Assembly (NCBI RefSeq): GCF_001629705.1
Contig: NZ_CP015378.1
Location: 3,596,001 to 3,660,000 of the forward strand
Reading direction: 5' to 3'
DNA: 64,000 nt
Source: Fictibacillus phosphorivorans
GTDB taxonomy: Bacteria; Bacillota; Bacilli; Bacillales; Fictibacillaceae
Below the pieces are notes generated by a model, which made no database searches, was not told where the DNA came from, and saw only the letters and a list, made by a program, of their open reading frames with translations. Below, one piece after another: positions 1-64,000 of the stretch. A program made the position numbers and the translations under genes. The stretch's first letter is position 1. Each line of letters begins with the position of its first letter.

Positions 1-20
1 AAAAGTGAGTTTCATAGACA

Positions 21-54
21 AAAAAAGCCCTTCTCTATAAAAAGAAGGACTTTA
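21..54 (-). terminator. Rho-independent terminator of the GT2 gene
   Basis: Read on the minus strand, an 8-bp stem (27-34 with 43-50, one mismatch or wobble) is followed by a T-run. It lies just beyond the stop codon of the glycosyltransferase gene. Confidence 0.75.
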
Positions 55-65
55 GTATCATTCTG

Positions 66-869
66 CTATTTAGCAGTTTGATTGTATTCTTTTATTTCGG
101 TTAAAGACTTTTTGTAAGAATTAATCGGATCGTTAATCGTGTTCCATTTCTTTAAGTAAAATAGATGGAACAAAATTAACCCAAGAGGTTTACCATAAAT
201 TCGAATAAATAAGGGACCTTTTTTTGTTATATCCAAATTGTTTACAATTTCTTGTCCTCTTTTCTTATGATACACGACGACGGTCGGTTCATAAGCAATT
301 TTAAACCCGGCTGCTTTTAAGTCATGAAGAATAATGTTTTCTTCACCGGATTTGTAAGGGCTGCCTAGACCAAAGCGCTCATCGAATAGAATTCTTTCAT
401 TCTTAAAACAGTGCGTCTTTGCAAAAATTTCAATAGAAGATTTTCTTAAGAAATCGATGCGGCTGATTTCTTTCTTCGGTTGAGTAGAGTAGTTTTTATA
501 GTCTCTTTGTAAAAGTGGATCGTGAATTTTGAAACAGATGACGTCATTGGATGAATGCTCTTGAAAAGCGTTCATCACTTTCTGAAGACCATCTTCAGGA
601 TACCAGCAATCGTCATCAGAGAATGTGACATAGTCACCCGTAATATACGGCAATCCTTTGTTTCGTGCCATGGATAAACCTTTTTGATTCAATTTAATAT
701 GTTTGTATGTAAACGTATGTTGTTTCAACATCTCTTCTACTACCTCATGATTATCTTGAGATACCATAATGACTTCGAAATCTGTATACGTTTGTTTGGA
801 TAAGCTATCTAACAGTCGGAAGAGTTCTTGCTCTCTTTGTCCTAGTGTTGGAATGATGATACTGATCAT
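66..869 (-). CDS. family 2 glycosyltransferase
   Basis: A 267-residue GT-A fold glycosyltransferase without a signal peptide. The N-terminus (ISIIIPTLGQ, then LLDSLSKQTY) is the classic GT2 nucleotide-sugar binding start. SDDD at 84-87 is the DXD-type metal/nucleotide motif. GEEN (175-178) and HKKR (201-204) sit where GT2 enzymes place the catalytic acidic residue and the HXXR-like motif. GT2 members usually transfer sugars onto cell-surface polysaccharides or glycolipids; the acceptor cannot be told from the sequence. The ATG start is chosen because CGGAGG lies 7 bases upstream. It is monocistronic, with its own terminator, and is followed by wall hydrolase genes on the same strand, which fits an envelope role. 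Family is certain, substrate unknown. Confidence 0.85.
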   Translation of the reverse strand: MISIIIPTLGQREQELFRLLDSLSKQTYTDFEVIMVSQDNHEVVEEMLKQHTFTYKHIKLNQKGLSMARNKGLPYITGDYVTFSDDDCWYPEDGLQKVMNAFQEHSSNDVICFKIHDPLLQRDYKNYSTQPKKEISRIDFLRKSSIEIFAKTHCFKNERILFDERFGLGSPYKSGEENIILHDLKAAGFKIAYEPTVVVYHKKRGQEIVNNLDITKKGPLFIRIYGKPLGLILFHLFYLKKWNTINDPINSYKKSLTEIKEYNQTAK

Positions 870-1020
870 AACATCCTCCGAGTTTCTTATTAAATATAAT
901 CATTATATAATGTTGCCTTTTTCTGCTGCATTTCAAACCTGTCACTTAACAAGGTTGCTCAAATTATTGTAGCACAGTTCGTATACTTTTTCTTTATCAA
1001 AATCCTCTGTAACTTTATAT

Positions 1021-1062
1021 AAAAAAATCTCATCTATTCCTACTCGAATAAATGAGATTTGT
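1021..1062 (-). terminator. terminator of the first NlpC/P60 gene
   Basis: A 9-bp perfect stem (1025-1033 with 1052-1060) is followed on the minus strand by a run of seven T. Confidence 0.8.
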
Positions 1063-1071
1063 TTCGCTTTC

Positions 1072-1785
1072 TTATAAAACTCGTTTTGCTCCAACATAAC
1101 GTTGTTTCCAATAGCTTGAACTCATGCTATCTACTTTTACATTCTTAGAAGCACTATGGATGATCTGTCCGTTCCCGATATAGATCGCAACGTGAGAGAC
1201 TCCTTTTCCGCTCGTGTTATAAAACACTAGGTCTCCCGGAAGAAGAGAAGATACTTTCTTTCCTGTGTTGTACATATCTTGAGAGCGCCTTGGCAAACTA
1301 ACTCCTTGTTGCTTCATTACATAAGATACGTAACCGCTGCAATCAAATCCGGTTTGTGGGCTTGTTCCGCCATATGTATATCTAACACCTTGAAGCTTTT
1401 TAGCTGCGTTTACGTTAAATGTTTTCACCGTTGCTTTTTTTGCTGGTGCTTTTTTGGCAACTACCTTTACTGCTGCAGCTTTTTGTTTGATGAGTTTAAT
1501 CGTATTCTTATCCGCAACTCCTGTTGCTTTTAAGCGATATTGTTTTTGAAACTTACTTACCGCACTTTTCGTATATGTACCATAATACGTTGTATAACCT
1601 TGATTATATGTAAAGTGGCCAGTTTTCTTTAAAGCGACTTGTAGATCTTTAACTTCTTTATGTGTCATACCTTGCTTTAATTGTCGATCTCCTAGAGCAG
1701 CGTCTGCAGATAAAGGATTTGAGACAAATACTACAGCAGCTAATGCAATTGTACCTAAGGCTTTTGTAACAAAAGATTTCTTCAT
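1072..1785 (-). CDS. secreted NlpC/P60 endopeptidase with PG_binding_1 domain
   Basis: A 237-residue secreted cell-wall hydrolase. It has a signal peptide (1-29, Ala-rich cleavage region) and a peptidoglycan-binding type 1 repeat at about 35-105 (QGMTHKEVKDLQ...YYGTYTKSAVSKFQ). A Lys/Ala-rich linker leads to an NlpC/P60 domain at about 124-237. The catalytic Cys is C149 (GFDCSGYV), the His is H198 (VSHVAIYIG), and the third polar residue is H210. Family members cut the D-gamma-Glu to meso-diaminopimelate bond in stem peptides. A near-perfect WalR-type box lies upstream (1880-1896), so control by the WalKR two-component system is likely. It is one of three NlpC/P60 genes within 9.5 kb, each with a different wall-binding module. 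Family assignment is very secure; the exact bond is inferred from the family. Confidence 0.92.
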   Translation of the reverse strand: MKKSFVTKALGTIALAAVVFVSNPLSADAALGDRQLKQGMTHKEVKDLQVALKKTGHFTYNQGYTTYYGTYTKSAVSKFQKQYRLKATGVADKNTIKLIKQKAAAVKVVAKKAPAKKATVKTFNVNAAKKLQGVRYTYGGTSPQTGFDCSGYVSYVMKQQGVSLPRRSQDMYNTGKKVSSLLPGDLVFYNTSGKGVSHVAIYIGNGQIIHSASKNVKVDSMSSSYWKQRYVGAKRVL

Positions 1786-1841
1786 TATGTATGATTCCCC
1801 TCAATTTCCTATATTTTTACACGTTTTTACAATCTTCTTGT

Positions 1842-1896
1842 ATTCTATCGTAAGAATGTTTCAGAACTAGGTATTTTATATTACAGATATATTACA
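1842..1896 (-). promoter_or_regulatory. WalR-type box and -10 element of the first NlpC/P60 gene
   Basis: On the minus strand TGTAAT-N5-TGTAAT (1896-1880) matches the WalR (YycF) consensus TGTWAH-N5-TGTWAH. A TAGAAT -10 element (1847-1842) has no good -35 at the right spacing; the box ends about 9 bases upstream of the expected -35. This is the usual arrangement for an activator-dependent promoter. The match is seen directly; regulation is inferred. Confidence 0.65.
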
Positions 1897-1914
1897 AATA
1901 GAATTTTCAGACAT

Positions 1915-1947
1915 CAAAAAGGGACTGTATGGGTATACAGTCCCTTA
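1915..1947 (-). terminator. terminator of the S8 protease gene
   Basis: A 9-bp stem (1921-1929 with 1936-1944), a 6-base loop, then a T-rich stretch on the minus strand. Confidence 0.8.
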
Positions 1948-1958
1948 ATTTTGATTTA

Positions 1959-4070
1959 TTATCGTTCTACTTTAATAGGTGAACCATTAGTTATAACTTT
2001 GTTTCCAGCTAAATCCGTAAATACTAAATTTAATTGATAATCTCCGTTAGCAGCCGGAACATTTTGCTGGTCTGTTCCATCCCAGTTGATAATGTGCGGA
2101 CCCGCATTATAGGCTTTATTGTATGTTAATACTTTAATAGCGTTTCCTTTTGAGTCTAGTATTTTGGCTGTAAGCGTTCCTTGTTCATTATTATTGAATG
2201 AGGATGTCGCATATCCTGTACCGTTATAAACAGAAGGTGACTCGACCGTTACAACGGGTGCCTTCGTATCAATCGTGACATTCACATTTTTCTTAATAAT
2301 ACGATTATAGGAATCTTGTGCAGTTAGTTTTAACACATACGTCCCATCTCCATATGGTGTCTCACCGTTCTTCTTTCCTGACCAGTAAAAATAGTGATTT
2401 CCAGGAGCCCACATTCGATTTGTAAAGAGTGTTTCAATGACCTGCCCTTTGCTGTTATAGACGCTTGCCGTTAATTTTGCTTGTTTGCTTAAGTTAAATT
2501 TTATAGGTTGAGATTTAAGCTTTGGTGAAAAAGAAAGGGATGATGATTCAGTATTCAAAACAAAAGGAATCTGATCTGTTACTTTTATAGAAGAAACTTT
2601 CGAAAAAGACTTTCCTCCTGCAACAGTCTTTACGACTACACGGTAATTTCCTGACGCAACATAATACCCTTTCGAATCCTTACCATCCCAATTATAAGAT
2701 AACTTCGTACCCGCACCTTGTTTGTTCGCAACAAAGCTCTTCACCATCTTACCATTTGAATCAACAACGTAAGCTGATACTTTAGCTTTATTGTATGGAA
2801 TAAACGAGATGGCACTATAGTTGTTTCCTTTCATAAAGAAAGTACTTGGTACCGTTAGCTTATCAATGGCAGCTGGTGTATCTAATACTGCCTTATCAAT
2901 ATTAATTCTTCCGTATCCGTAATAAAGATCCCAGCCTTTATCCCCAAGGTCTGTAGAAGATTTAATGAATAGATCTCTTAGATCGTTTTCGGATAACAAT
3001 GGATTTTTTGATAGCATTAAAGCTGCAGTACCCGATACGACCGGCGCTGCCATCGATGTGCCATCCATATACATATATTTGCTGTTTGAAACAGTAGAAT
3101 AGATCTGTTCTCCTGGTGCCGCAAAATCAATGTAATCTCCATAGTTGGTAAACCATGAGATTTCGTCTGCCTTATCACTCGAACTGATACTTAATACTCC
3201 TGGATAAGTAGCAGGATAAGTACGTTCATCTGTATCATCATTACCCGCAGCAGCGATCAAGATCACGCCTTTTGATCGGGCATAGTTCACAGCACTTTTT
3301 AAAGGATAATTTTCGCCATATCCTCCCATGCTGAAGTTGATGATATCTGCCCCTGAATCTGCTGCATAAACAATTCCACGGATGATATCTGCCGTATTAG
3401 CCATCTCACCCTCGAATACATTGACAGGCATGATTTTAATATTTGGAGCAATCCCGGCGATACCCGTGTTATTAAAAGAAGCTCCGATGATTCCCGCTAC
3501 ATGCGTCGCATGATCATCTGGAGGAAACGTTGTTTTTCTTGTAACGGCATTGTATGGTTTGACAATCTTTCCTTTTATATCAGGGTGATTGATTTGAACA
3601 CCGCCATCCAGTACTGCTACGACTACATGATTCTCGCCTCTCGTCTGGTCCCAAGCTCGATTTGCGTTCAATTTACTTAAATACCACTGATTTTTAAACA
3701 ACGGCTCTTTTGATATATAAGAGGTCTTAAATTCAAAGTTTGGCTCTGCTCTTTCAATATTGAATACTTTAGATAGGTCTTCTGCTGTATGTACAAGACT
3801 TGTTCCTTTTTCCAACGTAATATTGTACAGCTTAGGTAATCCGATGTTTTCTACTTTTGTTATCCGAAACTTATTTCGAAGTGTGTTTAGCTCCTCTTGA
3901 GATGGAGCTTTCTTAAAAGTCAGCAAAAGCTCGTTTGAGATATGTTCTTCTGTTTTCAATAATTTCTTAAATTCATCTGACTGCACATGTGATGTTTTCT
4001 CTGCCGTAACTTGGTCTCCTAAGAATACGAATGAAAACATACTGAGTACTAAGATCATGAATTTTTTCAT
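1959..4070 (-). CDS. secreted S8 (subtilisin-like) serine protease with three FlgD-type Ig repeats
   Basis: A 703-residue exported protease with a signal peptide at 1-23. A propeptide of about 90 residues (ELLLTFKKAP...AEPNFEF, inhibitor I9-like) precedes the subtilase domain at about 125-395. The catalytic triad is visible: D155 (VAVLDGG), H187 (HATHVAG, with Ala in place of the usual Gly) and S339 (GTSMAAP). The oxyanion Asn is N277 (AAAGND). The C-terminal 300 residues hold three copies of a FlgD/Ig-like module, each with a W-x-G-(K/T)-x...G-x-Y signature (YNWDGK, FYWSGK, INWDGT). These probably act as an extracellular stalk. It sits in its own transcription unit between wall hydrolase genes. 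A role in protein degradation or processing at the cell surface is inferred. Confidence 0.9.
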   Translation of the reverse strand: MKKFMILVLSMFSFVFLGDQVTAEKTSHVQSDEFKKLLKTEEHISNELLLTFKKAPSQEELNTLRNKFRITKVENIGLPKLYNITLEKGTSLVHTAEDLSKVFNIERAEPNFEFKTSYISKEPLFKNQWYLSKLNANRAWDQTRGENHVVVAVLDGGVQINHPDIKGKIVKPYNAVTRKTTFPPDDHATHVAGIIGASFNNTGIAGIAPNIKIMPVNVFEGEMANTADIIRGIVYAADSGADIINFSMGGYGENYPLKSAVNYARSKGVILIAAAGNDDTDERTYPATYPGVLSISSSDKADEISWFTNYGDYIDFAAPGEQIYSTVSNSKYMYMDGTSMAAPVVSGTAALMLSKNPLLSENDLRDLFIKSSTDLGDKGWDLYYGYGRINIDKAVLDTPAAIDKLTVPSTFFMKGNNYSAISFIPYNKAKVSAYVVDSNGKMVKSFVANKQGAGTKLSYNWDGKDSKGYYVASGNYRVVVKTVAGGKSFSKVSSIKVTDQIPFVLNTESSSLSFSPKLKSQPIKFNLSKQAKLTASVYNSKGQVIETLFTNRMWAPGNHYFYWSGKKNGETPYGDGTYVLKLTAQDSYNRIIKKNVNVTIDTKAPVVTVESPSVYNGTGYATSSFNNNEQGTLTAKILDSKGNAIKVLTYNKAYNAGPHIINWDGTDQQNVPAANGDYQLNLVFTDLAGNKVITNGSPIKVER

Positions 4071-4151
4071 TATTATCCCCCGCCTTCTCTATTCTGATGA
4101 TTAATTATATATCGGTATAACGGTTCCTGGATACATTAATTTTCCAATAAA

Positions 4152-4190
4152 AAAAACTTTAAGACAGTTCGACGTCTTAAAGTTTTTTTC
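4152..4190 (-). terminator. terminator of the NlpC/P60-LysM gene
   Basis: A 12-bp stem (AAACTTTAAGAC with GTCTTAAAGTTT) and 8-base loop, with T-runs on both sides, so it could work in both directions. Confidence 0.85.
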
Positions 4191-4196
4191 GACATT

Positions 4197-5036
4197 TTAT
4201 AACTTTATTTTTTGTCCAACAGATATAGATGTGGACTTTAATTGATTAAGTTTTACAAGGTGATCAACAGAGACTTTAAATTGTTTCGATATTCCCCAAA
4301 GTGTGTCACCTGCTTTTACTGTGTACGTTTTGGCAGTGACTGTTTTAGCAGGTGTCGTTTTCTTGACTGCTGGTTTTTTGGCTGTAGCTACTGGTGCTTT
4401 TAGTTTTAATACCTGACCGGCACGCAATGAAGTAGATTTTAAACCATTTAATTTTTGAATGTTTGCTACAGTCGTTTTATACTTTTTGCTTATTCCATAA
4501 AGCGTCTCACCTTGCTTCACTTTATGCGTAAGCGCGTTAGTATTCGTCACCGTTGAAGCTGCTGTTACTGTTGGCTTTGGTGTTTCTTTAATCACACGCC
4601 TTGCTGTTACATAACGTGCTCCCCAATAGTATGGAGAAAAGGCATCTGTAAATTGGACACCTCCCGATGATTGAGCGTTAAGCATCTTACCATTACCCGC
4701 ATAGATTCCAGCGTGGTTAATAACACCGTCATAGTTCGTATCGTAAAAAACAAGATCTCCTTTTTGAAGATTTGCTTTTGATACTGGTGTACCGACTGAA
4801 GCTTGTCCGATACTTGTTCTAGGCAATGTGATGCCATGTCTTGAAAATACATAAGACGTAAATGAAGAACAATCAAAAGAACTAGTGTTTCCGAATGCAG
4901 ATCCATAGCGATAAGGCTTTCCTAAAAAGTTATCGCCTGTGTTAATAACATCATCCCCTAATGATGCGTGAACTAAATCTGCCGATGGAACTAAAACGCC
5001 TGCTGCTATAATGAGTGACATGACTTTCTTTTTCAA
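4197..5036 (-). CDS. secreted NlpC/P60 endopeptidase with two C-terminal LysM domains
   Basis: A 279-residue wall hydrolase: signal peptide (1-24), NlpC/P60 domain at about 26-148, then LysM repeats at about 170-213 and 237-279 joined by a Lys/Thr/Ala linker. Catalytic residues are C56 (SFDCSSF), H108 (NHAGIYAG) and probably N120. The domain order is catalytic domain first, LysM last; the B. subtilis enzymes LytE and LytF put LysM at the N-terminus. LysM modules bind the glycan strands. A clean WalR-type box and a hairpin that includes the ribosome binding site lie upstream, so both transcription and translation may be controlled. Assignment is very secure. Confidence 0.92.
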   Translation of the reverse strand: MKKKVMSLIIAAGVLVPSADLVHASLGDDVINTGDNFLGKPYRYGSAFGNTSSFDCSSFTSYVFSRHGITLPRTSIGQASVGTPVSKANLQKGDLVFYDTNYDGVINHAGIYAGNGKMLNAQSSGGVQFTDAFSPYYWGARYVTARRVIKETPKPTVTAASTVTNTNALTHKVKQGETLYGISKKYKTTVANIQKLNGLKSTSLRAGQVLKLKAPVATAKKPAVKKTTPAKTVTAKTYTVKAGDTLWGISKQFKVSVDHLVKLNQLKSTSISVGQKIKL

Positions 5037-5043
5037 TGTAAAT

Positions 5044-5083
5044 ACCCTCCAATTGATTACTTTGATGTAATTTCATCAATTGG
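5044..5083 (-). promoter_or_regulatory. 5' UTR hairpin over the ribosome binding site of the LysM-NlpC gene
   Basis: A 9-bp perfect inverted repeat (CCAATTGAT 5049-5057 with ATCAATTGG 5075-5083) lies directly upstream of the start; its last two bases open the GGAGGG ribosome binding site. A second, mutually exclusive stem (TTGATG with CATCAA) can form inside it. This suggests alternative RNA folds. Function is inferred. Confidence 0.45.
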
Positions 5084-5197
5084 GCCAAGTAGTTTAGTAG
5101 ATTATGAATCTAAGGTTTGATATAAGTTATGTATAATGTACAATTCTACCTATTCCTTGTCCCTTTATCCCCATGCCTATGGTACCACGAAAAATAG

Positions 5198-5223
5198 TGA
5201 CAATTTATTACATTGTTATTACA
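5198..5223 (-). promoter_or_regulatory. WalR-type box and -35 of the LysM-NlpC gene
   Basis: TGTAAT-N5-TGTAAT (minus strand, 5223-5207) is an exact match to the WalR consensus. A TTGTCA -35 element (5203-5198) follows 3 bases later. The -10 element is weak. The divergent C39-protease gene starts at 5400; only single TGTAAT half-sites were seen nearer to it. Confidence 0.65.
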
Positions 5224-5399
5224 TCTCTGACAAAATATTTAAACAATTTGTAATCAACTGGTTTTTTTGCGGGAAAAAGGCATATTTTCGAGAGTATTTG
5301 TTATTACATCTATAGAACTACATATCTATTTAATAGTCTTTATGCTTAAATCTTTAACTAGTCTGGTAAGATAAAAGAAAACCTTGTAAGGAGTACCCC

Positions 5400-6140
5400 T
5401 TGAAGAAACTTTTTTTCGCCCTACTATTTGCATTTGTAATTGGAGGATTATTTGGATTTACACAAAGTAATGAACAGCAGACTGATAGTAAGAAAGAGAC
5501 TACTCAAAAGAAAGAGAGCGTAACTACAGGTGAAAACGGGAAGGTACTCGTTGATCATGTTCCACTCATCCAACAGATGCCAGAATTAGACCGGGGATGC
5601 GAGGTTACTTCCTTAGCGATGCTCCTTCAACACGCTGGTGTGGATGTTAACAAGATGGAGCTTGCTGAAAGGATTAAGAAGGTAGATACTCCTTATAGAA
5701 ATGAAAATGGAACTTATTATTACGGAAATCCTAATGATGGATTCGTCGGTGACATCTATACCTTTGATAAGATGGGATATGGTGTTTATCATAAACCGGT
5801 TGCAGAGTTAGCGGAAGAGTACTTGCCGGGAAGAATTCAGGATATAAGCGGTGAGAGCTTTAATAATGTGCTGACTAACATAGAAAATGGATCTCCGGTC
5901 TGGATTATAATCAACTCCGATTTTAGCCCATTGCCTGAAAGTGAATTTAGAACATGGAACACACCTACGGGACAAGTTCAGATTACTTGGAAGGAACACT
6001 CTGTTGTGATTACTGGATTTGATCGAGAACATGTTTATGTGAACGATCCGCTAAATCAGCAAAGTAACCGGAAACTGCCTCTAGAAAAGTTTAAAAAAGC
6101 TTGGGAACAGATGGGTTCACAAGCCATTACCTATAAGTAA
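5400..6140 (+). CDS. C39-like cysteine peptidase family protein, membrane-anchored
   Basis: A 246-residue protein of the Peptidase_C39_2 type (B. subtilis YvpB-like, from memory). A hydrophobic N-terminus (1-20) without a lipobox Cys should act as a signal or anchor, followed by a polar spacer. The putative catalytic Cys is C67 in GCEVTSLAM, the His is H200 (KEHSVVITG) and the Asp is D216 (NDPL); this is the papain-fold order. The start is TTG, chosen because TAAGGAG lies 6 bases upstream and no in-frame ATG is better placed. Transcribed divergently from the LysM-NlpC gene. Members are uncharacterised extracytoplasmic hydrolases, so the substrate is unknown. Confidence 0.75.
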   Translation: MKKLFFALLFAFVIGGLFGFTQSNEQQTDSKKETTQKKESVTTGENGKVLVDHVPLIQQMPELDRGCEVTSLAMLLQHAGVDVNKMELAERIKKVDTPYRNENGTYYYGNPNDGFVGDIYTFDKMGYGVYHKPVAELAEEYLPGRIQDISGESFNNVLTNIENGSPVWIIINSDFSPLPESEFRTWNTPTGQVQITWKEHSVVITGFDREHVYVNDPLNQQSNRKLPLEKFKKAWEQMGSQAITYK

Positions 6141-6166
6141 AAAGGAACCCCTAGAGAGGTTCCTTA
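6141..6166 (-). terminator. hairpin between the C39 and DUF2584 genes
   Basis: An 8-bp stem (6142-6149 with 6158-6165). A run of five T follows on the minus strand, so it ends the DUF2584/VanZ unit best; on the plus strand it may still stop the C39 transcript. Confidence 0.65.
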
Positions 6167-6170
6167 AAAG

Positions 6171-6413
6171 TTAGTTCACGCTATGCAGATCGATTAGTTC
6201 ATAAACTAAATGGGTGGTATCTTCTTTCCACGTTAATTCTTTAATTACAGCTTTTCCAACTGGAGAGCTGTTTTCTTTTTTTTGCACAGGTACAGGATGA
6301 TCTAAGATGAAGAGCATATAGCCGTCTAATGAAACTTCAAATACATTTCCTTCTAAACGTTTTTCTCTTCCAGTCGTCACTAAGTTAGCTTGCATCGTCA
6401 TTGGCATTTGCAT
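6171..6413 (-). CDS. DUF2584 family small protein
   Basis: An 80-residue protein whose whole length resembles the short Bacillaceae DUF2584 family: an N-terminal MPMxxxxLVT, a central GYxLFxLDxPxxV strand pair, then VGKAVIKELTWKEDTTxxxYELIxLxS. It appears all-beta and soluble, with no signal peptide. The ATG start has CAGGTGAT in front. It is the second gene after the VanZ-like gene (40 bases apart, same strand), so the two are probably co-transcribed. No function is known for the family; my match is from memory of the consensus. Confidence 0.6.
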   Translation of the reverse strand: MQMPMTMQANLVTTGREKRLEGNVFEVSLDGYMLFILDHPVPVQKKENSSPVGKAVIKELTWKEDTTHLVYELIDLHSVN

Positions 6414-6453
6414 GGTATCACCTGCATTCTTTTTCTATTATTGTAGCATTAAA

Positions 6454-6945
6454 CTAAATTCTTTTTGTACGAATTTTCCTGTATATGAATAGAGCTATCA
6501 TGATTCCAATAAGACCACCTATCGTATCAATCATTACGTCCTCCATATGAGGAGAACGATTCGGTGTATAGCCTTGATGTACTTCGTCAGAGATGGCATA
6601 CAGAATGGTTAAAATCCATGAAGTCATAAATGTTAAACGATTGTTTAACAAAAACCTGTCAAGTGCTCGGTAAATCAGGAAACCTAAAACAAAATAAGTA
6701 AAAAAATGTGCAGCTTTACGAATAAAGAACTCCAGAAAATGTGCCGCTCCTAAAGCTTCAATACTAATTTCGTCACCTGCGTAATGAAATGAGATGGATG
6801 AAAAAAGATTCTCTACCGTATTTAAATTAAGATTACTAGACAGTGTAGGCCGAAGATCTTGTTTCTCGTAAGGTTGAGAACTGGCATAAAAAATCATACC
6901 CATCCATAGGAAGACTGGGAGTCCATATAATAAAAATCGTTTCAT
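6454..6945 (-). CDS. VanZ-like family membrane protein
   Basis: A 163-residue integral membrane protein with four predicted hydrophobic segments (about 5-20, 75-97, 105-125, 135-158). The VanZ signature is clear: RKAAHFFTYFVLGFL followed by ISDEVHQGYTPNRS and the D-x-x-x-DxxGGLIG segment. VanZ confers low-level teicoplanin resistance in vanA clusters. Chromosomal relatives in Bacillaceae have no settled role, and nothing here links this copy to a resistance cluster. It is upstream of DUF2584 in the same direction and close to a PBP gene, which fits an envelope function. Confidence 0.8.
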   Translation of the reverse strand: MKRFLLYGLPVFLWMGMIFYASSQPYEKQDLRPTLSSNLNLNTVENLFSSISFHYAGDEISIEALGAAHFLEFFIRKAAHFFTYFVLGFLIYRALDRFLLNNRLTFMTSWILTILYAISDEVHQGYTPNRSPHMEDVMIDTIGGLIGIMIALFIYRKIRTKRI

Positions 6946-7040
6946 GAAGTACGTACCACCTGCTTAAAAAATGACATGACTGAACTTACTATAACACATG
7001 ATTTAGAACTCAAAAAAGATAAAATGAATGCCTTTGAAGT

Positions 7041-7075
7041 AACCAAAAAACCTCCAATAAGGAGGTCTTTTGGTT
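7041..7075 (-). terminator. terminator of the PBP gene
   Basis: AACCAAAA...CCTCC-loop-GGAGG...TTTTGGTT. The long stem overlaps the last codon of the PBP gene by one base. Confidence 0.75.
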
Positions 7076-9084
7076 TATTTCACATGATCTTCGAAAACCT
7101 TCTTCACCTTAGGCACCAAATAGTGGCTACCGCCTCTGCCCTTTACATCTTCAATCATCATCGTAACGAGGAGTGACGGGTTCTCGGTATTGTAAGCCAC
7201 AAACCAGCCTAACTCCATACCGTTTTTATCTTCTTTACTGGCTTTGAGTTCTGCCGTTCCCGTTTTACCAGCAAGCGGCAACTTGGCCATATAGGCGTCA
7301 TGCGCTGTTCCCGCTGAGTTTGAGACCACTTTCGACATATCATCTCGAAGGATCGCTGCCGTTTCTTCAGATATCACATTTTCCTTCAAAACAGTTGGCT
7401 GACCAGCCGATTCATCTTGAAGAATCTGCGGTTTCAAAAGATTACCGTTATTTAAAAATGGCGTATACGAGATTCCAAGGTGAAGCGGACTCATCTCGAT
7501 CTTTCCTTGACCATATCCGCTATCTGCGAGCTGTACTTCGGTCATTCCCTCTTCGCCTATTGTAGAAGGATTCGCGAGTGGCAGATCTTCGCCAAATCCG
7601 AACTTTTTCAAGCTGTTCACGAACGGTTCTTGCCCCATTTTCAATGCAGCTTGGGCAAAGTAAATGTTGTCTGAGTAGATGAGTGCCTTTTCAAGGTTCA
7701 CACTTGGCACTGCGCTTACACGAGTTACCGTATACTTGCCCCACGATTTATCTTTTTGCCATGACTTTCCGCTCACATTCATCACATCATTCTGATTGAG
7801 TGTTCCGTTTTCCATTCCGATTGCAGCCGTAATTGGTTTCAATACGGAACCAGGTGCATACGTGTATACGAAACGATTGAGCGATGGATTTTTCGGGTTA
7901 TCCCGCCATTTTTTACTTACTGCTTCTGTCATTCCGAGTGTGTACTCATTCGGGTTATAGGCAGGACTGTTCACGAGTGCGAGCACTTCCCCCGTTTTTG
8001 GGTGGATGGCAGATGAAGTTCCCACATCCCCGTTAAGTTGTGCATAGATAGATTTCTGCACGCCGCTATCAATCGTCATTTTCACGTCTTTACCGTTAAC
8101 GACCTCATTTTCTGCGACAACCGCTTTTTCTTCTTTTTCACTCGTAAGTACTTTTATAACTCCACCCGCTTGACCGCGAAGCTGTTCTTCGTACAATCTC
8201 TCGAGTCCAGCTTTACCGACAAAATCTTGCGCGGTATATCCTTTTCCTTCTAACTTCTTCAGGTCATCTGCGTTCACTTGTGCGATGTAACCTGTTAGAT
8301 GGGCTGCCGCTTCTCCTAGCGGATACAGTCTCGTTTCAGCTTTCGGTGACTGCACGCCTTCTAGTGCGACGGCTTTTTGAATATCTGGGTTATCCGTCTG
8401 CATTTTTTTAATTGGAACGCTATATTCAGGCTTAACCCAAGGCTGATCCAGTTTTTTCTGAACTTCTTCTGGTGTCATACCTAAAATTTTTGCGAGTGGG
8501 ACGATCGTTTTGCTTTGATCTTCCGGCAGTTCTTGCGGAACGATCGATACCTCATAAGCTGTTCCGTTAAATGCTAGCGGATTTCCTTCACGGTCTAAGA
8601 TCGCTCCGCGCTTTGGGGCGATGGATGAAGCCGAAATCTTATCCCCTTCCTTCATCTGAGGAAAAATGTGTGACGGATTCCACTCGATTCTCCAACTCTC
8701 TGTATCTTCTTTTTCTTCTAGGTTCAGTTTTATTTTATGCGTGTAGTCCACTGGACCCGCAAGTGTGTTCATTTTTACAGAATAAGAGGATTGAGCCTTT
8801 TCTTCTTCTTTCTCATTTTGTTTTACTTTCCCTGAAGCTTTTACTTTTAGATCTGCAGCTTCAATGCCACCATAGATCGTGGTGTACCGATCTACGAATT
8901 CTTTTTTCGAGATAGATTTCTTAGACTTCGAATCTAGCATGTCGTACATACTCTCAAAATCTTGTTTTTGCCACGCGGCCATATACTTTTTCACCGTTGA
9001 TTCTGGCTTTGGCGGTTCAGAACACGCCGTCAAAAAGACAAAACAAAGTGCTACCAATACGATGATTCTATAAAAATTCTTCAA
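7075..9084 (-). CDS. pbpC: class B penicillin-binding lipoprotein with MecA-like N-terminal domain (PBP3/PbpC type)
   Basis: A D,D-transpeptidase that cross-links peptidoglycan, 669 residues from the start chosen here. That length is close to B. subtilis PbpC. A longer reading from 9207 is possible, but a TTG at 9084-9082 is preceded by AAAGGAG at 7-base spacing and gives a clean lipoprotein signal (LTAC, Cys 21). The domains are an NTF2-like MecA N-terminal domain (about 25-145), a PBP dimerisation domain (about 150-320) and a transpeptidase domain (about 350-669). The catalytic motifs are intact: S413-x-x-K416 (GSVLK), SDN (471-473) and KTG (607-609). MecA-like members are often low-affinity for beta-lactams. 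That is a property of the family, not something the sequence proves here. Confidence 0.88.
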   Translation of the reverse strand: MKNFYRIIVLVALCFVFLTACSEPPKPESTVKKYMAAWQKQDFESMYDMLDSKSKKSISKKEFVDRYTTIYGGIEAADLKVKASGKVKQNEKEEEKAQSSYSVKMNTLAGPVDYTHKIKLNLEEKEDTESWRIEWNPSHIFPQMKEGDKISASSIAPKRGAILDREGNPLAFNGTAYEVSIVPQELPEDQSKTIVPLAKILGMTPEEVQKKLDQPWVKPEYSVPIKKMQTDNPDIQKAVALEGVQSPKAETRLYPLGEAAAHLTGYIAQVNADDLKKLEGKGYTAQDFVGKAGLERLYEEQLRGQAGGVIKVLTSEKEEKAVVAENEVVNGKDVKMTIDSGVQKSIYAQLNGDVGTSSAIHPKTGEVLALVNSPAYNPNEYTLGMTEAVSKKWRDNPKNPSLNRFVYTYAPGSVLKPITAAIGMENGTLNQNDVMNVSGKSWQKDKSWGKYTVTRVSAVPSVNLEKALIYSDNIYFAQAALKMGQEPFVNSLKKFGFGEDLPLANPSTIGEEGMTEVQLADSGYGQGKIEMSPLHLGISYTPFLNNGNLLKPQILQDESAGQPTVLKENVISEETAAILRDDMSKVVSNSAGTAHDAYMAKLPLAGKTGTAELKASKEDKNGMELGWFVAYNTENPSLLVTMMIEDVKGRGGSHYLVPKVKKVFEDHVK

Positions 9085-9171
9085 AACAGAACTCCTTTCC
9101 CTACCATTAAACAGTTGTTTAATCATTATAGCAGAATGTATGGTAATAAATGTGTGATAACGCCATGATAA

Positions 9172-9217
9172 AAAAATCACCTTGCGCGCATAGATAACGA
9201 TACGCACAAGGTGATAG
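9172..9217 (-). terminator. terminator of the three-repeat NlpC/P60 gene
   Basis: An extended stem (ATCACCTTG with CAAGGTGAT, plus GCG pairs) and a T-run on the minus strand. Confidence 0.8.
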
Positions 9218-9221
9218 ATTA

Positions 9222-10526
9222 TTAGTAATTAATACGCTTAGAACCGAGATATCGGTCTTGCCAATACTTATAAGTAAGATTGCTGATCGTCACGCCCGTG
9301 CTCGATCCGCTATGAACGAACTGATCGTTTCCTAAATAGATGCCAAGGTGTGATGGACCAGAGGCATAGGTTTCAAAGAATACGAGATCCCCAACAGCTG
9401 GCTTAGAAACAGCTGTTGTAGCGTTCCACATCTGAGCAACCGTTCTTGGAAGTGAAACGTTCTCTTTTGCAAACACATATTGAATAAAGCCACTACAGTC
9501 AAAACCGCTCGGGGTCGTTCCTGCCCAAACGTACGGTGTTCCCATAAGTTCTGCCGCGTTCGCAATCACGTTAATCGTAATTTCATTCGGCGTTTTAACT
9601 GGGTCTGGCTTTTTGTTCTCCACTTCAGTCATCTTGTCCAAAACCGTTTTGGTTACGATTCCTGTGACAGGTAAACCGTGTGCCTTTTGAAATGCTTCAA
9701 CACTATCTTCTGTGACCGTCCCGAAATAGTCCGTGATCATCGGATATTTGAAGAAACCTAAATTCTTGAGTCGCGTTTGTAACTGTTTGACTTCCGGTCC
9801 TGTTGTGCCGAACTTCAAGTCTTTAGAAGTGCTTGGCTGGGGCTTTGATGTTGCTGGTGGTGTCGCCGGTTTTGATGGGGCCGGCGTTGGTTTTGGTGCA
9901 GGTGGAGCCACCGGTGCTTTTTTAGCCGCCACAGCTTTGGCGATCATTTCTTGCGTTTTCGCATCAGCTACGCCTGTCGCTTTTAATTTTTGGCTGATCT
10001 GAAATTTTCGAACCGCTTCTGTTGTGATCGTTCCATAATAATCGGTCGTTTTATAATATGTAAAAAAACCAAGGAACTTAAGATCTTTCTGAAGCTTCAT
10101 GACAGCTTGTCCTGTGGAATAAAGCTTCATCTCTTTGGAAGAAGTCTTTGCCGCTGGTTTTGAGGAAACTGGCTTTGCTGTTATTGGCTTTACTGGTGCT
10201 GGTTTTGGGGCCGTTTCTTGAAACGACTTCTGCAACAGCTTGCTATACGTATTTTTCCCCACGATCCCATCTACCACGAGTCCGTTCGCTTTCTGAAAAT
10301 CCATAACTGCCTTTTTTGTAACCGGTCCAAAATACGTTGTCGTTTGTGAATCTTTGAAGTATCCTTTTTGCTTTAAAATGGATTGCAACTGCTGAACATC
10401 CGCATGCGTTGTCCCCTGTTTAAGGGTGTTATCACCTAGAGCGGCTTCACCAACGAGAGGAACAGCAAAAAATGCACCAGCAAACGCAGAAGTCATCACT
10501 AACCGTTTTACAACCGTGTTCTCCAT
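9222..10526 (-). CDS. secreted NlpC/P60 endopeptidase with three PG_binding_1 repeats
   Basis: A 434-residue wall hydrolase. It has a signal peptide (1-28) and PG_binding_1 repeats at about 35-98, 132-198 and 235-300. Pro/Ala/Lys-rich linkers (for example APVAPPAPKPTPAPSKP) separate them. The NlpC/P60 domain spans about 315-434, with C344 (GFDCSGF), H393 (SHLGIYLG) and H405 as the catalytic set. The ATG at 10526 is preferred over a TTG 15 bases upstream because AAGGAGG lies directly in front of it and overlaps the TTG. Unlike the other two paralogues it lacks a full WalR box; only one TGTAAT half-site is seen upstream. Probably a D,L-endopeptidase that binds the wall tightly. Confidence 0.92.
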   Translation of the reverse strand: MENTVVKRLVMTSAFAGAFFAVPLVGEAALGDNTLKQGTTHADVQQLQSILKQKGYFKDSQTTTYFGPVTKKAVMDFQKANGLVVDGIVGKNTYSKLLQKSFQETAPKPAPVKPITAKPVSSKPAAKTSSKEMKLYSTGQAVMKLQKDLKFLGFFTYYKTTDYYGTITTEAVRKFQISQKLKATGVADAKTQEMIAKAVAAKKAPVAPPAPKPTPAPSKPATPPATSKPQPSTSKDLKFGTTGPEVKQLQTRLKNLGFFKYPMITDYFGTVTEDSVEAFQKAHGLPVTGIVTKTVLDKMTEVENKKPDPVKTPNEITINVIANAAELMGTPYVWAGTTPSGFDCSGFIQYVFAKENVSLPRTVAQMWNATTAVSKPAVGDLVFFETYASGPSHLGIYLGNDQFVHSGSSTGVTISNLTYKYWQDRYLGSKRINY

Positions 10527-10629
10527 GTTCTCCTCCTTCAAAAATACCGTTTATTACATTTATCGGCAATTATGGATAAATATTTAATTGTATTTTCGAC
10601 AGGAAAAGAAAAAAAGCCTGCTGGCTTTT

Positions 10630-12141
10630 TTAATTTCCTTCTATTAGACTACAAATTGCACATTGCAGCTTATTTTCTGCTGTAGTTTGGGTCGATTTCC
10701 TTTGCTCAACATCCTTCACTAGATCATTTATCACAGTGCGTCGTACTCCAGCCATCCTCCTCACCTCATCGTGATTCGGACCGCCTTGAATGCGGCGTCT
10801 TTTCACGAATTGAACCGGACAGATGATGTCATCCCAATCTTTTTGGCTGAGAGATAGATGTTGTTGATGAGAGGACAAGATTTGTTGAACCATTTGAAGA
10901 GGTAGTTCGTTAAGTTCGATCTTTTCTAATGAGCACTTCTTCGCGATTGCGCTCGCTATTTTGTGAGCTGTTCGAAATGGAACACTCTTTTCTTTTGCTA
11001 AGTAGTCCGCAAGCTCTGTAATCGTGATACAAGATGTTTTCGCACGAGCTAAAGCTCGATCTTTGTTCACTTCCATCGTCCGGATGACCGCATGCATGAG
11101 GTGCATCACCCTGTTCGCTTTTTCATAACTTCTATATAAATGTGGCTGAAGATCGTCCTCGGTATCCACGATATCGCCGAAAGGAGTATTGTGAATCATA
11201 TGGATTGCCGCGAGTGCCTCTCCTGCTGATGAACTGGCAAGAGCCCGCGAGTGTTCGATGGAAACCGGATTTCGTTTTTGCGGCATGATCGAGCTGATCT
11301 GCACGTATGGGTCTGCAACTTTTATGATGTCGTGTTCACGGGTAACGAGCTGAAGGAAGTCTCCAACCCAACGACCGCTGTTCGTCATCAACGTTAAAAC
11401 AGCAGTCGCTGTTTCTATCAAATAATCAGCACCTGCAACTGCGTCGTACGAGTTCTCAATAAGTTTAGAGAAACCGAGCAGTTCACAAACTTTATCGCGG
11501 TCGATTGGAAAACTCGTTGTAGAGAGTGCTGCCGCTCCCATTGGTGAACAGTTCACAGTTTTGTAAGCAGATTGAAGACGGTCGATATCTCGTAAAAGGA
11601 TGTCTAGCACAGCTGTTAAGTAATGGCCGAGCGTTGTCGGCTGTGCGGGTTGGGTGTGGGTATAGGCCGTCATGATGGTTTCGGCATGTTCGTCTATTTT
11701 TTCTTGAAGGGCTGTTGCGAGTAATAGTGCGCTTTCTGTAAGTGTCAGGATGTGTTCTCGGAGCACAAGGCGGTACATGGCGATTCCCATGTCGTTCCTG
11801 CTACGTGCCATATGCATACTACCCGCGAGATCAGGCCCTATTTCTTCACTTATTCTGTGCTCGATCATGAAAAATAAATCTTCGAATTGTGGATCGTAGG
11901 TTAGTGTTTGTGGGTCGATTTTTGCTACGGTTTCAACTCCTCTGAGTATTTTTGCGGCATCACATTTATTTATGATATCTTGCTCAGCAAGCATCACAAC
12001 ATGTGCGCGGTGAATGTTAAACATATGTTTAAAAAGATAGTCTCTTTGGTCGTTGAATACCGGTCGCAGTAAGTGTTTCCCGTATGTTTTACCTGGGAAT
12101 GTTGAACCTTCTTGTTTGATAAAATCGTCTTTGGATGGCAT
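10630..12141 (-). CDS. argininosuccinate lyase / fumarase superfamily lyase
   Basis: A 503-residue enzyme, about 40 residues longer than typical ArgH. The superfamily signature is present as SSIMPQKRNP (Ser loop of the active site), together with the ArgH-like MHMARSRND segment, HTQPAQPTT, and a C-terminal TSCITITELADYLAKEKSVPFR motif. Members release fumarate by beta-elimination from a succinyl-substituted amine. No argG or other arginine gene is nearby and the protein carries an unusual C-terminal tail (about 470-503). It may therefore be an ArgH paralogue with another substrate. The ATG at 12141 is chosen over a GTG at 12159 because TTAGGAG lies 8 bases before it. A short T-rich stretch follows the gene, without a clear hairpin. 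Confidence 0.75.
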   Translation of the reverse strand: MPSKDDFIKQEGSTFPGKTYGKHLLRPVFNDQRDYLFKHMFNIHRAHVVMLAEQDIINKCDAAKILRGVETVAKIDPQTLTYDPQFEDLFFMIEHRISEEIGPDLAGSMHMARSRNDMGIAMYRLVLREHILTLTESALLLATALQEKIDEHAETIMTAYTHTQPAQPTTLGHYLTAVLDILLRDIDRLQSAYKTVNCSPMGAAALSTTSFPIDRDKVCELLGFSKLIENSYDAVAGADYLIETATAVLTLMTNSGRWVGDFLQLVTREHDIIKVADPYVQISSIMPQKRNPVSIEHSRALASSSAGEALAAIHMIHNTPFGDIVDTEDDLQPHLYRSYEKANRVMHLMHAVIRTMEVNKDRALARAKTSCITITELADYLAKEKSVPFRTAHKIASAIAKKCSLEKIELNELPLQMVQQILSSHQQHLSLSQKDWDDIICPVQFVKRRRIQGGPNHDEVRRMAGVRRTVINDLVKDVEQRKSTQTTAENKLQCAICSLIEGN

Positions 12142-12352
12142 GTCTTTCACTCCTAACACTGAAGGAATAGATGTTAGTAGTGTATAGAGATAGATGGGTG
12201 TTGGGAACTCGGTTACATCATGTTATCGGGGTTAAAGTTGGTGAAGTCATGTGAAAACCCAGTCGTCATTTGCGCCGGGTTCGGGTTCTTTGTATTCTTA
12301 TGAAATTGTGTACGGGGTTGAGTGGGTAAAAAGGTTAGGTATAAGCCGATTT

Positions 12353-12507
12353 ACGGTACGTGTTTTTATATTTTGTTACACGTTCACCGGTAAAGGGCTT
12401 GTTTTCACCTGTGATGCATTAGTTTTCACCTGTGAATGATGTACGATCACCTGTAGACTACCATGTTTCACCGGTAAACCGTTCTTAACCACCCGAACAT
12501 GCTACCT
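12353..12507 (+). repeat. phased hairpin-array element, copy 1 (CACC type)
   Basis: Core at 12353-12381 (ACGGTACGTGTT...TTACACGTTC with the ACGTGT/ACACGT stem), then six 21-bp units at 12382-12507. Units open with words such as GTTCACCGGTAAA and TTTCACCTGTGA; the sixth is decayed. The array ends 5 bases before the DJ-1 terminator. The element fills much of the 422-bp gap between the DJ-1 gene and the lyase gene, both on the minus strand. The remaining 12142-12352 shows nothing recognisable. Confidence 0.85.
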
Positions 12508-12512
12508 CCCAT

Positions 12513-12546
12513 AAAAAAACACCCGATTCGCCATGAATGGGGTGCC
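12513..12546 (-). terminator. terminator of the DJ-1/PfpI gene
   Basis: A 10-bp stem with one mismatch (12520-12529 with 12535-12544), followed on the minus strand by seven T. Confidence 0.75.
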
Positions 12547-12563
12547 TCATTAAATACAAAACG

Positions 12564-13088
12564 CTACTTTTTCTCTAAAACCGCAACAAACTCACGCATA
12601 TAATCCGGTAGATCTGGTGGACGTCGGCTTGATACGAGGTGACCGTCGACAACAACAGGTTCGTCAATCCACTCAGCTCCCGCGTTTTCCATATCATCCT
12701 TAATTCCAGGTGTACTTGTTACTTTTTTACCGTCTAAAACTTTTGCTGAAACAAGAACCCATCCCGCATGACAGATCTGGCCGATCGGCTTTTTGTTATT
12801 CTCCATATGCTGAACCATCTCAATCACTTCTGGAAAACGGCGCAGCTTGTCCGGCGCCCAACCACCCGGAACTAAGATCGCATCGTAATCCTCTGCGTTC
12901 ACATCACCAAACGCATAATCTGCGTCAGCCGGAACACCGTACTTTCCGATGTACGTCTCTCCTGCTTTTTCTCCAACTAGTTCCACAATTGCCCCTTCTT
13001 CACGCAATCGCAAGATCGGATACCACAGTTCTAAATCCTCAAAATCATGATGCACGAGACTAAGCACTTTTTTACCTTTTAAACGCAT
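12564..13088 (-). CDS. DJ-1/PfpI family protein (type 1 glutamine amidotransferase-like)
   Basis: A 174-residue cytoplasmic protein of the PfpI/general stress protein 18 type. The nucleophile elbow is C106-H107 (GQICHAGW) and the partner acidic residue is E17 (DFEDLELW); GGWAPDKLRR marks the usual PfpI loop. Members have been described as proteases, glyoxalases or protein deglycases, and the true activity is debated. The ATG at 13088 is preferred over a GTG at 13103 because GGAGG lies 8 bases upstream of it. It is monocistronic, with its own terminator. No clear sigma-B promoter was found upstream. Family is secure; the reaction is not. Confidence 0.85.
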   Translation of the reverse strand: MRLKGKKVLSLVHHDFEDLELWYPILRLREEGAIVELVGEKAGETYIGKYGVPADADYAFGDVNAEDYDAILVPGGWAPDKLRRFPEVIEMVQHMENNKKPIGQICHAGWVLVSAKVLDGKKVTSTPGIKDDMENAGAEWIDEPVVVDGHLVSSRRPPDLPDYMREFVAVLEKK

Positions 13089-13219
13089 GTTTAACACCTC
13101 CACTATTTTTATATCCTTAATAGCGTAACATGAATCCTAGCTGAGACACTATTCTTCCACTTCCTTAGAAATGTATGGTACGATTTTTTCTATAGAAGAC
13201 AGAGGGAGATTGATTATAG

Positions 13220-13447
13220 ATGGGCAAATGCACGATCGACCACACGTTAGAAGATGTGAAGCAGAAACTTGCTGAACAATCCGCATTTATGCCGCGTGAA
13301 CTGGTGATAGAGGTTGGCGACTCTTTATCTGATGATAGTGATCAGACATATTTAAACGAAGTGTTTCATCTTTTGAAAAAGTACGACCTTGCGGATGAAA
13401 GCGAAAGAGAGAAACGAAACGGTAAATTAAGTGATTTAGTGAAATAA
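13220..13447 (+). CDS. small acidic protein of unknown function
   Basis: A 75-residue hypothetical protein with no signal peptide or membrane segment. It reads MGKCTIDHTLEDVKQKL and ends in a charged, probably helical tail (LLKKYDLADESEREKRNGKLSDLVK). The central stretch VIEVGDSLSDDSDQTYLNEVF is acidic. I do not recognise a family. GGGAG lies upstream, at a slightly long distance (about 11 bases), and a strong shared terminator follows directly, which supports a real gene. It converges on the anti-sigma gene and has no operon partners. Confidence 0.6.
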   Translation: MGKCTIDHTLEDVKQKLAEQSAFMPRELVIEVGDSLSDDSDQTYLNEVFHLLKKYDLADESEREKRNGKLSDLVK

Positions 13448-13456
13448 GAGTGATGA

Positions 13457-13500
13457 TAGCAAAAAACACTTGGGATCGTCGTCACCAAGTGTTTTTGCTT
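13457..13500. terminator. bidirectional terminator
   Basis: AGCAAAAAACACTTGG pairs with CCAAGTGTTTTTGCT. T-runs lie on both strands, between the convergent small-protein and anti-sigma genes. Confidence 0.85.
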
Positions 13501-13506
13501 TTAAGC

Positions 13507-14493
13507 TTAGTTTATAGGAACAGAAAGCTCTGGTATACGACCCGGATTATCTGCACCAGGATTTTCTGAGTGTTCAAAAGGTACTACATAAAATTTCTCG
13601 GATTCTAGATCGATCGCGCTAAATCGGTTATACGATTCTTCCGGTGTAACAGAAACCGTGCCTGGCAAGATTTCCTTTCCAGATTGACTTACAATTTTAA
13701 AAGCAATGTGGTTCTCTTCGCCTGGCCAGTCATAATACAGCACGGTTGAGATTGGAGTCACTATCATTTTTTCGAGTTTTATAGAGCGTTTGTTCTCGAG
13801 TTGTATGTTTTGATCAAGCGTAATCGTTTTGCTATCCGCTGCTAACTTTTCAGTTGGGACTTCAATATCAAACACCCACGGCTGATTCATCTTCAATTCT
13901 AGATCTAAGCGATCGTATTCAATATGAAACTGAATCTTCTCCCCCATCGGTATCTCTTTTAATTGAACTTCGTTGTAAACCGTAAACATAGAATTGTTTA
14001 GTTCAACCGACTGCCCGCCAGTACTTGACGTTAAATCTTTTCCATTCATCTTCACTTTTGGCATAGGGTGCATCTTATGATGAAAGTCGATCCCATCTGC
14101 TGGTTCGTAGGTCGAGCTTATAAGTAAACGTCCGCCATCAATCATCACTTCGTTCAACGTTAACTTCCCCTTCTCGTTTTCAGCGGTTTGTCCGATCGCT
14201 GTTTTATAGGAAGAAAAGTCAAGACTCTCGTTTTGATTCAAATACTTTTCGATGGTCTCGCCTACAAACGGCATATTTGCTATAGAGACGATTCCAGTAC
14301 TCAGTGATATTCCTGTTGCTATGAGCATCGCCGCTGCTACACCCATATACTTCTTTACCTGCGATGGCTTTTGTTTTTTGACTTTCTTTCGTACTCGCTT
14401 TTCCCATTGCTTTTTTTCAAAATGTGAGAGGTCTTGCTCTTCGTATTGTTCTATATCCATATCGAGTTCATTTAATTTTTGATAGATTGTCAT
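13507..14493 (-). CDS. DUF4179 family anti-sigma factor (membrane protein)
   Basis: A 328-residue single-pass protein. The N-terminal 48 residues are cytoplasmic and highly charged (sigma-binding region). One membrane segment follows at about 52-72 (MGVAAAMLIATGISLSTGIVSI), then an extracellular beta-rich domain of about 250 residues (DUF4179, possibly followed by DUF5643). It directly follows an ECF-type sigma factor gene, and the coding regions lie within about 12 bases of each other or overlap. The ATG at 14493 is used because GAGGAG lies 7 bases before it. An in-frame ATG at 14508 overlaps the sigma stop codon and could allow coupling. By analogy it should hold the sigma factor inactive until an envelope signal arrives. 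Confidence 0.8.
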   Translation of the reverse strand: MTIYQKLNELDMDIEQYEEQDLSHFEKKQWEKRVRKKVKKQKPSQVKKYMGVAAAMLIATGISLSTGIVSIANMPFVGETIEKYLNQNESLDFSSYKTAIGQTAENEKGKLTLNEVMIDGGRLLISSTYEPADGIDFHHKMHPMPKVKMNGKDLTSSTGGQSVELNNSMFTVYNEVQLKEIPMGEKIQFHIEYDRLDLELKMNQPWVFDIEVPTEKLAADSKTITLDQNIQLENKRSIKLEKMIVTPISTVLYYDWPGEENHIAFKIVSQSGKEILPGTVSVTPEESYNRFSAIDLESEKFYVVPFEHSENPGADNPGRIPELSVPIN

Positions 14494-14504
14494 ATCCCCA
14501 CTCC

Positions 14505-15044
14505 TCATGCTTCGTTATTTTGAAACAAAAAGCCTTTTAGTTTCTTACGTCCTCTGGATAGCTTGTTGTACACCCAAGACTCTCTCTCGTTATATTCATG
14601 AGCGATCTCACTTGATGTGTTTCCTTCTAAATAATACTTTTGAAAAATTCTCCGTTCATTTGGAGGCAATTGTTGTAGCAACTCATGAAGAAGGTTCTCT
14701 TCTTGTGGCTTTTGCGTCGGTAGGATGGAATCATGAAATTCCGCTACTGAGAATTGCTGTTTTTGGAGAGAGATCTGTTTTCTCTGATAATCAATGGCTT
14801 TATATTTCGCAACAGCTGCAATCCATTGTTTGAACGTATTTTTCGTAGGATCAAAGGAATGAATATTGTCCCATACCGATAGCAACACATCGTCTAAGCA
14901 TTCCTCATAATCTTGTTGCTGATTGTTCACATGACGTTTGATGATTGCTGTAAGAAGCCCACCGTGCTGCTGGATCATAAAAGTGATTGCATTTTCATTC
15001 TTATTTATTAGTTGTTGTACAACATTGGTTTCAGTGACTTTCAA
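14505..15044 (-). CDS. ECF-type RNA polymerase sigma factor
   Basis: A 179-residue sigma-70 family protein. Region 2 lies at about 20-95, with the -10 recognition helix DDVLLSVWDNIHSFDPTKNTFKQWIAAVAKYKAIDYQRK. Region 4 spans about 118-175 (LPPNERRIFQKYYLEGNTSSEIAHEYNERESWVYNKLSRGRKKLK, the HTH that reads -35). Region 3 is absent, as in ECF sigma factors. The start is TTG, with AGGAGG 9-10 bases upstream. It is encoded just before its likely anti-sigma factor. No promoter of the AAC/CGT type was obvious upstream, so autoregulation is open. The signal is unknown. Confidence 0.88.
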   Translation of the reverse strand: MKVTETNVVQQLINKNENAITFMIQQHGGLLTAIIKRHVNNQQQDYEECLDDVLLSVWDNIHSFDPTKNTFKQWIAAVAKYKAIDYQRKQISLQKQQFSVAEFHDSILPTQKPQEENLLHELLQQLPPNERRIFQKYYLEGNTSSEIAHEYNERESWVYNKLSRGRKKLKGFLFQNNEA

Positions 15045-15263
15045 TCGTACACCCCTCCTGCTGGTTATTGGTACCTACTATGTAATACGAAGTGAATGCT
15101 GGAAATCTATCACTTGCGAAAAATATATCTATTATTTGTTAAGGAAGAAATCTTTTGGAAGTACACTACGCTATAAATCATACCTTTATTTCTTAAAGGG
15201 TTGTCTATAAAAGTTCATTGATTAAATAACGACTTAAATCTAGTGAATCGTTTCGATTTTTTA

Positions 15264-15324
15264 TTGACTCTCAAAATGAAAGCGCTTATAATTTTTATTA
15301 TCAGGTTTATCGAAACGTTTCGAT
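15264..15324 (+). promoter_or_regulatory. SigA promoter, cre site and LacI-type operator of the GH3 gene
   Basis: TTGACT (15264-15269), a 17-base spacer and TATAAT (15287-15292) form a near-consensus SigA promoter. A cre site, TGAAAGCGCTTATA (15277-15290), overlaps the -10 and matches the CcpA consensus at 13 of 14 positions. A perfect 16-bp palindrome, ATCGAAACGTTTCGAT (15309-15324), lies where transcription would begin. The same operator occurs near the GH35 gene at 36855. The rest of the 325-bp gap shows only a half-site, AATCGTTTCGATT, near 15246. Confidence 0.75.
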
Positions 15325-15369
15325 TACGTCAGACCATACACATTAAACGATATCCAGGAGGTTTTCTTT

Positions 15370-17541
15370 ATGCTTAAGCAAAACGTGCAACACTTAATTC
15401 AAGACATGACACTCGAAGAAAAGATCGCGCAGTTGGTTCAGCTTGCTACGCCTTTCTTTAAAGGTTCATCTGATCAAGGCTTCATCACAGGTCCTATGCA
15501 GGAGATGGGGATTACGGATGACGTGATTCGTAATACGGGATCTGTTCTTGGTGGATCAGGAGCTCGTGAAACGCGCAACATTCAAGAAGCACACCTAAAA
15601 GAAAACCGTCATGGCATTCCTTTATTGATGATGGCTGATATTGTACATGGCTTTAAGACGATCTTTCCGGTACCTCTTGCGATCGGTTGTTCATGGGATA
15701 TGGATCTTGCTGAAAAAAGTGCAGAAATCGCAGCGAAAGAAGCATCTGTTTCAGGTGTTCACGTAACGTTCGCGCCAATGGTCGACCTCGTTCGTGACCC
15801 ACGCTGGGGCCGTGTGATGGAATCAACGGGTGAAGATGGTTTCTTGAACAGTGAGTTCGCTCGTGCGTTCGTTCGTGGTTTTCAAGGAACAGATCTCACG
15901 AACGACAAAGACCGTGTTGCAGCTTGCGTGAAGCACTTTGCGGCATATGGCGCTCCTGAAGGCGGACGCGATTATAATACGGTGAACATGTCTGAACGCC
16001 AGCTTCGCGAGTCTTACCTGCCAGCTTATAAAGCAGCGCTTGATGAGGGCTGTGAGATGGTGATGACGGCGTTCAATACAGTGGACGGGATTCCGGCAAC
16101 GGCGAACAAAAAGCTAATGCGCGACCTTCTTCGTGACGAGTGGGGCTTCGATGGTGTGATTATCTCGGACTGGGGTGCTGTAAAAGAGCAGCTTCCGCAC
16201 GGTGTGGCGGAAGACGAAGCAGAAGCGGCGTATAAAGCGCTCACAGCTGGTGTTGACATCGAAATGATGACAACGTGCTACGTCGACCATGTGAAAGAGC
16301 TTGTGGAAAGCGGCAAGTTATCGGAATCTCTCGTTGATGAGTCGGTAGAACGTATTCTAACGTTGAAACAGAAGCTCGGACTTTTTGAAGATCCTTACCG
16401 TGGTGCTGATGAGAAGCGTGCGGAAGAAGTGATTTTGTGCGACGAGCACCGTGATGTTGCACGTGAACTTGCTGCTAAGTCTTGTGTTCTTTTAAAAAAT
16501 GAAGGTAGTGTTCTGCCTCTTCAACCAACACAAAAGATAGCACTGATCGGTCCCTTCGCTACAAATGGTGATTTGATGGGACCTTGGTCGTGGCAAGGTG
16601 CGTTTGATGATGTGGTAAAAGTAGACACAGGTCTGTTGGGTAAACTGACTGATCCATCTCTATTAACCGTTGCGGATGGTTGTGAGGTTGAATCTGTAAC
16701 AACTGAGCAGTTGGAAAAAGCAATTCGTGTTGCGAGTGATGCGGACGTGATCGTGCTCGCACTTGGAGAAGCGTCATTCATGAGTGGTGAAGCGGGATGC
16801 CGTGCTGACATTCGTCTCCCTGAGCCTCAGCTTCAATTGATTCAGGAAATGAAAAAGGTAGGTAAGCCGATCGTAACGGTTCTCTTTAACGGTCGTCCAC
16901 TCGATCTTCATGGTGTGGTAGATCAAGTGGATGCAGTATTAGAAGCTTGGTATCCAGGTACTGAAGCGGGTGCTGCGATCGCTGATCTTTTATTTGGAGA
17001 TGTGAATCCATCTGGTCGTTTATCGATGTCGTTCCCTTATTCAGTTGGTCAGGTGCCGGTTTATTACAATCACTTCAACACCGGTCGTCCGCAGCCGACT
17101 CCAGAAAATAAAGAGCGCTATCTGTCTCATTATCTGGACATTCCGAACGAGCCTCTATTCCCGTTCGGTTTCGGGTTGAGCTATACAGAGTTCAAATATG
17201 ACGATGTGAAGTTGTCGGGTGATGTGCTGACAGAAGATGGAGCGATTACGGCTTCTGTAACCGTTACGAATACAGGCGATGTTGCTGGTGAAGAGCTTGT
17301 TCAGCTATATATCCGTGATATTGCTGGTGATGTTGTTCGTCCGGTTAAAGAGTTAAAAGGGTATAAGAAGATTGTTCTTGAGCCTGGCGCATCTGAAGAG
17401 GTAACTTTTGAGATCACAGAAGAAATGCTTCGCTATCACCATGAGAACCTTGAGTTCAAGAGTGATGCAGGTAAGTTTACGATGTTTATCGGGAAAAACA
17501 GCCATGATGTGGTAAGTGTTCCGTTTAGGTTGGTTAAGTAA
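15370..17541 (+). CDS. GH3 beta-glucosidase-like glycoside hydrolase
   Basis: A 723-residue cytoplasmic enzyme (no signal peptide) with BglX-like order: an N-terminal TIM barrel (about 10-320), an alpha/beta sandwich (about 360-560) and a C-terminal fibronectin III-like domain (about 620-715). The nucleophile is the Asp in VIISDWGAV, and KHFAAYGAPEGGRDYN carries the substrate-binding KH motif. GH3 enzymes release beta-linked glucose (or xylose) from the non-reducing end. Translation begins at ATG after AGGAGG. It stands alone, convergent with the GH35 gene, and shares its operator with the distal GH35 gene 21 kb away. Together with the GH144-type enzyme this fits beta-glucan breakdown, possibly beta-1,2-linked; that substrate is inferred. 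Confidence 0.9.
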   Translation: MLKQNVQHLIQDMTLEEKIAQLVQLATPFFKGSSDQGFITGPMQEMGITDDVIRNTGSVLGGSGARETRNIQEAHLKENRHGIPLLMMADIVHGFKTIFPVPLAIGCSWDMDLAEKSAEIAAKEASVSGVHVTFAPMVDLVRDPRWGRVMESTGEDGFLNSEFARAFVRGFQGTDLTNDKDRVAACVKHFAAYGAPEGGRDYNTVNMSERQLRESYLPAYKAALDEGCEMVMTAFNTVDGIPATANKKLMRDLLRDEWGFDGVIISDWGAVKEQLPHGVAEDEAEAAYKALTAGVDIEMMTTCYVDHVKELVESGKLSESLVDESVERILTLKQKLGLFEDPYRGADEKRAEEVILCDEHRDVARELAAKSCVLLKNEGSVLPLQPTQKIALIGPFATNGDLMGPWSWQGAFDDVVKVDTGLLGKLTDPSLLTVADGCEVESVTTEQLEKAIRVASDADVIVLALGEASFMSGEAGCRADIRLPEPQLQLIQEMKKVGKPIVTVLFNGRPLDLHGVVDQVDAVLEAWYPGTEAGAAIADLLFGDVNPSGRLSMSFPYSVGQVPVYYNHFNTGRPQPTPENKERYLSHYLDIPNEPLFPFGFGLSYTEFKYDDVKLSGDVLTEDGAITASVTVTNTGDVAGEELVQLYIRDIAGDVVRPVKELKGYKKIVLEPGASEEVTFEITEEMLRYHHENLEFKSDAGKFTMFIGKNSHDVVSVPFRLVK

Positions 17542-17553
17542 TATAGTAAGTGA

Positions 17554-17584
17554 GGACTGCTCGTGTGTTGAGCAGTCCTTTTTG
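17554..17584 (+). terminator. terminator of the GH3 gene
   Basis: A 9-bp perfect stem (17554-17562 with 17570-17578) and a T5 run. Confidence 0.9.
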
Positions 17585-17592
17585 TGTGTTCT

Positions 17593-17746
17593 ACGGTACG
17601 TGTTTTTATATTTATTACGCGTTCACCGGTAATTGGGGTGTGACCACCTGTAAAGTGTGTTTTTTCACCGATAAATCCTCCGTGACCACCTGAAACTTGT
17701 AGACTATCACCGCTAAAAGGGCTTTCACCACCGGTAAACACTCCAC
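17593..17746 (+). repeat. phased hairpin-array element, copy 2 (CACC type)
   Basis: Core at 17593-17620, then six exact 21-bp units at 17621-17746, opening with GTTCACCGGTAA, GACCACCTGTAAA, TTTCACCGATAAA, GACCACCTGAAA, TATCACCGCTAAA and CACCACCGGTAAA. The core stem reads ACGTGT with ACGCGT, a G-U pair on this strand. It starts 9 bases after the GH3 terminator, between convergent genes. Confidence 0.9.
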
Positions 17747-17785
17747 ACAAGCTGAAAGACCAGCTAAACAGCTCCGCTCAACAAA

Positions 17786-17826
17786 AAAAGCCCTTGAGAG
17801 CTTCCAAACACAGCTCCCAAGGCCTC
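17786..17826 (-). terminator. terminator of the proximal GH35 gene
   Basis: GCCCTTGAGAGCT pairs with AGCTCCCAAGGC around an 8-base loop. Seven T follow on the minus strand. Confidence 0.85.
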
Positions 17827-17846
17827 TTTACTACTTTGAACGCTAA

Positions 17847-20258
17847 CTATCCAACCAAAACCCGCAACTGATCATCCACCTTCGCATGTTTATTGCTGCG
17901 AACGAGCGTCAATTCTTCATTTTCTTCAATGACATAATCAGCACTCGGTAAAATCTTTGTTCCAGAGTCAAACGCGATTACATCTTCCACTTGTGTTAGG
18001 CGGAAATCGATATACTCTTCATTTACACCGGTAATTTCAGCAGTTGCATAAGCTATTCTCACACGTCCAACCGATAGATTCATAGGCAGCATCACACCGT
18101 CTTTGCTCTGCAACAACAGCTTCCTTCCACCTAACAACGCTACGCCATCTTCATAAAGAGTGAATTCTTTATCGAATCCGTCTAGGTTCAACAGATGAAG
18201 GAAACGCTCACCTTCTGCGTCAACTGTCGATGTCATAAAGATGCCGTGGTGTGGACAATCATGTGTTAGTTTCGCACGACTTCCTAATCGTTCGAGAGCG
18301 TTTTTAAAGAAAGGCAGATCGCAGCGATAGAAGCTGGCGATCACAATCGCGCGTCCATTCCCCACTTCAGACTCAAACCCACACACATCATCCGATCCGT
18401 ACACTCTAAGAATCGGAGTCACATTCGCTCCAACTTCAAAACGCTGAACAAATCCTGAACGAATCTCTGGCTGAGCTGAAGCCCAGTTGTCACCATAGAT
18501 AGAAAGGTAGTTTCCGTGACCATCACGGCTTATTCCATTATACGTAACACCAAGCGCTTCAGCTAACAGCGTACATTCTTTCCCTTCCATATCAAAAAGA
18601 GGAACCTCACCGTATAGCAGAATGCTCCCACCTGCGTTTAAATAGTTTACAAGTTTCTCTTGAATCGCACTGTCCATGTAACGAGCGGATGGCAGCGCTA
18701 GGACAGGGGTTTTCGTCACATCCAGGGGTTTGTTCTGCACATCAACCGCTGTAAAACGATAACCGTTAAGCAGCATCGCACGGCCCATGATTTCCCACGC
18801 GCCAGCACCGCGGTTCGCCTCGATGTTCGAGAGGATCTCACGCATCACTTCACTCTTCGGATAACGATATTCGGTCATATAATAATCCGGGATGAACGCG
18901 AATGATACTTCATCTCTTTCTTCGTTCATACGCGCGAGTTTATCACTCACCGCCATCACACTTTGGTTCACGCGAGACATACGCGGAAACGTATAGTTGT
19001 AGTCGCCTTCTGGACCGATTGGCGCTGCGAAACCATGACGCTCACCTGTTGAGGCGATGCGATCGTTCCCATCGTCAACAAGCGTATCAAGTCTCGCATT
19101 TTTACCGCCAGCAAACAGATAATAGTTGATGAGTCGGTTTCCTTGAGCAAGACACATTCTAAACTTAAAATCTGCAGCTGATGGATCATAGCGCTCACCT
19201 AGCGTCTCACCAAAGTTCCCGTCACCACAGTTGAACTCCACAGACGTTAACGGCTGATCCTCGTTATGAACGGCTTCCATCAGACCGTTGATGATGTAGA
19301 GGTCCTGGAAAGTTTTCATGTCAAGATCGCCAAAATAAATATCAGAACCCGAGATATATCCAGGTCCTTGGTTATACGTTTCATACAGCTGACTGATTCC
19401 GATCGGATACGTGAACCCACGTCCTCCACCCGTTCCGTGGATGTTTACGACGAACGGAATGTCTTTCACACCGAACTCTTCTGCGTACTCTCTTAAAATC
19501 GCGATATATTTGGCGAAGCGGTAGCGCATGTAATAGCCTAGATCCTTTAACAGTTGCGCTGCATACTCTTCTTTCGGAGAGCGGAATGCAGTGTTTCGTT
19601 CAGCACTTTCTTCCAACGGAAACGGATAGCGGTCAGAAACGTTATCTCCGTATCGTTCACTCAACCAATTTGATAAATCGTTCAGCACGTTGTCCGTCAG
19701 ATCTGGTGTGTTGCTCACCCATGACAGCATGCCGATCTCATTATCAAGCTGAAACGCGATGATTTTTCCGCCGTTCGGATAGATGCGCGGCGTAACAATC
19801 TCCATCACTTTTTCATAATACTTGCGAACTTCTTGTAAAAATCCTGGTGCGAGATAATCGACAGTCGGTGTCGTTGGTTCGCTTTCGTCCCAACCAACCG
19901 GAATAATCTCCGGATGCTTCTCATACACCCAATATGGCAGTCCTTCGTTTTTCATCTCGGCCATGATGAACGGACCGGGACGAACGAAGAAATAAAAGCC
20001 GTTTTCCGTACAAAGGTCGATGAACCCGGCGAGGTCTGTTTCAGGACGTGTTTTACCCGTAAAATCAAACTGCCCTTCGACCGGCTCATGCCAAAGCCAT
20101 GGCACATAAGTGGCCACGGCGTTACAACCTGTTTCTTTTAGTTTATCTAAACGGTCTTGCCAATCGCTTTTATCAAGACGGTAATAATGAATCTCACCGC
20201 ACGTGATCAGAACGGGCTTACCGTCGATGATGATCTGTTTGTTTTTAATCTCAATCAT
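17847..20258 (-). CDS. GH35 beta-galactosidase-like glycoside hydrolase (proximal copy)
   Basis: An 803-residue protein without a signal peptide. The GH35 barrel fills about 1-345 (GEIHYYRLDKSDWQDRL...NAVATYVPWLWHEP). The acid/base is E174 (QLDNEIGM) and the nucleophile is probably E341 (TSVEFNCGDG). The C-terminal half is beta-rich. GH35 enzymes remove terminal beta-galactose, but bacterial members of this long form also include other exo-glycosidases. The start overlaps the end of the PF10091 gene by 4 bases (ATGA type), so the two are translationally coupled. It is a distant paralogue of the second GH35 at 34.4-36.8 kb with the same length and layout. Last gene of the long minus-strand run. 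Confidence 0.87.
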   Translation of the reverse strand: MIEIKNKQIIIDGKPVLITCGEIHYYRLDKSDWQDRLDKLKETGCNAVATYVPWLWHEPVEGQFDFTGKTRPETDLAGFIDLCTENGFYFFVRPGPFIMAEMKNEGLPYWVYEKHPEIIPVGWDESEPTTPTVDYLAPGFLQEVRKYYEKVMEIVTPRIYPNGGKIIAFQLDNEIGMLSWVSNTPDLTDNVLNDLSNWLSERYGDNVSDRYPFPLEESAERNTAFRSPKEEYAAQLLKDLGYYMRYRFAKYIAILREYAEEFGVKDIPFVVNIHGTGGGRGFTYPIGISQLYETYNQGPGYISGSDIYFGDLDMKTFQDLYIINGLMEAVHNEDQPLTSVEFNCGDGNFGETLGERYDPSAADFKFRMCLAQGNRLINYYLFAGGKNARLDTLVDDGNDRIASTGERHGFAAPIGPEGDYNYTFPRMSRVNQSVMAVSDKLARMNEERDEVSFAFIPDYYMTEYRYPKSEVMREILSNIEANRGAGAWEIMGRAMLLNGYRFTAVDVQNKPLDVTKTPVLALPSARYMDSAIQEKLVNYLNAGGSILLYGEVPLFDMEGKECTLLAEALGVTYNGISRDGHGNYLSIYGDNWASAQPEIRSGFVQRFEVGANVTPILRVYGSDDVCGFESEVGNGRAIVIASFYRCDLPFFKNALERLGSRAKLTHDCPHHGIFMTSTVDAEGERFLHLLNLDGFDKEFTLYEDGVALLGGRKLLLQSKDGVMLPMNLSVGRVRIAYATAEITGVNEEYIDFRLTQVEDVIAFDSGTKILPSADYVIEENEELTLVRSNKHAKVDDQLRVLVG

Positions 20259-21475
20259 TTAACAGGACTTCCTTCTGTCTTTTTCCACCCTAACAAGTCA
20301 GCACCTTGTTTCACAAACTTATTTTTCATAAAAAGATCCCACACGAGACCTGATTGATAGTTTTCGATCATAAGAAGCGTGATACCCTTGTCGATTCCGA
20401 TTACATGGTCTGAATACCAAGCTGGCGTTACGTCCAGGTTATAAGAATCTTGGAAACCATACTCACCCCAAAGCTGAGGATGCTCTTCGTAAAAATACTT
20501 CATCGCTGCGATGGACTCTTCTGGTGTGAACACGATTGATCCCGCTGCTCCCGTCGGTGCGATCGTACCTTCTAGTTCAGGTTCACAACCTTCATAATAA
20601 GGAGGAGCTCCTGGAACACGGTAGCCGGTCGGACTCGCACAAGCCGTTAAGCCCCAAGCATTCTCGTGATACGTCTTGAACTCACTTGATTTTTCTTTAC
20701 AGAACGCACGGTTCGCAAGAGATGCTTTTACCGAGTTTTCGTACCAATTGATTCCGTCTCCGTCGACGATATCTCTAAAATCGATGAACGCATGCGAATA
20801 TTGGTGAACGAACATCGCGTTTCCTGGCGCGTGAATGTATTCGTAATCTTTGTACGTCCCTTTTCTGCGCTCGAAGCCGTCATAAATTTTTGCCGGAACT
20901 GGATGTGTAGGAGATGCCACGCCAAGCACATACGTCATCATCTGCTCCGCGTACATATCCCAATGGTGGAAGCCGCCCGTTTCCGGGTTATAGCCCATGT
21001 AGAACTGGTTCACCGGCTCATCATAATACACGTTCCAATCGATGCGCGCGTAAATTTCCTCGAAAAGCTCCGCGATTTCTCCGCCAAAGTATTCAGCAGA
21101 AGTTACGGCACCACATAGGAAGATTCCCGTATCGATGATCGACGCGCAGTCATACCACTCTTCGTTTTTCTTTGCTGTCTGCACGTTTAAGAAATGATAA
21201 AAGAAACCGCTCGCGTGTTCCACGTTGTTCAAGAACGTTTCAAGCGTCCCTTTCGTACGCTCGTACCCTTCTTCTTTCGTGATCCAGCCGCGCTCGATTC
21301 CGATGATGATCGCCGTTAATCCGAACCCGTTTGATGCGATACTTGCTACTTTTTTGTTCGCTGACTGATCCAGGATCAACCCGTATCCTGGGCTGTTTTT
21401 ATCCGTGTTTGCTTCGTTCCAAAAGAAATCAAAGCATCCTTTTGCTTCAAGGTCCAATAGTTTTTGTGTATCCAT
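20255..21475 (-). CDS. PF10091 glucoamylase-like / GH144-type glucanase
   Basis: A 406-residue (alpha/alpha)6-barrel protein without a signal peptide. The family signatures are all visible: SIASNGFGLTAIIIGIERGWI near the start, DTGIFLCGAVTSAEYF, ASPTHPVP, FVHQYSHAFIDFRDI, ENAWGLTACASP, GTIAPTGAAGSI and GIDKGITLLMIENYQSGLVW. GH144, within this Pfam family, holds endo-beta-1,2-glucanases and sophorose-releasing enzymes, so activity on beta-1,2-glucan is a reasonable guess but not proven. It overlaps the GH35 start by 4 bases. Repeat element copy 3 lies between its start and the upstream permease gene. Confidence 0.82.
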   Translation of the reverse strand: MDTQKLLDLEAKGCFDFFWNEANTDKNSPGYGLILDQSANKKVASIASNGFGLTAIIIGIERGWITKEEGYERTKGTLETFLNNVEHASGFFYHFLNVQTAKKNEEWYDCASIIDTGIFLCGAVTSAEYFGGEIAELFEEIYARIDWNVYYDEPVNQFYMGYNPETGGFHHWDMYAEQMMTYVLGVASPTHPVPAKIYDGFERRKGTYKDYEYIHAPGNAMFVHQYSHAFIDFRDIVDGDGINWYENSVKASLANRAFCKEKSSEFKTYHENAWGLTACASPTGYRVPGAPPYYEGCEPELEGTIAPTGAAGSIVFTPEESIAAMKYFYEEHPQLWGEYGFQDSYNLDVTPAWYSDHVIGIDKGITLLMIENYQSGLVWDLFMKNKFVKQGADLLGWKKTEGSPVK

Positions 21476-21578
21476 CGTTAGATCTCCTCTCGTTTTACCT
21501 TAATTAGAAAAGCGAGACAGCTAGTTACCGTGTGCTGCCCCGTTAGATTTGGTTTTATAGTGAAGAGAGTCAGGTTTT

Positions 21579-21733
21579 ACGGTACGTGTTTTTATAATCT
21601 ATTACGCGTTCACCGGTAAATGAGTCGGTTTCACCGCTAAATGGGTAGTTTTCACCTGAAAGAAGTCTATGACCACCTGTAAAACATCACGTTTCACCTG
21701 AAAAGTCACTCCCACCATCTGAACCGCCTACAA
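21579..21733 (+). repeat. phased hairpin-array element, copy 3 (CACC type)
   Basis: Core at 21579-21607, with ACGTGT/ACGCGT arms. Six 21-bp units at 21608-21733 open with GTTCACCGGTAAA, TTTCACCGCTAAA, TTTCACCTGAAA, GACCACCTGTAAA, TTTCACCTGAAA and CACCATCTGAAC. It lies in the 405-bp gap between two minus-strand genes. No clear terminator was seen at 21740-21880; a stray CCACCTGAAACTC at about 21768 is out of phase. Confidence 0.9.
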
Positions 21734-21880
21734 CTAGCTCTTACGCACATGATTTACCTACTCACAACCACCTGAAACTCCCTCACGACACATACTTCAT
21801 CCGCTCGGACGCCATAAAACAGACTTCCTCACATAATCTCATTCATTTATCATCAATAAACATCCAAAAATACAGTCGTT

Positions 21881-22840
21881 TTACTCCCCAGTAATCCCCG
21901 AACGGTCCACACCTTCAACAAACCAGCGCTGCGTGATAAAGTACACGATCAATAATGGAAGAATCGACAGGACCGTTCCTGCCATCTTGATTCCTTCGTT
22001 CAACTGGTTCCCACCCGATACTCCCATCTCAGCTGGGAACATCTGCTGATACGTCGCGACGAACTTCTGCAGCTGCAGCGGTAATGTTGTTAACGCATCT
22101 CCAAAATAGATCGCCGCCAGATACGTTTCGTTCCAATACCAAACGAACGAGAACAAAAATGAGATGATGATCGCCGGCAATGCCATTGGTAAGGCGATCG
22201 TGAAAAAGATTCGAAAATGTCCTGCTCCATCTAGCTGAGCTGCTTCTTCCAATGCTTTTGGCACGGCTCTAAAAAACTGATAAAAGATCAGGATAAAGAT
22301 CGCGCTGTTCAAACCTTGACCGAACGTTGCCGGAAGCAAGAACGCACTCAAACTGCCGAGGATATTCAGCTCATTAAAGAAGATGTATCTTGGGATGAGC
22401 GTCACCTGCGGCGGGATGATGAACGTTGCAAGCACTAGAACGAACATGATCTTTTTACCGCGAAACTCAAATCGAGCGAGTCCGTATCCGACTACTGCTG
22501 CAACAGCTGTTTGCGCCAACGCAGGCAAAACGGTTACATACAACGTTTCCATCAGTGTTGAGAAAAAGTTTAGAACTTTGTTCGCCTGCTCATAGTTACC
22601 GGTATAAAACTGTGTTGGAATCCAGTTTACGAGTGGATTCAACAGATCATCTAAACTTTTAAAGCTGTACACACCCATGTAGAGAAGCGGATAGAGATAC
22701 ACGAATCCGATCCCCACCAAGAGTCCGTAGATCAAGAGCTTATATAGAAGACCATCCGTCCCCTGCATGCCCAAAAACATGCGTTTTGTTCTTAAGTAAT
22801 ACTTGTTCACTTGCTGTGTTTTGGTTTGCACATTGATCAC
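21881..22840 (-). CDS. CUT1 carbohydrate ABC transporter permease (MalG-like)
   Basis: A 319-residue inner-membrane permease with about six membrane segments. The cytoplasmic EAA loop that docks the ATPase reads ALEEAAQLDGAGHFRIFFTIALPM. MalG-type members form a heterodimer with a MalF-type partner, here the gene just upstream (6-base gap). The start appears to be GTG at 22840, only 2 bases from AGAGGAT; a GTG three codons later is an alternative. No ATPase is encoded nearby. It probably imports an oligosaccharide released from the glycan that the neighbouring GH35 and GH144-type enzymes act on. Confidence 0.87.
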   Translation of the reverse strand: MINVQTKTQQVNKYYLRTKRMFLGMQGTDGLLYKLLIYGLLVGIGFVYLYPLLYMGVYSFKSLDDLLNPLVNWIPTQFYTGNYEQANKVLNFFSTLMETLYVTVLPALAQTAVAAVVGYGLARFEFRGKKIMFVLVLATFIIPPQVTLIPRYIFFNELNILGSLSAFLLPATFGQGLNSAIFILIFYQFFRAVPKALEEAAQLDGAGHFRIFFTIALPMALPAIIISFLFSFVWYWNETYLAAIYFGDALTTLPLQLQKFVATYQQMFPAEMGVSGGNQLNEGIKMAGTVLSILPLLIVYFITQRWFVEGVDRSGITGE

Positions 22841-22846
22841 ATCCTC

Positions 22847-23707
22847 TTAGGTGTATTTTTTCTTTCTTTTTACCGTCATCACACCGACCGCGATCGCAAG
22901 CGCCGCGGCGATGATCAGGAAGTAGATCCAAGATAGTGCTGAAGCATAGCCATAACCTGTGTCTACTTTAAACATGTTCTTCTGAATATGTTCGATGATC
23001 GGATTCAGCGAGAATACCGAATACGTTACGATCGTGTAGATCAAGTTAACGATGATCATCGGCGTCAGACTTGGCAGGGTGATCTTCCAAAAGAACTCCC
23101 AGTTGCTCGCACCGTCAATCTTTGCCGCTTCAAAGATCTGCTTGTCCATCTTTTGAAGTGCAGCTAAGAAAATTAAGATCTGTACGCCTGAATACCACAG
23201 GATTACGATCAGGTTTTTTATTAAATACAATAAGATCCCGTTAAAGAAACCATCCGGGTTATCATTTAACGCCTGATAGATCGCGTACTGTTCAATAGAA
23301 GGAATTGTCGTGATTCCTTGATCGATCAGCTCTTTGATCACCGGTCCGCTCGCGATGATAACGGGCAGAAAGAAAATCGTACGGAACAATCCGCGGAACT
23401 TGATTTTTTGGTTCAACAATAGAGCAATGATCAATGAAAAGACGATGATGATCGGAACCGAGATGACCATCTCTTCTAGGTATTTTAGGACGCGGTCTAC
23501 GAACGTTCCATCGACCGAAAACGCGTATTCATAGTTTCCAAAGCTCACAAAGTTCGTTTTGATACCATCCGTCGTTATCTTTACTTCCTGAAAGCTTAAA
23601 AAGAGCGAGTAAAGAAGCGGAAACGCCGTAAAGACGAGAAAGCCGATGATCCATGGTGAAACAAACAGCAATCCTGTAAGATTTCTGTTATTGCCTAGTC
23701 GTTTCAT
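22847..23707 (-). CDS. CUT1 sugar ABC transporter permease (MalF/UgpA-like)
   Basis: A 286-residue membrane protein with six hydrophobic segments. The EAA loop is IFEAAKIDGASNWEFFWKITLPSL. The N-terminus (LLFVSPWIIGFLVFTAFPLLYSLFLSF) is typical of the MalF/UgpA partner. It overlaps the end of the DUF5696 gene by 20 bases and is followed 6 bases later by the MalG-like gene, so all three are one transcript. It belongs to the second of two permease pairs in this locus. Confidence 0.87.
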   Translation of the reverse strand: MKRLGNNRNLTGLLFVSPWIIGFLVFTAFPLLYSLFLSFQEVKITTDGIKTNFVSFGNYEYAFSVDGTFVDRVLKYLEEMVISVPIIIVFSLIIALLLNQKIKFRGLFRTIFFLPVIIASGPVIKELIDQGITTIPSIEQYAIYQALNDNPDGFFNGILLYLIKNLIVILWYSGVQILIFLAALQKMDKQIFEAAKIDGASNWEFFWKITLPSLTPMIIVNLIYTIVTYSVFSLNPIIEHIQKNMFKVDTGYGYASALSWIYFLIIAAALAIAVGVMTVKRKKKYT

Positions 23708-25973
23708 CGCTTTCTCCTCCTTCTGTTACCGCAAAATCCTTAGGTTTCACTTCAGTACCATTACTCTTATAAGTCGCGTTCGTATAGTTGACGACGATCA
23801 CTTTTCCGTTCGAATACTCTACTTCTACAATTCCCGTTTGAGGCACAGTACGGCTGACGATCTCTTCGCCTTCTACTTCACCAAGACTATTCTTAATATT
23901 TTCGTATTGATACAAAATCTTGTCTTTCCAGATCGAGTATTCCGATGTATAAACGTCACTCGATGCTGTTTTAGCAAGCAGGTGTGATGCTTCTTTTGTT
24001 AAAAGATACGATGGATATGCTCCGTACTCGATCATGCGCAGCATCTGATCTTCTGAATCTGACTGAAAGTTCGAGAACGGTGCGTAATAAGGCATGTACC
24101 CTTTTAACACGATCTGAAGAAACGGCACCGTGTCTGTTTCAAACACATAGTTTGACGCGTTCATCGGAATGTCGAGATACCGATCAGTTTGCTTCCACAG
24201 ATACGTGTTCGGCTCATAAAGAGCAACGTTACCCACTTCTTTATTTAGTGTGCCGAACAGTTTTTGATACGTTTTGATTGTCTGGTTTCGCTCGCTTGAT
24301 TTTTTACCGCTAAAGTCAGAGAACAACGTGTATCCGCTCGTATCGATCGCTACGTTTGAAATGCCTTGTTCCTTAAATTCCTTTGCATCTTCTTTTGCGA
24401 TCGCAAGAGATTTTTCTGGAGATAAATAATACAATGTCTTCTTATCTTCACTGTGTGAGATCGTCTCGGCACTGATCTTCTTCGCTATGTCTTTGCTACC
24501 AGAATAGCCGGATGCTCCGTCATACGCTTTTGTGTAATCGCTATAAAAATAGAGCGGAATGTTATCTTTTTTAAGACTGTCGATCGTGTTCTTCACGTCG
24601 TCACTGCTTCCGAGCTCACTTTCAAACGGAAACTTCTGAGGCAGCGTGCCCGTTAGACCGCCTTCCGACCAACCTTTATAGACGACAAACAGATCATCGA
24701 TGTCTTTTTTAAGTTCAGATGTCATGTTCGGAATGTCTGTCACCTTCGTCATCGGCAGAACAGAGTCCCACAATAGACCTTCCTTCACTTCGCCACCTAG
24801 AAATTCAAGTCTGACGCCAGTTTGGTCGTCTTTCTTTTCTAGCTGTTTTGTTTCAGAAAGATGGTTTTGATACGCTTTCGCCATACCTACATAATCAGCG
24901 TCATCTTCTTGCAGAAACATGTATCTCAGCTTAACGCCGAACGGGTTCTTCGTTTTTTGATACACGTTCAGACCCTTCATGTTCTTACTCGTCGGCTGAT
25001 AATATTCTTTTCTAAAATGAAATTCAGAAGAGACCCAATTAAAGTCGGTCGAAACACCTGACGGATACGCTAAAATGTCTCCATGCGTATAGCCTTCTTC
25101 AATCACGGCAAGAAACGCATTCTGTTTCACACCATGAACGGTTCCGAATACTGGCATCTTGATCTCTTCAACCGGTGTTACTTTTTCATCTTCTTCCTTC
25201 TTCACTTTCGTTTTCAAAAAGGCTTCATCATCACCATAAATGGATCCCGTAAACGGCGCATCGGCTTTTGTTCCGTTCTTTTCATAACGAATCAATGCAC
25301 CTGAGCCGTCCGGAATGAACATGTACCCGTTGATGTCACTCTTGTTAACCGCACCTAAAAACGGATAAACACGCATAGAAATGAGCTTCGTGTATTTGTT
25401 TTCTTTGATCTCATTCTCAGGAATTGAAACAACAAGATCGTTTTCTTGAAGCTCCACGTTCAGTTCAAATTCTAACTTCGACTGGTTCATGTAAAGAGAG
25501 GCCGTGAACCCTTTATCGTTCATCTTCACACGAGGTCTAGAATCGTTCGTCGTGATGCTCTCGGTTTTCACCTTTCCGCGACGGTCCATATAATCAACGG
25601 TAATCGCTGATTGAGCCATCTGTTCCCACGTTTTGTTCAGTCGGTACTGATCGGGGTTATCGAGCCCAGAGTTCCAAACATATTTCGTTTTTTTGTTCTC
25701 AATCTTGATCGCGAGGGTTTCTTCGTTCACATAAAGAGCAAGATTGTCGTTTTCGGCTGCTTTTTCAAAGCCTTGAAACGAGTTTTTCTGTTTGATCGGA
25801 GCCGCATCTTCTTTCTCAGGCTTCGTAAACGATGAAGATGTATACTTCATCACGTTTTGACTCTTTTCTGTTGGTACGGGAGGCTGCTCCGTACTTTTCT
25901 TATCATCTTGCGCGGCGAATACAGAGATCGGGACGAGCAAGGTAAGAAGCGCGATACTTATCTTTTTATACAC
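23688..25973 (-). CDS. secreted DUF5696 family protein, possible glycosidase
   Basis: A 761-residue exported protein: signal peptide (1-21, ending VFAAQ), an N-terminal beta-sandwich (about 60-330) and a probable TIM barrel (about 340-690). The barrel shows strand-like segments ending in acidic residues (DDLFVVYKGWSEGG, NIPLYFYSDY, NVAIDTSGYTLF, NVALYEPNTYLW). A short C-terminal beta domain (EGEEIVSRTV...KVIVVNYTN) resembles those of GH-like proteins. DUF5696 genes are often found beside carbohydrate ABC permeases in Paenibacillus and relatives, from memory. The layout resembles the GH101/GH36 clans, but no catalytic residue is proven. It overlaps the start of the permease gene and the end of the NHL-Yip1 gene. 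Confidence 0.65.
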   Translation of the reverse strand: MYKKISIALLTLLVPISVFAAQDDKKSTEQPPVPTEKSQNVMKYTSSSFTKPEKEDAAPIKQKNSFQGFEKAAENDNLALYVNEETLAIKIENKKTKYVWNSGLDNPDQYRLNKTWEQMAQSAITVDYMDRRGKVKTESITTNDSRPRVKMNDKGFTASLYMNQSKLEFELNVELQENDLVVSIPENEIKENKYTKLISMRVYPFLGAVNKSDINGYMFIPDGSGALIRYEKNGTKADAPFTGSIYGDDEAFLKTKVKKEEDEKVTPVEEIKMPVFGTVHGVKQNAFLAVIEEGYTHGDILAYPSGVSTDFNWVSSEFHFRKEYYQPTSKNMKGLNVYQKTKNPFGVKLRYMFLQEDDADYVGMAKAYQNHLSETKQLEKKDDQTGVRLEFLGGEVKEGLLWDSVLPMTKVTDIPNMTSELKKDIDDLFVVYKGWSEGGLTGTLPQKFPFESELGSSDDVKNTIDSLKKDNIPLYFYSDYTKAYDGASGYSGSKDIAKKISAETISHSEDKKTLYYLSPEKSLAIAKEDAKEFKEQGISNVAIDTSGYTLFSDFSGKKSSERNQTIKTYQKLFGTLNKEVGNVALYEPNTYLWKQTDRYLDIPMNASNYVFETDTVPFLQIVLKGYMPYYAPFSNFQSDSEDQMLRMIEYGAYPSYLLTKEASHLLAKTASSDVYTSEYSIWKDKILYQYENIKNSLGEVEGEEIVSRTVPQTGIVEVEYSNGKVIVVNYTNATYKSNGTEVKPKDFAVTEGGESDETTRQ

Positions 25974-27981
25974 GAAGAACAGCCTCCTTTATGATGGAAT
26001 AAACAAAATCGTATACTTGATCGATCAACACGAACACGATGAACACGACAAGAAGCATGATCACCATGCCGAACAGCGTGACGAAGATGTTTCGGATCGT
26101 GTCTGAGAACGTATAGTTATGAATCTCTTTAAGCATGATGAAAAGGATGATCAGACACCATGCGTAGATGATGCGGATCGAGAACACATAAACAAATGAT
26201 TCATTATAAGTCAGCACGTTCGACAAAAGAGTAAGGATCGGACTGAACACGAGGAACGGAGCGAGTGAATAGATCGTTCCGATATAGATGTCCTTGAATC
26301 TTCCTTCACCATCGTTGATCGTACTAACGAGATAGTTCACCACAATGAACAGTGCGAGCGGTACGAGCAATAAGAGAAGCTCGCCGACTAAGTTCGCATC
26401 GTTGCTCACCGTTCTAAAGATAAATCCGGTATAGAAGCGGCTGTAAATATACTCGACGATTAAGATCACATACAGAATCGTCGCTGATAGGATCGATGCG
26501 TATTGTTTTCTTTTCAAATAATAAAAACTGTCGATCGGATGACGGAAGAACTTGAACAGAAAGAGAAGTTCTCCTATCAATCTCTGTTTTTTAATCGCGC
26601 CGAAACTTCTGCGCGGCTGATCCAGAATGCCTTTCTTTTTGTCGATCACTTTAACGATATAATACAAAATGGTGAAGAAGATTATTGCGAACAACACCGT
26701 TTCCAGGTTCTCTTGCATCCACGCATGTCGGACTTCCCAGAACGAGTCTGAATAACCGTACACGTCGTTTGCAAACTCGTACTCTTCTAGCGCCTTATCA
26801 TAGTCTTGTTGTTTGTAGTAAGCAGAGCCCATGGCAGAATGCGCGAGACCGAACGAAGAGTTCATCTCCAGCACTTCTTCCCAGTATTTCTGACTCTCTA
26901 CATAACGGCCTTCTTTAAAAAGCGCGATGCCTTCATGCACTTGTTTCGAAAAAGCAGTAGATTCAAAGACTTGGATCATGCCTCGTTCTTTGTCTGTTAC
27001 GTAAAGTCTGCCATCAGGATCGATCGTGATGCCTGTCGGCTGTTTGAACAATCCGAGCCGGTTTGTTCCATCGTCTTTTCCACCAAAGATGAATAGCAGA
27101 TTTCCGAAGCTGTCATATTCATAGATCTCACCAGTGCTCGAAACGACAAACATGTTTCCGTCGTAATCGACCGCGATATCTTGCAGTGACTTCTCATCAG
27201 AGATATCCGGAAACAGCATATTCTTGCCGGCAACGTTCAGCTTTTTGATCACTTCGTTCGTCGTTCCTTCTGTTACCGAATAGACGAGACCTTGATCATC
27301 AAGCGCGATGTTATCTGGCGCAGGAGGTGTCTTCATGAACATATTTGCTTTTTTGCTCTCTGAAGTGAGAAGCTTCTGCAAAAACGTCCCAAACGATCCT
27401 TCTGTGCTGTTTACGCCGTAATAGCCAAGGAATCCGCCATCTTTACTAAGCTGAATGATTCCGTTCGTGGACCCTTCACTGATCACGTAGATGCTGCCAC
27501 GACGATCGACCGCTACTTTTTGCGGTTTAAAAGAAGAGCTTTTACCAAAAAGCGGTGAATCCGGCTTTCCGTATTGCTCCTCGACCTTGCCGTCTTGTGA
27601 AAAGCGGAATACCTTTTCTTCTTCATAATCCGCTACAAAGATCTTTTCGTTTTCGTCCACATAGACGCCGGTTGGTGATTTAAGAACACCTTTCCCGATC
27701 TCGCGGACAAATTTTCCGTTCTTATCGGCGACGAGAATCTTTTTGGCACCAGAATCGGCGATATATAAGTTTCCTTTTGTATCAGAGAAAATATCTTCCG
27801 GGTTTGTGATCTCAACGTCCGGCAGCAATGTGCCGACCGGCGTGTAGGCAGTCTGTGTTTCGATAGTCTGACCGTCTGCTGATAACGTTTCTGTCTGATA
27901 AGGGACAGAAGCAGAAGCGATAGAGTAGATCGGAACAAGCAGGAATACCAAGAATGCTACAAATTGGGCAATGCGCTTCAT
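25966..27981 (-). CDS. NHL-repeat / TPR / Yip1-domain membrane protein
   Basis: A 671-residue membrane protein with an unusual build. A signal peptide (1-24) is followed by five to six NHL/beta-propeller blades (about 45-345; repeated NIYIADSGAKKILV, KIFVADYEEEKVF, RLYVTDKERGMIQVF). A TPR pair comes next (about 350-415: GIALFKEGRYVESQKYWEEV, SAYYKQQDYDKALEEYEFA). A membrane helix (about 430-447) leads to a Yip1-type domain with about five more helices to the end. The propeller and TPR should face outside. It overlaps DUF5696 by 8 bases. It may be a scaffold or sensor for the surface sugar-uptake machinery; no function is established. Confidence 0.7.
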   Translation of the reverse strand: MKRIAQFVAFLVFLLVPIYSIASASVPYQTETLSADGQTIETQTAYTPVGTLLPDVEITNPEDIFSDTKGNLYIADSGAKKILVADKNGKFVREIGKGVLKSPTGVYVDENEKIFVADYEEEKVFRFSQDGKVEEQYGKPDSPLFGKSSSFKPQKVAVDRRGSIYVISEGSTNGIIQLSKDGGFLGYYGVNSTEGSFGTFLQKLLTSESKKANMFMKTPPAPDNIALDDQGLVYSVTEGTTNEVIKKLNVAGKNMLFPDISDEKSLQDIAVDYDGNMFVVSSTGEIYEYDSFGNLLFIFGGKDDGTNRLGLFKQPTGITIDPDGRLYVTDKERGMIQVFESTAFSKQVHEGIALFKEGRYVESQKYWEEVLEMNSSFGLAHSAMGSAYYKQQDYDKALEEYEFANDVYGYSDSFWEVRHAWMQENLETVLFAIIFFTILYYIVKVIDKKKGILDQPRRSFGAIKKQRLIGELLFLFKFFRHPIDSFYYLKRKQYASILSATILYVILIVEYIYSRFYTGFIFRTVSNDANLVGELLLLLVPLALFIVVNYLVSTINDGEGRFKDIYIGTIYSLAPFLVFSPILTLLSNVLTYNESFVYVFSIRIIYAWCLIILFIMLKEIHNYTFSDTIRNIFVTLFGMVIMLLVVFIVFVLIDQVYDFVYSIIKEAVLRV

Positions 27982-28001
27982 TTCTCCCCCCTCCTACTTT
28001 C

Positions 28002-28880
28002 TTACTTGATTCCTGAGTGGGCCATCGTGTTCATCACCTGGCTCTGCAGAATTATAAAGATGATTAGATTTGGTACGAACATGATCAAGGAAGCCGCTGC
28101 GGCGAGTCCTTGTCCTGCCACGTTGTTTCCTTCAACCGTTGAAGTTAACGTCGACATGTAGAACGAGAACGTCTTCAGTCCTTCGTCGTTCACATAGAGT
28201 GACGAACTCTCCACACTGTTCCAAACGAGCTGGAACGATAGGATCGCAATGGTTGCGATCGCAGGTTTGACGAGAGGTATAATGATCCGTACGAAGATCT
28301 GAAAATCAGATGCCCCGTCAAGCCTCGCTGCTTCGAGCAGTTCATCCGGTATCTGATCGATGAACTGTTTGACGAGAAACAGACCGATCGGCATCGCGAG
28401 TAACGGTAGGATGTGAACCAAAAATGTATTGATCAAGCCGAGTTCGTCGATCAACAGGTAACGCGGAATCATAACCGCTGCTGGTACGAACATGAGTGCT
28501 AACGTGTTGATCTCAAAGATGGCTTTTTTCATTCTAAAATTTTTCTTAGATAGCGCGTAGCCTGCCATCGTGCTGATGATCACGGTGAGAACAACAACGA
28601 TCAGCGTAATCACAACAGAGTTGAACAAAAAGCGCGACATCGGAACACCGGTATCGTTCGTCTTTGTAAATAGGTCTACAAAGTTCTGCAATGTTGGGTT
28701 TTCTACAAAAAAGCGTGGTGGATACGCGAACAGTTCGTCGATCGGTTTGAACGCATGAAAGAATATATAGACGATCGGCAAAGCCATAAAGATAGCCAGT
28801 GGAATTAAGAACGCAAGAAACTTCAACTGACTTCTATGAAACTTTGACGGGTTCATTCTTGTCCCTTGAAAGGCTGACAT
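28002..28880 (-). CDS. CUT1 carbohydrate ABC transporter permease (MalG-like)
   Basis: A 292-residue permease with six membrane segments and the EAA loop [24 protein letters not shown]. The ATG at 28880 is chosen because AAGGAG lies 8 bases before it; the longer reading from 28916 would overlap the upstream gene. It pairs with the MalF-type gene directly upstream. Together with the solute-binding proteins at 29.8-34.1 kb it forms the first of the two uptake systems of this locus. Confidence 0.87.
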
Positions 28881-28899
28881 GTTGATCACTCCTTTTTCG

Positions 28900-29802
28900 C
28901 TAGTCTTTCTCTCCAAACAGCCTCCAGGCTACTTTCGAGAACAGATATACAACGATGAGCAGCACGACCGAGATAGCGGCTGCGTAACCCATCTCGTAAC
29001 GGATAAAACCATAATCTTCTAAGTGGTTGACCATAAGCTGACCCGCATATTGCGGTGTCGGGTTGGCACCGGATAGCGCCACCCCGATCGCACCAGCTTG
29101 AAACGTTCCAACGACTGCCATGACCGCGCCGAACAGCATCTGCGGCTTCATGGACGGAATCGTGATATAGATGATCTCTTGAAAACGGTTGTTGATGCCG
29201 TCGATGTATCCTGCTTCATAGATCTCGGTGTTAATGTTTAGAACACCTGATAACATAGCGAGGAATCCGACACCCATAGAGCCCCAAAGCGTTACAAAGA
29301 TCATGATCTTCATCAGATACTCAGGGGACTGCAGCCATTGGATCGGCTCTAACAGCACACCCATCGTTAGAAGCAAGCTATTGAGATAACCTGTTTCATC
29401 TCCCGAGAAGATGATCGTCCAAACAACCGCCATCGCAACACCCGCTGTCATAGACGGTGAGTAGATGATTAGCGCAAGCACAGTTCGCATGCGTTTTGGT
29501 ACTTGAGCGAGCGCCCAAGCGAGTATGAACGATAAGATATACCCGCCAGGGCCCACGATTAGTGCGAACGTTAACGTGTTCGGCAGGATCTTCTGCATGA
29601 ACACTTCATCCTGTGTGATCAGACCGACATAGTTACTCAAACCGATGAACGTCGGTGTTTCGATCGCATTAAAATACGTGAATGACAATAGGATTGCCGC
29701 TGCAACAGGTATGATGATAAACGTTGTAAAAAAGATGATATACGGAGCAAGGAACATCCACGGTGAATAATCTCGTTTATTTGGTTTCTTTTTCATTCTC
29801 AT
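28900..29802 (-). CDS. CUT1 sugar ABC transporter permease (MalF-like)
   Basis: A 300-residue permease with six hydrophobic segments. The EAA loop is [25 protein letters not shown], where Ala-Gly replaces the usual Ala-Ala. It overlaps the end of the large solute-binding protein gene by 26 bases in another frame, implying coupled translation. Its ribosome binding site is weak (GGCAGGCG). It is the heterodimer partner of the next gene. Confidence 0.87.
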
Positions 29803-32737
29803 CGCCTGCCCAACTTTTCACTTGTTCTATCGTAGGAATCGGATACGGCTTGACCATCTTGCCGTCCTTTACATATCCGAACTCTTCCATCTTTCGCTTG
29901 ATCTCCCGGTCGATCGCAACGACTGAATCGTCAACTGCCGATCTCGGGTTCACACCGTCGAACACGATGCGGTTCCAGATGTTCGAAAGCTCACGCTCGA
30001 TCATGTACGAACCTGGATTCTTCGGTACTTCGTATAGATACTCCCATTGCTTCAGAATCGTTTTCTTATGCTGTTCTGGCCACGGAAGGTTCTTAAACGC
30101 TTCTAGGTTGGACGTGTTCCACATGTACTCTGGTCCGTACAGCATCTGAAGATTGGTCGCGAACTCTGTCTGCGTATCTTCTGACAGCCACCATTTTAAA
30201 AGTTCCCACGAATCTTCCTTGCTCTTCGTTCCTTTGAAGATCATCGCGGACTGACCTGAACCTGTTGCCCAGCGCTCCACCGTTCCATCTTCTTTCTTCA
30301 CACCAGGATGTGGTGCAATATCCCACCATCCTGCAATCTCTGGAGCTGCTGCTGTTAGTTGCGTGTACGTTGTAAAGTTTGCTGTTCCGATCGGAAGTGT
30401 TGAATATCGGAAATGGTTATAAAAGTTTGGCACTTGTAACGGCATGCTGTAGATCGTGTTCAGTTCTGCCATGAACTGAATACCTTTTAATGATTCTTCT
30501 GTTCCGATCGCCGTCTTCATGCCATCTTTTCCGTACAGATCTCCATCAAACTGATACACGAACGGAGCTGTTGCTTGGAACGGCTTAAACCCTGTTGCAC
30601 CAGCGATGTGTGTATAATAGTTCATCCCAAAACGCTGAAGCTCTGGTAAGATGCTCTTCACGTCATCCCACGTATCTGGAACTGGAAGACCGAGCGCTTG
30701 CAGAATATCTTTTCGGTAGAACTGCACAAAGAAATCTTGCGTCTCTGGCATCGCATAGACCGAATCACCGATCATAAGCGGTAGAAAAGCTCCAGGTGAG
30801 AACTGCTTGCTGAACTTTTCAAAGTCCTCGAACTGATGCAGATCAACGGCGGCACCACGAATGGATAACTCGTACGGTAGCCACGAAGAGATACCAAGTG
30901 CAATGTCTGGCTGTTTGTTCGACGCACTCGCGAGAATCAGCTTTTGCTCTTCTGGCATGATCGAGAATTTTACTTTGATTCCTGTTTCTGGCGTAAAGTT
31001 TTGATCAGATAGATTTTGTAGAAGCTCAACATATTGACGAGGTCGGTTCACCCAAACCTCTAACGTATCTTCTTCCGCTTCACTTGCTGAGTAGTTCTCT
31101 GAGAAGAACGATAAGAAGAAGCGTTGAATCGAGTCGATCAGCTTTTCCCAAAAACCAGCTTCTGCATCTGGGACATCTTTTTCATCACCATGTACGTAGA
31201 ACCGGTCAATCGTTAACGGCTGTTCGGGCAACGTTACGAGCATGTTTCCGAGCAATTGCGCAGCTGAAGACGATCCTTCTGACAGCTCAGTTAGTCGGCT
31301 TGGAATCTGGTCTGGCTTTTTGCTGAGTGCTCTTAGCTTTTGAACCGCCATCTCAAGGGAAACCATATCTTTTGAATCTTCTTTTGAGTTATCGAGTTTT
31401 CTGAGGTACTTCAGTTCTTGCTCAAGCTCATCCGCCCAGCCAGCGAGTTTTTTATCGATGCCTGGAATGTACTCACTGATCTTCCAGCCACGAGATGTAT
31501 CTGTTTGATTCCCTGTAAGCTTTCGGATCTCGAGCGTCAGCTCTTCCATCTCGCGCATCACTTTGTTCGTCGTATGAAGAATTGGCTCAACTGGAGCCGC
31601 ATCCGCTTCTAGACCGATCTGATGCTTTCCTTTTGATAGATAAAACAGATATGCTTTTCCACCTTCATCTTCTAGTGTGACGTTATCCCAGTTTTTATTG
31701 AATGGAAACGTAACAGGTGAAGTCTCTTGAAACGGAACTTTTCCGTCGATCAACAGTTTTCGGAAAACCGGACCACCCGTCTCTTTGTTCTGCAATACTT
31801 TAAATGTCAGCTTATAAAAGCCATCTTTCTTCACATTAACGTTCCAATTCACCGTCTGTCCGGAGTCTTTCCATGATTCAGAACCTAGCGTGTTTAATAG
31901 TAGATTCTTTGGAGAGCTCGGTATCGCTGATGAATCATCTGCTGCAAAAGGACGTATGTATGAGCTGTTCTTTTCATAGTCCTTCTCAGCTTCACGTGTG
32001 ATCATTGTTTTAGCCAATTTTGCGTTTTCATGTTTCTTGGCATAATCTTTATAGCTTGGTAGTTTGCTAGGTGATTTAACGTATGCTTTTCCTAGCAGCA
32101 TCTCACCTGATAGGTTCGTGAGCTGGATCGTATTACTTCCTTTTTTCAGTTCGTAACGAAGCGGTTCAGATTGAAGCTGACTCGCATCTTCTGCTGTTAA
32201 CGTGTTCCAACGCTCGATCCGCTTTTGCTTCGGAATCATGTCGTTATCGAACCGATCCTTCTCAAAGGTATTTTTTTCGTTTTTCCAGTCGGCCGGAAAC
32301 ACGATTCTTCGGCTCTCATAAAAAGGATAGTTACCGTTTACTTGAATGGCGCCCTCTATTGGAACAACCTCGTTGCTCAGTGGATAATAATCGAATGCTA
32401 GCTCATACAGTCCCGCTTCCTCTACATTTACTTCATAAGAAACGGAATCTCGGTTATGCCAATAGAAAACACGATCGTTATAGCCCTTACTCTCTGATTC
32501 TGACAAAAGGTTCTTTTTGTCTTTGATCTTAAAATCAGAAGGAGAGACAGACGCTTCAAACTCTGAAGCGTCCCCTGTCCCTTTCTTCTCCCAACTGTTA
32601 AGGACGGTATGATAGTTTTCCTCCACGACTTGTTCGGCAGGCTTATTATCCTTACTGTTGCCTTCAGCTGATGCATAGGTTTGTGGAAAAATGAGACACA
32701 GCGCTAAACCTAACCAAAGAAATCTTTTAAACTTCAT
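29777..32737 (-). CDS. extracellular solute-binding protein fused to carbohydrate-binding-like domains
   Basis: A 986-residue exported protein, more than twice the usual size of a family 1 solute-binding protein. A signal peptide (1-25) lacks a lipobox Cys. Two jelly-roll, CBM-like modules occupy about 40-230 and 280-400; each has [10 protein letters not shown] or [10 protein letters not shown] and ends in a KGxxxIxLxxxxG strand. A helical linker (about 400-480) precedes the solute-binding domain at about 555-960 ([21 protein letters not shown]...[16 protein letters not shown]...[24 protein letters not shown]). Without a lipid anchor it must be held by an uncleaved signal or by the CBM-like modules binding the wall or substrate. 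It lies between the 454-residue solute-binding protein gene and a permease pair. Confidence 0.75.
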
Positions 32738-32768
32738 ACTATCAACCTCCCCTTAAACTTCAGGCTTT

Positions 32769-34133
32769 CTATTTATCTTTTAAAGCCTCACTTGCTTCTT
32801 TGCTTTTTTGGTCTGCTAATTGATCAAGCTGTTTTGCGTAGTCTTCGATCTTCAGATTTCCTTTGATCACGTTATCTAAAATCACAGCCACTTTCGCGTT
32901 CGCTTCTTCTCCAACCTTCACGCCTGTTGGTGCTTCCCAACGTGCATCAACATAGCCAGGTACCGTTTTAACCGGCTCAACGATCGCGTTGTCTAAGTTG
33001 TCATAAGCTGTTTTGATTCCAGGTACTTCATTGATCGCGAAGTACTCGTCTAAAATTTCAGGATCTGCGTTAACTGGTAGTGTGTTCAGTGCTTTTCCTT
33101 CTTTTTCAGCGATTTCCATACGCTTCATGAAACCTTCTTTACCGAATGACATCCACTTAGAGAAAAGGAATGCTTCTTCAGCATGCTTACTTGTTTTAGA
33201 GATTCCAACAAAGTCGTTCGTTACACCCGTTCTTCCACCAGGAAGACCGATGAAGTCAAAGTCGAACGTTCCTTTTTCTACAAGAGCAGGAACTCCCCAA
33301 GTGCCGTCCCATTTCACAGCAACTTGTCCGTTCATCCATACTTCTTCTGGGTTCTCGCCTTTAAAGTTAGCTTTCAAGTCATCTGGAAGTGACTCGTACG
33401 CGTAGTTGTTTGTTGTGATCTCTTTTGCAAGGTTCGCCCCTGCGATGAACTCTTTTGAATCAAGAGAATATTGTCCGTCTTTAACCGTATACCAGCCCAT
33501 GTCTGGGTTAGCTGCTGCCGGATACCAGTCTGTTACGGAGAACGCGTGGTTCGTTCCAGCTACACCTTTGTTGATGTTCGTTACTTCTTTAATAGATTTT
33601 GTGTACTCTTCAATCGAAAAACCAAACTCAGGGTAATCAAGGTTCGCTTCGTTAAACAGATCTTTGTTTACTAGGTAGCCTAAGAAATGCTGTGCAAATG
33701 GAACCGCATACACTTTATCGTTGTAAGTCGCTGATTCACGAACAGCTTCTGGAATGTTAGCAAAATCTTTATCTTTCTCTGTCATTTTCGTGATATCCAT
33801 CAACCAGTCGTTAGATAGTGATGATGGAATTTGTGGTAGAGCAAAAACGTCTGGCATCTTGCCTGCACTTGCTGCAGCTGCTAGCGTTCCGTTCCAGTCT
33901 GTTGGGTTGATCGACTCGTCGATCTTAACCTTGATGTTCGGATACTTTTTCTCGAACGCTTTGATCATTAGGCGCTCAAGGTTTTGTTCTTTTTCTGTAC
34001 CAAGTGACCAGCTTGCATACGAGATCGTTACGTTTTCTTTCTTGTCGTCAGAGCTTGCTTTGTCATCTGAGCTACAAGCTGCTACTGAAAATAGCAGTGC
34101 GATGATCATGAATAGTGATAATACTTTCTTCAT
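32769..34133 (-). CDS. family 1 extracellular solute-binding lipoprotein
   Basis: A 454-residue sugar-binding lipoprotein. The lipobox is FSVAACSSDD (Cys 20). The mature domain is a normal MalE-like fold (VTISYASWSLGTEKEQNLERLMIKAFEKKYPNIKVKI; later VWMNGQVAVKWDGTWGVPAL and EEAFLFSKWMSFGKEGFMK). It should capture an oligosaccharide for one of the two permease pairs downstream. It is followed 31 bases later by the CBM-fused solute-binding gene. A REP-like element (34190-34322) lies upstream, between it and the distal GH35 gene, so its promoter position is unclear. Confidence 0.88.
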   Translation of the reverse strand: MKKVLSLFMIIALLFSVAACSSDDKASSDDKKENVTISYASWSLGTEKEQNLERLMIKAFEKKYPNIKVKIDESINPTDWNGTLAAAASAGKMPDVFALPQIPSSLSNDWLMDITKMTEKDKDFANIPEAVRESATYNDKVYAVPFAQHFLGYLVNKDLFNEANLDYPEFGFSIEEYTKSIKEVTNINKGVAGTNHAFSVTDWYPAAANPDMGWYTVKDGQYSLDSKEFIAGANLAKEITTNNYAYESLPDDLKANFKGENPEEVWMNGQVAVKWDGTWGVPALVEKGTFDFDFIGLPGGRTGVTNDFVGISKTSKHAEEAFLFSKWMSFGKEGFMKRMEIAEKEGKALNTLPVNADPEILDEYFAINEVPGIKTAYDNLDNAIVEPVKTVPGYVDARWEAPTGVKVGEEANAKVAVILDNVIKGNLKIEDYAKQLDQLADQKSKEASEALKDK

Positions 34134-34189
34134 TACCTATCAACTCCCGATTTGATTTTTTGGGCTATTTTGCTCTGTTGCTTTTGAAA

Positions 34190-34322
34190 GTGTTGATTTC
34201 CGTTTCGGGTACTTCGCTTTCCGCGGGGCAGGCGGTGAGCCCCTTGCCGCTTTGCGCCTTTAAGGGTCTCACCTGACCGCTTGTCCCGCAGGAGTCTTGC
34301 ACCCTACACTGCAATCAACTTA
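34190..34322. repeat. REP/MITE-like intergenic palindromic element
   Basis: A GC-rich cruciform-forming segment of about 130 bp, unlike its AT-rich surroundings. The outer arms are 34223-34230 and 34282-34289 (GCGGGGCA with TGTCCCGC); the inner arms are GCGGTGAGCCCCTT and AAGGGTCTCACCTGACCGC. Short terminal inverted repeats (GTTGATT at 34192-34198, AATCAAC at 34313-34319) bound it. I recall very similar sequences dispersed between genes in many Bacillaceae. It occurs once in this window and encodes nothing. Confidence 0.7.
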
Positions 34323-34378
34323 CACAATGATGAAAATGATGAAATCGCATCAGCAGCAACAGTTAGAAATAACCTTAC

Positions 34379-36769
34379 TTATGGTTGAATAGCGTTTGCG
34401 AACGCTGGTTGAAACCGGATGGATGCTGTGTCTTCTGTTGTTGAGATCAGCACTTTGAATGTGTGCTCTTGGACTTCCTCTATTGAAATTCCTTTCGTGT
34501 CTACAGGTTTCCAGGAGGAGGAACGGAAGACGAATTCTTCTTCTCTTTGAATCATTTTTATAGTGAGTGAGATCTCTTCTTGTTGCTGTACCGTTTCATA
34601 GATTTCACCCGTTCCGTATTCGATGAACAAATCTTCATGTAACGGAACATTGACTGGTAGCATGAGACCGCTTCGCATTGGAATTGAGATTTCTTTTCCA
34701 CCGAAAAGGGTTGTTCCGTCGTACGCGATCGTCGTTGTCTTCTTAAATTCATCAAAGTTTTGAAGGAAGAAGAAGTCGCCTTTTTCTGGTGAAGATCGAA
34801 CGGTAATATCCAGCTCTTCTTCTAATGTGAAACGACTCTGTATCCCTGCTCGTTTGGCAAGCTCGACGATGATGTCATTTTGATAATGAAAACCGTGATC
34901 CATACCAACTCCAAACATATAGAGTTGACCTTTTCCAAGCTGTTTTTCAAATGCGATCACTTGGTCCGGCTTGTCCTCAATATGCGCGAACGCGCCATCA
35001 GTCGTCTCATAGATATCAGCTCGATCGATCAACACGTTGTCCGCCTGATCGATCTGACCGAACACGCGATGCTTTGTTTCTTTTACGTTTACGTTGATGT
35101 AGTCTTTCAAAATCGTACACGGTACGTTTTTCAGCGTTTTCGTCGGAATTGTTGGGAAAAGAATCAGCTTTCCACCGTTTTCTAGATACAAGACCAGTTT
35201 TCGCTGAATGTTTTCATCCATCCACTCTGTGGAAAACATCCAGAGCGAAGAAACTTTGTTTGGATCGATCTCATCATCATCCTGCACGTTAATCGCATCA
35301 TAGATGATGTTGTTCACGCGAAGCGCCTTTGCGATACCGTTCGCCATAAAGGTTTCACGATCACGCTGAATGTGGTCGACCATGTCTTTCGTATGCTCAT
35401 CATGAAACTCCGTCATGTAATAATCCGGATAAAAACCGAGATGCGTATCAACGACTGGCTTCGTTTGCAGAAGTGAGTTTTCAAAGGTTTGTAGCATCTT
35501 TCCGATATGCTGAATCACCGGATAGTGCGGATTCTTCTGACCTGACTTTGTAAGTGGTGCTTGCCAATCGTGACGTCTGCCGAACAAACCGATGTTTTCA
35601 TAGTTCTCACCCGCACCGAACATGTAATAGTTCACGCCGTTCATCCCGTCCGCGATACATAACCTCGTTGTCAGATCAAACGTTGTTGGCTGGAGTTTCG
35701 GTTTATCATGAATGCTTCCACCTTGAAACTCTGCTGAGAAAAGCGGCTGCTCTTTCCATTGGATCGCTTTTGTAAAGGCGTTCGCTAAAACGATATCCAC
35801 ATAGCTGTCATACTCGATGTTACCGATGTAATAATCACCCGCCATGAGTGTGTTTTCGATTTTAGCGGTCTCGAGCAGCTGCGAAATGCCGATTGGATAC
35901 ATCGTTCCGCGCTTTAAGATATCGATTCCATGAAAGCCATGAATGTTTACGACGAACGGAACGTCGATACCTTTTTCTTCTGCTGACTGTTTCAGATGCT
36001 CGATGAAACGCTTGTAGTGCTGTCGTAAAAAAAGTCCGAACTCATTTCGTAGAGCGTGAGCGTAAATCGCTTCAGGCTTTTTTGTCATGTTCTCCGCGAA
36101 TGACTGGATATCACCAAATGGGATGCGGAAAGTTTCTTGAAACGATTGTTCATTGTAATTGGTTGTAAGATGCTGTTGGAATTCTTGCAGTGTCGAAGCA
36201 TTGTAATCCGGCTGGTTCGTCACCCAGTGGAACATCCCTACTTCGTTATCGAGCTGAAAAAGGATAACCGTGCCGCCGTTTGTAACGAGAAATGGCTTAA
36301 TAACGGCACAAACTTTTTCATACCAAAGCTCTGTTTTTTCTAAGAATGTTGGATGGCTGTAACTTACGACTCGGGTTGGATGAATTTCACCTACGCTCGT
36401 TTTCCCTACTGCTTCCGGATAGTTATCGATGAACCATGTTGGAACACCATGATCCACGATTTCTGCCATCACATATGGTCCCGGACGGACTAAGCAGAAC
36501 ATCCCCTCGTCCTTTACGAGTTGCAGAAACGTATGTAGATCACGTTCTGGGCGAGAGGTTCCGGTAAGATCCGTAACTCCTTCCTCATACTCGTGAAAAA
36601 TCCACGGCACGTACGTGCTGATCATGTTCGCTCCCGCTTCTTTTACTTGCTGTATGCGCTCGCGCCAGTCTTGCTTAGGGATTCGGAAGTAATGAAGTTC
36701 TCCTCCGAACAAGAAGACCTCCTGACCGTCCACGATCACCTTTTCATCTTTTATTGCTATGTTCTTCAT
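34379..36769 (-). CDS. GH35 beta-galactosidase-like glycoside hydrolase (distal copy)
   Basis: A 796-residue cytoplasmic enzyme. The GH35 barrel (about 1-355) holds acid/base E176 (QLDNEVGM) and nucleophile E347 (FSAEFQGGS); a long beta-rich C-terminal half follows. It shares layout and size with the GH35 protein at 17.8-20.3 kb. The start has AGAGGTGAT in front. It is the first gene of the long minus-strand run. Its promoter region carries a cre site and several copies of the palindrome also found before the GH3 gene, so both genes likely answer to the same LacI-family regulator, which is not encoded in this window. The true substrate is unknown; terminal beta-galactosides are the family default. 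Confidence 0.87.
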   Translation of the reverse strand: MKNIAIKDEKVIVDGQEVFLFGGELHYFRIPKQDWRERIQQVKEAGANMISTYVPWIFHEYEEGVTDLTGTSRPERDLHTFLQLVKDEGMFCLVRPGPYVMAEIVDHGVPTWFIDNYPEAVGKTSVGEIHPTRVVSYSHPTFLEKTELWYEKVCAVIKPFLVTNGGTVILFQLDNEVGMFHWVTNQPDYNASTLQEFQQHLTTNYNEQSFQETFRIPFGDIQSFAENMTKKPEAIYAHALRNEFGLFLRQHYKRFIEHLKQSAEEKGIDVPFVVNIHGFHGIDILKRGTMYPIGISQLLETAKIENTLMAGDYYIGNIEYDSYVDIVLANAFTKAIQWKEQPLFSAEFQGGSIHDKPKLQPTTFDLTTRLCIADGMNGVNYYMFGAGENYENIGLFGRRHDWQAPLTKSGQKNPHYPVIQHIGKMLQTFENSLLQTKPVVDTHLGFYPDYYMTEFHDEHTKDMVDHIQRDRETFMANGIAKALRVNNIIYDAINVQDDDEIDPNKVSSLWMFSTEWMDENIQRKLVLYLENGGKLILFPTIPTKTLKNVPCTILKDYINVNVKETKHRVFGQIDQADNVLIDRADIYETTDGAFAHIEDKPDQVIAFEKQLGKGQLYMFGVGMDHGFHYQNDIIVELAKRAGIQSRFTLEEELDITVRSSPEKGDFFFLQNFDEFKKTTTIAYDGTTLFGGKEISIPMRSGLMLPVNVPLHEDLFIEYGTGEIYETVQQQEEISLTIKMIQREEEFVFRSSSWKPVDTKGISIEEVQEHTFKVLISTTEDTASIRFQPAFANAIQP

Positions 36770-36854
36770 AAATCACCTCTTCATCCGGAGAAAACCGGGG
36801 TACTGGAGTAAAAATGGATTAAATCATATGGTCGATGCATGTGGGTATAGCTAC

Positions 36855-36999
36855 TCGAAACGTTTCGATATAGTGCAAAAAAATAGGATTTTCAGTAAAT
36901 ATAAACGTTTGAATTGTCGTTCGATACTCAAAATCCTCAATTTACCAATAGAAACGTTTCACTTTTCAATATTATAATCCAACTTGTAAACGGTTACAA
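36855..36999 (-). promoter_or_regulatory. promoter, cre site and operators of the distal GH35 gene
   Basis: On the minus strand TTGTAA (36999-36994), a 17-base spacer and TATAAT (36976-36971) form a promoter. TGTAAACGGTTACA (36985-36998) is a cre-like site over the -35. GAAACGTTTC (36951-36960) lies near the start of transcription, and the perfect palindrome TCGAAACGTTTCGA (36855-36868) lies in the leader. A weaker AAACGTTT occurs at about 36904. The palindromes suggest a LacI-family repressor besides CcpA. Confidence 0.7.
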
Positions 37000-37206
37000 T
37001 ATAATTTTCTAAAAATTGTGACGCGCTATAAGTGAAGTTCATCGGTTTAGTGGCAGTATTACGTTTAGTAGTTGGAGAAGTTACTGAGGTTATTAGGTAT
37101 CTATTGGTCTAGAGAAACTTGTGGATATGGGCAAAGACTTGATTACAGAATCGGAGAAGATGCGTTAAACAAATCATGTCTAAGGATTTCGTAATTTTAA
37201 TATAGT

Positions 37207-37235
37207 TTGAATCTGTTGTGCTATTCTAGTAATAT
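37207..37235 (+). promoter_or_regulatory. SigA promoter of the AT-rich gene pair
   Basis: TTGAAT (37207-37212), 17-base spacer, TAATAT (37230-37235). Between this and the GH35 operators (37000-37206) I see nothing recognisable. Confidence 0.5.
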
Positions 37236-37265
37236 CTTATTCCATAATTAAGGAAAGGAATCATT

Positions 37266-37643
37266 ATGCCTGCCAATTTACTCAGTATCATTCTAACCAT
37301 TCTATTTATTTCGTTATTTTCACTTATTTTTGTAGGAATTGACGTCCCCTTTCCAACAACAATCATCATGTTATTATTATTGACTAACGCCATCTATGCC
37401 TTTTTATCTATTTTTGTTCAGCGCTTCATCATCGAACTTTATAAACATAATACCTCGACAGATAAAAATAGGTTTTTCTCATGTTTAAACAAATACACTA
37501 CATTTGCTTTTTTCGGTCTGAACCATAGTGTTCAATTAACCTTAACTCGATTGCCTCTATTGATAAACAAATTATTGGCTCTTCTTTTCTTTTTTCTTAT
37601 TCTTTTCAACTGGTTGATTATATTGATTATTTTTAATGGATAG
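37266..37643 (+). CDS. small membrane protein of unknown function
   Basis: A 125-residue, very hydrophobic protein with three predicted membrane helices (about 5-25, 30-55, 97-122) around a polar loop (IELYKHNTSTDKNRFFSCLNKY). The ATG follows AAAGGAA. I do not recognise a family. Codon use is AT-rich compared with the flanking sugar genes, and the gene is followed 81 bases later by another unknown gene in the same direction. Both might have arrived together. Confidence 0.55.
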   Translation: MPANLLSIILTILFISLFSLIFVGIDVPFPTTIIMLLLLTNAIYAFLSIFVQRFIIELYKHNTSTDKNRFFSCLNKYTTFAFFGLNHSVQLTLTRLPLLINKLLALLFFFLILFNWLIILIIFNG

Positions 37644-37724
37644 CGAGAATAAAACGAAATGGCAATTTTGTTTGCTTTGGTCAACAGAGTTTAAATTATC
37701 AGGTTATTACAAGGAGAACTGCCC

Positions 37725-38789
37725 ATGAACGATTCAGAAAAAATGATACTAACCTCTAAAGAACTAGCAGTTGCTTTAGTATCATGTCAATATGAAAACA
37801 TTGCCCGTCATCTCATTCTTAAAGAGGAATTAGTAAGTAAAAACAAAGAAGATATTACTGTTTTTACAGAACAAGCTGAGCAGTCATTACGAGAAAAGGG
37901 ATTATGGAATGCTCGAAGAAAAACAAAGCTTTCACAGAATCTTGAGGATCTCATCCAAGCTCTAGGAACATCTACAAAAAATGTACATTTCACCCGAAAT
38001 AAACAAGAGCTATTTATTCATCAAATAAACCGTAATCAATATCTGAAGCAGCATATTATAAATGAAACGCACACTTTTACATATCTTGATCATACTAGAA
38101 GTCTTTCAAAAGAAATGATGAGTTTCTATGACCTGGACTCATCAGCAAATTTTAACGATGAGCAGCTTCAACCCATTCAAGTTTCAGACAAAGTGTACGA
38201 TGCGTTACATAAACTGAAAAGTGAAGTAATAGAAAATATACTAAATAACGAAACGGAAAATGACTCGCTACGAGAATTTATCACTTCGTTTAAGAAAAAT
38301 AATAAAGCGTTTAACCGTATTAGCTTTAATAACTGCAATCACAAAATCGGAGAGGACAAATGGGACCAAGTCGCTCTATCTTTGCCAGGAAATCAAATGA
38401 TCTGGCACGTAGATTATGAACAGATCCACGATAATACCGTTTACTTTGTGCCTGTATCTATCACTGATTACTTTTTAAAAATAGAAGACACCCTTGATGA
38501 GTTTTTCGCTTCAGATGTTGTAAAAGTGTCTAAATCTAAAAGCACACGTAAAAAACAAAGTGCTACAGCTTCAAGAAAGGTAGAAACCTTTTCCTTGAAG
38601 CGAGGATTTTCATTCTTCTGGAAAGCGAATCTAGTGTTGTTTGGGTTGATTGGGTTCCTTTTACTAAACCAAGGATCCTGGGCTGACGATGCTCAAAAAT
38701 ACTTCACTCTATTTATTACGATTTCGGAAGCCATGATTCTTTTATTATCGTTTGCCAGCTGTTTACCTCATAAGAGTAAACAGAGATAG
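37725..38789 (+). CDS. hypothetical protein with two C-terminal membrane helices
   Basis: A 354-residue protein I cannot assign. Residues 1-300 are soluble and charged; ELAVALVSCQYENIARHLIL near the start looks like a helical hairpin. There is a Lys/Ser-rich segment at about 268-285 (SKSKSTRKKQSATASRKV). Two helices near the end (about 300-318 and 328-346) should hold it in the membrane with the large domain in the cytoplasm. AAGGAG lies 8 bases before the ATG. It lies in the AT-rich pocket with the preceding membrane protein and shares a strong bidirectional terminator with the convergent kinase gene. Confidence 0.6.
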   Translation: MNDSEKMILTSKELAVALVSCQYENIARHLILKEELVSKNKEDITVFTEQAEQSLREKGLWNARRKTKLSQNLEDLIQALGTSTKNVHFTRNKQELFIHQINRNQYLKQHIINETHTFTYLDHTRSLSKEMMSFYDLDSSANFNDEQLQPIQVSDKVYDALHKLKSEVIENILNNETENDSLREFITSFKKNNKAFNRISFNNCNHKIGEDKWDQVALSLPGNQMIWHVDYEQIHDNTVYFVPVSITDYFLKIEDTLDEFFASDVVKVSKSKSTRKKQSATASRKVETFSLKRGFSFFWKANLVLFGLIGFLLLNQGSWADDAQKYFTLFITISEAMILLLSFASCLPHKSKQR

Positions 38790-38833
38790 AAAAAGACAAG
38801 CTGACTGTTTTCCCAGAGTCAGCTTGTCTTTTT
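38789..38833. terminator. bidirectional terminator
   Basis: AAAGACAAGCTGACT pairs with AGTCAGCTTGTCTTT, with T-runs on both strands. It overlaps the 3' end of the ROK kinase gene. Confidence 0.9.
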
Positions 38834-39706
38834 AATAGCATACGCTTGTCTTGCCAAGGCTAACGCACCACACAAACCTGCGTTGTCACCCAAAGCAGGC
38901 GGAACAATATACGTATCAATGTGACCCTCTACATTTTTATGTTGAATGTACCCGTTTAACAGTTGAATCACCCATTTTCGAACGAGCGGATATACGTGTT
39001 CTTGCTTCATCACACCACCACCGATCACAATGCGCTTTGGAGAGAGGACCAATATGTAATTCACAAGAGCTTGTGCGAGATAATAAGCTTCTAGTTCCCA
39101 AACACTCGAATCTGACGCAAGCTCTATCCCCTTCTTTCCCCAACGTGCTTCGATCGCTGAACCTGATGCCATACCTTCTAGACAATCACCATGAAAGGGG
39201 CAGCTTCCAGCAAAATGATCATCACCATGTCTGCGGACCAAGATGTGCCCCATCTCCGGGTGAAGCATCCCGTGTACCAACTTTCCTTCCGAAACGGCTC
39301 CTACTCCAATTCCAGTTCCTACCGTCATATATAGACAGCTATCTAGACTTTTGGCGGCACCCCAGAGAGATTCACCTAGAGCGGCTGCATTCACATCCGT
39401 ATCAAATCCGATCGGAACATGAAAATGGTTCTTCAGTTCACCTACTAGATCATACTGATTCCAATGTTTTTTTGGGGTACTTGTTATGTATCCATAAGTC
39501 GGACTTGAAACATCTAAATCAACCGGTCCGAATGAACCAACTCCTAGAGCATCCACCTTTTTTTCCTTAAAGTAATCAACAACCAGTCTCATCGTTTCTT
39601 CAGGGGTTGTTGTCGGAATAGAAATTCTCTCTAGAACTTCCCCGTCCTCATTTCCGATGCCACATACAAACTTAGTGCCGCCTGCTTCAATTGCGCCTAA
39701 TATCAC
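38819..39706 (-). CDS. ROK family sugar kinase (fructokinase type)
   Basis: A 295-residue kinase. The phosphate-binding start is GAIEAGGTKF, the catalytic base is D104 (FDTDVNAA) and the ROK zinc site is complete: H154, C169, H172 and C175 (GHILVRRHGDDHFAGSCPFHGDCLEG). This form matches bacterial fructokinases such as ScrK and the B. subtilis GmuE kinase of the mannan locus. It would phosphorylate fructose or a related hexose. The start is GTG with AAGGAG 9 bases upstream. It is third in a unit with DUF4127 and the acetyl esterase (6-base gap to DUF4127). In a mannoside locus a fructokinase or mannose-kinase role is plausible. Confidence 0.85.
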   Translation of the reverse strand: MILGAIEAGGTKFVCGIGNEDGEVLERISIPTTTPEETMRLVVDYFKEKKVDALGVGSFGPVDLDVSSPTYGYITSTPKKHWNQYDLVGELKNHFHVPIGFDTDVNAAALGESLWGAAKSLDSCLYMTVGTGIGVGAVSEGKLVHGMLHPEMGHILVRRHGDDHFAGSCPFHGDCLEGMASGSAIEARWGKKGIELASDSSVWELEAYYLAQALVNYILVLSPKRIVIGGGVMKQEHVYPLVRKWVIQLLNGYIQHKNVEGHIDTYIVPPALGDNAGLCGALALARQAYAIKKTS

Positions 39707-39712
39707 AAAAAA

Positions 39713-41245
39713 TCACTCCTTTCGTGTAGCATCCTTTAAATTAAAGGAAAGTCCACATTCAAACATTCGGTTCCATGGAGCGAACGTTTTCAAATCTTCT
39801 ACCTTAAACGCCTGAAAACTATGCAAAATCATCTCATTGAATCTATTAAACATTCGTTCATTGCGTTCTTCATTTACAGAGCCCGCAGCCTCTTTTAAAT
39901 CAAAATAATTTAAATCATACTTCGGCAGATAATCTGTGTTCATTTCCATACGAATTTCTGCTTGATAAAAATAATCATCAAATAGATGGTAGATAAGGTT
40001 TTCTTGAATCTGCTGCTGTTTCCCATCAGCACCCAACACCCCTTGGCAGATGGTTGTACCTAGTGTATTACAATTCGTGTTCCATCCTTTGTATGAGACG
40101 AGTTTATCAAGAATACCCTCTTCATCTAAAAGTGTAATCAACTCGCGGTCTCCCCCATTGGCGTATGCGGAATCTGACACAATGACTTTTTTCCCCGAGT
40201 CGATAAAATGCTTGATCTGATCCACAAACGTGAGCATATTTCTGAAACTCGTGTACGTAATATCTTTTGCATTCTGTTCCCATGATTCTTGCATGACGCG
40301 ACCTGGCGTATTATAAGCAAGAATCAGATCGGCATCATCTGCACGATCCACCAACTGACACCCCGCTGCTAACACGTGTGCTTTTAAACTTTCTGCAAAA
40401 GGACGATCTTCATACATCGGCACAAGCTGCGACCCGAACGTACTGCTCCATATAGGAAAAATCTTAGGTTTCTGTCCTCGTAGATCATTGTAAACTCGAG
40501 ATAGCAATGTAGCACCAACTTCATCAGCACCAGGATACATATGAACTTTTTTATATAAACGCAGCTGTTCTCGTTTTGTCACCACAGCGCTTTGATCGAT
40601 CGCCGTATATCCGTATTCGGAACTGTCATCCTGAGGAATGGACAAAAATGTAAGCACGCCTTCCTTAACCAAATCTAGCATTTGTACATTTATGTTTGAA
40701 TTGAAAGCACGTCTCGTCTCATAGTCTTCAATATGCTCTTTGGGCAACTTAGCCTTGATCTCACTTAGTTGTTTCGTCTCATGCTCTGTTAACTTCTCGC
40801 GCTTCTCTTTATCCAACAAATAAGAGCGTAAAAACAATTCCCGACCCCAGTGTTCATAATAATCGGGTTCCTCGTCACTCGAACTGTATTTTGGCGTCCG
40901 CATGATCAAGTTCGATGCATAGATTCCTAGATTCGGATAATCCTGACGCAACGAGCGTAACCGCTCCACCCATACCGCACTCTCTTTTTGAGTCAAATCA
41001 TGCAGTCTGGATGGAAGCAGCCCACCGTAAACCAACATATCAATGCTTAAAATAAGAGCATCCACTTTCCCAGCTAGATTTTTTAGCCAGTTCCACAGTC
41101 CTTCTGTATTCGCTGCCTTCTTTTTATAACCTAAGAGTTCAGGTCCAGGAACAAACAACTCTACATCCTTTGAAGACTCCGCAATCATCTGAACATAGGT
41201 GATGTTGCAGGGGCGTTCATCTATTGGTAAATAAGCAATCTTCAT
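39713..41245 (-). CDS. DUF4127 family protein
   Basis: A 510-residue cytoplasmic protein that matches DUF4127 along its length. The diagnostic N-terminus is AYLPIDERPCN; YGGLLPSR, NLIMRTPKYSSSDEEPDYYEHWG, YPGADEVGATLLSRVYND, LAYNTPG and SDSAYANGGDRELI follow. Conserved Asp, Glu, His and Asn clusters look like an active site, but no activity is known to me. It lies between an acetyl esterase (19-base gap) and a fructokinase-like ROK kinase. A hydrolase, phosphatase or sugar-processing step in glycoside catabolism is therefore likely. Function is unknown. Confidence 0.75.
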   Translation of the reverse strand: MKIAYLPIDERPCNITYVQMIAESSKDVELFVPGPELLGYKKKAANTEGLWNWLKNLAGKVDALILSIDMLVYGGLLPSRLHDLTQKESAVWVERLRSLRQDYPNLGIYASNLIMRTPKYSSSDEEPDYYEHWGRELFLRSYLLDKEKREKLTEHETKQLSEIKAKLPKEHIEDYETRRAFNSNINVQMLDLVKEGVLTFLSIPQDDSSEYGYTAIDQSAVVTKREQLRLYKKVHMYPGADEVGATLLSRVYNDLRGQKPKIFPIWSSTFGSQLVPMYEDRPFAESLKAHVLAAGCQLVDRADDADLILAYNTPGRVMQESWEQNAKDITYTSFRNMLTFVDQIKHFIDSGKKVIVSDSAYANGGDRELITLLDEEGILDKLVSYKGWNTNCNTLGTTICQGVLGADGKQQQIQENLIYHLFDDYFYQAEIRMEMNTDYLPKYDLNYFDLKEAAGSVNEERNERMFNRFNEMILHSFQAFKVEDLKTFAPWNRMFECGLSFNLKDATRKE

Positions 41246-41263
41246 GCGTTTAGCCTTCTTTCG

Positions 41264-42223
41264 CTACATACTTTTTAAATATGAATAAATAAACTTCAGC
41301 TTTTCTTCTTCATGAATCATAGGAACTTCGTGGCCGTATTCACGGTACGTCCTGATTTCCTTTGGCCCGCCTAAATGATGATACAAAGCAAAAACGCTTG
41401 AAGGCGGACATACGGGATCAATCATTCCCACCGATAACAGAACCGGACACGTTACAGAGCCTGCTAGATTCATCGCGTCCACATAACTAAGCGTTTCAAA
41501 GATTTTTGTTGATGTTTGATGCTGTGGATCGTGTACTTTAAAATAATGTGAAATCTCTGTATAAGGTCCTTCTGCAGCAAGGCCAAATGAGTGTTCGAAG
41601 TTCGCCATAAACGGAATATCACACAACGTTAAAAGGATGTTCTCCTGTAAAGCAGCAGTGGCGATAGCCAAACCTCCACCCTGACTTCCACCTTCCAGAA
41701 AAACATCGCTTCCTCCAGACAGCTTTCTTACAACGTCAACACTTCGATAACAATCCATATAAACATGAGTGTAATAATACTGGTCAGGGTTGAAAATACC
41801 CTGCGTTAGCCAACCGGCTGCGCCACCATTTTCATAGGAATTCTTATCTGCCGATTTCACACTCTGTCCTCTTACATCTACTAATAAAGCGGGTATCCCT
41901 TGAATAACATGCTTAAACGTATAGTGCGGCTGCAGTGTGTTCCAATTGTAGCCATGAAAGATGACTGCTGCTGGAGCATTCTCTTGCACAACTTCTGGTG
42001 TCACGTAAACACCGTGAATGCGTGAATTACGAAATCCATCAAAAGCCACGTCATACACCTTCACACCTGGAACACTGTATGCCCGTTCCTTCACTTCAAC
42101 GTTTAGAGGATATTTCTGATTTTCAACTTTTAACCCATTCCAAAATGCATCAAAATCAGCTTTCTTCGTCTGCTGAGGTTTGTAATTTCGCAGTTTATTT
42201 AGTTCTACATCGTATGCAATCAT
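41264..42223 (-). CDS. acetyl xylan esterase / cephalosporin-C deacetylase family (CE7)
   Basis: A 319-residue alpha/beta hydrolase of the CE7 length and type (B. subtilis Cah is 318 residues). The nucleophile is S180 (LEGGSQGGGLA), the acid is D269 (GMIDPVCPPS) and the base is H298 (YGHEVP). RGQ (118-120), typical of CE7, is present. CE7 enzymes are cytoplasmic and remove acetyl groups from imported oligosaccharides. In front of the gene stand a ribosome binding site (AAGGGTGAT) and, only 24 bases upstream, a strong hairpin with a U-run that leaves no room for a promoter. Expression may therefore depend on readthrough from the upstream operon. Confidence 0.85.
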   Translation of the reverse strand: MIAYDVELNKLRNYKPQQTKKADFDAFWNGLKVENQKYPLNVEVKERAYSVPGVKVYDVAFDGFRNSRIHGVYVTPEVVQENAPAAVIFHGYNWNTLQPHYTFKHVIQGIPALLVDVRGQSVKSADKNSYENGGAAGWLTQGIFNPDQYYYTHVYMDCYRSVDVVRKLSGGSDVFLEGGSQGGGLAIATAALQENILLTLCDIPFMANFEHSFGLAAEGPYTEISHYFKVHDPQHQTSTKIFETLSYVDAMNLAGSVTCPVLLSVGMIDPVCPPSSVFALYHHLGGPKEIRTYREYGHEVPMIHEEEKLKFIYSYLKSM

Positions 42224-42242
42224 GACCGATCACCCTTCGTAC

Positions 42243-42285
42243 GTAAAAAGGAGAAAATATTTTGTAGTTTCATATTTTCTCCTTT
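42243..42285 (-). terminator. 14-bp hairpin with U-run just before the esterase gene (terminator or attenuator)
   Basis: A perfect 14-bp stem (42247-42260 with 42272-42285, 11-base loop) with TTTTT at its 3' side on the minus strand. It lies after the ROK-RpiR gene and the repeat element, but 24 bases before the esterase start codon. Confidence 0.75.
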
Positions 42286-42395
42286 CTTTTCAGTTCTTTT
42301 TTTGTAGCTTGCAGACGTAATGGTGCGGTTAAAAGCGTACTAGTGGCCCGGTGAGCTTCATTCTGCGCAATCGAAATGTATGATGTCTGAATTTC

Positions 42396-42549
42396 ACGGT
42401 ACGTGTTCTTATATTTATTACACGTTCGCTCAATCAAGGCCGTTTTTCGCTCTATACACCCTCCATTTCGTTCATTGGATCCACTGTTTCGCTCAAACTG
42501 ACCAGCTTTTCGCTCAGTAGACTCCTCTTTTCGCTCACAACAACCCAAA
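42396..42549 (+). repeat. phased hairpin-array element, copy 4 (CGCTCA type)
   Basis: Core at 42396-42423. Six units at 42424-42549 open with GTTCGCTCA, TTTCGCTCT, TTTCGTTCA, TTTCGCTCA, TTTCGCTCA and TTTCGCTCA, each followed by 12 non-conserved bases. It lies in the 426-bp gap between two minus-strand genes; 42550-42649 shows no terminator. Confidence 0.9.
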
Positions 42550-42649
42550 ATACAAACTTCATCCCTCTGCTTCAGCTCCAAATCCTGCCCATTCGTCTCA
42601 TCAGCGTCCAATATGGCTCATTTGAGCGCAAGCCTAAGCACAACACACA

Positions 42650-44335
42650 TTAAATAATCTCTTTTTGGTGATTTCCCGCAGCCTTATAGTCATTACGCAG
42701 TTCTTTTAAAATAACATCCATCAGGTAGAATGCGGAAACCTCACAAATAGAGTTATCGTCACCCACGATATCGTCTGTCGCTGGAATGAGTAATCGCGTA
42801 TTAGAGACCTCTGCTAACGGAGAATCCTGCTGGCTCGTCACGCCGATCGTTTCACACCCTAACTTCTTCGCTTGCCTCAGCATACTAACCACTTCAGAAT
42901 CATAACCAGAAGCACTGAGTCCGATAACTAGTGTATTTGAATCTAGTGTATATGTTGATAATTCCATCTCATATGCAGACAAAAAAGTGTCTGCTTTCTT
43001 ACCAAGTCTCATCAATTTATACTTCATTTGATCCGCGATAAAAGATAGCTTGTTTCCGCCATACAAATAAATCTGTTCAGCGTTTTCAACTTGATCCTTT
43101 ACTTTCTCTACATCCTTCAACTCATAAAGCGTATCAAATTTTTTGAGCATACTTACATACGTCTCTTTAACACCCGTTAAGTGAAGACTTTCGGACGGCT
43201 CAAAAAGTCTTGTGCTGACAGATGCTTCTTTTGCCATCAATCGAAGCTTATTGTAGGAACCAAACTCAAGCTTTTGGCAGAAACGAGTAATCGTTGCTTC
43301 TGAAACATCGATCTGTCGCGAGAGTTCTGAAATGGTTCTGTTCGGGAATGACTCTAGATTCGTGATAATGTATTTTGCGATCATCTGCTCGCGTTTCGTC
43401 AGCTTGTGTCTGTTCGATTCGATCATTGTCGTGATGCTCTTAAGCGGCTGCAGGGATTCTTGAAGCAAGAAATGACGTAGAGCTCCAACCATACCAGCAT
43501 TGTTTAAGTTACGGGCGATCTCGATCTTTGTTTTCGCTAAGATAGCTGGAATCACATCGATCTCGAGCTGTTTCATGATTAAAGGCAGAAGATAATCCTT
43601 TTGGGCCGTAATGCCTCCGCCGATAATAATCGTTTCCGGATTCATCATGTACGCGATCGTTGCGATTCCTTTTGATAGATAGTACACAAGGCGTTCAATT
43701 TCCTCGATGCATATTTCATCACCGCTTTGAGCCATCTCAAAAATCTGTTTGCCATCAAGCTCAATCTCAGCTACATCTTTTCGTTTCGCAACATTTTTAA
43801 TTAAAACGCGTGTCGAAGCTAGTTCTTCAAACTGACCACCTTCGATCGGGATATAGCCGATTTCCCCGCCGCTAAAGCTGTGACCCGTGTGAAGTTTATT
43901 ATCTAAAATGTAACTTCCGCCGATTCCTGTACCAATCGTCAGACAGAACAAGCTCTTCGAATCTTTCCCAGTTCCGATCCAAGACTCCGCAAGTCCGGCG
44001 CAGTTTACATCGTTTTCTACTTCTACAGGCAAGTTAAAGTGTTCCTCAAGTTCCTGCTTTAACTTCGTTCCTGTGTAGTTTGGAATTAAAGATGAAGCAA
44101 ACAGTATGACGCCTTCTTTGGAATCTACTTGGCCAGCCGTGCTGACACAGATCCCACTAATCTCATGCTGCTTCATCAGCTGCTCTCCACACTGTTTTAC
44201 TTTTTGGACGATTACGGGTCCGCCAAGCTGCGCCTCTGTTGGAACTTCGTATTTTTCAATAAACGTACCATCTTCTGAAATGACACCGTATTTAATTAAT
44301 GTCCCGCCTATGTCAAATGCTACAAACTTTCTCAT
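42650..44335 (-). CDS. fusion of ROK sugar kinase and RpiR/MurR-type regulator
   Basis: A 561-residue two-part protein. Residues 1-295 form a ROK kinase with the ATP-binding motif FDIGGT, catalytic D109 (ENDVNCAG), GTGIGGSY and GEIGYIPIEG. The Cys zinc motif of many ROK proteins is missing. Residues 305-380 are an RpiR-type HTH (ISELSRQIDVSEATITRFCQKLEF). Residues about 415-545 are a SIS sugar-phosphate binding domain (IYLYGGNKLSFIADQM, VIGLSASGYDSEVVSMLRQAK). The protein could phosphorylate an imported sugar and also sense a sugar phosphate to control the operon it ends. The ATG at 44335 is used because AAGGTGAT precedes it; ATGs at 44338 and 44350 are alternatives. Confidence 0.85.
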   Translation of the reverse strand: MRKFVAFDIGGTLIKYGVISEDGTFIEKYEVPTEAQLGGPVIVQKVKQCGEQLMKQHEISGICVSTAGQVDSKEGVILFASSLIPNYTGTKLKQELEEHFNLPVEVENDVNCAGLAESWIGTGKDSKSLFCLTIGTGIGGSYILDNKLHTGHSFSGGEIGYIPIEGGQFEELASTRVLIKNVAKRKDVAEIELDGKQIFEMAQSGDEICIEEIERLVYYLSKGIATIAYMMNPETIIIGGGITAQKDYLLPLIMKQLEIDVIPAILAKTKIEIARNLNNAGMVGALRHFLLQESLQPLKSITTMIESNRHKLTKREQMIAKYIITNLESFPNRTISELSRQIDVSEATITRFCQKLEFGSYNKLRLMAKEASVSTRLFEPSESLHLTGVKETYVSMLKKFDTLYELKDVEKVKDQVENAEQIYLYGGNKLSFIADQMKYKLMRLGKKADTFLSAYEMELSTYTLDSNTLVIGLSASGYDSEVVSMLRQAKKLGCETIGVTSQQDSPLAEVSNTRLLIPATDDIVGDDNSICEVSAFYLMDVILKELRNDYKAAGNHQKEII

Positions 44336-44379
44336 CATGATCACCTTCATTTTCTAAGGACGGAATTTTGATCCCTTCA

Positions 44380-46929
44380 TTACCGGCCTTTCCTTTTTAC
44401 ACGAATGGTTTTGATTTGTTTAGGGCCAAACGAAATAGTTGTTTGTTTGGCTGCAGAAATGCTCGAAAGGATGTTCCCCGTAAAATCAACTTCGTACAGC
44501 TCTTCAGGATCAAAACCAAGAATTAAATCTGTGTTCACATCCTCAAGCGATGGATTGAACAGACGAATATCAAACGTATTTTCTTCCTTTAACATGAATG
44601 AGGAAAAAGCAACCTCTGCTGATGAAAGTTTAAATAGCTTTTGATCCTCTTTTTTCACATGTGATTGCTGAGTCAACACGTTCTGACGCAGAAACTTCCC
44701 GTTGTTTAAACTCATGTTGTTTCTGCCAAGAACCAATCCGTACTCAAATTCGTACTCACCGATACATTGTGCACCTGGTGTTTCAAAGCCAGGTCCAGCC
44801 CCATTTCCGCGCGTACGCAGATCACGTCTCGACAACCAGCCCACACTACGGATCACGCTTAAGAAAATATGGTCATTTCCTTCAAACGCATCAATCTCAT
44901 ATTCTTGTAAACCGCGATGAAGAAGCTGATGTTCATTTGCGATCACTGTGGATTGAGTCGGGTATTGATTCATAACGGCTTCTTTATTTTTCGGCATATC
45001 GTATTTCTTATCTCGAAGCGTTTCCCTTTTTAGCAAGTCAAACGCTGTATCTGCATAGCTAATATCGGCTTTTGAGGTTGAAAATCCAACCTTCAGCTTT
45101 TGGTCTTTCGCTGTATTGTTTACCTTCGTTTTAAAATAGATGAACCTTTTCCCTTTATGAAGGGTAATCGTTGTTTTCATCTTATTTGTAGTTTTCGCCT
45201 CACTAGGACCTGATCGGTCTTCGTTCAGTGAAGCCGGCAATCTCATCTCATAATTTACTGTGACGGATTGAAAAGTCTCGCCCTTTAGAATATCCGATAC
45301 TCCAGTAATAATCGCTTTACTCGTTTTATCTTTCAGTGGCGGTGAATAGTTGTACGTGTCTCCAGTATCGAGAGAAGAAGTGAAATGATGCTGATTATCA
45401 TGTGTCACGCCTGTTTCTAAATCAGTGATTGATAAGCTGTCCTCATTCCATTCAATTTTGTAAAAATCATTTTGAATGAACGGTAACTCACGACTTTCTA
45501 CAACTTCGGATTCATTTTTCACAGTATCGATTCGTAGCGCCTTTATTTCAGCTCCTTCAAACGGCAGCGAAAAACGAATATCATAAATCACATAATCCCC
45601 ATAATGCGGCTCAGCTAGGATATGATGAATAAATTCTTCCCGACGTTCTCTTTTCAACACGTCAAACGAAATTTCCTCTTCGTTATGAAACAGTTTGATC
45701 GAACCTTTGTCTAATGGAGCTGGTATACGGATCGTTGCTGTAACAGGATAACGTGAAGCAATCGGTGTGTTGTTGACTACATATAAGTAGTCATTATCTA
45801 TTGAATCGTCAAGATACTCAAACGGAAATTCATCGTGAAGAGTATCTTTTGAAAAGCGACTGATCGCGCTTAAGACTTTTTGCGTTCGTGTCTCCATCTC
45901 GTCATGAACCGCATCCACACTGCAACCGCAGATACTATCATGAGGCTGGTTCTGTAAAATCAGCTTCCACACATATTCCATGAACTTTGCAGAATCAGAA
46001 CGACCATTTGTCCAAACGTTTAATGCTTCCATGATTCCAACTGCTTGGTCTTCGCACATTTGGTTCTGATTTTTTAAGTAAGATCTCGTGGAATACACAC
46101 CTGGGAGAATGAAAATCTTTGATGGATCACGCTGTTCCCCCGAAATCGATGCATCTGGTTCTATCCCAGCAAATAAGTTTACGTACTCTGACATCAACGT
46201 TTGTTTAAAATCGATATCGGGCATCTTCTCACTCAACTGCTTCACTCTTTCATTTACATCTGAGCTTGTAAATGTATGGTCCGCTCCGTTCATGATCATA
46301 GCATTGCCGGAAGTTAAGTATGGAGCATTTCCTTCTAAATAGGTTTTTGTCTTCTCCACAAAATCCTTAGATTTAAGAAACGTTTGATAATACCCTTCAA
46401 ATAATGGCAGAACAATCGTAAATACCTTCGTTCCGTCTGCGCCTTCCCACGTGTTTTCAAAACGGTCTGATATGGCACCACGGAAAATGAGAGCTGAATC
46501 AATTCCGTAATTCTGTAAAATTTGTGGCATCTGACTGATGTGTCCGAACGTATCTGGCAAATATCCGATGTTGTACGGTGAACCAAGTTTCTTTGCAGTG
46601 TTTGTTCCGATTTCCAAGTTCTTGATCATGGACTCACCTGAAACGAGAAACTCATCCGCTAGCAGATACCATGGACCGACTTCAATTTTTCCTTTTTGTA
46701 TGAATGTTAGCAGGCGCGCATACTCTTCATCACTTACAATCTCTTTATAATCATCGAGAACGATCGTCTGCCCGTCTAAAAAGAAGTTATCGATCTTCCC
46801 CTCATTCAGCAATTCCTGTGTATAGCGAAGTCCGTTGCGAAGTCTGAAACGAAACTCTTCAAACGTTTCATACCATTCACGGTCCCAATGCGTATGATTC
46901 AATATGTTTACTGTCTGTATGTTCTTCAT
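44380..46929 (-). CDS. GH38 alpha-mannosidase-like glycoside hydrolase
   Basis: An 849-residue cytoplasmic enzyme with GH38 order: a catalytic barrel (about 1-290), a three-helix middle domain and C-terminal beta-sandwich domains. Metal ligands H14 and D16 lie in NHTHWDREW, and the nucleophile/ligand is D126 (GYLPDTFGHISQMPQ). A further ligand His is likely in NGADHTF. GH38 enzymes cleave alpha-mannosides, including mannosyl-glycerate and N-glycan mannose. ATG follows GAGGAG, which lies inside the stop region of the FAD oxidoreductase gene, so the two are tightly coupled. With manA and nanE/nagAB downstream this fits use of mannose-rich glycans. Confidence 0.88.
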   Translation of the reverse strand: MKNIQTVNILNHTHWDREWYETFEEFRFRLRNGLRYTQELLNEGKIDNFFLDGQTIVLDDYKEIVSDEEYARLLTFIQKGKIEVGPWYLLADEFLVSGESMIKNLEIGTNTAKKLGSPYNIGYLPDTFGHISQMPQILQNYGIDSALIFRGAISDRFENTWEGADGTKVFTIVLPLFEGYYQTFLKSKDFVEKTKTYLEGNAPYLTSGNAMIMNGADHTFTSSDVNERVKQLSEKMPDIDFKQTLMSEYVNLFAGIEPDASISGEQRDPSKIFILPGVYSTRSYLKNQNQMCEDQAVGIMEALNVWTNGRSDSAKFMEYVWKLILQNQPHDSICGCSVDAVHDEMETRTQKVLSAISRFSKDTLHDEFPFEYLDDSIDNDYLYVVNNTPIASRYPVTATIRIPAPLDKGSIKLFHNEEEISFDVLKRERREEFIHHILAEPHYGDYVIYDIRFSLPFEGAEIKALRIDTVKNESEVVESRELPFIQNDFYKIEWNEDSLSITDLETGVTHDNQHHFTSSLDTGDTYNYSPPLKDKTSKAIITGVSDILKGETFQSVTVNYEMRLPASLNEDRSGPSEAKTTNKMKTTITLHKGKRFIYFKTKVNNTAKDQKLKVGFSTSKADISYADTAFDLLKRETLRDKKYDMPKNKEAVMNQYPTQSTVIANEHQLLHRGLQEYEIDAFEGNDHIFLSVIRSVGWLSRRDLRTRGNGAGPGFETPGAQCIGEYEFEYGLVLGRNNMSLNNGKFLRQNVLTQQSHVKKEDQKLFKLSSAEVAFSSFMLKEENTFDIRLFNPSLEDVNTDLILGFDPEELYEVDFTGNILSSISAAKQTTISFGPKQIKTIRVKRKGR

Positions 46930-48285
46930 TTAAAACTCCTCCACCATTTGAAGCTGCTGTTTCAGATGTGCACCGTTCAATGTATTTAATGCCATGTTGT
47001 TTTTAATCGAATACGCGCAGGCCATTCCTGCCGCTTGCCCCATATCACGAACAGTCGGCTGAATGCGAAGAGAGGCTTGCATCAAAAATGTGCTAGAGAT
47101 GTGTCTGCCTACAACAACTAAATTTTCCACTTCAAATGTGATAAGGGAACGATAAGGAATCTCGTAATATTCTCCGCGAGAAAATTTCGCTTCATTTACC
47201 GATTCCTTTGTAACGCTGTGAACATCAATGTACCAGTCGCCTCGAGCAATTCCGTCTTGGAATCGAGCACGGTCTACATAGTCCTGTTCAGTGAGCACAT
47301 ATTGCCCTACAATGCGGTATGATTCACGAATACCAAGCTGATTTGCTTCTTTCAATAAAAATGCGTTCTGAAATCCCGGAATGTATTTTGGTAAAAAGGC
47401 TGCGAGCCTGCGAATCATTTGTCTTCCTTTTACAACAGCCTCTGAACGAAGCTTCGGATCTGTTGTTTTCGTGATGCCTGGAATGTGCGGGCAATTGAAT
47501 GACATGACTGTGGGTTTTCCTGGTTGTGTAAACGCTTGGAAGTACCGCAGATCATCTTCTTGTAAATCATCGTTTGCCAGTGCTTCCCTAAAATAAGGCT
47601 CTAGCACATGCCCTTTACCAGGAACCATCGCGATCTCAAAAAAGTCAGGATTTTCGATCTTACAAAACGTCTCGTTTTGCGAGAGGATAAACGTCCGCAA
47701 CTCAGGGATATCAATACCTCCCATTTCAAAACGGAATGAGATCTGCTGGTTTTCACCATCTTTATTTCCGCTCACAACTTCAACACCTGCTGAACGAGAA
47801 AGAACGGCATCTGCTGTTGCATCGACGAACGTTTTGCCTGAGATCGCTGCCAGTCCGTTGCATGTGTTTACAATGATATGCGTTATTTTTCCGTGTTCCT
47901 TTACGCAATCTATAAAATTCGCATCATACAGAATGCTGCCTCCGCGTTCTGTGATGAGTTGTTCGAGCACATAATTTAAAGATTCAACGTTAAACCAGCT
48001 GCATGCTGTCGTTCCATCGTTTGTTTTAACATTCTCTTTATTTAATCGTTCCGTAATCAATACGTTTATACGCTGTGTTTTCACATGAGTCGGCATCATA
48101 GGAGAAACAAGAGAATTCGTTTGAGTTCCTCCGAGTGAAATGGTTTTTTCTACAACTAAGGTGGAGATATTTTCTTCTAATGCAGAGATCGCTGTAGCAG
48201 CTCCTCCTGTACCACCGCCGACTACTACACAATCCACATCATAGATGACAGGAACTTCTCTGCCAAAAAAAGATAAGGTACTCAA
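46930..48285 (-). CDS. FAD-dependent oxidoreductase (FAD_oxidored family)
   Basis: A 451-residue flavoprotein. The Rossmann motif GGGTGGAA follows YDVDCVVV near the N-terminus; VEKTISLGGTQTNSLVSP continues the FAD-binding region, and VSNK-like TFVDATADAVLSRSAGV marks the second strand of the cofactor fold. The PF12831 family often appears next to sugar ABC transporters and glycosidases in Bacillales and related phyla, but its substrates are unknown. The start is TTG, with AGAGGTG 7 bases upstream. In this operon it may oxidise a sugar hydroxyl or an inositol-like moiety before hydrolysis by GH38; that is speculation. Confidence 0.8.
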   Translation of the reverse strand: MSTLSFFGREVPVIYDVDCVVVGGGTGGAATAISALEENISTLVVEKTISLGGTQTNSLVSPMMPTHVKTQRINVLITERLNKENVKTNDGTTACSWFNVESLNYVLEQLITERGGSILYDANFIDCVKEHGKITHIIVNTCNGLAAISGKTFVDATADAVLSRSAGVEVVSGNKDGENQQISFRFEMGGIDIPELRTFILSQNETFCKIENPDFFEIAMVPGKGHVLEPYFREALANDDLQEDDLRYFQAFTQPGKPTVMSFNCPHIPGITKTTDPKLRSEAVVKGRQMIRRLAAFLPKYIPGFQNAFLLKEANQLGIRESYRIVGQYVLTEQDYVDRARFQDGIARGDWYIDVHSVTKESVNEAKFSRGEYYEIPYRSLITFEVENLVVVGRHISSTFLMQASLRIQPTVRDMGQAAGMACAYSIKNNMALNTLNGAHLKQQLQMVEEF

Positions 48286-48313
48286 ATGAATTCACCTCTT
48301 AATAAGATTATGT

Positions 48314-49135
48314 TTATCCTTTTACCGCCCCGTCTGTTGCACCTGAAATAAAGTACTTTTGCAGCCAAATAAAGATTAATAAAGTAGGAATCGTCGTTAA
48401 GATGGATGCGGCAGAGATTAATTTCAAGTTAGAACCATCAAAGTTCTGTGAAAGCTGTGCGAGCCCGATGGATAACGTGTACATGCTGCTTTCTGTTGAG
48501 TTAAGCAGCGGCCATAAGTAATCGCCCCATGTGCCCATGAATGTGAAGATCGCCAGAGTTACAAGTGTTGGCTTCACAAGTGGCAATACGACGAGATACC
48601 AGACTTTAAAGCGGTTGGCACCGTCTAAGTAAGCCGATTCTTCAAGTTCTTTTGGGATACGCAGATAAGCTTGGCGCATTAAAAAGATTCCGAACGCTGT
48701 TGAAACCTGCATCACAACAAGACCGATATGTGTGTTTCTTAGTCCAAGTTCTCCTGCCAGCTGAAATAGTGGTGCCATGTATAGCTGAAACGGAACCATC
48801 ATGGTCGAGATGATGAGTGCCAGCACAACACTGCGTCCTTTAAACTCCATACGTGCGAGCGGATATGCCGCTAAACTGCAGAACAATAAGTTTAAAGGAA
48901 TCGCGATTGCTGTAATAATCGCTGTGTTCATAAAATAAAGTCCAAAGTTCGCTTTTTCAAATGCCGTTACAAAGTTTGCGAGTGTTGGGTCTTTTGGAAG
49001 TAGACTTGTGTAGATGCCTTCGCTTCCTGATTTCATTGCCATAAATAAAGTGACTAGAAACGGTCCGACCGTTAGGACAGTGATGAGAAGCATAACAGCA
49101 TAAAGCCATACTTTACTATTTTGTTTTGATTTCAT
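48314..49135 (-). CDS. CUT1 carbohydrate ABC transporter permease (MalG-like)
   Basis: A 273-residue permease with six membrane segments. The EAA loop is LEESAYLDGANRFKVWYLVVLPLVKP. It pairs with the MalF-type gene 18 bases upstream and ends 28 bases before the FAD oxidoreductase gene starts. Third permease pair in the window, dedicated to the mannoside-type locus. The ATG follows a GGGGGGAAACTC leader. Confidence 0.88.
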   Translation of the reverse strand: MKSKQNSKVWLYAVMLLITVLTVGPFLVTLFMAMKSGSEGIYTSLLPKDPTLANFVTAFEKANFGLYFMNTAIITAIAIPLNLLFCSLAAYPLARMEFKGRSVVLALIISTMMVPFQLYMAPLFQLAGELGLRNTHIGLVVMQVSTAFGIFLMRQAYLRIPKELEESAYLDGANRFKVWYLVVLPLVKPTLVTLAIFTFMGTWGDYLWPLLNSTESSMYTLSIGLAQLSQNFDGSNLKLISAASILTTIPTLLIFIWLQKYFISGATDGAVKG

Positions 49136-49153
49136 GAGTTTCCCCCCAATCTA

Positions 49154-50098
49154 TTAAACACGCAGATCGTCTTCGCGTTTGCTTGTTAACTTCATCTGTA
49201 AAAGTGATGCAGCTATGGCAAGTACGAGTAACACGATACCTGCAGCAGACGCGATACTTACGTCAAGACTCATAAATTTGTTATAGATGTACATAACGAG
49301 CGTAGTGGTCGCACCTGATGGACCACCGCCCGTTGTTAAGGCTATCTCTTCAAATACTTTCATTCCAGCAATAATCGTCATAACCGATACGAGTGTAATA
49401 GATGGCGTTAACATGGGAATTGTAATCTTCGTAAACTGCTTCCAAACAGAAGCTCCATCAATACTTGCAGACTCATAAACATCCTTTGGAATCGATTGCA
49501 GACCTGCCAAATAAATGATCATATAATAGCCGAGTCCTTTCCATACAGTTATGGCTGCTACGGCTGTTAGTGCTGTTGATGACTGAACCAGTAGATTAGT
49601 AGGACCATCGAATACGCCGAGTTTTACTAAAAACTCAGAGATAATTCCACTTTGTGAGTAAAGCATTTTCCACATAAGCGCGGCTACTACCATGGGTGTG
49701 ATAACTGGGAGATAGTAAAGAACGCGGAACGTGCCAGCTCCTCTTATTCTTTGGTTTACAAGGACTGCTAAAATCATTGGTAAAAAGACGTTTAATGGCA
49801 GGACGATCACGAGGAACGTCAGCGTGTTCATTAACGCAACCCAGAAATACTTATCTGCAAACATCTCTTTAAAGTTAGCTAGACCAACATATTCTCCAGT
49901 ACCCGCAATGATTTTATAATCCAGAAAACTCCACTTGAACGCTTCTAGAATCGGATACACTAAAAACGTAGCTAGAATCACGATAGCTGGCAGTAAAAAC
50001 AGCCATGGTGTAAGGAACTTCATGCTTAATTTTTTCTTCTTTTTTGTTGCTTTGATTTTTGTTTTTACATTTGGCAGTACAACAGGTTCTCTGTTCAT
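49154..50098 (-). CDS. CUT1 sugar ABC transporter permease (MalF-like)
   Basis: A 314-residue permease whose N-terminal 25 residues are Lys-rich and cytoplasmic, followed by six membrane segments. The EAA loop is VYESASIDGASVWKQFTKITIPML. It follows the solute-binding protein gene after a 71-base gap that contains a strong hairpin. This arrangement usually gives more solute-binding protein than permease. Confidence 0.88.
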   Translation of the reverse strand: MNREPVVLPNVKTKIKATKKKKKLSMKFLTPWLFLLPAIVILATFLVYPILEAFKWSFLDYKIIAGTGEYVGLANFKEMFADKYFWVALMNTLTFLVIVLPLNVFLPMILAVLVNQRIRGAGTFRVLYYLPVITPMVVAALMWKMLYSQSGIISEFLVKLGVFDGPTNLLVQSSTALTAVAAITVWKGLGYYMIIYLAGLQSIPKDVYESASIDGASVWKQFTKITIPMLTPSITLVSVMTIIAGMKVFEEIALTTGGGPSGATTTLVMYIYNKFMSLDVSIASAAGIVLLVLAIAASLLQMKLTSKREDDLRV

Positions 50099-50111
50099 GA
50101 TAGAACCCCCC

Positions 50112-50157
50112 TTTTAAAAAGTAGAGACTAGGCTTTTTGTAAAAAAAGCTAGTCTCT
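50112..50157 (-). promoter_or_regulatory. intercistronic hairpin between solute-binding protein and permease genes
   Basis: AGAGACTAG pairs with CTAGTCTCT and can extend through AGCTTTTT/AAAAAGCC. Only a short T5 follows on the minus strand. Likely a partial terminator or RNA-stability element. Confidence 0.65.
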
Positions 50158-50169
50158 TCATCTACTACA

Positions 50170-51498
50170 TTAGAATGTTACTTTTTCACCAGATTTTTCA
50201 AACGCTTTGTTCCACTCAGAAGCTAGTTCTTTTAACGCTTCTTTCGGAGATAGTTTGCCTTGTAAGTTTTGGATGAAGATGTTCTTTGTTGCTGTACGCA
50301 GGTCAGCACTGTTTTCCGTTGGAGGAATGAGTACTTCTGCACGGCTTAAAGACTTAGAAGCTTCTAACATACCGAATGCTTTTGGAGAATCTCCTGGATT
50401 CTTGAAGTAGTCATCTTCTAGAGATTTCTTTGTAGCTGGAAGAACCGTTCCTGCCGTTTTAGCAAATTCTAATTGGTTTTCAGCATTCGATACAAACTCA
50501 GCAAGTGCTACTGCAGCATCTTCGTTCTTTGTTTTTGCTGGAACCGCAAAGTTCATAACCGCTACGTTCACTGGTGCATCATCTGCGTTCAATGGCTGTC
50601 CTGCTTTTGACGCTTTGTACACGTCAGGTGCTCCTGATTCAATCGGTCCTAGGAATGTTACGCCGCCTTCAAGCATAGAAACGTTTCCTGCCATGTAAAG
50701 CTCTTGACCTGTTTTAATTGAACCTTCCGCTGCTTCTTGCGGAATGATTCCTTCTTTATACATCTTCTGAGTTGCCTCAAAGAATTCTAATAGATCTTTG
50801 TTATCTGCAAACTTTGCTTTCCCATCTTCAACGATAGGAGTTCCGTTCGCGATTGAAACCATTTTTTCCATGATCGTGTTTCCGTCATTGATAACCGGGA
50901 AGTATGATGGTTTACCCGTTGCGTCTTTTACTTTTTTCGCAGCTTCATAAAGCCCCTTCGTATCGGTAGGAAGCTCTGAAACGCCTGCTTTTGAGAAAGC
51001 GTCGTTGTTATACCAAGAAACAGTTGTTGTTAAGTACCATGGCAAAGCATATAGCTTATCGTCATACATACCAGACTCGTAAGGTCCTTCTACAAAAGAG
51101 TCCTTCGTCTCGTCGCTCACCGCATCTGTTAGATCTAATAGCCCACCTTGTGCTGCAATGTTAGACATATAATGAGGATTCAAGTTTACAACATCAGGAA
51201 CATCGTCACCTGTAAGCGATGTTAACACTTTTTGCTCCATCTCATTTTGAGGAACGTCTTCGATCACAACATCAAGTTTCGGATGAAGCTTTTCGAAGTC
51301 TTTTTCGATATTTTTGAAGTAGGTATCAAATGGCTCACCTGCTAATGACGCTGTCCAAAGTGTAACTTCTCCGGAAAGCTCTCCATCTTTAGCTGATCCT
51401 TTTGCCTTATCATCCTCTCCGTTGCTACACGCAATCAAACTTAGTGACAATGCTGCTGCTAGTGAACCAGAAACCAATGTTTTTGTACGTTTCTTCAC
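50170..51498 (-). CDS. family 1 extracellular solute-binding lipoprotein
   Basis: A 442-residue sugar-binding lipoprotein with the lipobox SLIACSNGED (Cys 24). The mature domain begins SGEVTLWTASLAGEPFDTYFKNIEKDFEKLHPKLDVVIED, typical of CUT1 family 1 binders; NVSMLEGGVTFLG and DAAVALAEFVSNAENQ are further family stretches. It is the first gene of the mannoside-type operon: SBP, permease, permease, FAD oxidoreductase, GH38, ROK-RpiR. The start is GTG behind GAGGGGG. Promoter and cre site are upstream. The ligand is probably an alpha-mannosyl oligosaccharide, inferred from GH38. Confidence 0.88.
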   Translation of the reverse strand: MKKRTKTLVSGSLAAALSLSLIACSNGEDDKAKGSAKDGELSGEVTLWTASLAGEPFDTYFKNIEKDFEKLHPKLDVVIEDVPQNEMEQKVLTSLTGDDVPDVVNLNPHYMSNIAAQGGLLDLTDAVSDETKDSFVEGPYESGMYDDKLYALPWYLTTTVSWYNNDAFSKAGVSELPTDTKGLYEAAKKVKDATGKPSYFPVINDGNTIMEKMVSIANGTPIVEDGKAKFADNKDLLEFFEATQKMYKEGIIPQEAAEGSIKTGQELYMAGNVSMLEGGVTFLGPIESGAPDVYKASKAGQPLNADDAPVNVAVMNFAVPAKTKNEDAAVALAEFVSNAENQLEFAKTAGTVLPATKKSLEDDYFKNPGDSPKAFGMLEASKSLSRAEVLIPPTENSADLRTATKNIFIQNLQGKLSPKEALKELASEWNKAFEKSGEKVTF

Positions 51499-51523
51499 TT
51501 TTCATTTCCCCCTCAGAAACATT

Positions 51524-51578
51524 TTGGTAAGCGTTTTCTTAATAACTCAATTATAAAAGCAAGATTAAGAGATTTCAA
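51524..51578 (-). promoter_or_regulatory. SigA promoter and cre site of the mannoside-type operon
   Basis: On the minus strand TTGAAA (51578-51573), a 17-base spacer and TATAAT (51555-51550) form a near-consensus promoter. AGAAAACGCTTACC (about 51538-51525) matches the cre consensus at 12 of 14 positions just downstream, where CcpA would block the polymerase. Confidence 0.75.
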
Positions 51579-51674
51579 TCTATTTTAAAAATTATTTTCA
51601 TTTTATATATAATTTTGAAAATAAATTTCTTTTTATTAGGTATACGTTTTTGGTAAGGTGTGGGTAAACGTTTT

Positions 51675-51828
51675 ACGGTACGTGTTTTTATAGTTGTTAC
51701 ACGTTCGCTCAGATTTTAGGCGGTTTCACTCCATCTAGCTTGGTTTTCGCTCAGTAACCCTTATGTTTCACTCAAACAAGCTTGAGTTTCACCCAGTAGA
51801 ATCAGTTTTTCACTCCAAACAGATATTT
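51675..51828 (+). repeat. phased hairpin-array element, copy 5 (CGCTCA type)
   Basis: Core at 51675-51702. Six units at 51703-51828 open with GTTCGCTCA, TTTCACTCC, TTTCGCTCA, TTTCACTCA, TTTCACCCA and TTTCACTCC, so CGCTCA has drifted to CACTC in four. It lies upstream of the mannoside operon promoter, in the 458-bp gap before the GH10-like gene. The stretch 51829-51956 holds no clear hairpin. Confidence 0.85.
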
Positions 51829-51956
51829 TCAGGTTCTTAAAACGATAAATTAATCACTTAAAATGAAAAGCTGACAACAATCGGTCACTAGATATACCGT
51901 TTGAGCCAGCGTTTCAAAATTCATTCTTTACAGCTTACAATTCCGTCCATTTTGTT

Positions 51957-54320
51957 TTATTTTTGATGATTTAGTGCGTAATTGACCCACATTTTCGCAT
52001 CAAGAAGGTCAGCTTTGATTCTTGATCCCACAACCGCATCAATTTTACCTTCTGCAACCGCCTGTTCAACCTTAGCTACAGTTGAATCAAACACGGCAGA
52101 ACTGTTCTCAATATCTTTTTTCACTGCTTGATCTAATTTCTTAATGGCTAGTTTAAGAGACACGCCGTCTTTTTCACTCACTGCACCTTTTGGAATATAG
52201 ATTTTCATTATTTGTTTTTCAATATTTTTCAATACAGTATGAGTCGCGACAATCGGCTCTTCACCAGGGTTCACTGCTTTTTCACGCCATGGCCCCTTGC
52301 CTAAAGCATCTACAGATGGCGCACTTGCTTGGCCGAAAGCAAACATGTTTACTCCAGATGTTCCATACTTTGCAGACATAACATCGCTCACGCTCGCCAT
52401 CTCACTTAAGTGATGATAGAACGAATAGATTCCCGTGTAGTACATCGTACCTTCAGGCATCAACTTCTTGCTGTCTGTTACCGTTTTTTGAATGCTGTTG
52501 AAATCATGGCCATAGGCTTGCGGGATAACACCATCGATGTCTTCTTGCCAGTCACTAATTTGTACGGCTTCTGGTCCTGGTTCTGGCGTTGCCGTCAACA
52601 TGAACTTTTTGTTCATCTCTTTTGTTTGAACGTGAAGCTTGTCAACAAAATCGTTCTCTCGTTCACGCAGCCAATCCAGCCATTTTTCCCACTCAGCAGG
52701 TGTTGTTGTTGGGGATAGCTTGTACGGATCTATTCCAGTTTTCTCTTGATAAAGCTGTTTCGTTCTCTCACTAAAGCCGTAGCTTTGCTCAAACTTATGA
52801 TGCGGGTAACGCATATAATCGATGTTAAGACCCTTGATGTCATAATCGGCCTGCATCTCTTTATAGATATCTAACATGAAATCCTGCACGTCAGGTTGTG
52901 CGATATCAAGCCAGTAATATTTGCTCGCTGTATCCGGCTGGAACGTTCCTGTTGTGTTGCTGCGCTGGATCGCTGCCCACTCTGGATACTTCGCGAATTG
53001 AGATGGTACACCTATGCTGCTTTCCCCGATCATGAATCCATCCGTCCACGCCTGGATTGTCATGCCTCGCTTTTTTCCTTCTTTTACATAAGCGTCTAAA
53101 AGGTTCTTTCCGTATTTTCCATAGTCACCGTTCGCAAAACGCGGGTGCTGTGCAGGGAGACCGTATTTCTCCATCACCTTACTCGGATAGATCGTGTATC
53201 CCCAGAAAGTTGTTTCTAAATATACCGAGTTAAAGCCCGCTTTTTCCATGCGATCAAGAACTTGTTTAACACCATCTAACGTTGTTTCTTCCGGACGGTA
53301 CCAGATTGCACGCTGCTCTGCCTTGTGAGAAGCAAGTGAATAATAGTACGCGTCATAAGCGGATTGCGTTGCTTGTCTTGTTCTATCCAACGATTTTACA
53401 GGATCGCTTGATTTAATCGCTTCAGCTTCAGCTAAAAGTGACTCAGCTTTTTGAACCGCAGCATTCGCTTCTTCAAACGCTACATCTAGATACTCTGACT
53501 TTGCTTTTTCAATTGATGACTTCGCTTGATCGATCGCTTGCTTACTTTGGTATTGGAAACTCTCAACGTCTTGTACGATTTCCACAACACCGTTTGCGCT
53601 TACATTAACCTTGGCGCCAATAATGGAGTTAGAAGAGATCCAGCTCGAATTTACTCCATGTCCACTCACGACAAAACCGTTTTTAGGAATCTTAGAGTTT
53701 CCGCCTCCAAGTTTTGTAACAAAACCGTTCTCTACTGTAATTTCATAGCCATATTGATTCGTTTTTGTGGACTCACCGAACGCCGGAGTATAGACGATCA
53801 GCTGATCTGGTCCACGAAAACCATCAAACACCGCACCGTCTGGGTTAGACGCTCGTGTAGGGTCTACCGAATTCGACTGTTTTTGTTCACGCTTTTCAGT
53901 CGGCTCTTGTAATGTAACGGTTTCTCCCGCTTCTAATTGTGTCAAAAAGTTTCGGATTTCTGTTGTTGAAATATCCCCCGTTGATAAAACGAGCCCGTTC
54001 TCTGGAATCGCGCTGTCACCGTCTGTGTCTTTTACAACACGGTATGTATTAACGCCCGTTTTTTCTAAGACGATTTCCATACTTCCTTTTTGTGTTTCGG
54101 TGTAATAACTAAATTCATCGTTAAATAGGATCAGCTTGTTATCATTGGCAAGCTGGTTCTTTCCGTTGATTGCCATTTGATCACCTGATTCATCTTTTAC
54201 AGAAAGGACATTGTAAGGTACATTTTCTTGCGCTTTAACCGAACCTGACAGATCAACAGCTGAAAATATAAGACTAGTAGCAAGGAGGGAACCCGTTAAG
54301 ACTTTAAACTTTTTTTTCAT
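51957..54320 (-). CDS. secreted family 10-like glycosyl hydrolase (GHL10)
   Basis: A 787-residue exported protein with a signal peptide at 1-30. The N-terminal part (about 35-250) has two copies of a module ending IPENGLVLSTG or IPKNGFVVSGHG. A helical stretch follows (about 255-340, QAKSSIEKAKSEYLDVAFEEANAAVQKAESLL). A GHL10 TIM barrel then spans about 340-690 (RAIWYRPEETTLDGVKQVLDRMEKAGFNSVYLET; KGLNIDYMRYPH; IQISDW-like WQEDIDGVIPQAYGHD). A helical tail at about 700-787 resembles FIVAR modules. GHL10 proteins cleave cell-wall or polysaccharide glycans, and few are characterised. It has a perfect cre site in front. It is likely a surface glycanase feeding the amino-sugar genes. Confidence 0.8.
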   Translation of the reverse strand: MKKKFKVLTGSLLATSLIFSAVDLSGSVKAQENVPYNVLSVKDESGDQMAINGKNQLANDNKLILFNDEFSYYTETQKGSMEIVLEKTGVNTYRVVKDTDGDSAIPENGLVLSTGDISTTEIRNFLTQLEAGETVTLQEPTEKREQKQSNSVDPTRASNPDGAVFDGFRGPDQLIVYTPAFGESTKTNQYGYEITVENGFVTKLGGGNSKIPKNGFVVSGHGVNSSWISSNSIIGAKVNVSANGVVEIVQDVESFQYQSKQAIDQAKSSIEKAKSEYLDVAFEEANAAVQKAESLLAEAEAIKSSDPVKSLDRTRQATQSAYDAYYYSLASHKAEQRAIWYRPEETTLDGVKQVLDRMEKAGFNSVYLETTFWGYTIYPSKVMEKYGLPAQHPRFANGDYGKYGKNLLDAYVKEGKKRGMTIQAWTDGFMIGESSIGVPSQFAKYPEWAAIQRSNTTGTFQPDTASKYYWLDIAQPDVQDFMLDIYKEMQADYDIKGLNIDYMRYPHHKFEQSYGFSERTKQLYQEKTGIDPYKLSPTTTPAEWEKWLDWLRERENDFVDKLHVQTKEMNKKFMLTATPEPGPEAVQISDWQEDIDGVIPQAYGHDFNSIQKTVTDSKKLMPEGTMYYTGIYSFYHHLSEMASVSDVMSAKYGTSGVNMFAFGQASAPSVDALGKGPWREKAVNPGEEPIVATHTVLKNIEKQIMKIYIPKGAVSEKDGVSLKLAIKKLDQAVKKDIENSSAVFDSTVAKVEQAVAEGKIDAVVGSRIKADLLDAKMWVNYALNHQK

Positions 54321-54343
54321 AATCAGTCTCCTTTTATTGTTTT

Positions 54344-54367
54344 TGGTAACGCTTTCAAATTATTATA
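54344..54367 (-). promoter_or_regulatory. -10 element and perfect cre site of the GH10-like gene
   Basis: On the minus strand TATAAT (54367-54362) is followed 5 bases later by TGAAAGCGTTACCA (54357-54344), which fits the CcpA cre consensus at all 14 positions. The -35 is weak (TGAAAA, 16-base spacing). Confidence 0.75.
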
Positions 54368-54467
54368 ATGTCTTTCTAAATTATTTTCACTATTATTAAA
54401 TTTATGAAATTTAATTTCATTTTCTTAACTAACTAGGATGGCCAAGGGGTTTCAGGTTGGAAACACG

Positions 54468-54497
54468 AAAAAAGACCCTGCTAAAAAAGGGTCTTTT
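54468..54497 (-). terminator. terminator of the nag operon
   Basis: AAAGACCCT pairs with AGGGTCTTT; a T-run follows on the minus strand, directly after nagB. Confidence 0.85.
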
Positions 54498-54508
54498 TAC
54501 TTATGTTC

Positions 54509-55249
54509 TTAGACTTTACTTTTGTATGACGAAAGAGCTTCTTCGTCTGCAAGGATCATTACGTCCGGATGAACCTTCAACGCCGATGCTGGCAGCTGCT
54601 CGTCCACTTCATCTGTAGTTAACAATTGCTTCATCACTTCTGCTTTATTGATGCCTGAGACGAGTAGTAATATCTGCTTCGCCTTTAAGATAGACGCGAT
54701 TCCCATTGTAATGGCTTGCTTTGGTACGTCTTCTAAACGTTCAAAAAATCTAGCATTCGCTTTACGAGTTGTTTCATCAAGCTCCACGATATGGGTGTTT
54801 GAATAAAAAGAAGTTCCAGGTTCATTAAATCCAATGTGCCCGTTGCTTCCGATACCAAGGATCTGGATGTCCACACCTTCGGCTTGGCTCAGCTCAACAT
54901 CATATCGCTCGCATTCAGCTTTTAAATCCTCTGCAGTTCCATCAGGAATATGAATTTGAGATTGAGGAACGTTAATATGTGCAAATAAATTTTCCTCCAT
55001 AAAATACCGATAGCTATTGGAGTCATCTGCATCAATTCCAACATACTCATCTAAGTTGAAGGTACACACCCTCTCATAAGAGGTTCCGTTACTCCTGTAA
55101 TCTTGAATCAATTCCTTATAAAGTCCGATCGGTGTTCCGCCTGTGGCAAGCCCTAGTTTGGTATCAGGCTTTGATTGAACTTTTTCAATAATGATTCTTG
55201 CTGCAATAGAGCTCATCTCATGATAATCTTTTACTTCTAAGATTCTCAT
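54509..55249 (-). CDS. nagB: glucosamine-6-phosphate deaminase
   Basis: A 246-residue NagB. It converts glucosamine-6-phosphate to fructose-6-phosphate and ammonia, the last step of amino-sugar breakdown. Key residues are D67 (FNLDEYVG), H138 (GSNGHIGFNEPG) and E143. The length is normal for the short Gram-positive form that lacks the C-terminal allosteric extension. Its ATG overlaps the nagA stop (ATGA, 4 bases), so the two are coupled. Confidence 0.95.
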   Translation of the reverse strand: MRILEVKDYHEMSSIAARIIIEKVQSKPDTKLGLATGGTPIGLYKELIQDYRSNGTSYERVCTFNLDEYVGIDADDSNSYRYFMEENLFAHINVPQSQIHIPDGTAEDLKAECERYDVELSQAEGVDIQILGIGSNGHIGFNEPGTSFYSNTHIVELDETTRKANARFFERLEDVPKQAITMGIASILKAKQILLLVSGINKAEVMKQLLTTDEVDEQLPASALKVHPDVMILADEEALSSYKSKV

Positions 55250-56433
55250 ACTTCATCACCTCTTCGGTAAGCGAGATTGCCCTTACAAAACGTCATCACT
55301 ACCTCATAGTCTTCGTCTAGTACAACAATGTCGGCATCTTTTCCTGGGGCTAGACTTCCTTTACGGTCAAAAACATTTAGTTCCTTTGCAGGGTTAACAG
55401 ACGTCATCTGAATGATGTCAGAAATGGAACAGCCCGTAAATTGCATCATGTTCTTCACCGCTGTGTTCATCTTTATGATGCTGCCAGCAAGTGTTCCATC
55501 TTTTAATGTCGCCGTCTCATGTTGAACGGTTACCTCCTGGCCGCCAAGATCGTACTGTCCATCTCCAAGACACTTTGCCCGCATCGCATCTGTCACTAAC
55601 ACGACTCTCTCATTTCCTTTTTGTTTGTAAGTTAAAGAGATGAGCTCCGGTCGAACATGGATTCCATCGGCGATCAGTTCAGTCGTTAGTTCATCGTTTA
55701 AAAGTGCTGCTCCGACAACTCCAGGCTCGCGATGGTGAAGTCCGCGCATTCCGTTATAAAGGTGAGTCACATGAGAGGCGCCGGCCTTTATTCCGGTAAC
55801 CACCTCTTCATACGTCGCATCAGAGTGTCCGATCGATGCAACGATATTTTGTTCATGAAGATAGGAGATGACTTCAAGACTTCCTTCTATTTCAGGCGCA
55901 ATTGTAACGAGCTTAATATGCCCTGAAGCTAATTTCTGCCATTGTTTAAAAAGCTCTAATTTCGGTTTGATAATCGCTCCGACAGGCTGGGCTCCCGCTC
56001 TTTTTTCAGAAATAAATGGTCCTTCAAGATGAATGCCGAGCGTTTCAGCTGTTCCTTCCACTTGTCCAGCTTCAATAAATAACCCAGCGTTTTCAAGCGC
56101 TTTTTCAATTTTGTTCTGCTCTTGCGTCATCGTCGTTGCTAGAAAGCTCGTCGTACCTTCTTGAGGCAGGACGCTCGCAATGGTTTCGAGCGCATCAAAA
56201 GTTGCGTCCATCGTGTCCGCCCCAGCTGCTCCGTGAATATGAACATCGATCATCCCTGGAACGATGTGATACGTTTCTAAAAGTTCGATAACCTCTGTTT
56301 GATCGTCACCTGGAAAAGAGTCCGTGCTCAAATCTATTATTTTTCCGTTTTGAATGGTGATTGAGCCTCTATGCACGGTTTCGTTCTCCCCATAGATCGA
56401 TGCATTCCTCAAAGTGATTTTATTCCTAACCAT
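55246..56433 (-). CDS. nagA: N-acetylglucosamine-6-phosphate deacetylase
   Basis: A 395-residue amidohydrolase that removes acetate from GlcNAc-6-phosphate in the cytoplasm. Metal-binding and catalytic residues are in place: H65 and H67 (DVHIHG), E137 (HLEGPFI), H203 (IGHSDAT), H224 (HLYNGM) and D282 (VTDAM). It is followed by nagB with a 4-base overlap and preceded by the RpiR regulator gene. With nanE upstream, ManNAc-6-phosphate can be epimerised and enter the same route. Confidence 0.95.
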   Translation of the reverse strand: MVRNKITLRNASIYGENETVHRGSITIQNGKIIDLSTDSFPGDDQTEVIELLETYHIVPGMIDVHIHGAAGADTMDATFDALETIASVLPQEGTTSFLATTMTQEQNKIEKALENAGLFIEAGQVEGTAETLGIHLEGPFISEKRAGAQPVGAIIKPKLELFKQWQKLASGHIKLVTIAPEIEGSLEVISYLHEQNIVASIGHSDATYEEVVTGIKAGASHVTHLYNGMRGLHHREPGVVGAALLNDELTTELIADGIHVRPELISLTYKQKGNERVVLVTDAMRAKCLGDGQYDLGGQEVTVQHETATLKDGTLAGSIIKMNTAVKNMMQFTGCSISDIIQMTSVNPAKELNVFDRKGSLAPGKDADIVVLDEDYEVVMTFCKGNLAYRRGDEV

Positions 56434-56465
56434 TACACTGCCTCCATTTAAAGGTTGGAAGTTAT

Positions 56466-57263
56466 CTATCTTCCCCGTGATTTGATTGCTTCTACAGTTT
56501 CCAAATATTTTTCTTCACGTTTACGATCCGTTAAAAAATACAGACTGATCTTGTCTATTAAATAAAGTGTACTTAAATCTAACCCTGTTAATAGGTGATG
56601 ATTGCGAAGTGGATGCACCGTCCACAAAATAAAATCAGAAAGTTTGGTTAGCGGGGTTTCCCCGAATGCTGTAAATGCTACCACTACAGCTCCTTTTTCT
56701 TTTCCCTTGGAAACAGACTGAAGAAGATCTACAGTTTGTCCGGAACGAGAGAAAGCAAGAATGACATCGCCTTTTTGTAAGAGTGTGCTGCGAATAATCA
56801 TTAAGTGTGGGTCAGTAATGGCTTCACAAACAAAACCCATCCTGCTTAAACGATAGTTTAATTCTTGAGCGGCTAATCCAGAACTCCCAAGTCCATATAT
56901 AAATATACGTTTTGCACTTGTCATGTAAGTGAGGGCTTTTTGAAATTGATCTCTGTCTTCAAGACCCTCCACGTCGTTCAGCATATCTCGATAAGAGGAA
57001 GATAGTTGTTCTTCAACCCCTTCTCCTTGTTTAGATTCTTTAACTTCAGCAAGTCTTACTTTCATTTCAACAAAATTCCGGCAAGAGACTTTCTTTGCGA
57101 AACGAGTGATCGAACTAATTGAAACACCTGTGATCTCAGCAAGTTCTTGTATATGACTTCGTGAAGCTTTTTCAGGATTACTTAAAATAAAGTCTGCTAT
57201 TTTCTTTTCTTTATCAGATAGCGTGGAGAAAACACTTTGTATCTCTTTTAATAATGAAGCCAT
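56466..57263 (-). CDS. MurR/RpiR family transcriptional regulator
   Basis: A 265-residue regulator: an N-terminal HTH_6 (about 1-75, HIQELAEITGVSISSITRFAKKV) and a C-terminal SIS domain (about 115-245, RIFIYGLGSSGLAAQELNYRLSRMG; DVILAFSRSGQTVDLLQSV). SIS domains of this type sense sugar phosphates. It lies 32 bases upstream of nagA and 15 bases after nanE, so it is part of the operon and probably controls it in response to an amino-sugar phosphate. It is shorter than, and separate from, the ROK-RpiR fusion at 42.6-44.3 kb. Confidence 0.88.
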   Translation of the reverse strand: MASLLKEIQSVFSTLSDKEKKIADFILSNPEKASRSHIQELAEITGVSISSITRFAKKVSCRNFVEMKVRLAEVKESKQGEGVEEQLSSSYRDMLNDVEGLEDRDQFQKALTYMTSAKRIFIYGLGSSGLAAQELNYRLSRMGFVCEAITDPHLMIIRSTLLQKGDVILAFSRSGQTVDLLQSVSKGKEKGAVVVAFTAFGETPLTKLSDFILWTVHPLRNHHLLTGLDLSTLYLIDKISLYFLTDRKREEKYLETVEAIKSRGR

Positions 57264-57278
57264 TCTTACACATCCTTC

Positions 57279-57959
57279 TTACTTTGGTATTTGAGCTACA
57301 AAACGTGCTGTGATCTGCTGCGGACGCGTGATTGCACCGCCTACAACAACTGAATAAGCTCCCATTTCAAGTACATCCCTAACCATTTCAGGTGTCATGA
57401 TGTTACCTTCTGCAATTACTGGAACAGATACTTCTTTAACTACATCTTTTAAAAACTGAAAATCATTTTCATACAATTTGTGTTTCTTAGATTCCTCTGT
57501 ATAGCCATAGAGAGTGGTGGATACACAATCAAATCCTAGTCTCTCTGCATTCTTAGCTTCTTCGATGGATGAGATATCAGCCATGAGTTGCACAGCCGGA
57601 TTCTTAGCGCTGGCGTATGAAACGAGTTCCTCCAAAGGGAGCGCATCCGGTCTTTTTCTGAGTGTCGCATCTATTGCAATCATTTCACAACCGCTCTCAA
57701 TTAATTCATCTATCTCTTTTTTTGTTGCGGTGATATAGATTTCGCTGTCATCATAATCTCTCTTCACGATTCCGATCACAGGTAGGTCTACCTCTTGTTT
57801 GATGGCGATTATGTCCTCTTTCGAGTTAGCACGTATTCCAGAGGCTCCACCTTCTTTTGCAGCAAGCGCCAATTTGGACATGATAAAAGAGCTATGAAGC
57901 GGTTCATTTTCTAGGGCTTGGCATGATACAACTAAACCTCTTTGGATTTGTTTTAACAT
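57279..57959 (-). CDS. nanE: N-acetylmannosamine-6-phosphate 2-epimerase
   Basis: A 226-residue TIM-barrel epimerase that converts ManNAc-6-phosphate to GlcNAc-6-phosphate. Hallmarks are [13 protein letters not shown] at the start, [17 protein letters not shown] (catalytic Lys and substrate loop), [12 protein letters not shown], and [34 protein letters not shown] at the end. GGAGGT lies in front of ATG. It is the first gene of nanE-rpiR-nagA-nagB. The sialic acid lyase (nanA) and a dedicated ManNAc kinase are not in the window; either ROK protein at 38.8-44.3 kb could supply the kinase. Confidence 0.92.
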
Positions 57960-58109
57960 ATGTATTACCTCCAGTTTATGAAAATACTAGTCAAAATTTA
58001 TTTATATTTGGTAATTATTATCTAACTACTAATAAAGTATCATATATCATGAGTTGAAAACAAAGGAATTTTTATTGTGCATGCAATTTTGCTCATAAAG
58101 TAAATCATT

Positions 58110-58263
58110 ACGGTACGTGTTATTTTATTTGTTACACGTTCGCTCAAACTTTGCTGGTTTTCACCCCCTACACGATCCTTTTCGCTCACTCTAACGCTGT
58201 TTTCACTCCAACGGCATAGCCTTTCACTCCCATCTGCCTCCATTTCGCTCAAAAGCCCCCGCA
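58110..58263 (+). repeat. phased hairpin-array element, copy 6 (CGCTCA type)
   Basis: Core at 58110-58137. Six units at 58138-58263 open with GTTCGCTCA, TTTCACCCC, TTTCGCTCA, TTTCACTCC, TTTCACTCC and TTTCGCTCA. It lies between the manA terminator and the nanE start. The remaining gap (57960-58109) is AT-rich with no recognisable promoter match beyond TTGACT near 57990. Confidence 0.88.
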
Positions 58264-58280
58264 AAAACCATGATGGCACA

Positions 58281-58313
58281 AAAAAACAACCGGAATTCCA
58301 ACATTCCGGTTGC
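58281..58313 (-). terminator. terminator of manA
   Basis: AACCGGAAT pairs with ATTCCGGTT around a 4-5 base loop; seven T follow on the minus strand. Confidence 0.85.
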
Positions 58314-58323
58314 TTTATCTTCT

Positions 58324-59304
58324 CTATATAGTAGGATGTGACACGATAAACCTTGCATCACCGTTCATTCCGAAGCTTTTTACTGTGGAAGGGACGATAA
58401 AATGGTCACCTTTCCTAAAAGTAGATGTCATTCCACCTTCTACATTCAGTTCACCTTCACCATCTAGCACACTTACGAGTAAATATGACGGATTCTCTAC
58501 ATCAGAAACATTTCCAGCAAGATTCCAATGATAAACGGTAAAGTAGCTCTCTTGCACAAGTTTTTTAATTCTTAAGTCCTCGTTACCTGACAACACAGGT
58601 TCAAAGTCAGCGTCTTCGTGTGGAATCATCGCCACTTCGATCGATTTCTCAATATGTAACTCACGGAGGTTTCCTTCATCATCACGTCGGTCGTAATCGT
58701 ATACACGATACGTAACATCTGAACTTTGTTGTGTTTCAAGAATCATCGTGCCCGCACCGATCGCGTGAATCGTTCCGTTTGGTACATAAACAAAATCTCC
58801 TGGCTTGATCGCGACTTTACGAAGCAGTTCTTCCCAACGGTTCTCGTTGACCATCTCTTCAAATTGAAGCATCGAACCTGCATGATGCCCATACACAAGC
58901 TCTGCTCCTGGCTCACAGTCGATCACATACCAGCACTCAGTCTTTCCGAATGCCTCACCCTCTACTTCGCGTGCATACGAATCATTAGGATGCACTTGGA
59001 CAGACAGATCGGTCTTAGCGTCCAATATTTTCACAAGTAACGGAAAGTCTTCACCCTGTTGGTCAGCAAAAAGTTCTCGATGCTTATCCCATACTGAGTT
59101 CAGCGTCTCTCCTTTTAATGGTCCGTTCCCAACTTCACTCGGCCCGTGCGAATGGGCGGAAATTCCCCAGCACTCACCCGTTGTTTCAGTCGGGATCTCA
59201 TAACCGAACTCATCACGAAGCTTCGTACCGCCCCAGATTCGGTCCTTGAATACAGGTTTTAGAAAAATAGGTTCATTATACACGCTTTTCACATCTCCCC
59301 ACAT
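58324..59304 (-). CDS. manA: mannose-6-phosphate isomerase, class I
   Basis: A 326-residue zinc-dependent cupin enzyme. It interconverts mannose-6-phosphate and fructose-6-phosphate in the cytoplasm. The family start is EPIFLKPVFKDRIWGGTKLRDEFGYEIP; the zinc-binding stretch is LDAKTDLSVQVHPNDSYA; KPGDFVYVPNGTIHAIGAGTMILETQQSSDVTYRVYDYDR completes the active site. The ATG at 59304 is used with GGGAGG 10 bases before it; a longer ATG start at 59322 lacks a ribosome binding site. It has its own terminator and a divergent neighbour (pxpB), so it is a single-gene unit. It complements the GH38 locus by feeding mannose to glycolysis. Confidence 0.9.
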   Translation of the reverse strand: MWGDVKSVYNEPIFLKPVFKDRIWGGTKLRDEFGYEIPTETTGECWGISAHSHGPSEVGNGPLKGETLNSVWDKHRELFADQQGEDFPLLVKILDAKTDLSVQVHPNDSYAREVEGEAFGKTECWYVIDCEPGAELVYGHHAGSMLQFEEMVNENRWEELLRKVAIKPGDFVYVPNGTIHAIGAGTMILETQQSSDVTYRVYDYDRRDDEGNLRELHIEKSIEVAMIPHEDADFEPVLSGNEDLRIKKLVQESYFTVYHWNLAGNVSDVENPSYLLVSVLDGEGELNVEGGMTSTFRKGDHFIVPSTVKSFGMNGDARFIVSHPTI

Positions 59305-59410
59305 GGGTATAGTCCCTCCCATTCTAAACGTTTGTTTAAAGATAAACCACCTGATACTCTAAAAAAATTGGACTAGAAATTATTACTATCGGGAATCTAT
59401 GAATGTAGGT

Positions 59411-59438
59411 TTGATTTTGCTCCATATTCAGATATACT
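59411..59438 (+). promoter_or_regulatory. SigA promoter of the pxp cluster
   Basis: TTGATT (59411-59416), 16-base spacer, TATACT (59433-59438). The manA side of this divergent region holds a partial palindrome, TAAACGTTTGTTTA (about 59326-59339), of unknown role. Confidence 0.55.
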
Positions 59439-59500
59439 AGACCTTTATAAATATACAAATATTCTGATTAATTTTACATAAAAAGACAGGAGATCTGACG

Positions 59501-60202
59501 ATGAAATATACCATTGAGCCGCTTGGCGATAACAGCTTAATCATTGAACTCGGACAAGATATGAGCCATGAGATCCAGCAAAAAGTCAAAAAAGTCTCCT
59601 CTTTCTTTGAAGAGCATGCGTTTGACTGGGTGATTGAAACCGTTCCTGGTTTTACGACGGTCGCTGTTTTTTATGATCCATTGAGAATTGAAACAACTTC
59701 TCTTCCTTATGATGAAGTATGCAAATTTTTGGAACCGCTTTTAGAAAAGTTAGAAGTGGACGATCATACTCAACCTCGTGTTGTGGAGATTCCCGTCTGT
59801 TATGGCGGTGAGTTTGGTCCAGACTTAGAGGAAGTCGCGAAACATAACGGACTCACGGAAGACGAAGTGATTGATATCCACTCTAATGGTGAATACACCG
59901 TCTATATGATTGGGTTCGCTCCTGGCTTTCCGTATATCGGTGGCATGAGTGAAAAAATTGCAGCACCGAGACGAAGTAATCCTAGACTGAAGATTCCGGC
60001 TGGTTCTGTAGGAATCGCTGGCAAACAAACAGGCGTTTATCCGATTGAAACACCGGGTGGATGGCAGCTCATCGGCAAAACACCAGAAAAGCTTTTTACT
60101 CCTGAAGGTGAAACGCCTTCCCTTCTTCAAGCTGGTGACCAGATTAAGTTTGTACCGATCTCAGAAGAAGAGTTTCAAAAATATGAGGAGGACGCAAAAT
60201 GA
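59501..60202 (+). CDS. pxpB: 5-oxoprolinase subunit B (KipI/PxpB)
   Basis: A 233-residue protein of the allophanate hydrolase subunit 1/KipI family. GDNSLIIELGQDMS opens it; YTVYMIGFAPGFPYIGGM, RRSNPRLKIPAGSVGIAGKQTGVYPIETPGGWQLIGKTP is the conserved core and probable active-site cyclophilin-like fold. With PxpC and PxpA it hydrolyses 5-oxoproline to glutamate at the cost of ATP. B. subtilis KipI also inhibits the KinA sporulation kinase. Its stop overlaps the pxpC start by 4 bases. The order here (pxpB-pxpC-ycsG-ycsI) differs from B. subtilis, where ycsF, ycsG and ycsI come first. Confidence 0.92.
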   Translation: MKYTIEPLGDNSLIIELGQDMSHEIQQKVKKVSSFFEEHAFDWVIETVPGFTTVAVFYDPLRIETTSLPYDEVCKFLEPLLEKLEVDDHTQPRVVEIPVCYGGEFGPDLEEVAKHNGLTEDEVIDIHSNGEYTVYMIGFAPGFPYIGGMSEKIAAPRRSNPRLKIPAGSVGIAGKQTGVYPIETPGGWQLIGKTPEKLFTPEGETPSLLQAGDQIKFVPISEEEFQKYEEDAK

Positions 60203-61212
60203 TTAAGATTACAAAACCTGGCCTCCTAACGAGTGTTCAAGATCTTGGCCGTTACGGATTTCAAAAATATGGTGTGATCACTAGTGGTGTCATGGACACG
60301 ACTGCACATCGGATAGCAAATTCTTTAGTTGGAAATGATGAGAATGAAGCTACATTAGAGCTTACACTGCTCGGACCTGATATGGAGTTTCATGAAGACA
60401 CGCTGATTGCAATCTGCGGAGGCAACTTGTCCCCTTCTATTGACGGGAAACCGGTGAAATTGTGGCGCTCGGTGTTGGTGTCTGCTGGCAGCAAGCTGAA
60501 ATTCGGCGGCTGTAAAACAGGCTGTCGTGCTTATTTGGCGGTTGCAGGCGGTTTTAATGTGCCTGAAGTGATGAATAGCAAATCTACATACTTACGCGCT
60601 GGAATCGGCGGACATAACGGAAAAGCCCTTCAGAATGACGATGAACTTTCTATTGGGAAACCAAGTGAACTTTCCGAAAAAATAACGAAAGTATTAGCAG
60701 CAAAACGTGGGGAGAACAAATTTGTGGAGATGCAATGGACGATCTCTTCTGATTTTATCTCGTCTTCTGCTTCCAAACCGCAAGTTCGAGTCATGAAAGG
60801 CAGACAATACGACTGGTTCACAACAGAAAGTCAGATGAAGCTTTTTACGGAACACTTTGAAGTGACATCACAATCTGATCGTATGGGGTATCGCTTAAAA
60901 GGACCTCAGCTTGAACTTCAAGAGAAACAAGAAATGCTCTCTGAAGCTGTGAGCTTTGGAACGATTCAAGTTCCGTCAGAAGGCAATCCAATCGTACTGC
61001 TCGCCGACCGCCAAACTACTGGTGGTTATCCAAAGATCGGGCAGATCGCAACAGTTGACCTTTCAATCATGGCGCAGCTGAAGCCTGGAGACAAAGTACA
61101 GTTCGTCGAAGTTTCACACGAAGTGGCACAACAACTCTACTTAGATCGTGAAAAGAAATTGCACCAATTAAAACAAGGCATCGCACTTAAAATACGACAA
61201 GAATCGAAGTAA
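60199..61212 (+). CDS. pxpC: 5-oxoprolinase subunit C (KipA/PxpC)
   Basis: A 337-residue biotin-dependent carboxyltransferase-like/allophanate hydrolase subunit 2 protein. ITKPGLLTSVQDLGRYGFQKYGVITSGVMD, TLLGPDMEF, RAYLAVAGGFNVPEVMNSKSTYLRAGIGGHNG and LADRQTTGGYPKIGQIATVDL are the family stretches. It forms a complex with PxpB. The coding region overlaps pxpB by 4 bases, ensuring equal synthesis. It is followed 14 bases later by the NRAMP-like gene. Confidence 0.92.
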   Translation: MIKITKPGLLTSVQDLGRYGFQKYGVITSGVMDTTAHRIANSLVGNDENEATLELTLLGPDMEFHEDTLIAICGGNLSPSIDGKPVKLWRSVLVSAGSKLKFGGCKTGCRAYLAVAGGFNVPEVMNSKSTYLRAGIGGHNGKALQNDDELSIGKPSELSEKITKVLAAKRGENKFVEMQWTISSDFISSSASKPQVRVMKGRQYDWFTTESQMKLFTEHFEVTSQSDRMGYRLKGPQLELQEKQEMLSEAVSFGTIQVPSEGNPIVLLADRQTTGGYPKIGQIATVDLSIMAQLKPGDKVQFVEVSHEVAQQLYLDREKKLHQLKQGIALKIRQESK

Positions 61213-61226
61213 TTTAGGAGGTACTT

Positions 61227-62417
61227 ATGAAGAAAGAGTCAAAAGCTAGTATTCTTTTAGGCGCAGCGTTTTTGATGGCGACATCTGCCATCGGGCCAGG
61301 GTTTTTAACACAGACCACACACTTCACGTCCATTCTCGCAGCCAGTTTTGGTTTTGTTATTTTAACATCGATCATTATTGATATCGGCGCGCAAATGAAC
61401 GTATGGCGAATTATCGCTGTCTCTGAAAAAAGAGCACAAGATATTGCAAACGCCGTCCTTCCGGGCTTAGGTGTATTCCTAGCCATATTGATTGTAATTG
61501 GAGGACTTGCGTTTAACATCGGAAATATAGCCGGTGCAGGTCTTGGTCTAAACGTATTGTTCGGCGTTTCCCCTACAATGGGGGCTATACTCAGTGGGAT
61601 TGTTGCTATCTTAGTATTCGTTGTGCGTGAAGCTGGAAAAGCGATGGACCGTTTCACACAAGTTGCTGGTTTTGTCATGATCGCTTTAACCGTATATGTG
61701 ATGTTCACAGCTCAACCTCCTGTTGGAGAAGCGGTTGTAAAAACGTTCGCACCTGATACGATTGATATTTTAGCAATCGTCACATTAGTGGGTGGAACAG
61801 TTGGTGGATATATCACGTTTGCTGGAGCACACAGATTGCTTGATGCAGGAATTAAAGGAAAAGAAAGCTTAGGAGAAGTAACAAAAGGGTCGATTTCCGC
61901 AATCGGAATTGCATCCATCATGCGTATTTTCTTATTCTTAGCGGCACTTGGAATCGTTTCTCAAGGTCTTGCACTTGACCCGAAAAACCCTCCTGCTTCT
62001 GTGTTCCAGTTAGCTGCCGGAAACATTGGTTATAAAATGTTCGGTGTCGTTATGTGGGCCGCTGCCATCACATCTGTTGTTGGTGCAGCATATACGTCGG
62101 TTTCATTCATCCGTACATTCAGTGCAACATTGGAGAAATACCACAAATGGATCATCATCGGTTTTATCGCTATTTCAACCGTGGTCTTCGCACTCGTTGG
62201 AAAACCAGTAGCCATTTTAATTCTTGTAGGTGCGTTAAACGGACTCATTCTTCCAATCTCACTCGGCGTGATGTTGATTGCAGCATACAAGCCTAAGATT
62301 GTTGGAGATTACAAGCATCCGATGTGGATGACGGTTTTTGGCGTCGTGATCGTTCTTATGATGGCAGCGATGAGTGTGTATACGATGTACACAGAAGTTC
62401 CGAAACTTTTCGCTTAA
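61227..62417 (+). CDS. ycsG: NRAMP-related transporter (YcsG-like)
   Basis: A 396-residue membrane protein with about eleven helices in the NRAMP/LeuT fold. GPGFL (23-27) aligns with the first NRAMP helix, but the metal-binding DPGN is replaced by TSIL (34-37). In the sixth-helix region YITFAGAH (195-202) replaces the MPH motif. The known metal ligands (Asp, Asn, Met) are therefore absent, so it should not carry divalent metals. Its constant place beside oxoprolinase genes suggests a substrate such as 5-oxoproline or a related acid; that is inferred. RBS AGGAGG precedes ATG. Confidence 0.85.
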   Translation: MKKESKASILLGAAFLMATSAIGPGFLTQTTHFTSILAASFGFVILTSIIIDIGAQMNVWRIIAVSEKRAQDIANAVLPGLGVFLAILIVIGGLAFNIGNIAGAGLGLNVLFGVSPTMGAILSGIVAILVFVVREAGKAMDRFTQVAGFVMIALTVYVMFTAQPPVGEAVVKTFAPDTIDILAIVTLVGGTVGGYITFAGAHRLLDAGIKGKESLGEVTKGSISAIGIASIMRIFLFLAALGIVSQGLALDPKNPPASVFQLAAGNIGYKMFGVVMWAAAITSVVGAAYTSVSFIRTFSATLEKYHKWIIIGFIAISTVVFALVGKPVAILILVGALNGLILPISLGVMLIAAYKPKIVGDYKHPMWMTVFGVVIVLMMAAMSVYTMYTEVPKLFA

Positions 62418-62442
62418 CTACTTATAAAAAGGGGAGCTTGTA

Positions 62443-63234
62443 ATGAACGCACTAGACCGTTTAACTCCAGTTGAAGCCCGTGATCTAATACGCCGCGGTG
62501 AGTGGAGAAAGCCAACAAGTGGACTCTCAAACGGCTTTACGCAAGGAAATCTTGTGGTGTTACCGAAAGATCTAGCGTTTGAGTTTCTCCTGTTCTGTCA
62601 GCGAAACCCGAAGCCTTGTCCGGTGCTAGATGTAACGGAGCCTGGTTCCGCCGTTCCTGCCCTTGTTGCACCAGGTGCCGATCTACGCGTCGACATACCG
62701 AAGTATAACATTTATCGTCACGGTGAGCTTGTTGAAGAATGTACCGATATTACTTCGCTATGGAATGAAGACATGGTCGGTTTCCTGCTCGGCTGCAGCT
62801 TTACGTTTGAACATGCGTTGATGAACAATGGAATTCCTGTTCGTCACATCGAGCGAGGATGCAACGTTCCGATGTTTAAAACAAACATCGACTGTGTAAA
62901 GGCAGGCCGTTTCGAAGGTCCGATGGTCGTGAGCATGCGTCCTGTTCCTGAAAAAGACGTCGTTCGAGCCGTTCAAGTCACAAGCCGATTCCCTTCCGTT
63001 CACGGAGCGCCGGTTCATATCGGGAATCCCGAAGCGATCGGGGTTTCTGATCTCTATCAACCAGATTTCGGTGACCCTGTTCAGATTCATGACGGTGAAG
63101 TTCCTGTGTTTTGGGCATGCGGAGTAACGCCTCAAGCCGTCGCGATGCATGTGAAACCTGAGATCATGATCACGCACGCTCCCGGGCATATGTTCATTAC
63201 GGATGTTCGTGATGAAAAGTATGGGGTTTTGTAA
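62443..63234 (+). CDS. ycsI: DUF1445 putative hydro-lyase (YcsI)
   Basis: A 263-residue cytoplasmic protein. Family stretches are TPVEARDLIRRGEWRKPTSGLSNGFTQGNLVVLP, FLLFCQRNPKPCPVLDVTEPG, FLLGCSFTFEHALMNNGIPVRHIERGCNVPMFKTNI, and PVFWACGVTPQAV...ITHAPGHMFITDV. A relative acts as a D-glutamate cyclase in mammals, giving 5-oxo-D-proline, which fits its place beside oxoprolinase genes. It ends the cluster, with GGGGAG in front of ATG and a strong terminator after it. Confidence 0.9.
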   Translation: MNALDRLTPVEARDLIRRGEWRKPTSGLSNGFTQGNLVVLPKDLAFEFLLFCQRNPKPCPVLDVTEPGSAVPALVAPGADLRVDIPKYNIYRHGELVEECTDITSLWNEDMVGFLLGCSFTFEHALMNNGIPVRHIERGCNVPMFKTNIDCVKAGRFEGPMVVSMRPVPEKDVVRAVQVTSRFPSVHGAPVHIGNPEAIGVSDLYQPDFGDPVQIHDGEVPVFWACGVTPQAVAMHVKPEIMITHAPGHMFITDVRDEKYGVL

Positions 63235-63256
63235 GGCGAGATAGTTAAATGAGGAG

Positions 63257-63290
63257 AGAATCTACTTTGGTAGATTCTTTTTTCTTTTTT
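63257..63290 (+). terminator. terminator of the pxp cluster
   Basis: A 9-bp perfect stem (63257-63265 with 63270-63278) followed by a long T-run. Confidence 0.9.
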
Positions 63291-63331
63291 AGAGAGCTTT
63301 TTTAGGTGTGAGGATGACTATTTGGGTACAA

Positions 63332-63485
63332 ATGTTGTTCTTAGCGGTGGTGACGAGCGTTTTATCGGTGAAAAAGTAGCGATCATAGGTGCTCGCAGCT
63401 ACGTTACCGGTGAATACGTTGCGTTTACAGGTGGAAACAAGCACATTAGCGGTGAACGTGTAACAAATATAAAAACACGTACCGT
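63332..63485 (-). repeat. phased hairpin-array element, copy 7 (CACC type, inverted)
   Basis: The only copy in minus orientation. Core at 63485-63458, six units from 63457 down to 63332, opening (minus strand) with GTTCACCGCTAA, TTCCACCTGTAAA, ATTCACCGGTAA, GAGCACCTATGA, TTTCACCGATAAA and CACCACCGCTAA. A seventh, decayed unit may follow. It fills the gap between the terminators of the convergent ycsI and PfkB genes. Confidence 0.9.
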
Positions 63486-63507
63486 AAAATCCACCATTCT
63501 TCACATC

Positions 63508-63547
63508 AAAAAAGGCAGTCAAAAGTATATCTACTTTTATAGACCGC
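63508..63547 (-). terminator. terminator of the PfkB kinase gene
   Basis: GGCGGTCTATAAAAGTA pairs imperfectly with TACTTTTGACTGCC around a 4-base loop; six T follow on the minus strand. Confidence 0.8.
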
Positions 63548-63559
63548 CTCTCGCCTTGC

Positions 63560-64000
63560 TTAACCCCTACCCATTAGTTCCAGTACTTGTGTCTTATTCG
63601 GCAATGCTGAGATCGCACCTTTCCCACTTGCCGTTAATGCACCGCTTGCATTCGCAAACTTCAAAATGTCTTCATGGTGCTCTTGGAGTACGATTAATAA
63701 ATTATCAAGTGTAGCTTCAGCCTCTAGCAGTTTAAACAAAAATCCACCAATAAACGCATCACCTGCACCCGTTGTATCCTGAACTTCAATCTTGTACCCT
63801 GCTGATTCCCACTTTGCATCTCTGACGTAAAGGTCAGCTCCTGCTGCACCCTTCGTATACACAATTACTTGCACATCACCTACAAATAATGAATCAATGG
63901 CTTTATCCACATCATGAATTCCTGTGATGAATTCCAGCTCCTCATCGGACACTTTCACAATATGTGCGTGCGGTAAAAACTCATGAATCGCATTCCGGCA
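63560..64000 (-). CDS. PfkB family sugar kinase (fructokinase-like), partial
   Basis: The C-terminal 146 residues of a ribokinase/PfkB kinase; the reading frame stays open to the right edge, so the N-terminus lies outside the window. AHIVKVSDEELEFITG is the lid/substrate region, VIVYTKGAAGADLYV the strand before the nucleotide site, and DTTGAGDAFIGGF the anion hole with catalytic Asp. LKFANASGALTASGKGAISALPNKTQV closes the fold, as in bacterial fructokinases. An apparent internal start at 63958 is a GTG inside this domain, not a real start. The convergent neighbour is the pxp cluster. Confidence 0.88.
   Translation of the reverse strand, partial: CRNAIHEFLPHAHIVKVSDEELEFITGIHDVDKAIDSLFVGDVQVIVYTKGAAGADLYVRDAKWESAGYKIEVQDTTGAGDAFIGGFLFKLLEAEATLDNLLIVLQEHHEDILKFANASGALTASGKGAISALPNKTQVLELMGRG

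Follow-up and report, generated by a model that had tools for sequence, protein, structure and literature searches.

The intergenic DNA of Fictibacillus, a soil bacterium, carries a genus-wide interspersed element of about 150 bp that has spread by copying and then been kept. We tentatively read it, from its sequence pattern, as an array of sites for a sequence-specific protein, an array that could border transcription units. Seven such elements lie in the window, by which we mean the whole stretch of 64,000 nucleotides analysed here, and direct checking of sequence and alignment found each of them where the preliminary description had placed it and built as stated there, with a core of 28-29 bp followed by six units of 21 bp. 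Copies 1 to 6 are on the plus strand. In copy 1, a 29-bp core with the inverted repeat ACGTGT / ACACGT (12353..12381) leads into an array of the CACC-GTAAA type (12382..12507); copy 2, whose 28-bp core (17593..17620) is sited between convergent genes, and copy 3, with a core of 29 bp (21579..21607), have arrays of the CACC type (17621..17746 and 21608..21733, respectively). Copy 4 combines a 28-bp core (42396..42423) with units of the CGCTCA type (42424..42549), and the 28-bp cores of copy 5 (51675..51702) and copy 6 (58110..58137) precede arrays of the CGCTCA / CACTC type (51703..51828 and 58138..58263). Copy 7 is inverted, with its 28-bp core at 63458..63485 and its CACC-type array at 63332..63457 of the minus strand. 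The window thus holds two unit types, one CACC-GTAAA-like in four copies and the other CGCTCA-like in three (arrays starting at 42424, 51703 and 58138), and a single motif type is repeated inside each window array; in a few relatives (L130, for example) the array switches back and forth between two unit variants.

Genome-wide we found 31 copies, the seven of the window included. Well above what chance would give, the exact core 12-mer occurs 26 times in the 4.23-Mb genome versus once for a reversed control, and a profile search of the genome with a sequence model trained on the 31 copies, which matches those 31 by construction, returned no additional full-length copy; up to E = 1 it gave 19 other partial matches, mostly second halves of known arrays. 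When consecutive units reaching at least 75% of the consensus score were counted, the number six, which had been called exact, proved to be the mode (25 of 31 copies) but not a law, since four copies had five units and two a borderline seventh. Likewise, the absence of indels noted for the seven window copies holds for these but not genome-wide, as one copy in 31 (121002) has a 1-bp register shift, and in relatives the arrays have undergone 1-bp shifts, an insertion of 10 bp in one case, and losses of whole 21-bp units. Random unit numbers with frequent indels, a pattern that would speak against the plan, were absent among the 31 copies. The information per unit, from the core outwards, was 25.6, 18.0, 14.5, 13.7, 15.4 and 9.7 bits (26 copies). 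Conservation thus peaks in the first two units and is weakest in unit 6, but it declines unsteadily, unit 5 exceeding units 3 and 4.

With coordinate 0 assumed to be the origin, 28 of the 31 copies fall in the origin-proximal half (p = 5e-6), and their strand tracks the chromosome arms, with 2 plus and 10 minus copies on the right and 15 plus and 4 minus on the left. Such a distribution would suit a site for chromosome organisation or segregation, similar to Noc or RacA sites or to a plasmid parC array. Nevertheless, we hold this function to be distinctly improbable, for the strand bias follows gene orientation (25 of the 31 arrays are turned towards the 3' end of a gene), the terminus block holds other array families, and the same bias would arise if the DNA close to the origin were older and syntenic.

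The element was found in 17 of 18 genomes of the genus and in none of 16 other genomes of the family; elements were located by their core together with a loose count of motifs, and copies without the motif are therefore under-represented. Between orthologous elements, compared as one pair per locus and unfiltered for type or shift, identity was 0.86 in the motifs versus 0.69 in the spacers, with the motif ahead at 24 of 26 loci, and the same unfiltered test across six related genomes gave 0.89 versus 0.72 (motif higher in 129 of 132 pairs). Core identity was 0.96 and unit position 6 was near-invariant (0.99) between orthologs in a set of 97 pairs whose elements were chosen by motif, a choice that favours motif identity, so that the lower, unfiltered figures are to be preferred. 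In 160 ortholog pairs, indels per 100 substitutions numbered 7.1 in core plus array versus 16.6 and 18.3 in the two flanks of 60 bp, where the array figure is inflated by the forced alignment of unlike motif types and the flanks include some coding sequence; gaps of 21 bp recur in these alignments. A motif-blind scan of the 335 intergenic gaps of at least 110 bp in this genome yielded 29 arrays with a period of 20 or 21 and two with a period of 18, and zero arrays at nine other periods between 16 and 27; shuffles gave two. Together, the fewer indels than in flanks and the almost exclusive periods of 20 and 21 in this genome support the earlier suggestion of a constrained two-turn spacing, from which we infer, as is natural, that a protein may bind on one face of the DNA.

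Arrays of this kind exist in about nine motif families. Among the 29 scanned arrays nine were of the ACGG type and 20 belonged to other families (12 in convergent and 8 in co-directional gaps), two GAGCG arrays not being ACGG, and the AATCC family has its own core at the array end in about half of 28 arrays as judged by eye, and in nine by a scripted pattern. At the orthologous site of copy 2, five motif types were present in eight genomes, a count that took in only genomes with an element there. We also followed upp, tuf and serS, picked since this genome carries the element there: on the 3' side, arrays of period 20/21 with differing motifs were present in 17 of 18 species for upp and in 16 of 18 for tuf (two of these known by their core, with a sub-threshold score), and for serS an array was present in only 9 of 18, one of which (G005) is reduced to the core and about two units. 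Thus, array position is not always kept, as the serS result indicates.

Arrays were most frequent in convergent gaps (15 of 42), as compared with 13 of 225 co-directional (p = 7e-7) and 1 of 68 divergent gaps. In co-directional gaps the orientation of the element is biased, 15 versus 4, but not fixed, and arrays occur on both sides of terminators. A regulon of one function was rejected, as the 30 proteins scanned of the nearest 62 are of unrelated kinds (serS, tuf, upp, glycosidases and a kinase among them); one neighbouring protein compared with PHROG was uninformative. Because convergent gaps are without promoters, their bias could be mere tolerance, and such tolerance could account for the location of a functionless tandem repeat that grows in steps of 20-21 bp wherever it is harmless. 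The near-perfect, seemingly young arrays at 859283 and 922249, the loss of units between orthologs and the nine of 18 species without an array behind serS are in line with this explanation; we find it highly doubtful, however, given the uniform unit number, the repeated presence of arrays behind upp and tuf, and the excess of motif over spacer identity at 24 of 26 unfiltered loci.

Turning to the core, which had been described as a hairpin, its inverted repeat does pair in 96.5% of cells, yet two-sided changes are absent and the pairing does not exceed that of a shuffle control, so that the hairpin is at most putative; RNA folding of four copies gave z values from -0.1 to -2.0. An RNA element, in which the array would act as part of the 3' untranslated RNA, or else as antisense RNA, by binding a multi-subunit RNA protein or by setting mRNA decay, could draw on three observations, namely that certain arrays start no more than 25 bp from a stop codon, that of the 34 departures from perfect pairing in the core 23 read as G-U on the plus strand, and that folding of the whole array on the reverse strand slightly beats re-dealt units (3 of 40 shuffles as low). 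It is improbable in our view, as forward-strand folding was no better than shuffled (13 of 40 as low), spacer-spacer pairing did not go past composition, the core behaves as described above, Rfam covariance models gave 0 matches at the gathering threshold within the window, and an RNA would not be expected to keep its period fixed at two turns of DNA. A gradient from G/T to C/A runs along the array; the spacer-spacer pairing that it suggested was rejected for want of any excess beyond composition, and transcription-coupled skew as its cause is unsupported, unit 1 being G/T-rich in co-directional and convergent settings alike. A coding repeat was judged unlikely by eye, with stops in the unit frames and a period of 20 in sister arrays.

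The spacers had been said to share no similarity between copies, which is correct for most loci, but a few loci do share spacers. Near-identical recent duplicates, which would have told against the element, are absent in this genome (best spacer match 0.50 in 435 pairs), and spread by copying is visible in other strains. Same-genome loci with common spacers reach an identity of 0.69-0.81 versus a background of 0.31, and their wider flanks are dissimilar; we therefore conclude that the element has spread by copying. Its start is sharp near -4 and its far end is blurred, and one strain shows similarity past both ends. These copies at unlike flanks are also what a non-autonomous mobile element would leave, its core being a transposon terminus and its units the sites for a Tn7-/Mu-like transposase or a rolling-circle nuclease whose gene would lie elsewhere or have been lost. 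The terminal core with tandem sites of about 21 bp may resemble Tn7-/Mu-like ends, and an inverted pair with outward cores (262628/265993) is retained in relatives. On the other hand, neither a second terminal inverted repeat nor a target duplication was evident by eye in the 31 copies, copies stand at orthologous places with their motifs kept, and there was no match in viral contigs to the exact core pattern or in plasmids and phages to one 181-bp query, so that we regard a mobile element as unlikely, though worth weighing. Carriage by phage or plasmid was rejected on the outcome of the same queries.

In the protein-array reading that we prefer, a sequence-specific protein would nucleate at the core and then fill the units along one DNA face, giving a rigid or wrapped patch, as the conservation maximum in units 1 and 2 and minimum in unit 6 may suggest. 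With less certainty, the patch might mark the border of adjacent, chiefly convergent, transcription units, and might do so by blocking read-through RNA polymerase or by retaining supercoils. Arrays of other motif families could serve the same border, each presumably with its own protein, and with families interchangeable in this manner position would be kept while the motif changes. Numerous motif families would, however, require numerous proteins, which counts against a protein array. A role in DNA wrapping for gyrase downstream of transcription has been proposed for the BIMEs of E. coli, and by analogy the phased sequence itself might wrap the DNA at such places for gyrase or an enzyme like it. 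The period that stays fixed though the motif varies, the length near 100-126 bp and the convergent gene ends would agree with such a topology site, but shape alone cannot account for near-invariant letters (unit position 6, 0.99) or family-specific cores, making it very improbable. More tentatively than the protein array itself, we suggest that the arrays may form a new class of chromosomal punctuation, with 5-6 sites spaced at two helical turns and retained genus-wide at particular gene ends, the motif repeatedly replaced and each family having a fast-evolving DNA-binding protein to itself. Were position and spacing under selection while the motif changes, this would be an unrecognised layer of chromosomal border marks, present, if real, in about one in twelve scanned gaps (29 of 335), and it would offer a handle on the separation of convergent transcription and on the joint replacement of site and protein.

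A search of open-licence literature, mainly titles and abstract openings, gave no recognised description of such arrays. REP/BIME sequences of enterobacteria are likewise found in many copies at gene 3' ends with a possible role in topology, but REP units are palindromes, whereas those of Fictibacillus are asymmetric direct repeats with a phase of 20-21 bp. The ends of Tn7- and Mu-like transposons combine a terminus with asymmetric binding sites of about 20-22 bp in tandem; in contrast, the Fictibacillus element is one-ended as seen and occupies dozens of conserved chromosomal positions, and the 30 neighbouring proteins scanned included no transposase. Plasmid iterons and parC centromeres also have several direct repeats in helical phase, but the Fictibacillus arrays are scattered around the chromosome at the 3' ends of genes, and no replication or partition family appeared among the same 30 proteins, out of 62 nearest neighbours. 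TIGR arrays, as far as the account considered here goes, have repeats of 8-12 nt with variable stretches of about 9 nt between them, two repeats alternating beside a tas gene (PMC12045711). They resemble the present arrays in having short repeats split by variable stretches, but Fictibacillus spacers drift between orthologs and the window arrays are without two alternating repeat sequences. We rejected a TIGR-Tas identity on the missing alternating pair in window arrays and on the Nop domain (PF01798), which had no match in the 18 genus genomes and matched in 4 of 14 control genomes, all archaea, by a search that a divergent Nop could escape. A further parallel is offered by the bcr1-bcr18 repeats of the Bacillus cereus group, described, in the parts of the accounts considered, as intergenic, 100-400 bp long and spread like a mobile element (PMC6542083, PMC3446304), with a mean of 39 bcr1 copies per strain (PMC6542083) and with a TTTAT motif and MITE-like traits in bcr1-3 (PMC6542083, PMC3446304). 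The Fictibacillus element has interspersed copies that have spread, as MITEs and bcr1-like repeats do, its spacer-sharing loci having unlike wider flanks, and by those descriptions it also shares with bcr1-bcr18 the intergenic setting, the restriction to one group and the tens of copies per genome; what sets it apart, going by the same parts of the bcr accounts, is its phased unit array and its change of motif.

The positions, the 28-29 bp cores and the six units apiece that the preliminary description had assigned to the seven ACGG elements of the window (a core followed by an array of about six 21-bp units, each a conserved motif plus a variable spacer) were all confirmed. The genome to which the window (3,596,001-3,660,000) belongs is one contig of 4,230,665 bases, and searching it with the core pattern at up to three mismatches, together with inspection of places found, gave 31 copies; of the three-mismatch places, two more that were inspected, 1768570 and 2015766, lack such an array and were excluded. 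A profile model built from the 31 copies recovered its 31 and yielded zero additional full-length matches in the genome. When consecutive units scoring at least 75% of the consensus were counted (background passes at a rate of 0.5%), the claim of exactly six units held for 25 of 31 copies, but four have five units and two a borderline seventh; extra isolated unit matches beyond a gap occur in three of the 31. The seven window arrays had been described as free of indels; among the 31 genome copies, one, at 121002, is shifted by one base. Elsewhere, a copy at position 3207 of the stretch labelled L049 has a 10-bp insertion, one helical turn, separating units 1 and 2. By unit type, 27 of the 31 copies are CACC-GTAAA-like and four CGCTCA-like; three of the latter are consecutive in the window (42396-58263) and the fourth lies at genome position 3692800. 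Spacers of the ACGG family are G/T-rich beside the core and become C/A-rich towards the distal units (0.76 to 0.38 in 106 elements), alike in convergent and co-directional settings.

Among named genomes, the core pattern was found in at least 120 stretches, and the 80 matches listed are all from Fictibacillus. With the profile model, the element was detected in 17 of the 18 genus genomes (7 to 86 matches per genome, E <= 1e-5), genome G001 being the sole one without a match, and in none of 16 other family members. A second, separate family of phased arrays, AATCC, gave pattern matches in 12 of 397 genomes of the order, every one in this genus.

For measuring conservation, 181 distinct elements were clustered on the similarity of their flanks; they fall under 15 genome labels, some of which may represent strains of a single species. 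A first identity test started from 105 pairs of the same type whose flanks are orthologous on both sides. After removal of eight with shifted units or low identity between units, the remaining 97 gave 0.92 for the motif (in all these tests, six of the 21 unit positions), 0.77 for the spacer and 0.96 for the core. Because this test selected elements by motif, it was rerun without type or shift filter on elements whose detection still required the core plus a loosely set number of motifs, and motif versus spacer identity was then 0.77 versus 0.58 over 212 pairs (motif higher in 202), 0.89 versus 0.72 over 132 pairs among six related genomes (higher in 129), and 0.86 versus 0.69 with one pair per window-genome locus (higher in 24 of 26). 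The constrained spacing proposed at the outset is supported by the indel rate, which over 160 pairs was 7.1 per 100 substitutions in core plus array versus 16.6 and 18.3 in the 60-bp flanks; 21-bp gaps recur between these aligned orthologous elements.

As for copying between loci, different loci of the window genome have 0.31 of their spacer letters in common (sd 0.07, best 0.50). Spacer identity is 0.70-0.81 among four loci of F. phosphorivorans AMY 19.1.2 and 0.69 in an inverted pair of genome G006; for the 20-bp type, motif letters fall in spacer columns and inflate such figures, but the aligned copies of that type agree over their whole length. In AMY 19.1.2 (L124, L133, L136, L154) the element is part of a longer repeat, about 220-260 bp in size, that is shared between copies, similarity extending past the element, and comparison of flanks up to 1.5 kb gave no inter-flank match reaching 1e-15.

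A motif-blind scan of 335 intergenic gaps of the window genome, taken from the window and two 400-kb blocks of which one was known beforehand to hold five ACGG copies, gave a best period (score >= 0.52) of 20 or 21 in 29 gaps, 18 in two, and no other in the range 16-27; there were two in shuffled controls, and the scan is incomplete, recovering five of the seven window elements. The motif families seen by eye were CACC (with CGCTCA), AATCCACGAG, GGACAGATTA, GTGGACAGTAAA, AATTAAGTCG, AATCACATAAAA, TTCACGGTAAT and, at 20 bp, TTTATAGGTCTTCA and TTTGTGAGCGATTC; the two GGACAG forms possibly make up a single family. About eight non-ACGG families of period 20 or 21, whose letters differ from those of the window element, occur in intergenic gaps of 700,001-1,100,000 and 1,900,001-2,300,000 of the window genome (L294-L313 and L274-L293). 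Near-perfect 20-bp arrays near 859283 (L301), overlapping a possible 112-aa frame, and 922249 (L305) are probably young, and an AATCC-type array at 2626171-2626322, long and built of almost identical 21-bp units, apparently reflects recent tandem amplification. Two other family genomes had period 20 or 21 in 4 of 71 and 5 of 77 gaps, plus one array of period 26. Among 151 gaps in fragments of 19 other order members, a twentieth fragment being too short for use, periods 16, 20 and 26 were found once each, so that none is outstanding there.

With gene contexts that are approximate because genes were called as simple longest frames, arrays of period 20 or 21 occupied 15 of 42 convergent, 13 of 225 co-directional and 1 of 68 divergent gaps (p = 7e-7 for convergent versus co-directional, 0.2 for co-directional versus divergent). 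Of the 31 ACGG copies, 25 are oriented with the array toward a gene 3' end, and 10 lie between convergent genes. Separately, 28 of 31 are in the origin-proximal half of the genome if the origin is at coordinate 0, and strand bias follows the chromosome arm.

At the site of the window element with its core at 17593, surveyed in genomes carrying an element there, eight genome labels have elements whose flanks are orthologous on both sides; their units are of CACC-GTAAA, CGCTCA, CACGCA or CACCCC type, or of a CGCTCA variant with a period near 20 bp. Presence was tested at three gene ends, picked because the window genome has an element there, in a scan in which array-free regions scored at most 0.49 at any of nine periods. 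Arrays of period 20 or 21 lie on the 3' side of upp in 17 of 18 genomes, with the ACGG core in 13 and other motifs in the remaining four, including G001. Of 30 genomes from other genera, three score 0.50-0.58, all within one genus represented by seven genomes, and none outside it reaches 0.50. The tuf-rpsJ gap holds the ACGG element in two species and a different 21-bp array (score >= 0.50) in 14 of the other 16 genomes, G001 and G009 having none. On the 3' side of serS an array is present in 9 of 18, reduced in G005 to a core and roughly two remaining units. A separate, longer repeat of GTTGATTTCCG-like and CTTTCCGCGGGG stretches follows tuf in several species, including G001 (L237, L240, L242, L249, L251, L253).

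Information per unit is 25.6 bits in unit 1, 18.0 in unit 2 and 9.7 in unit 6, flat between. High core-side conservation, maintenance of the register and motif conservation are consistent with a putative protein that would start at the core and then occupy the array along one face of the DNA. We suggest that the array may have a border function at gene ends, a role consistent with placement at 3' ends and with the occurrence of differing motif families behind one and the same gene.
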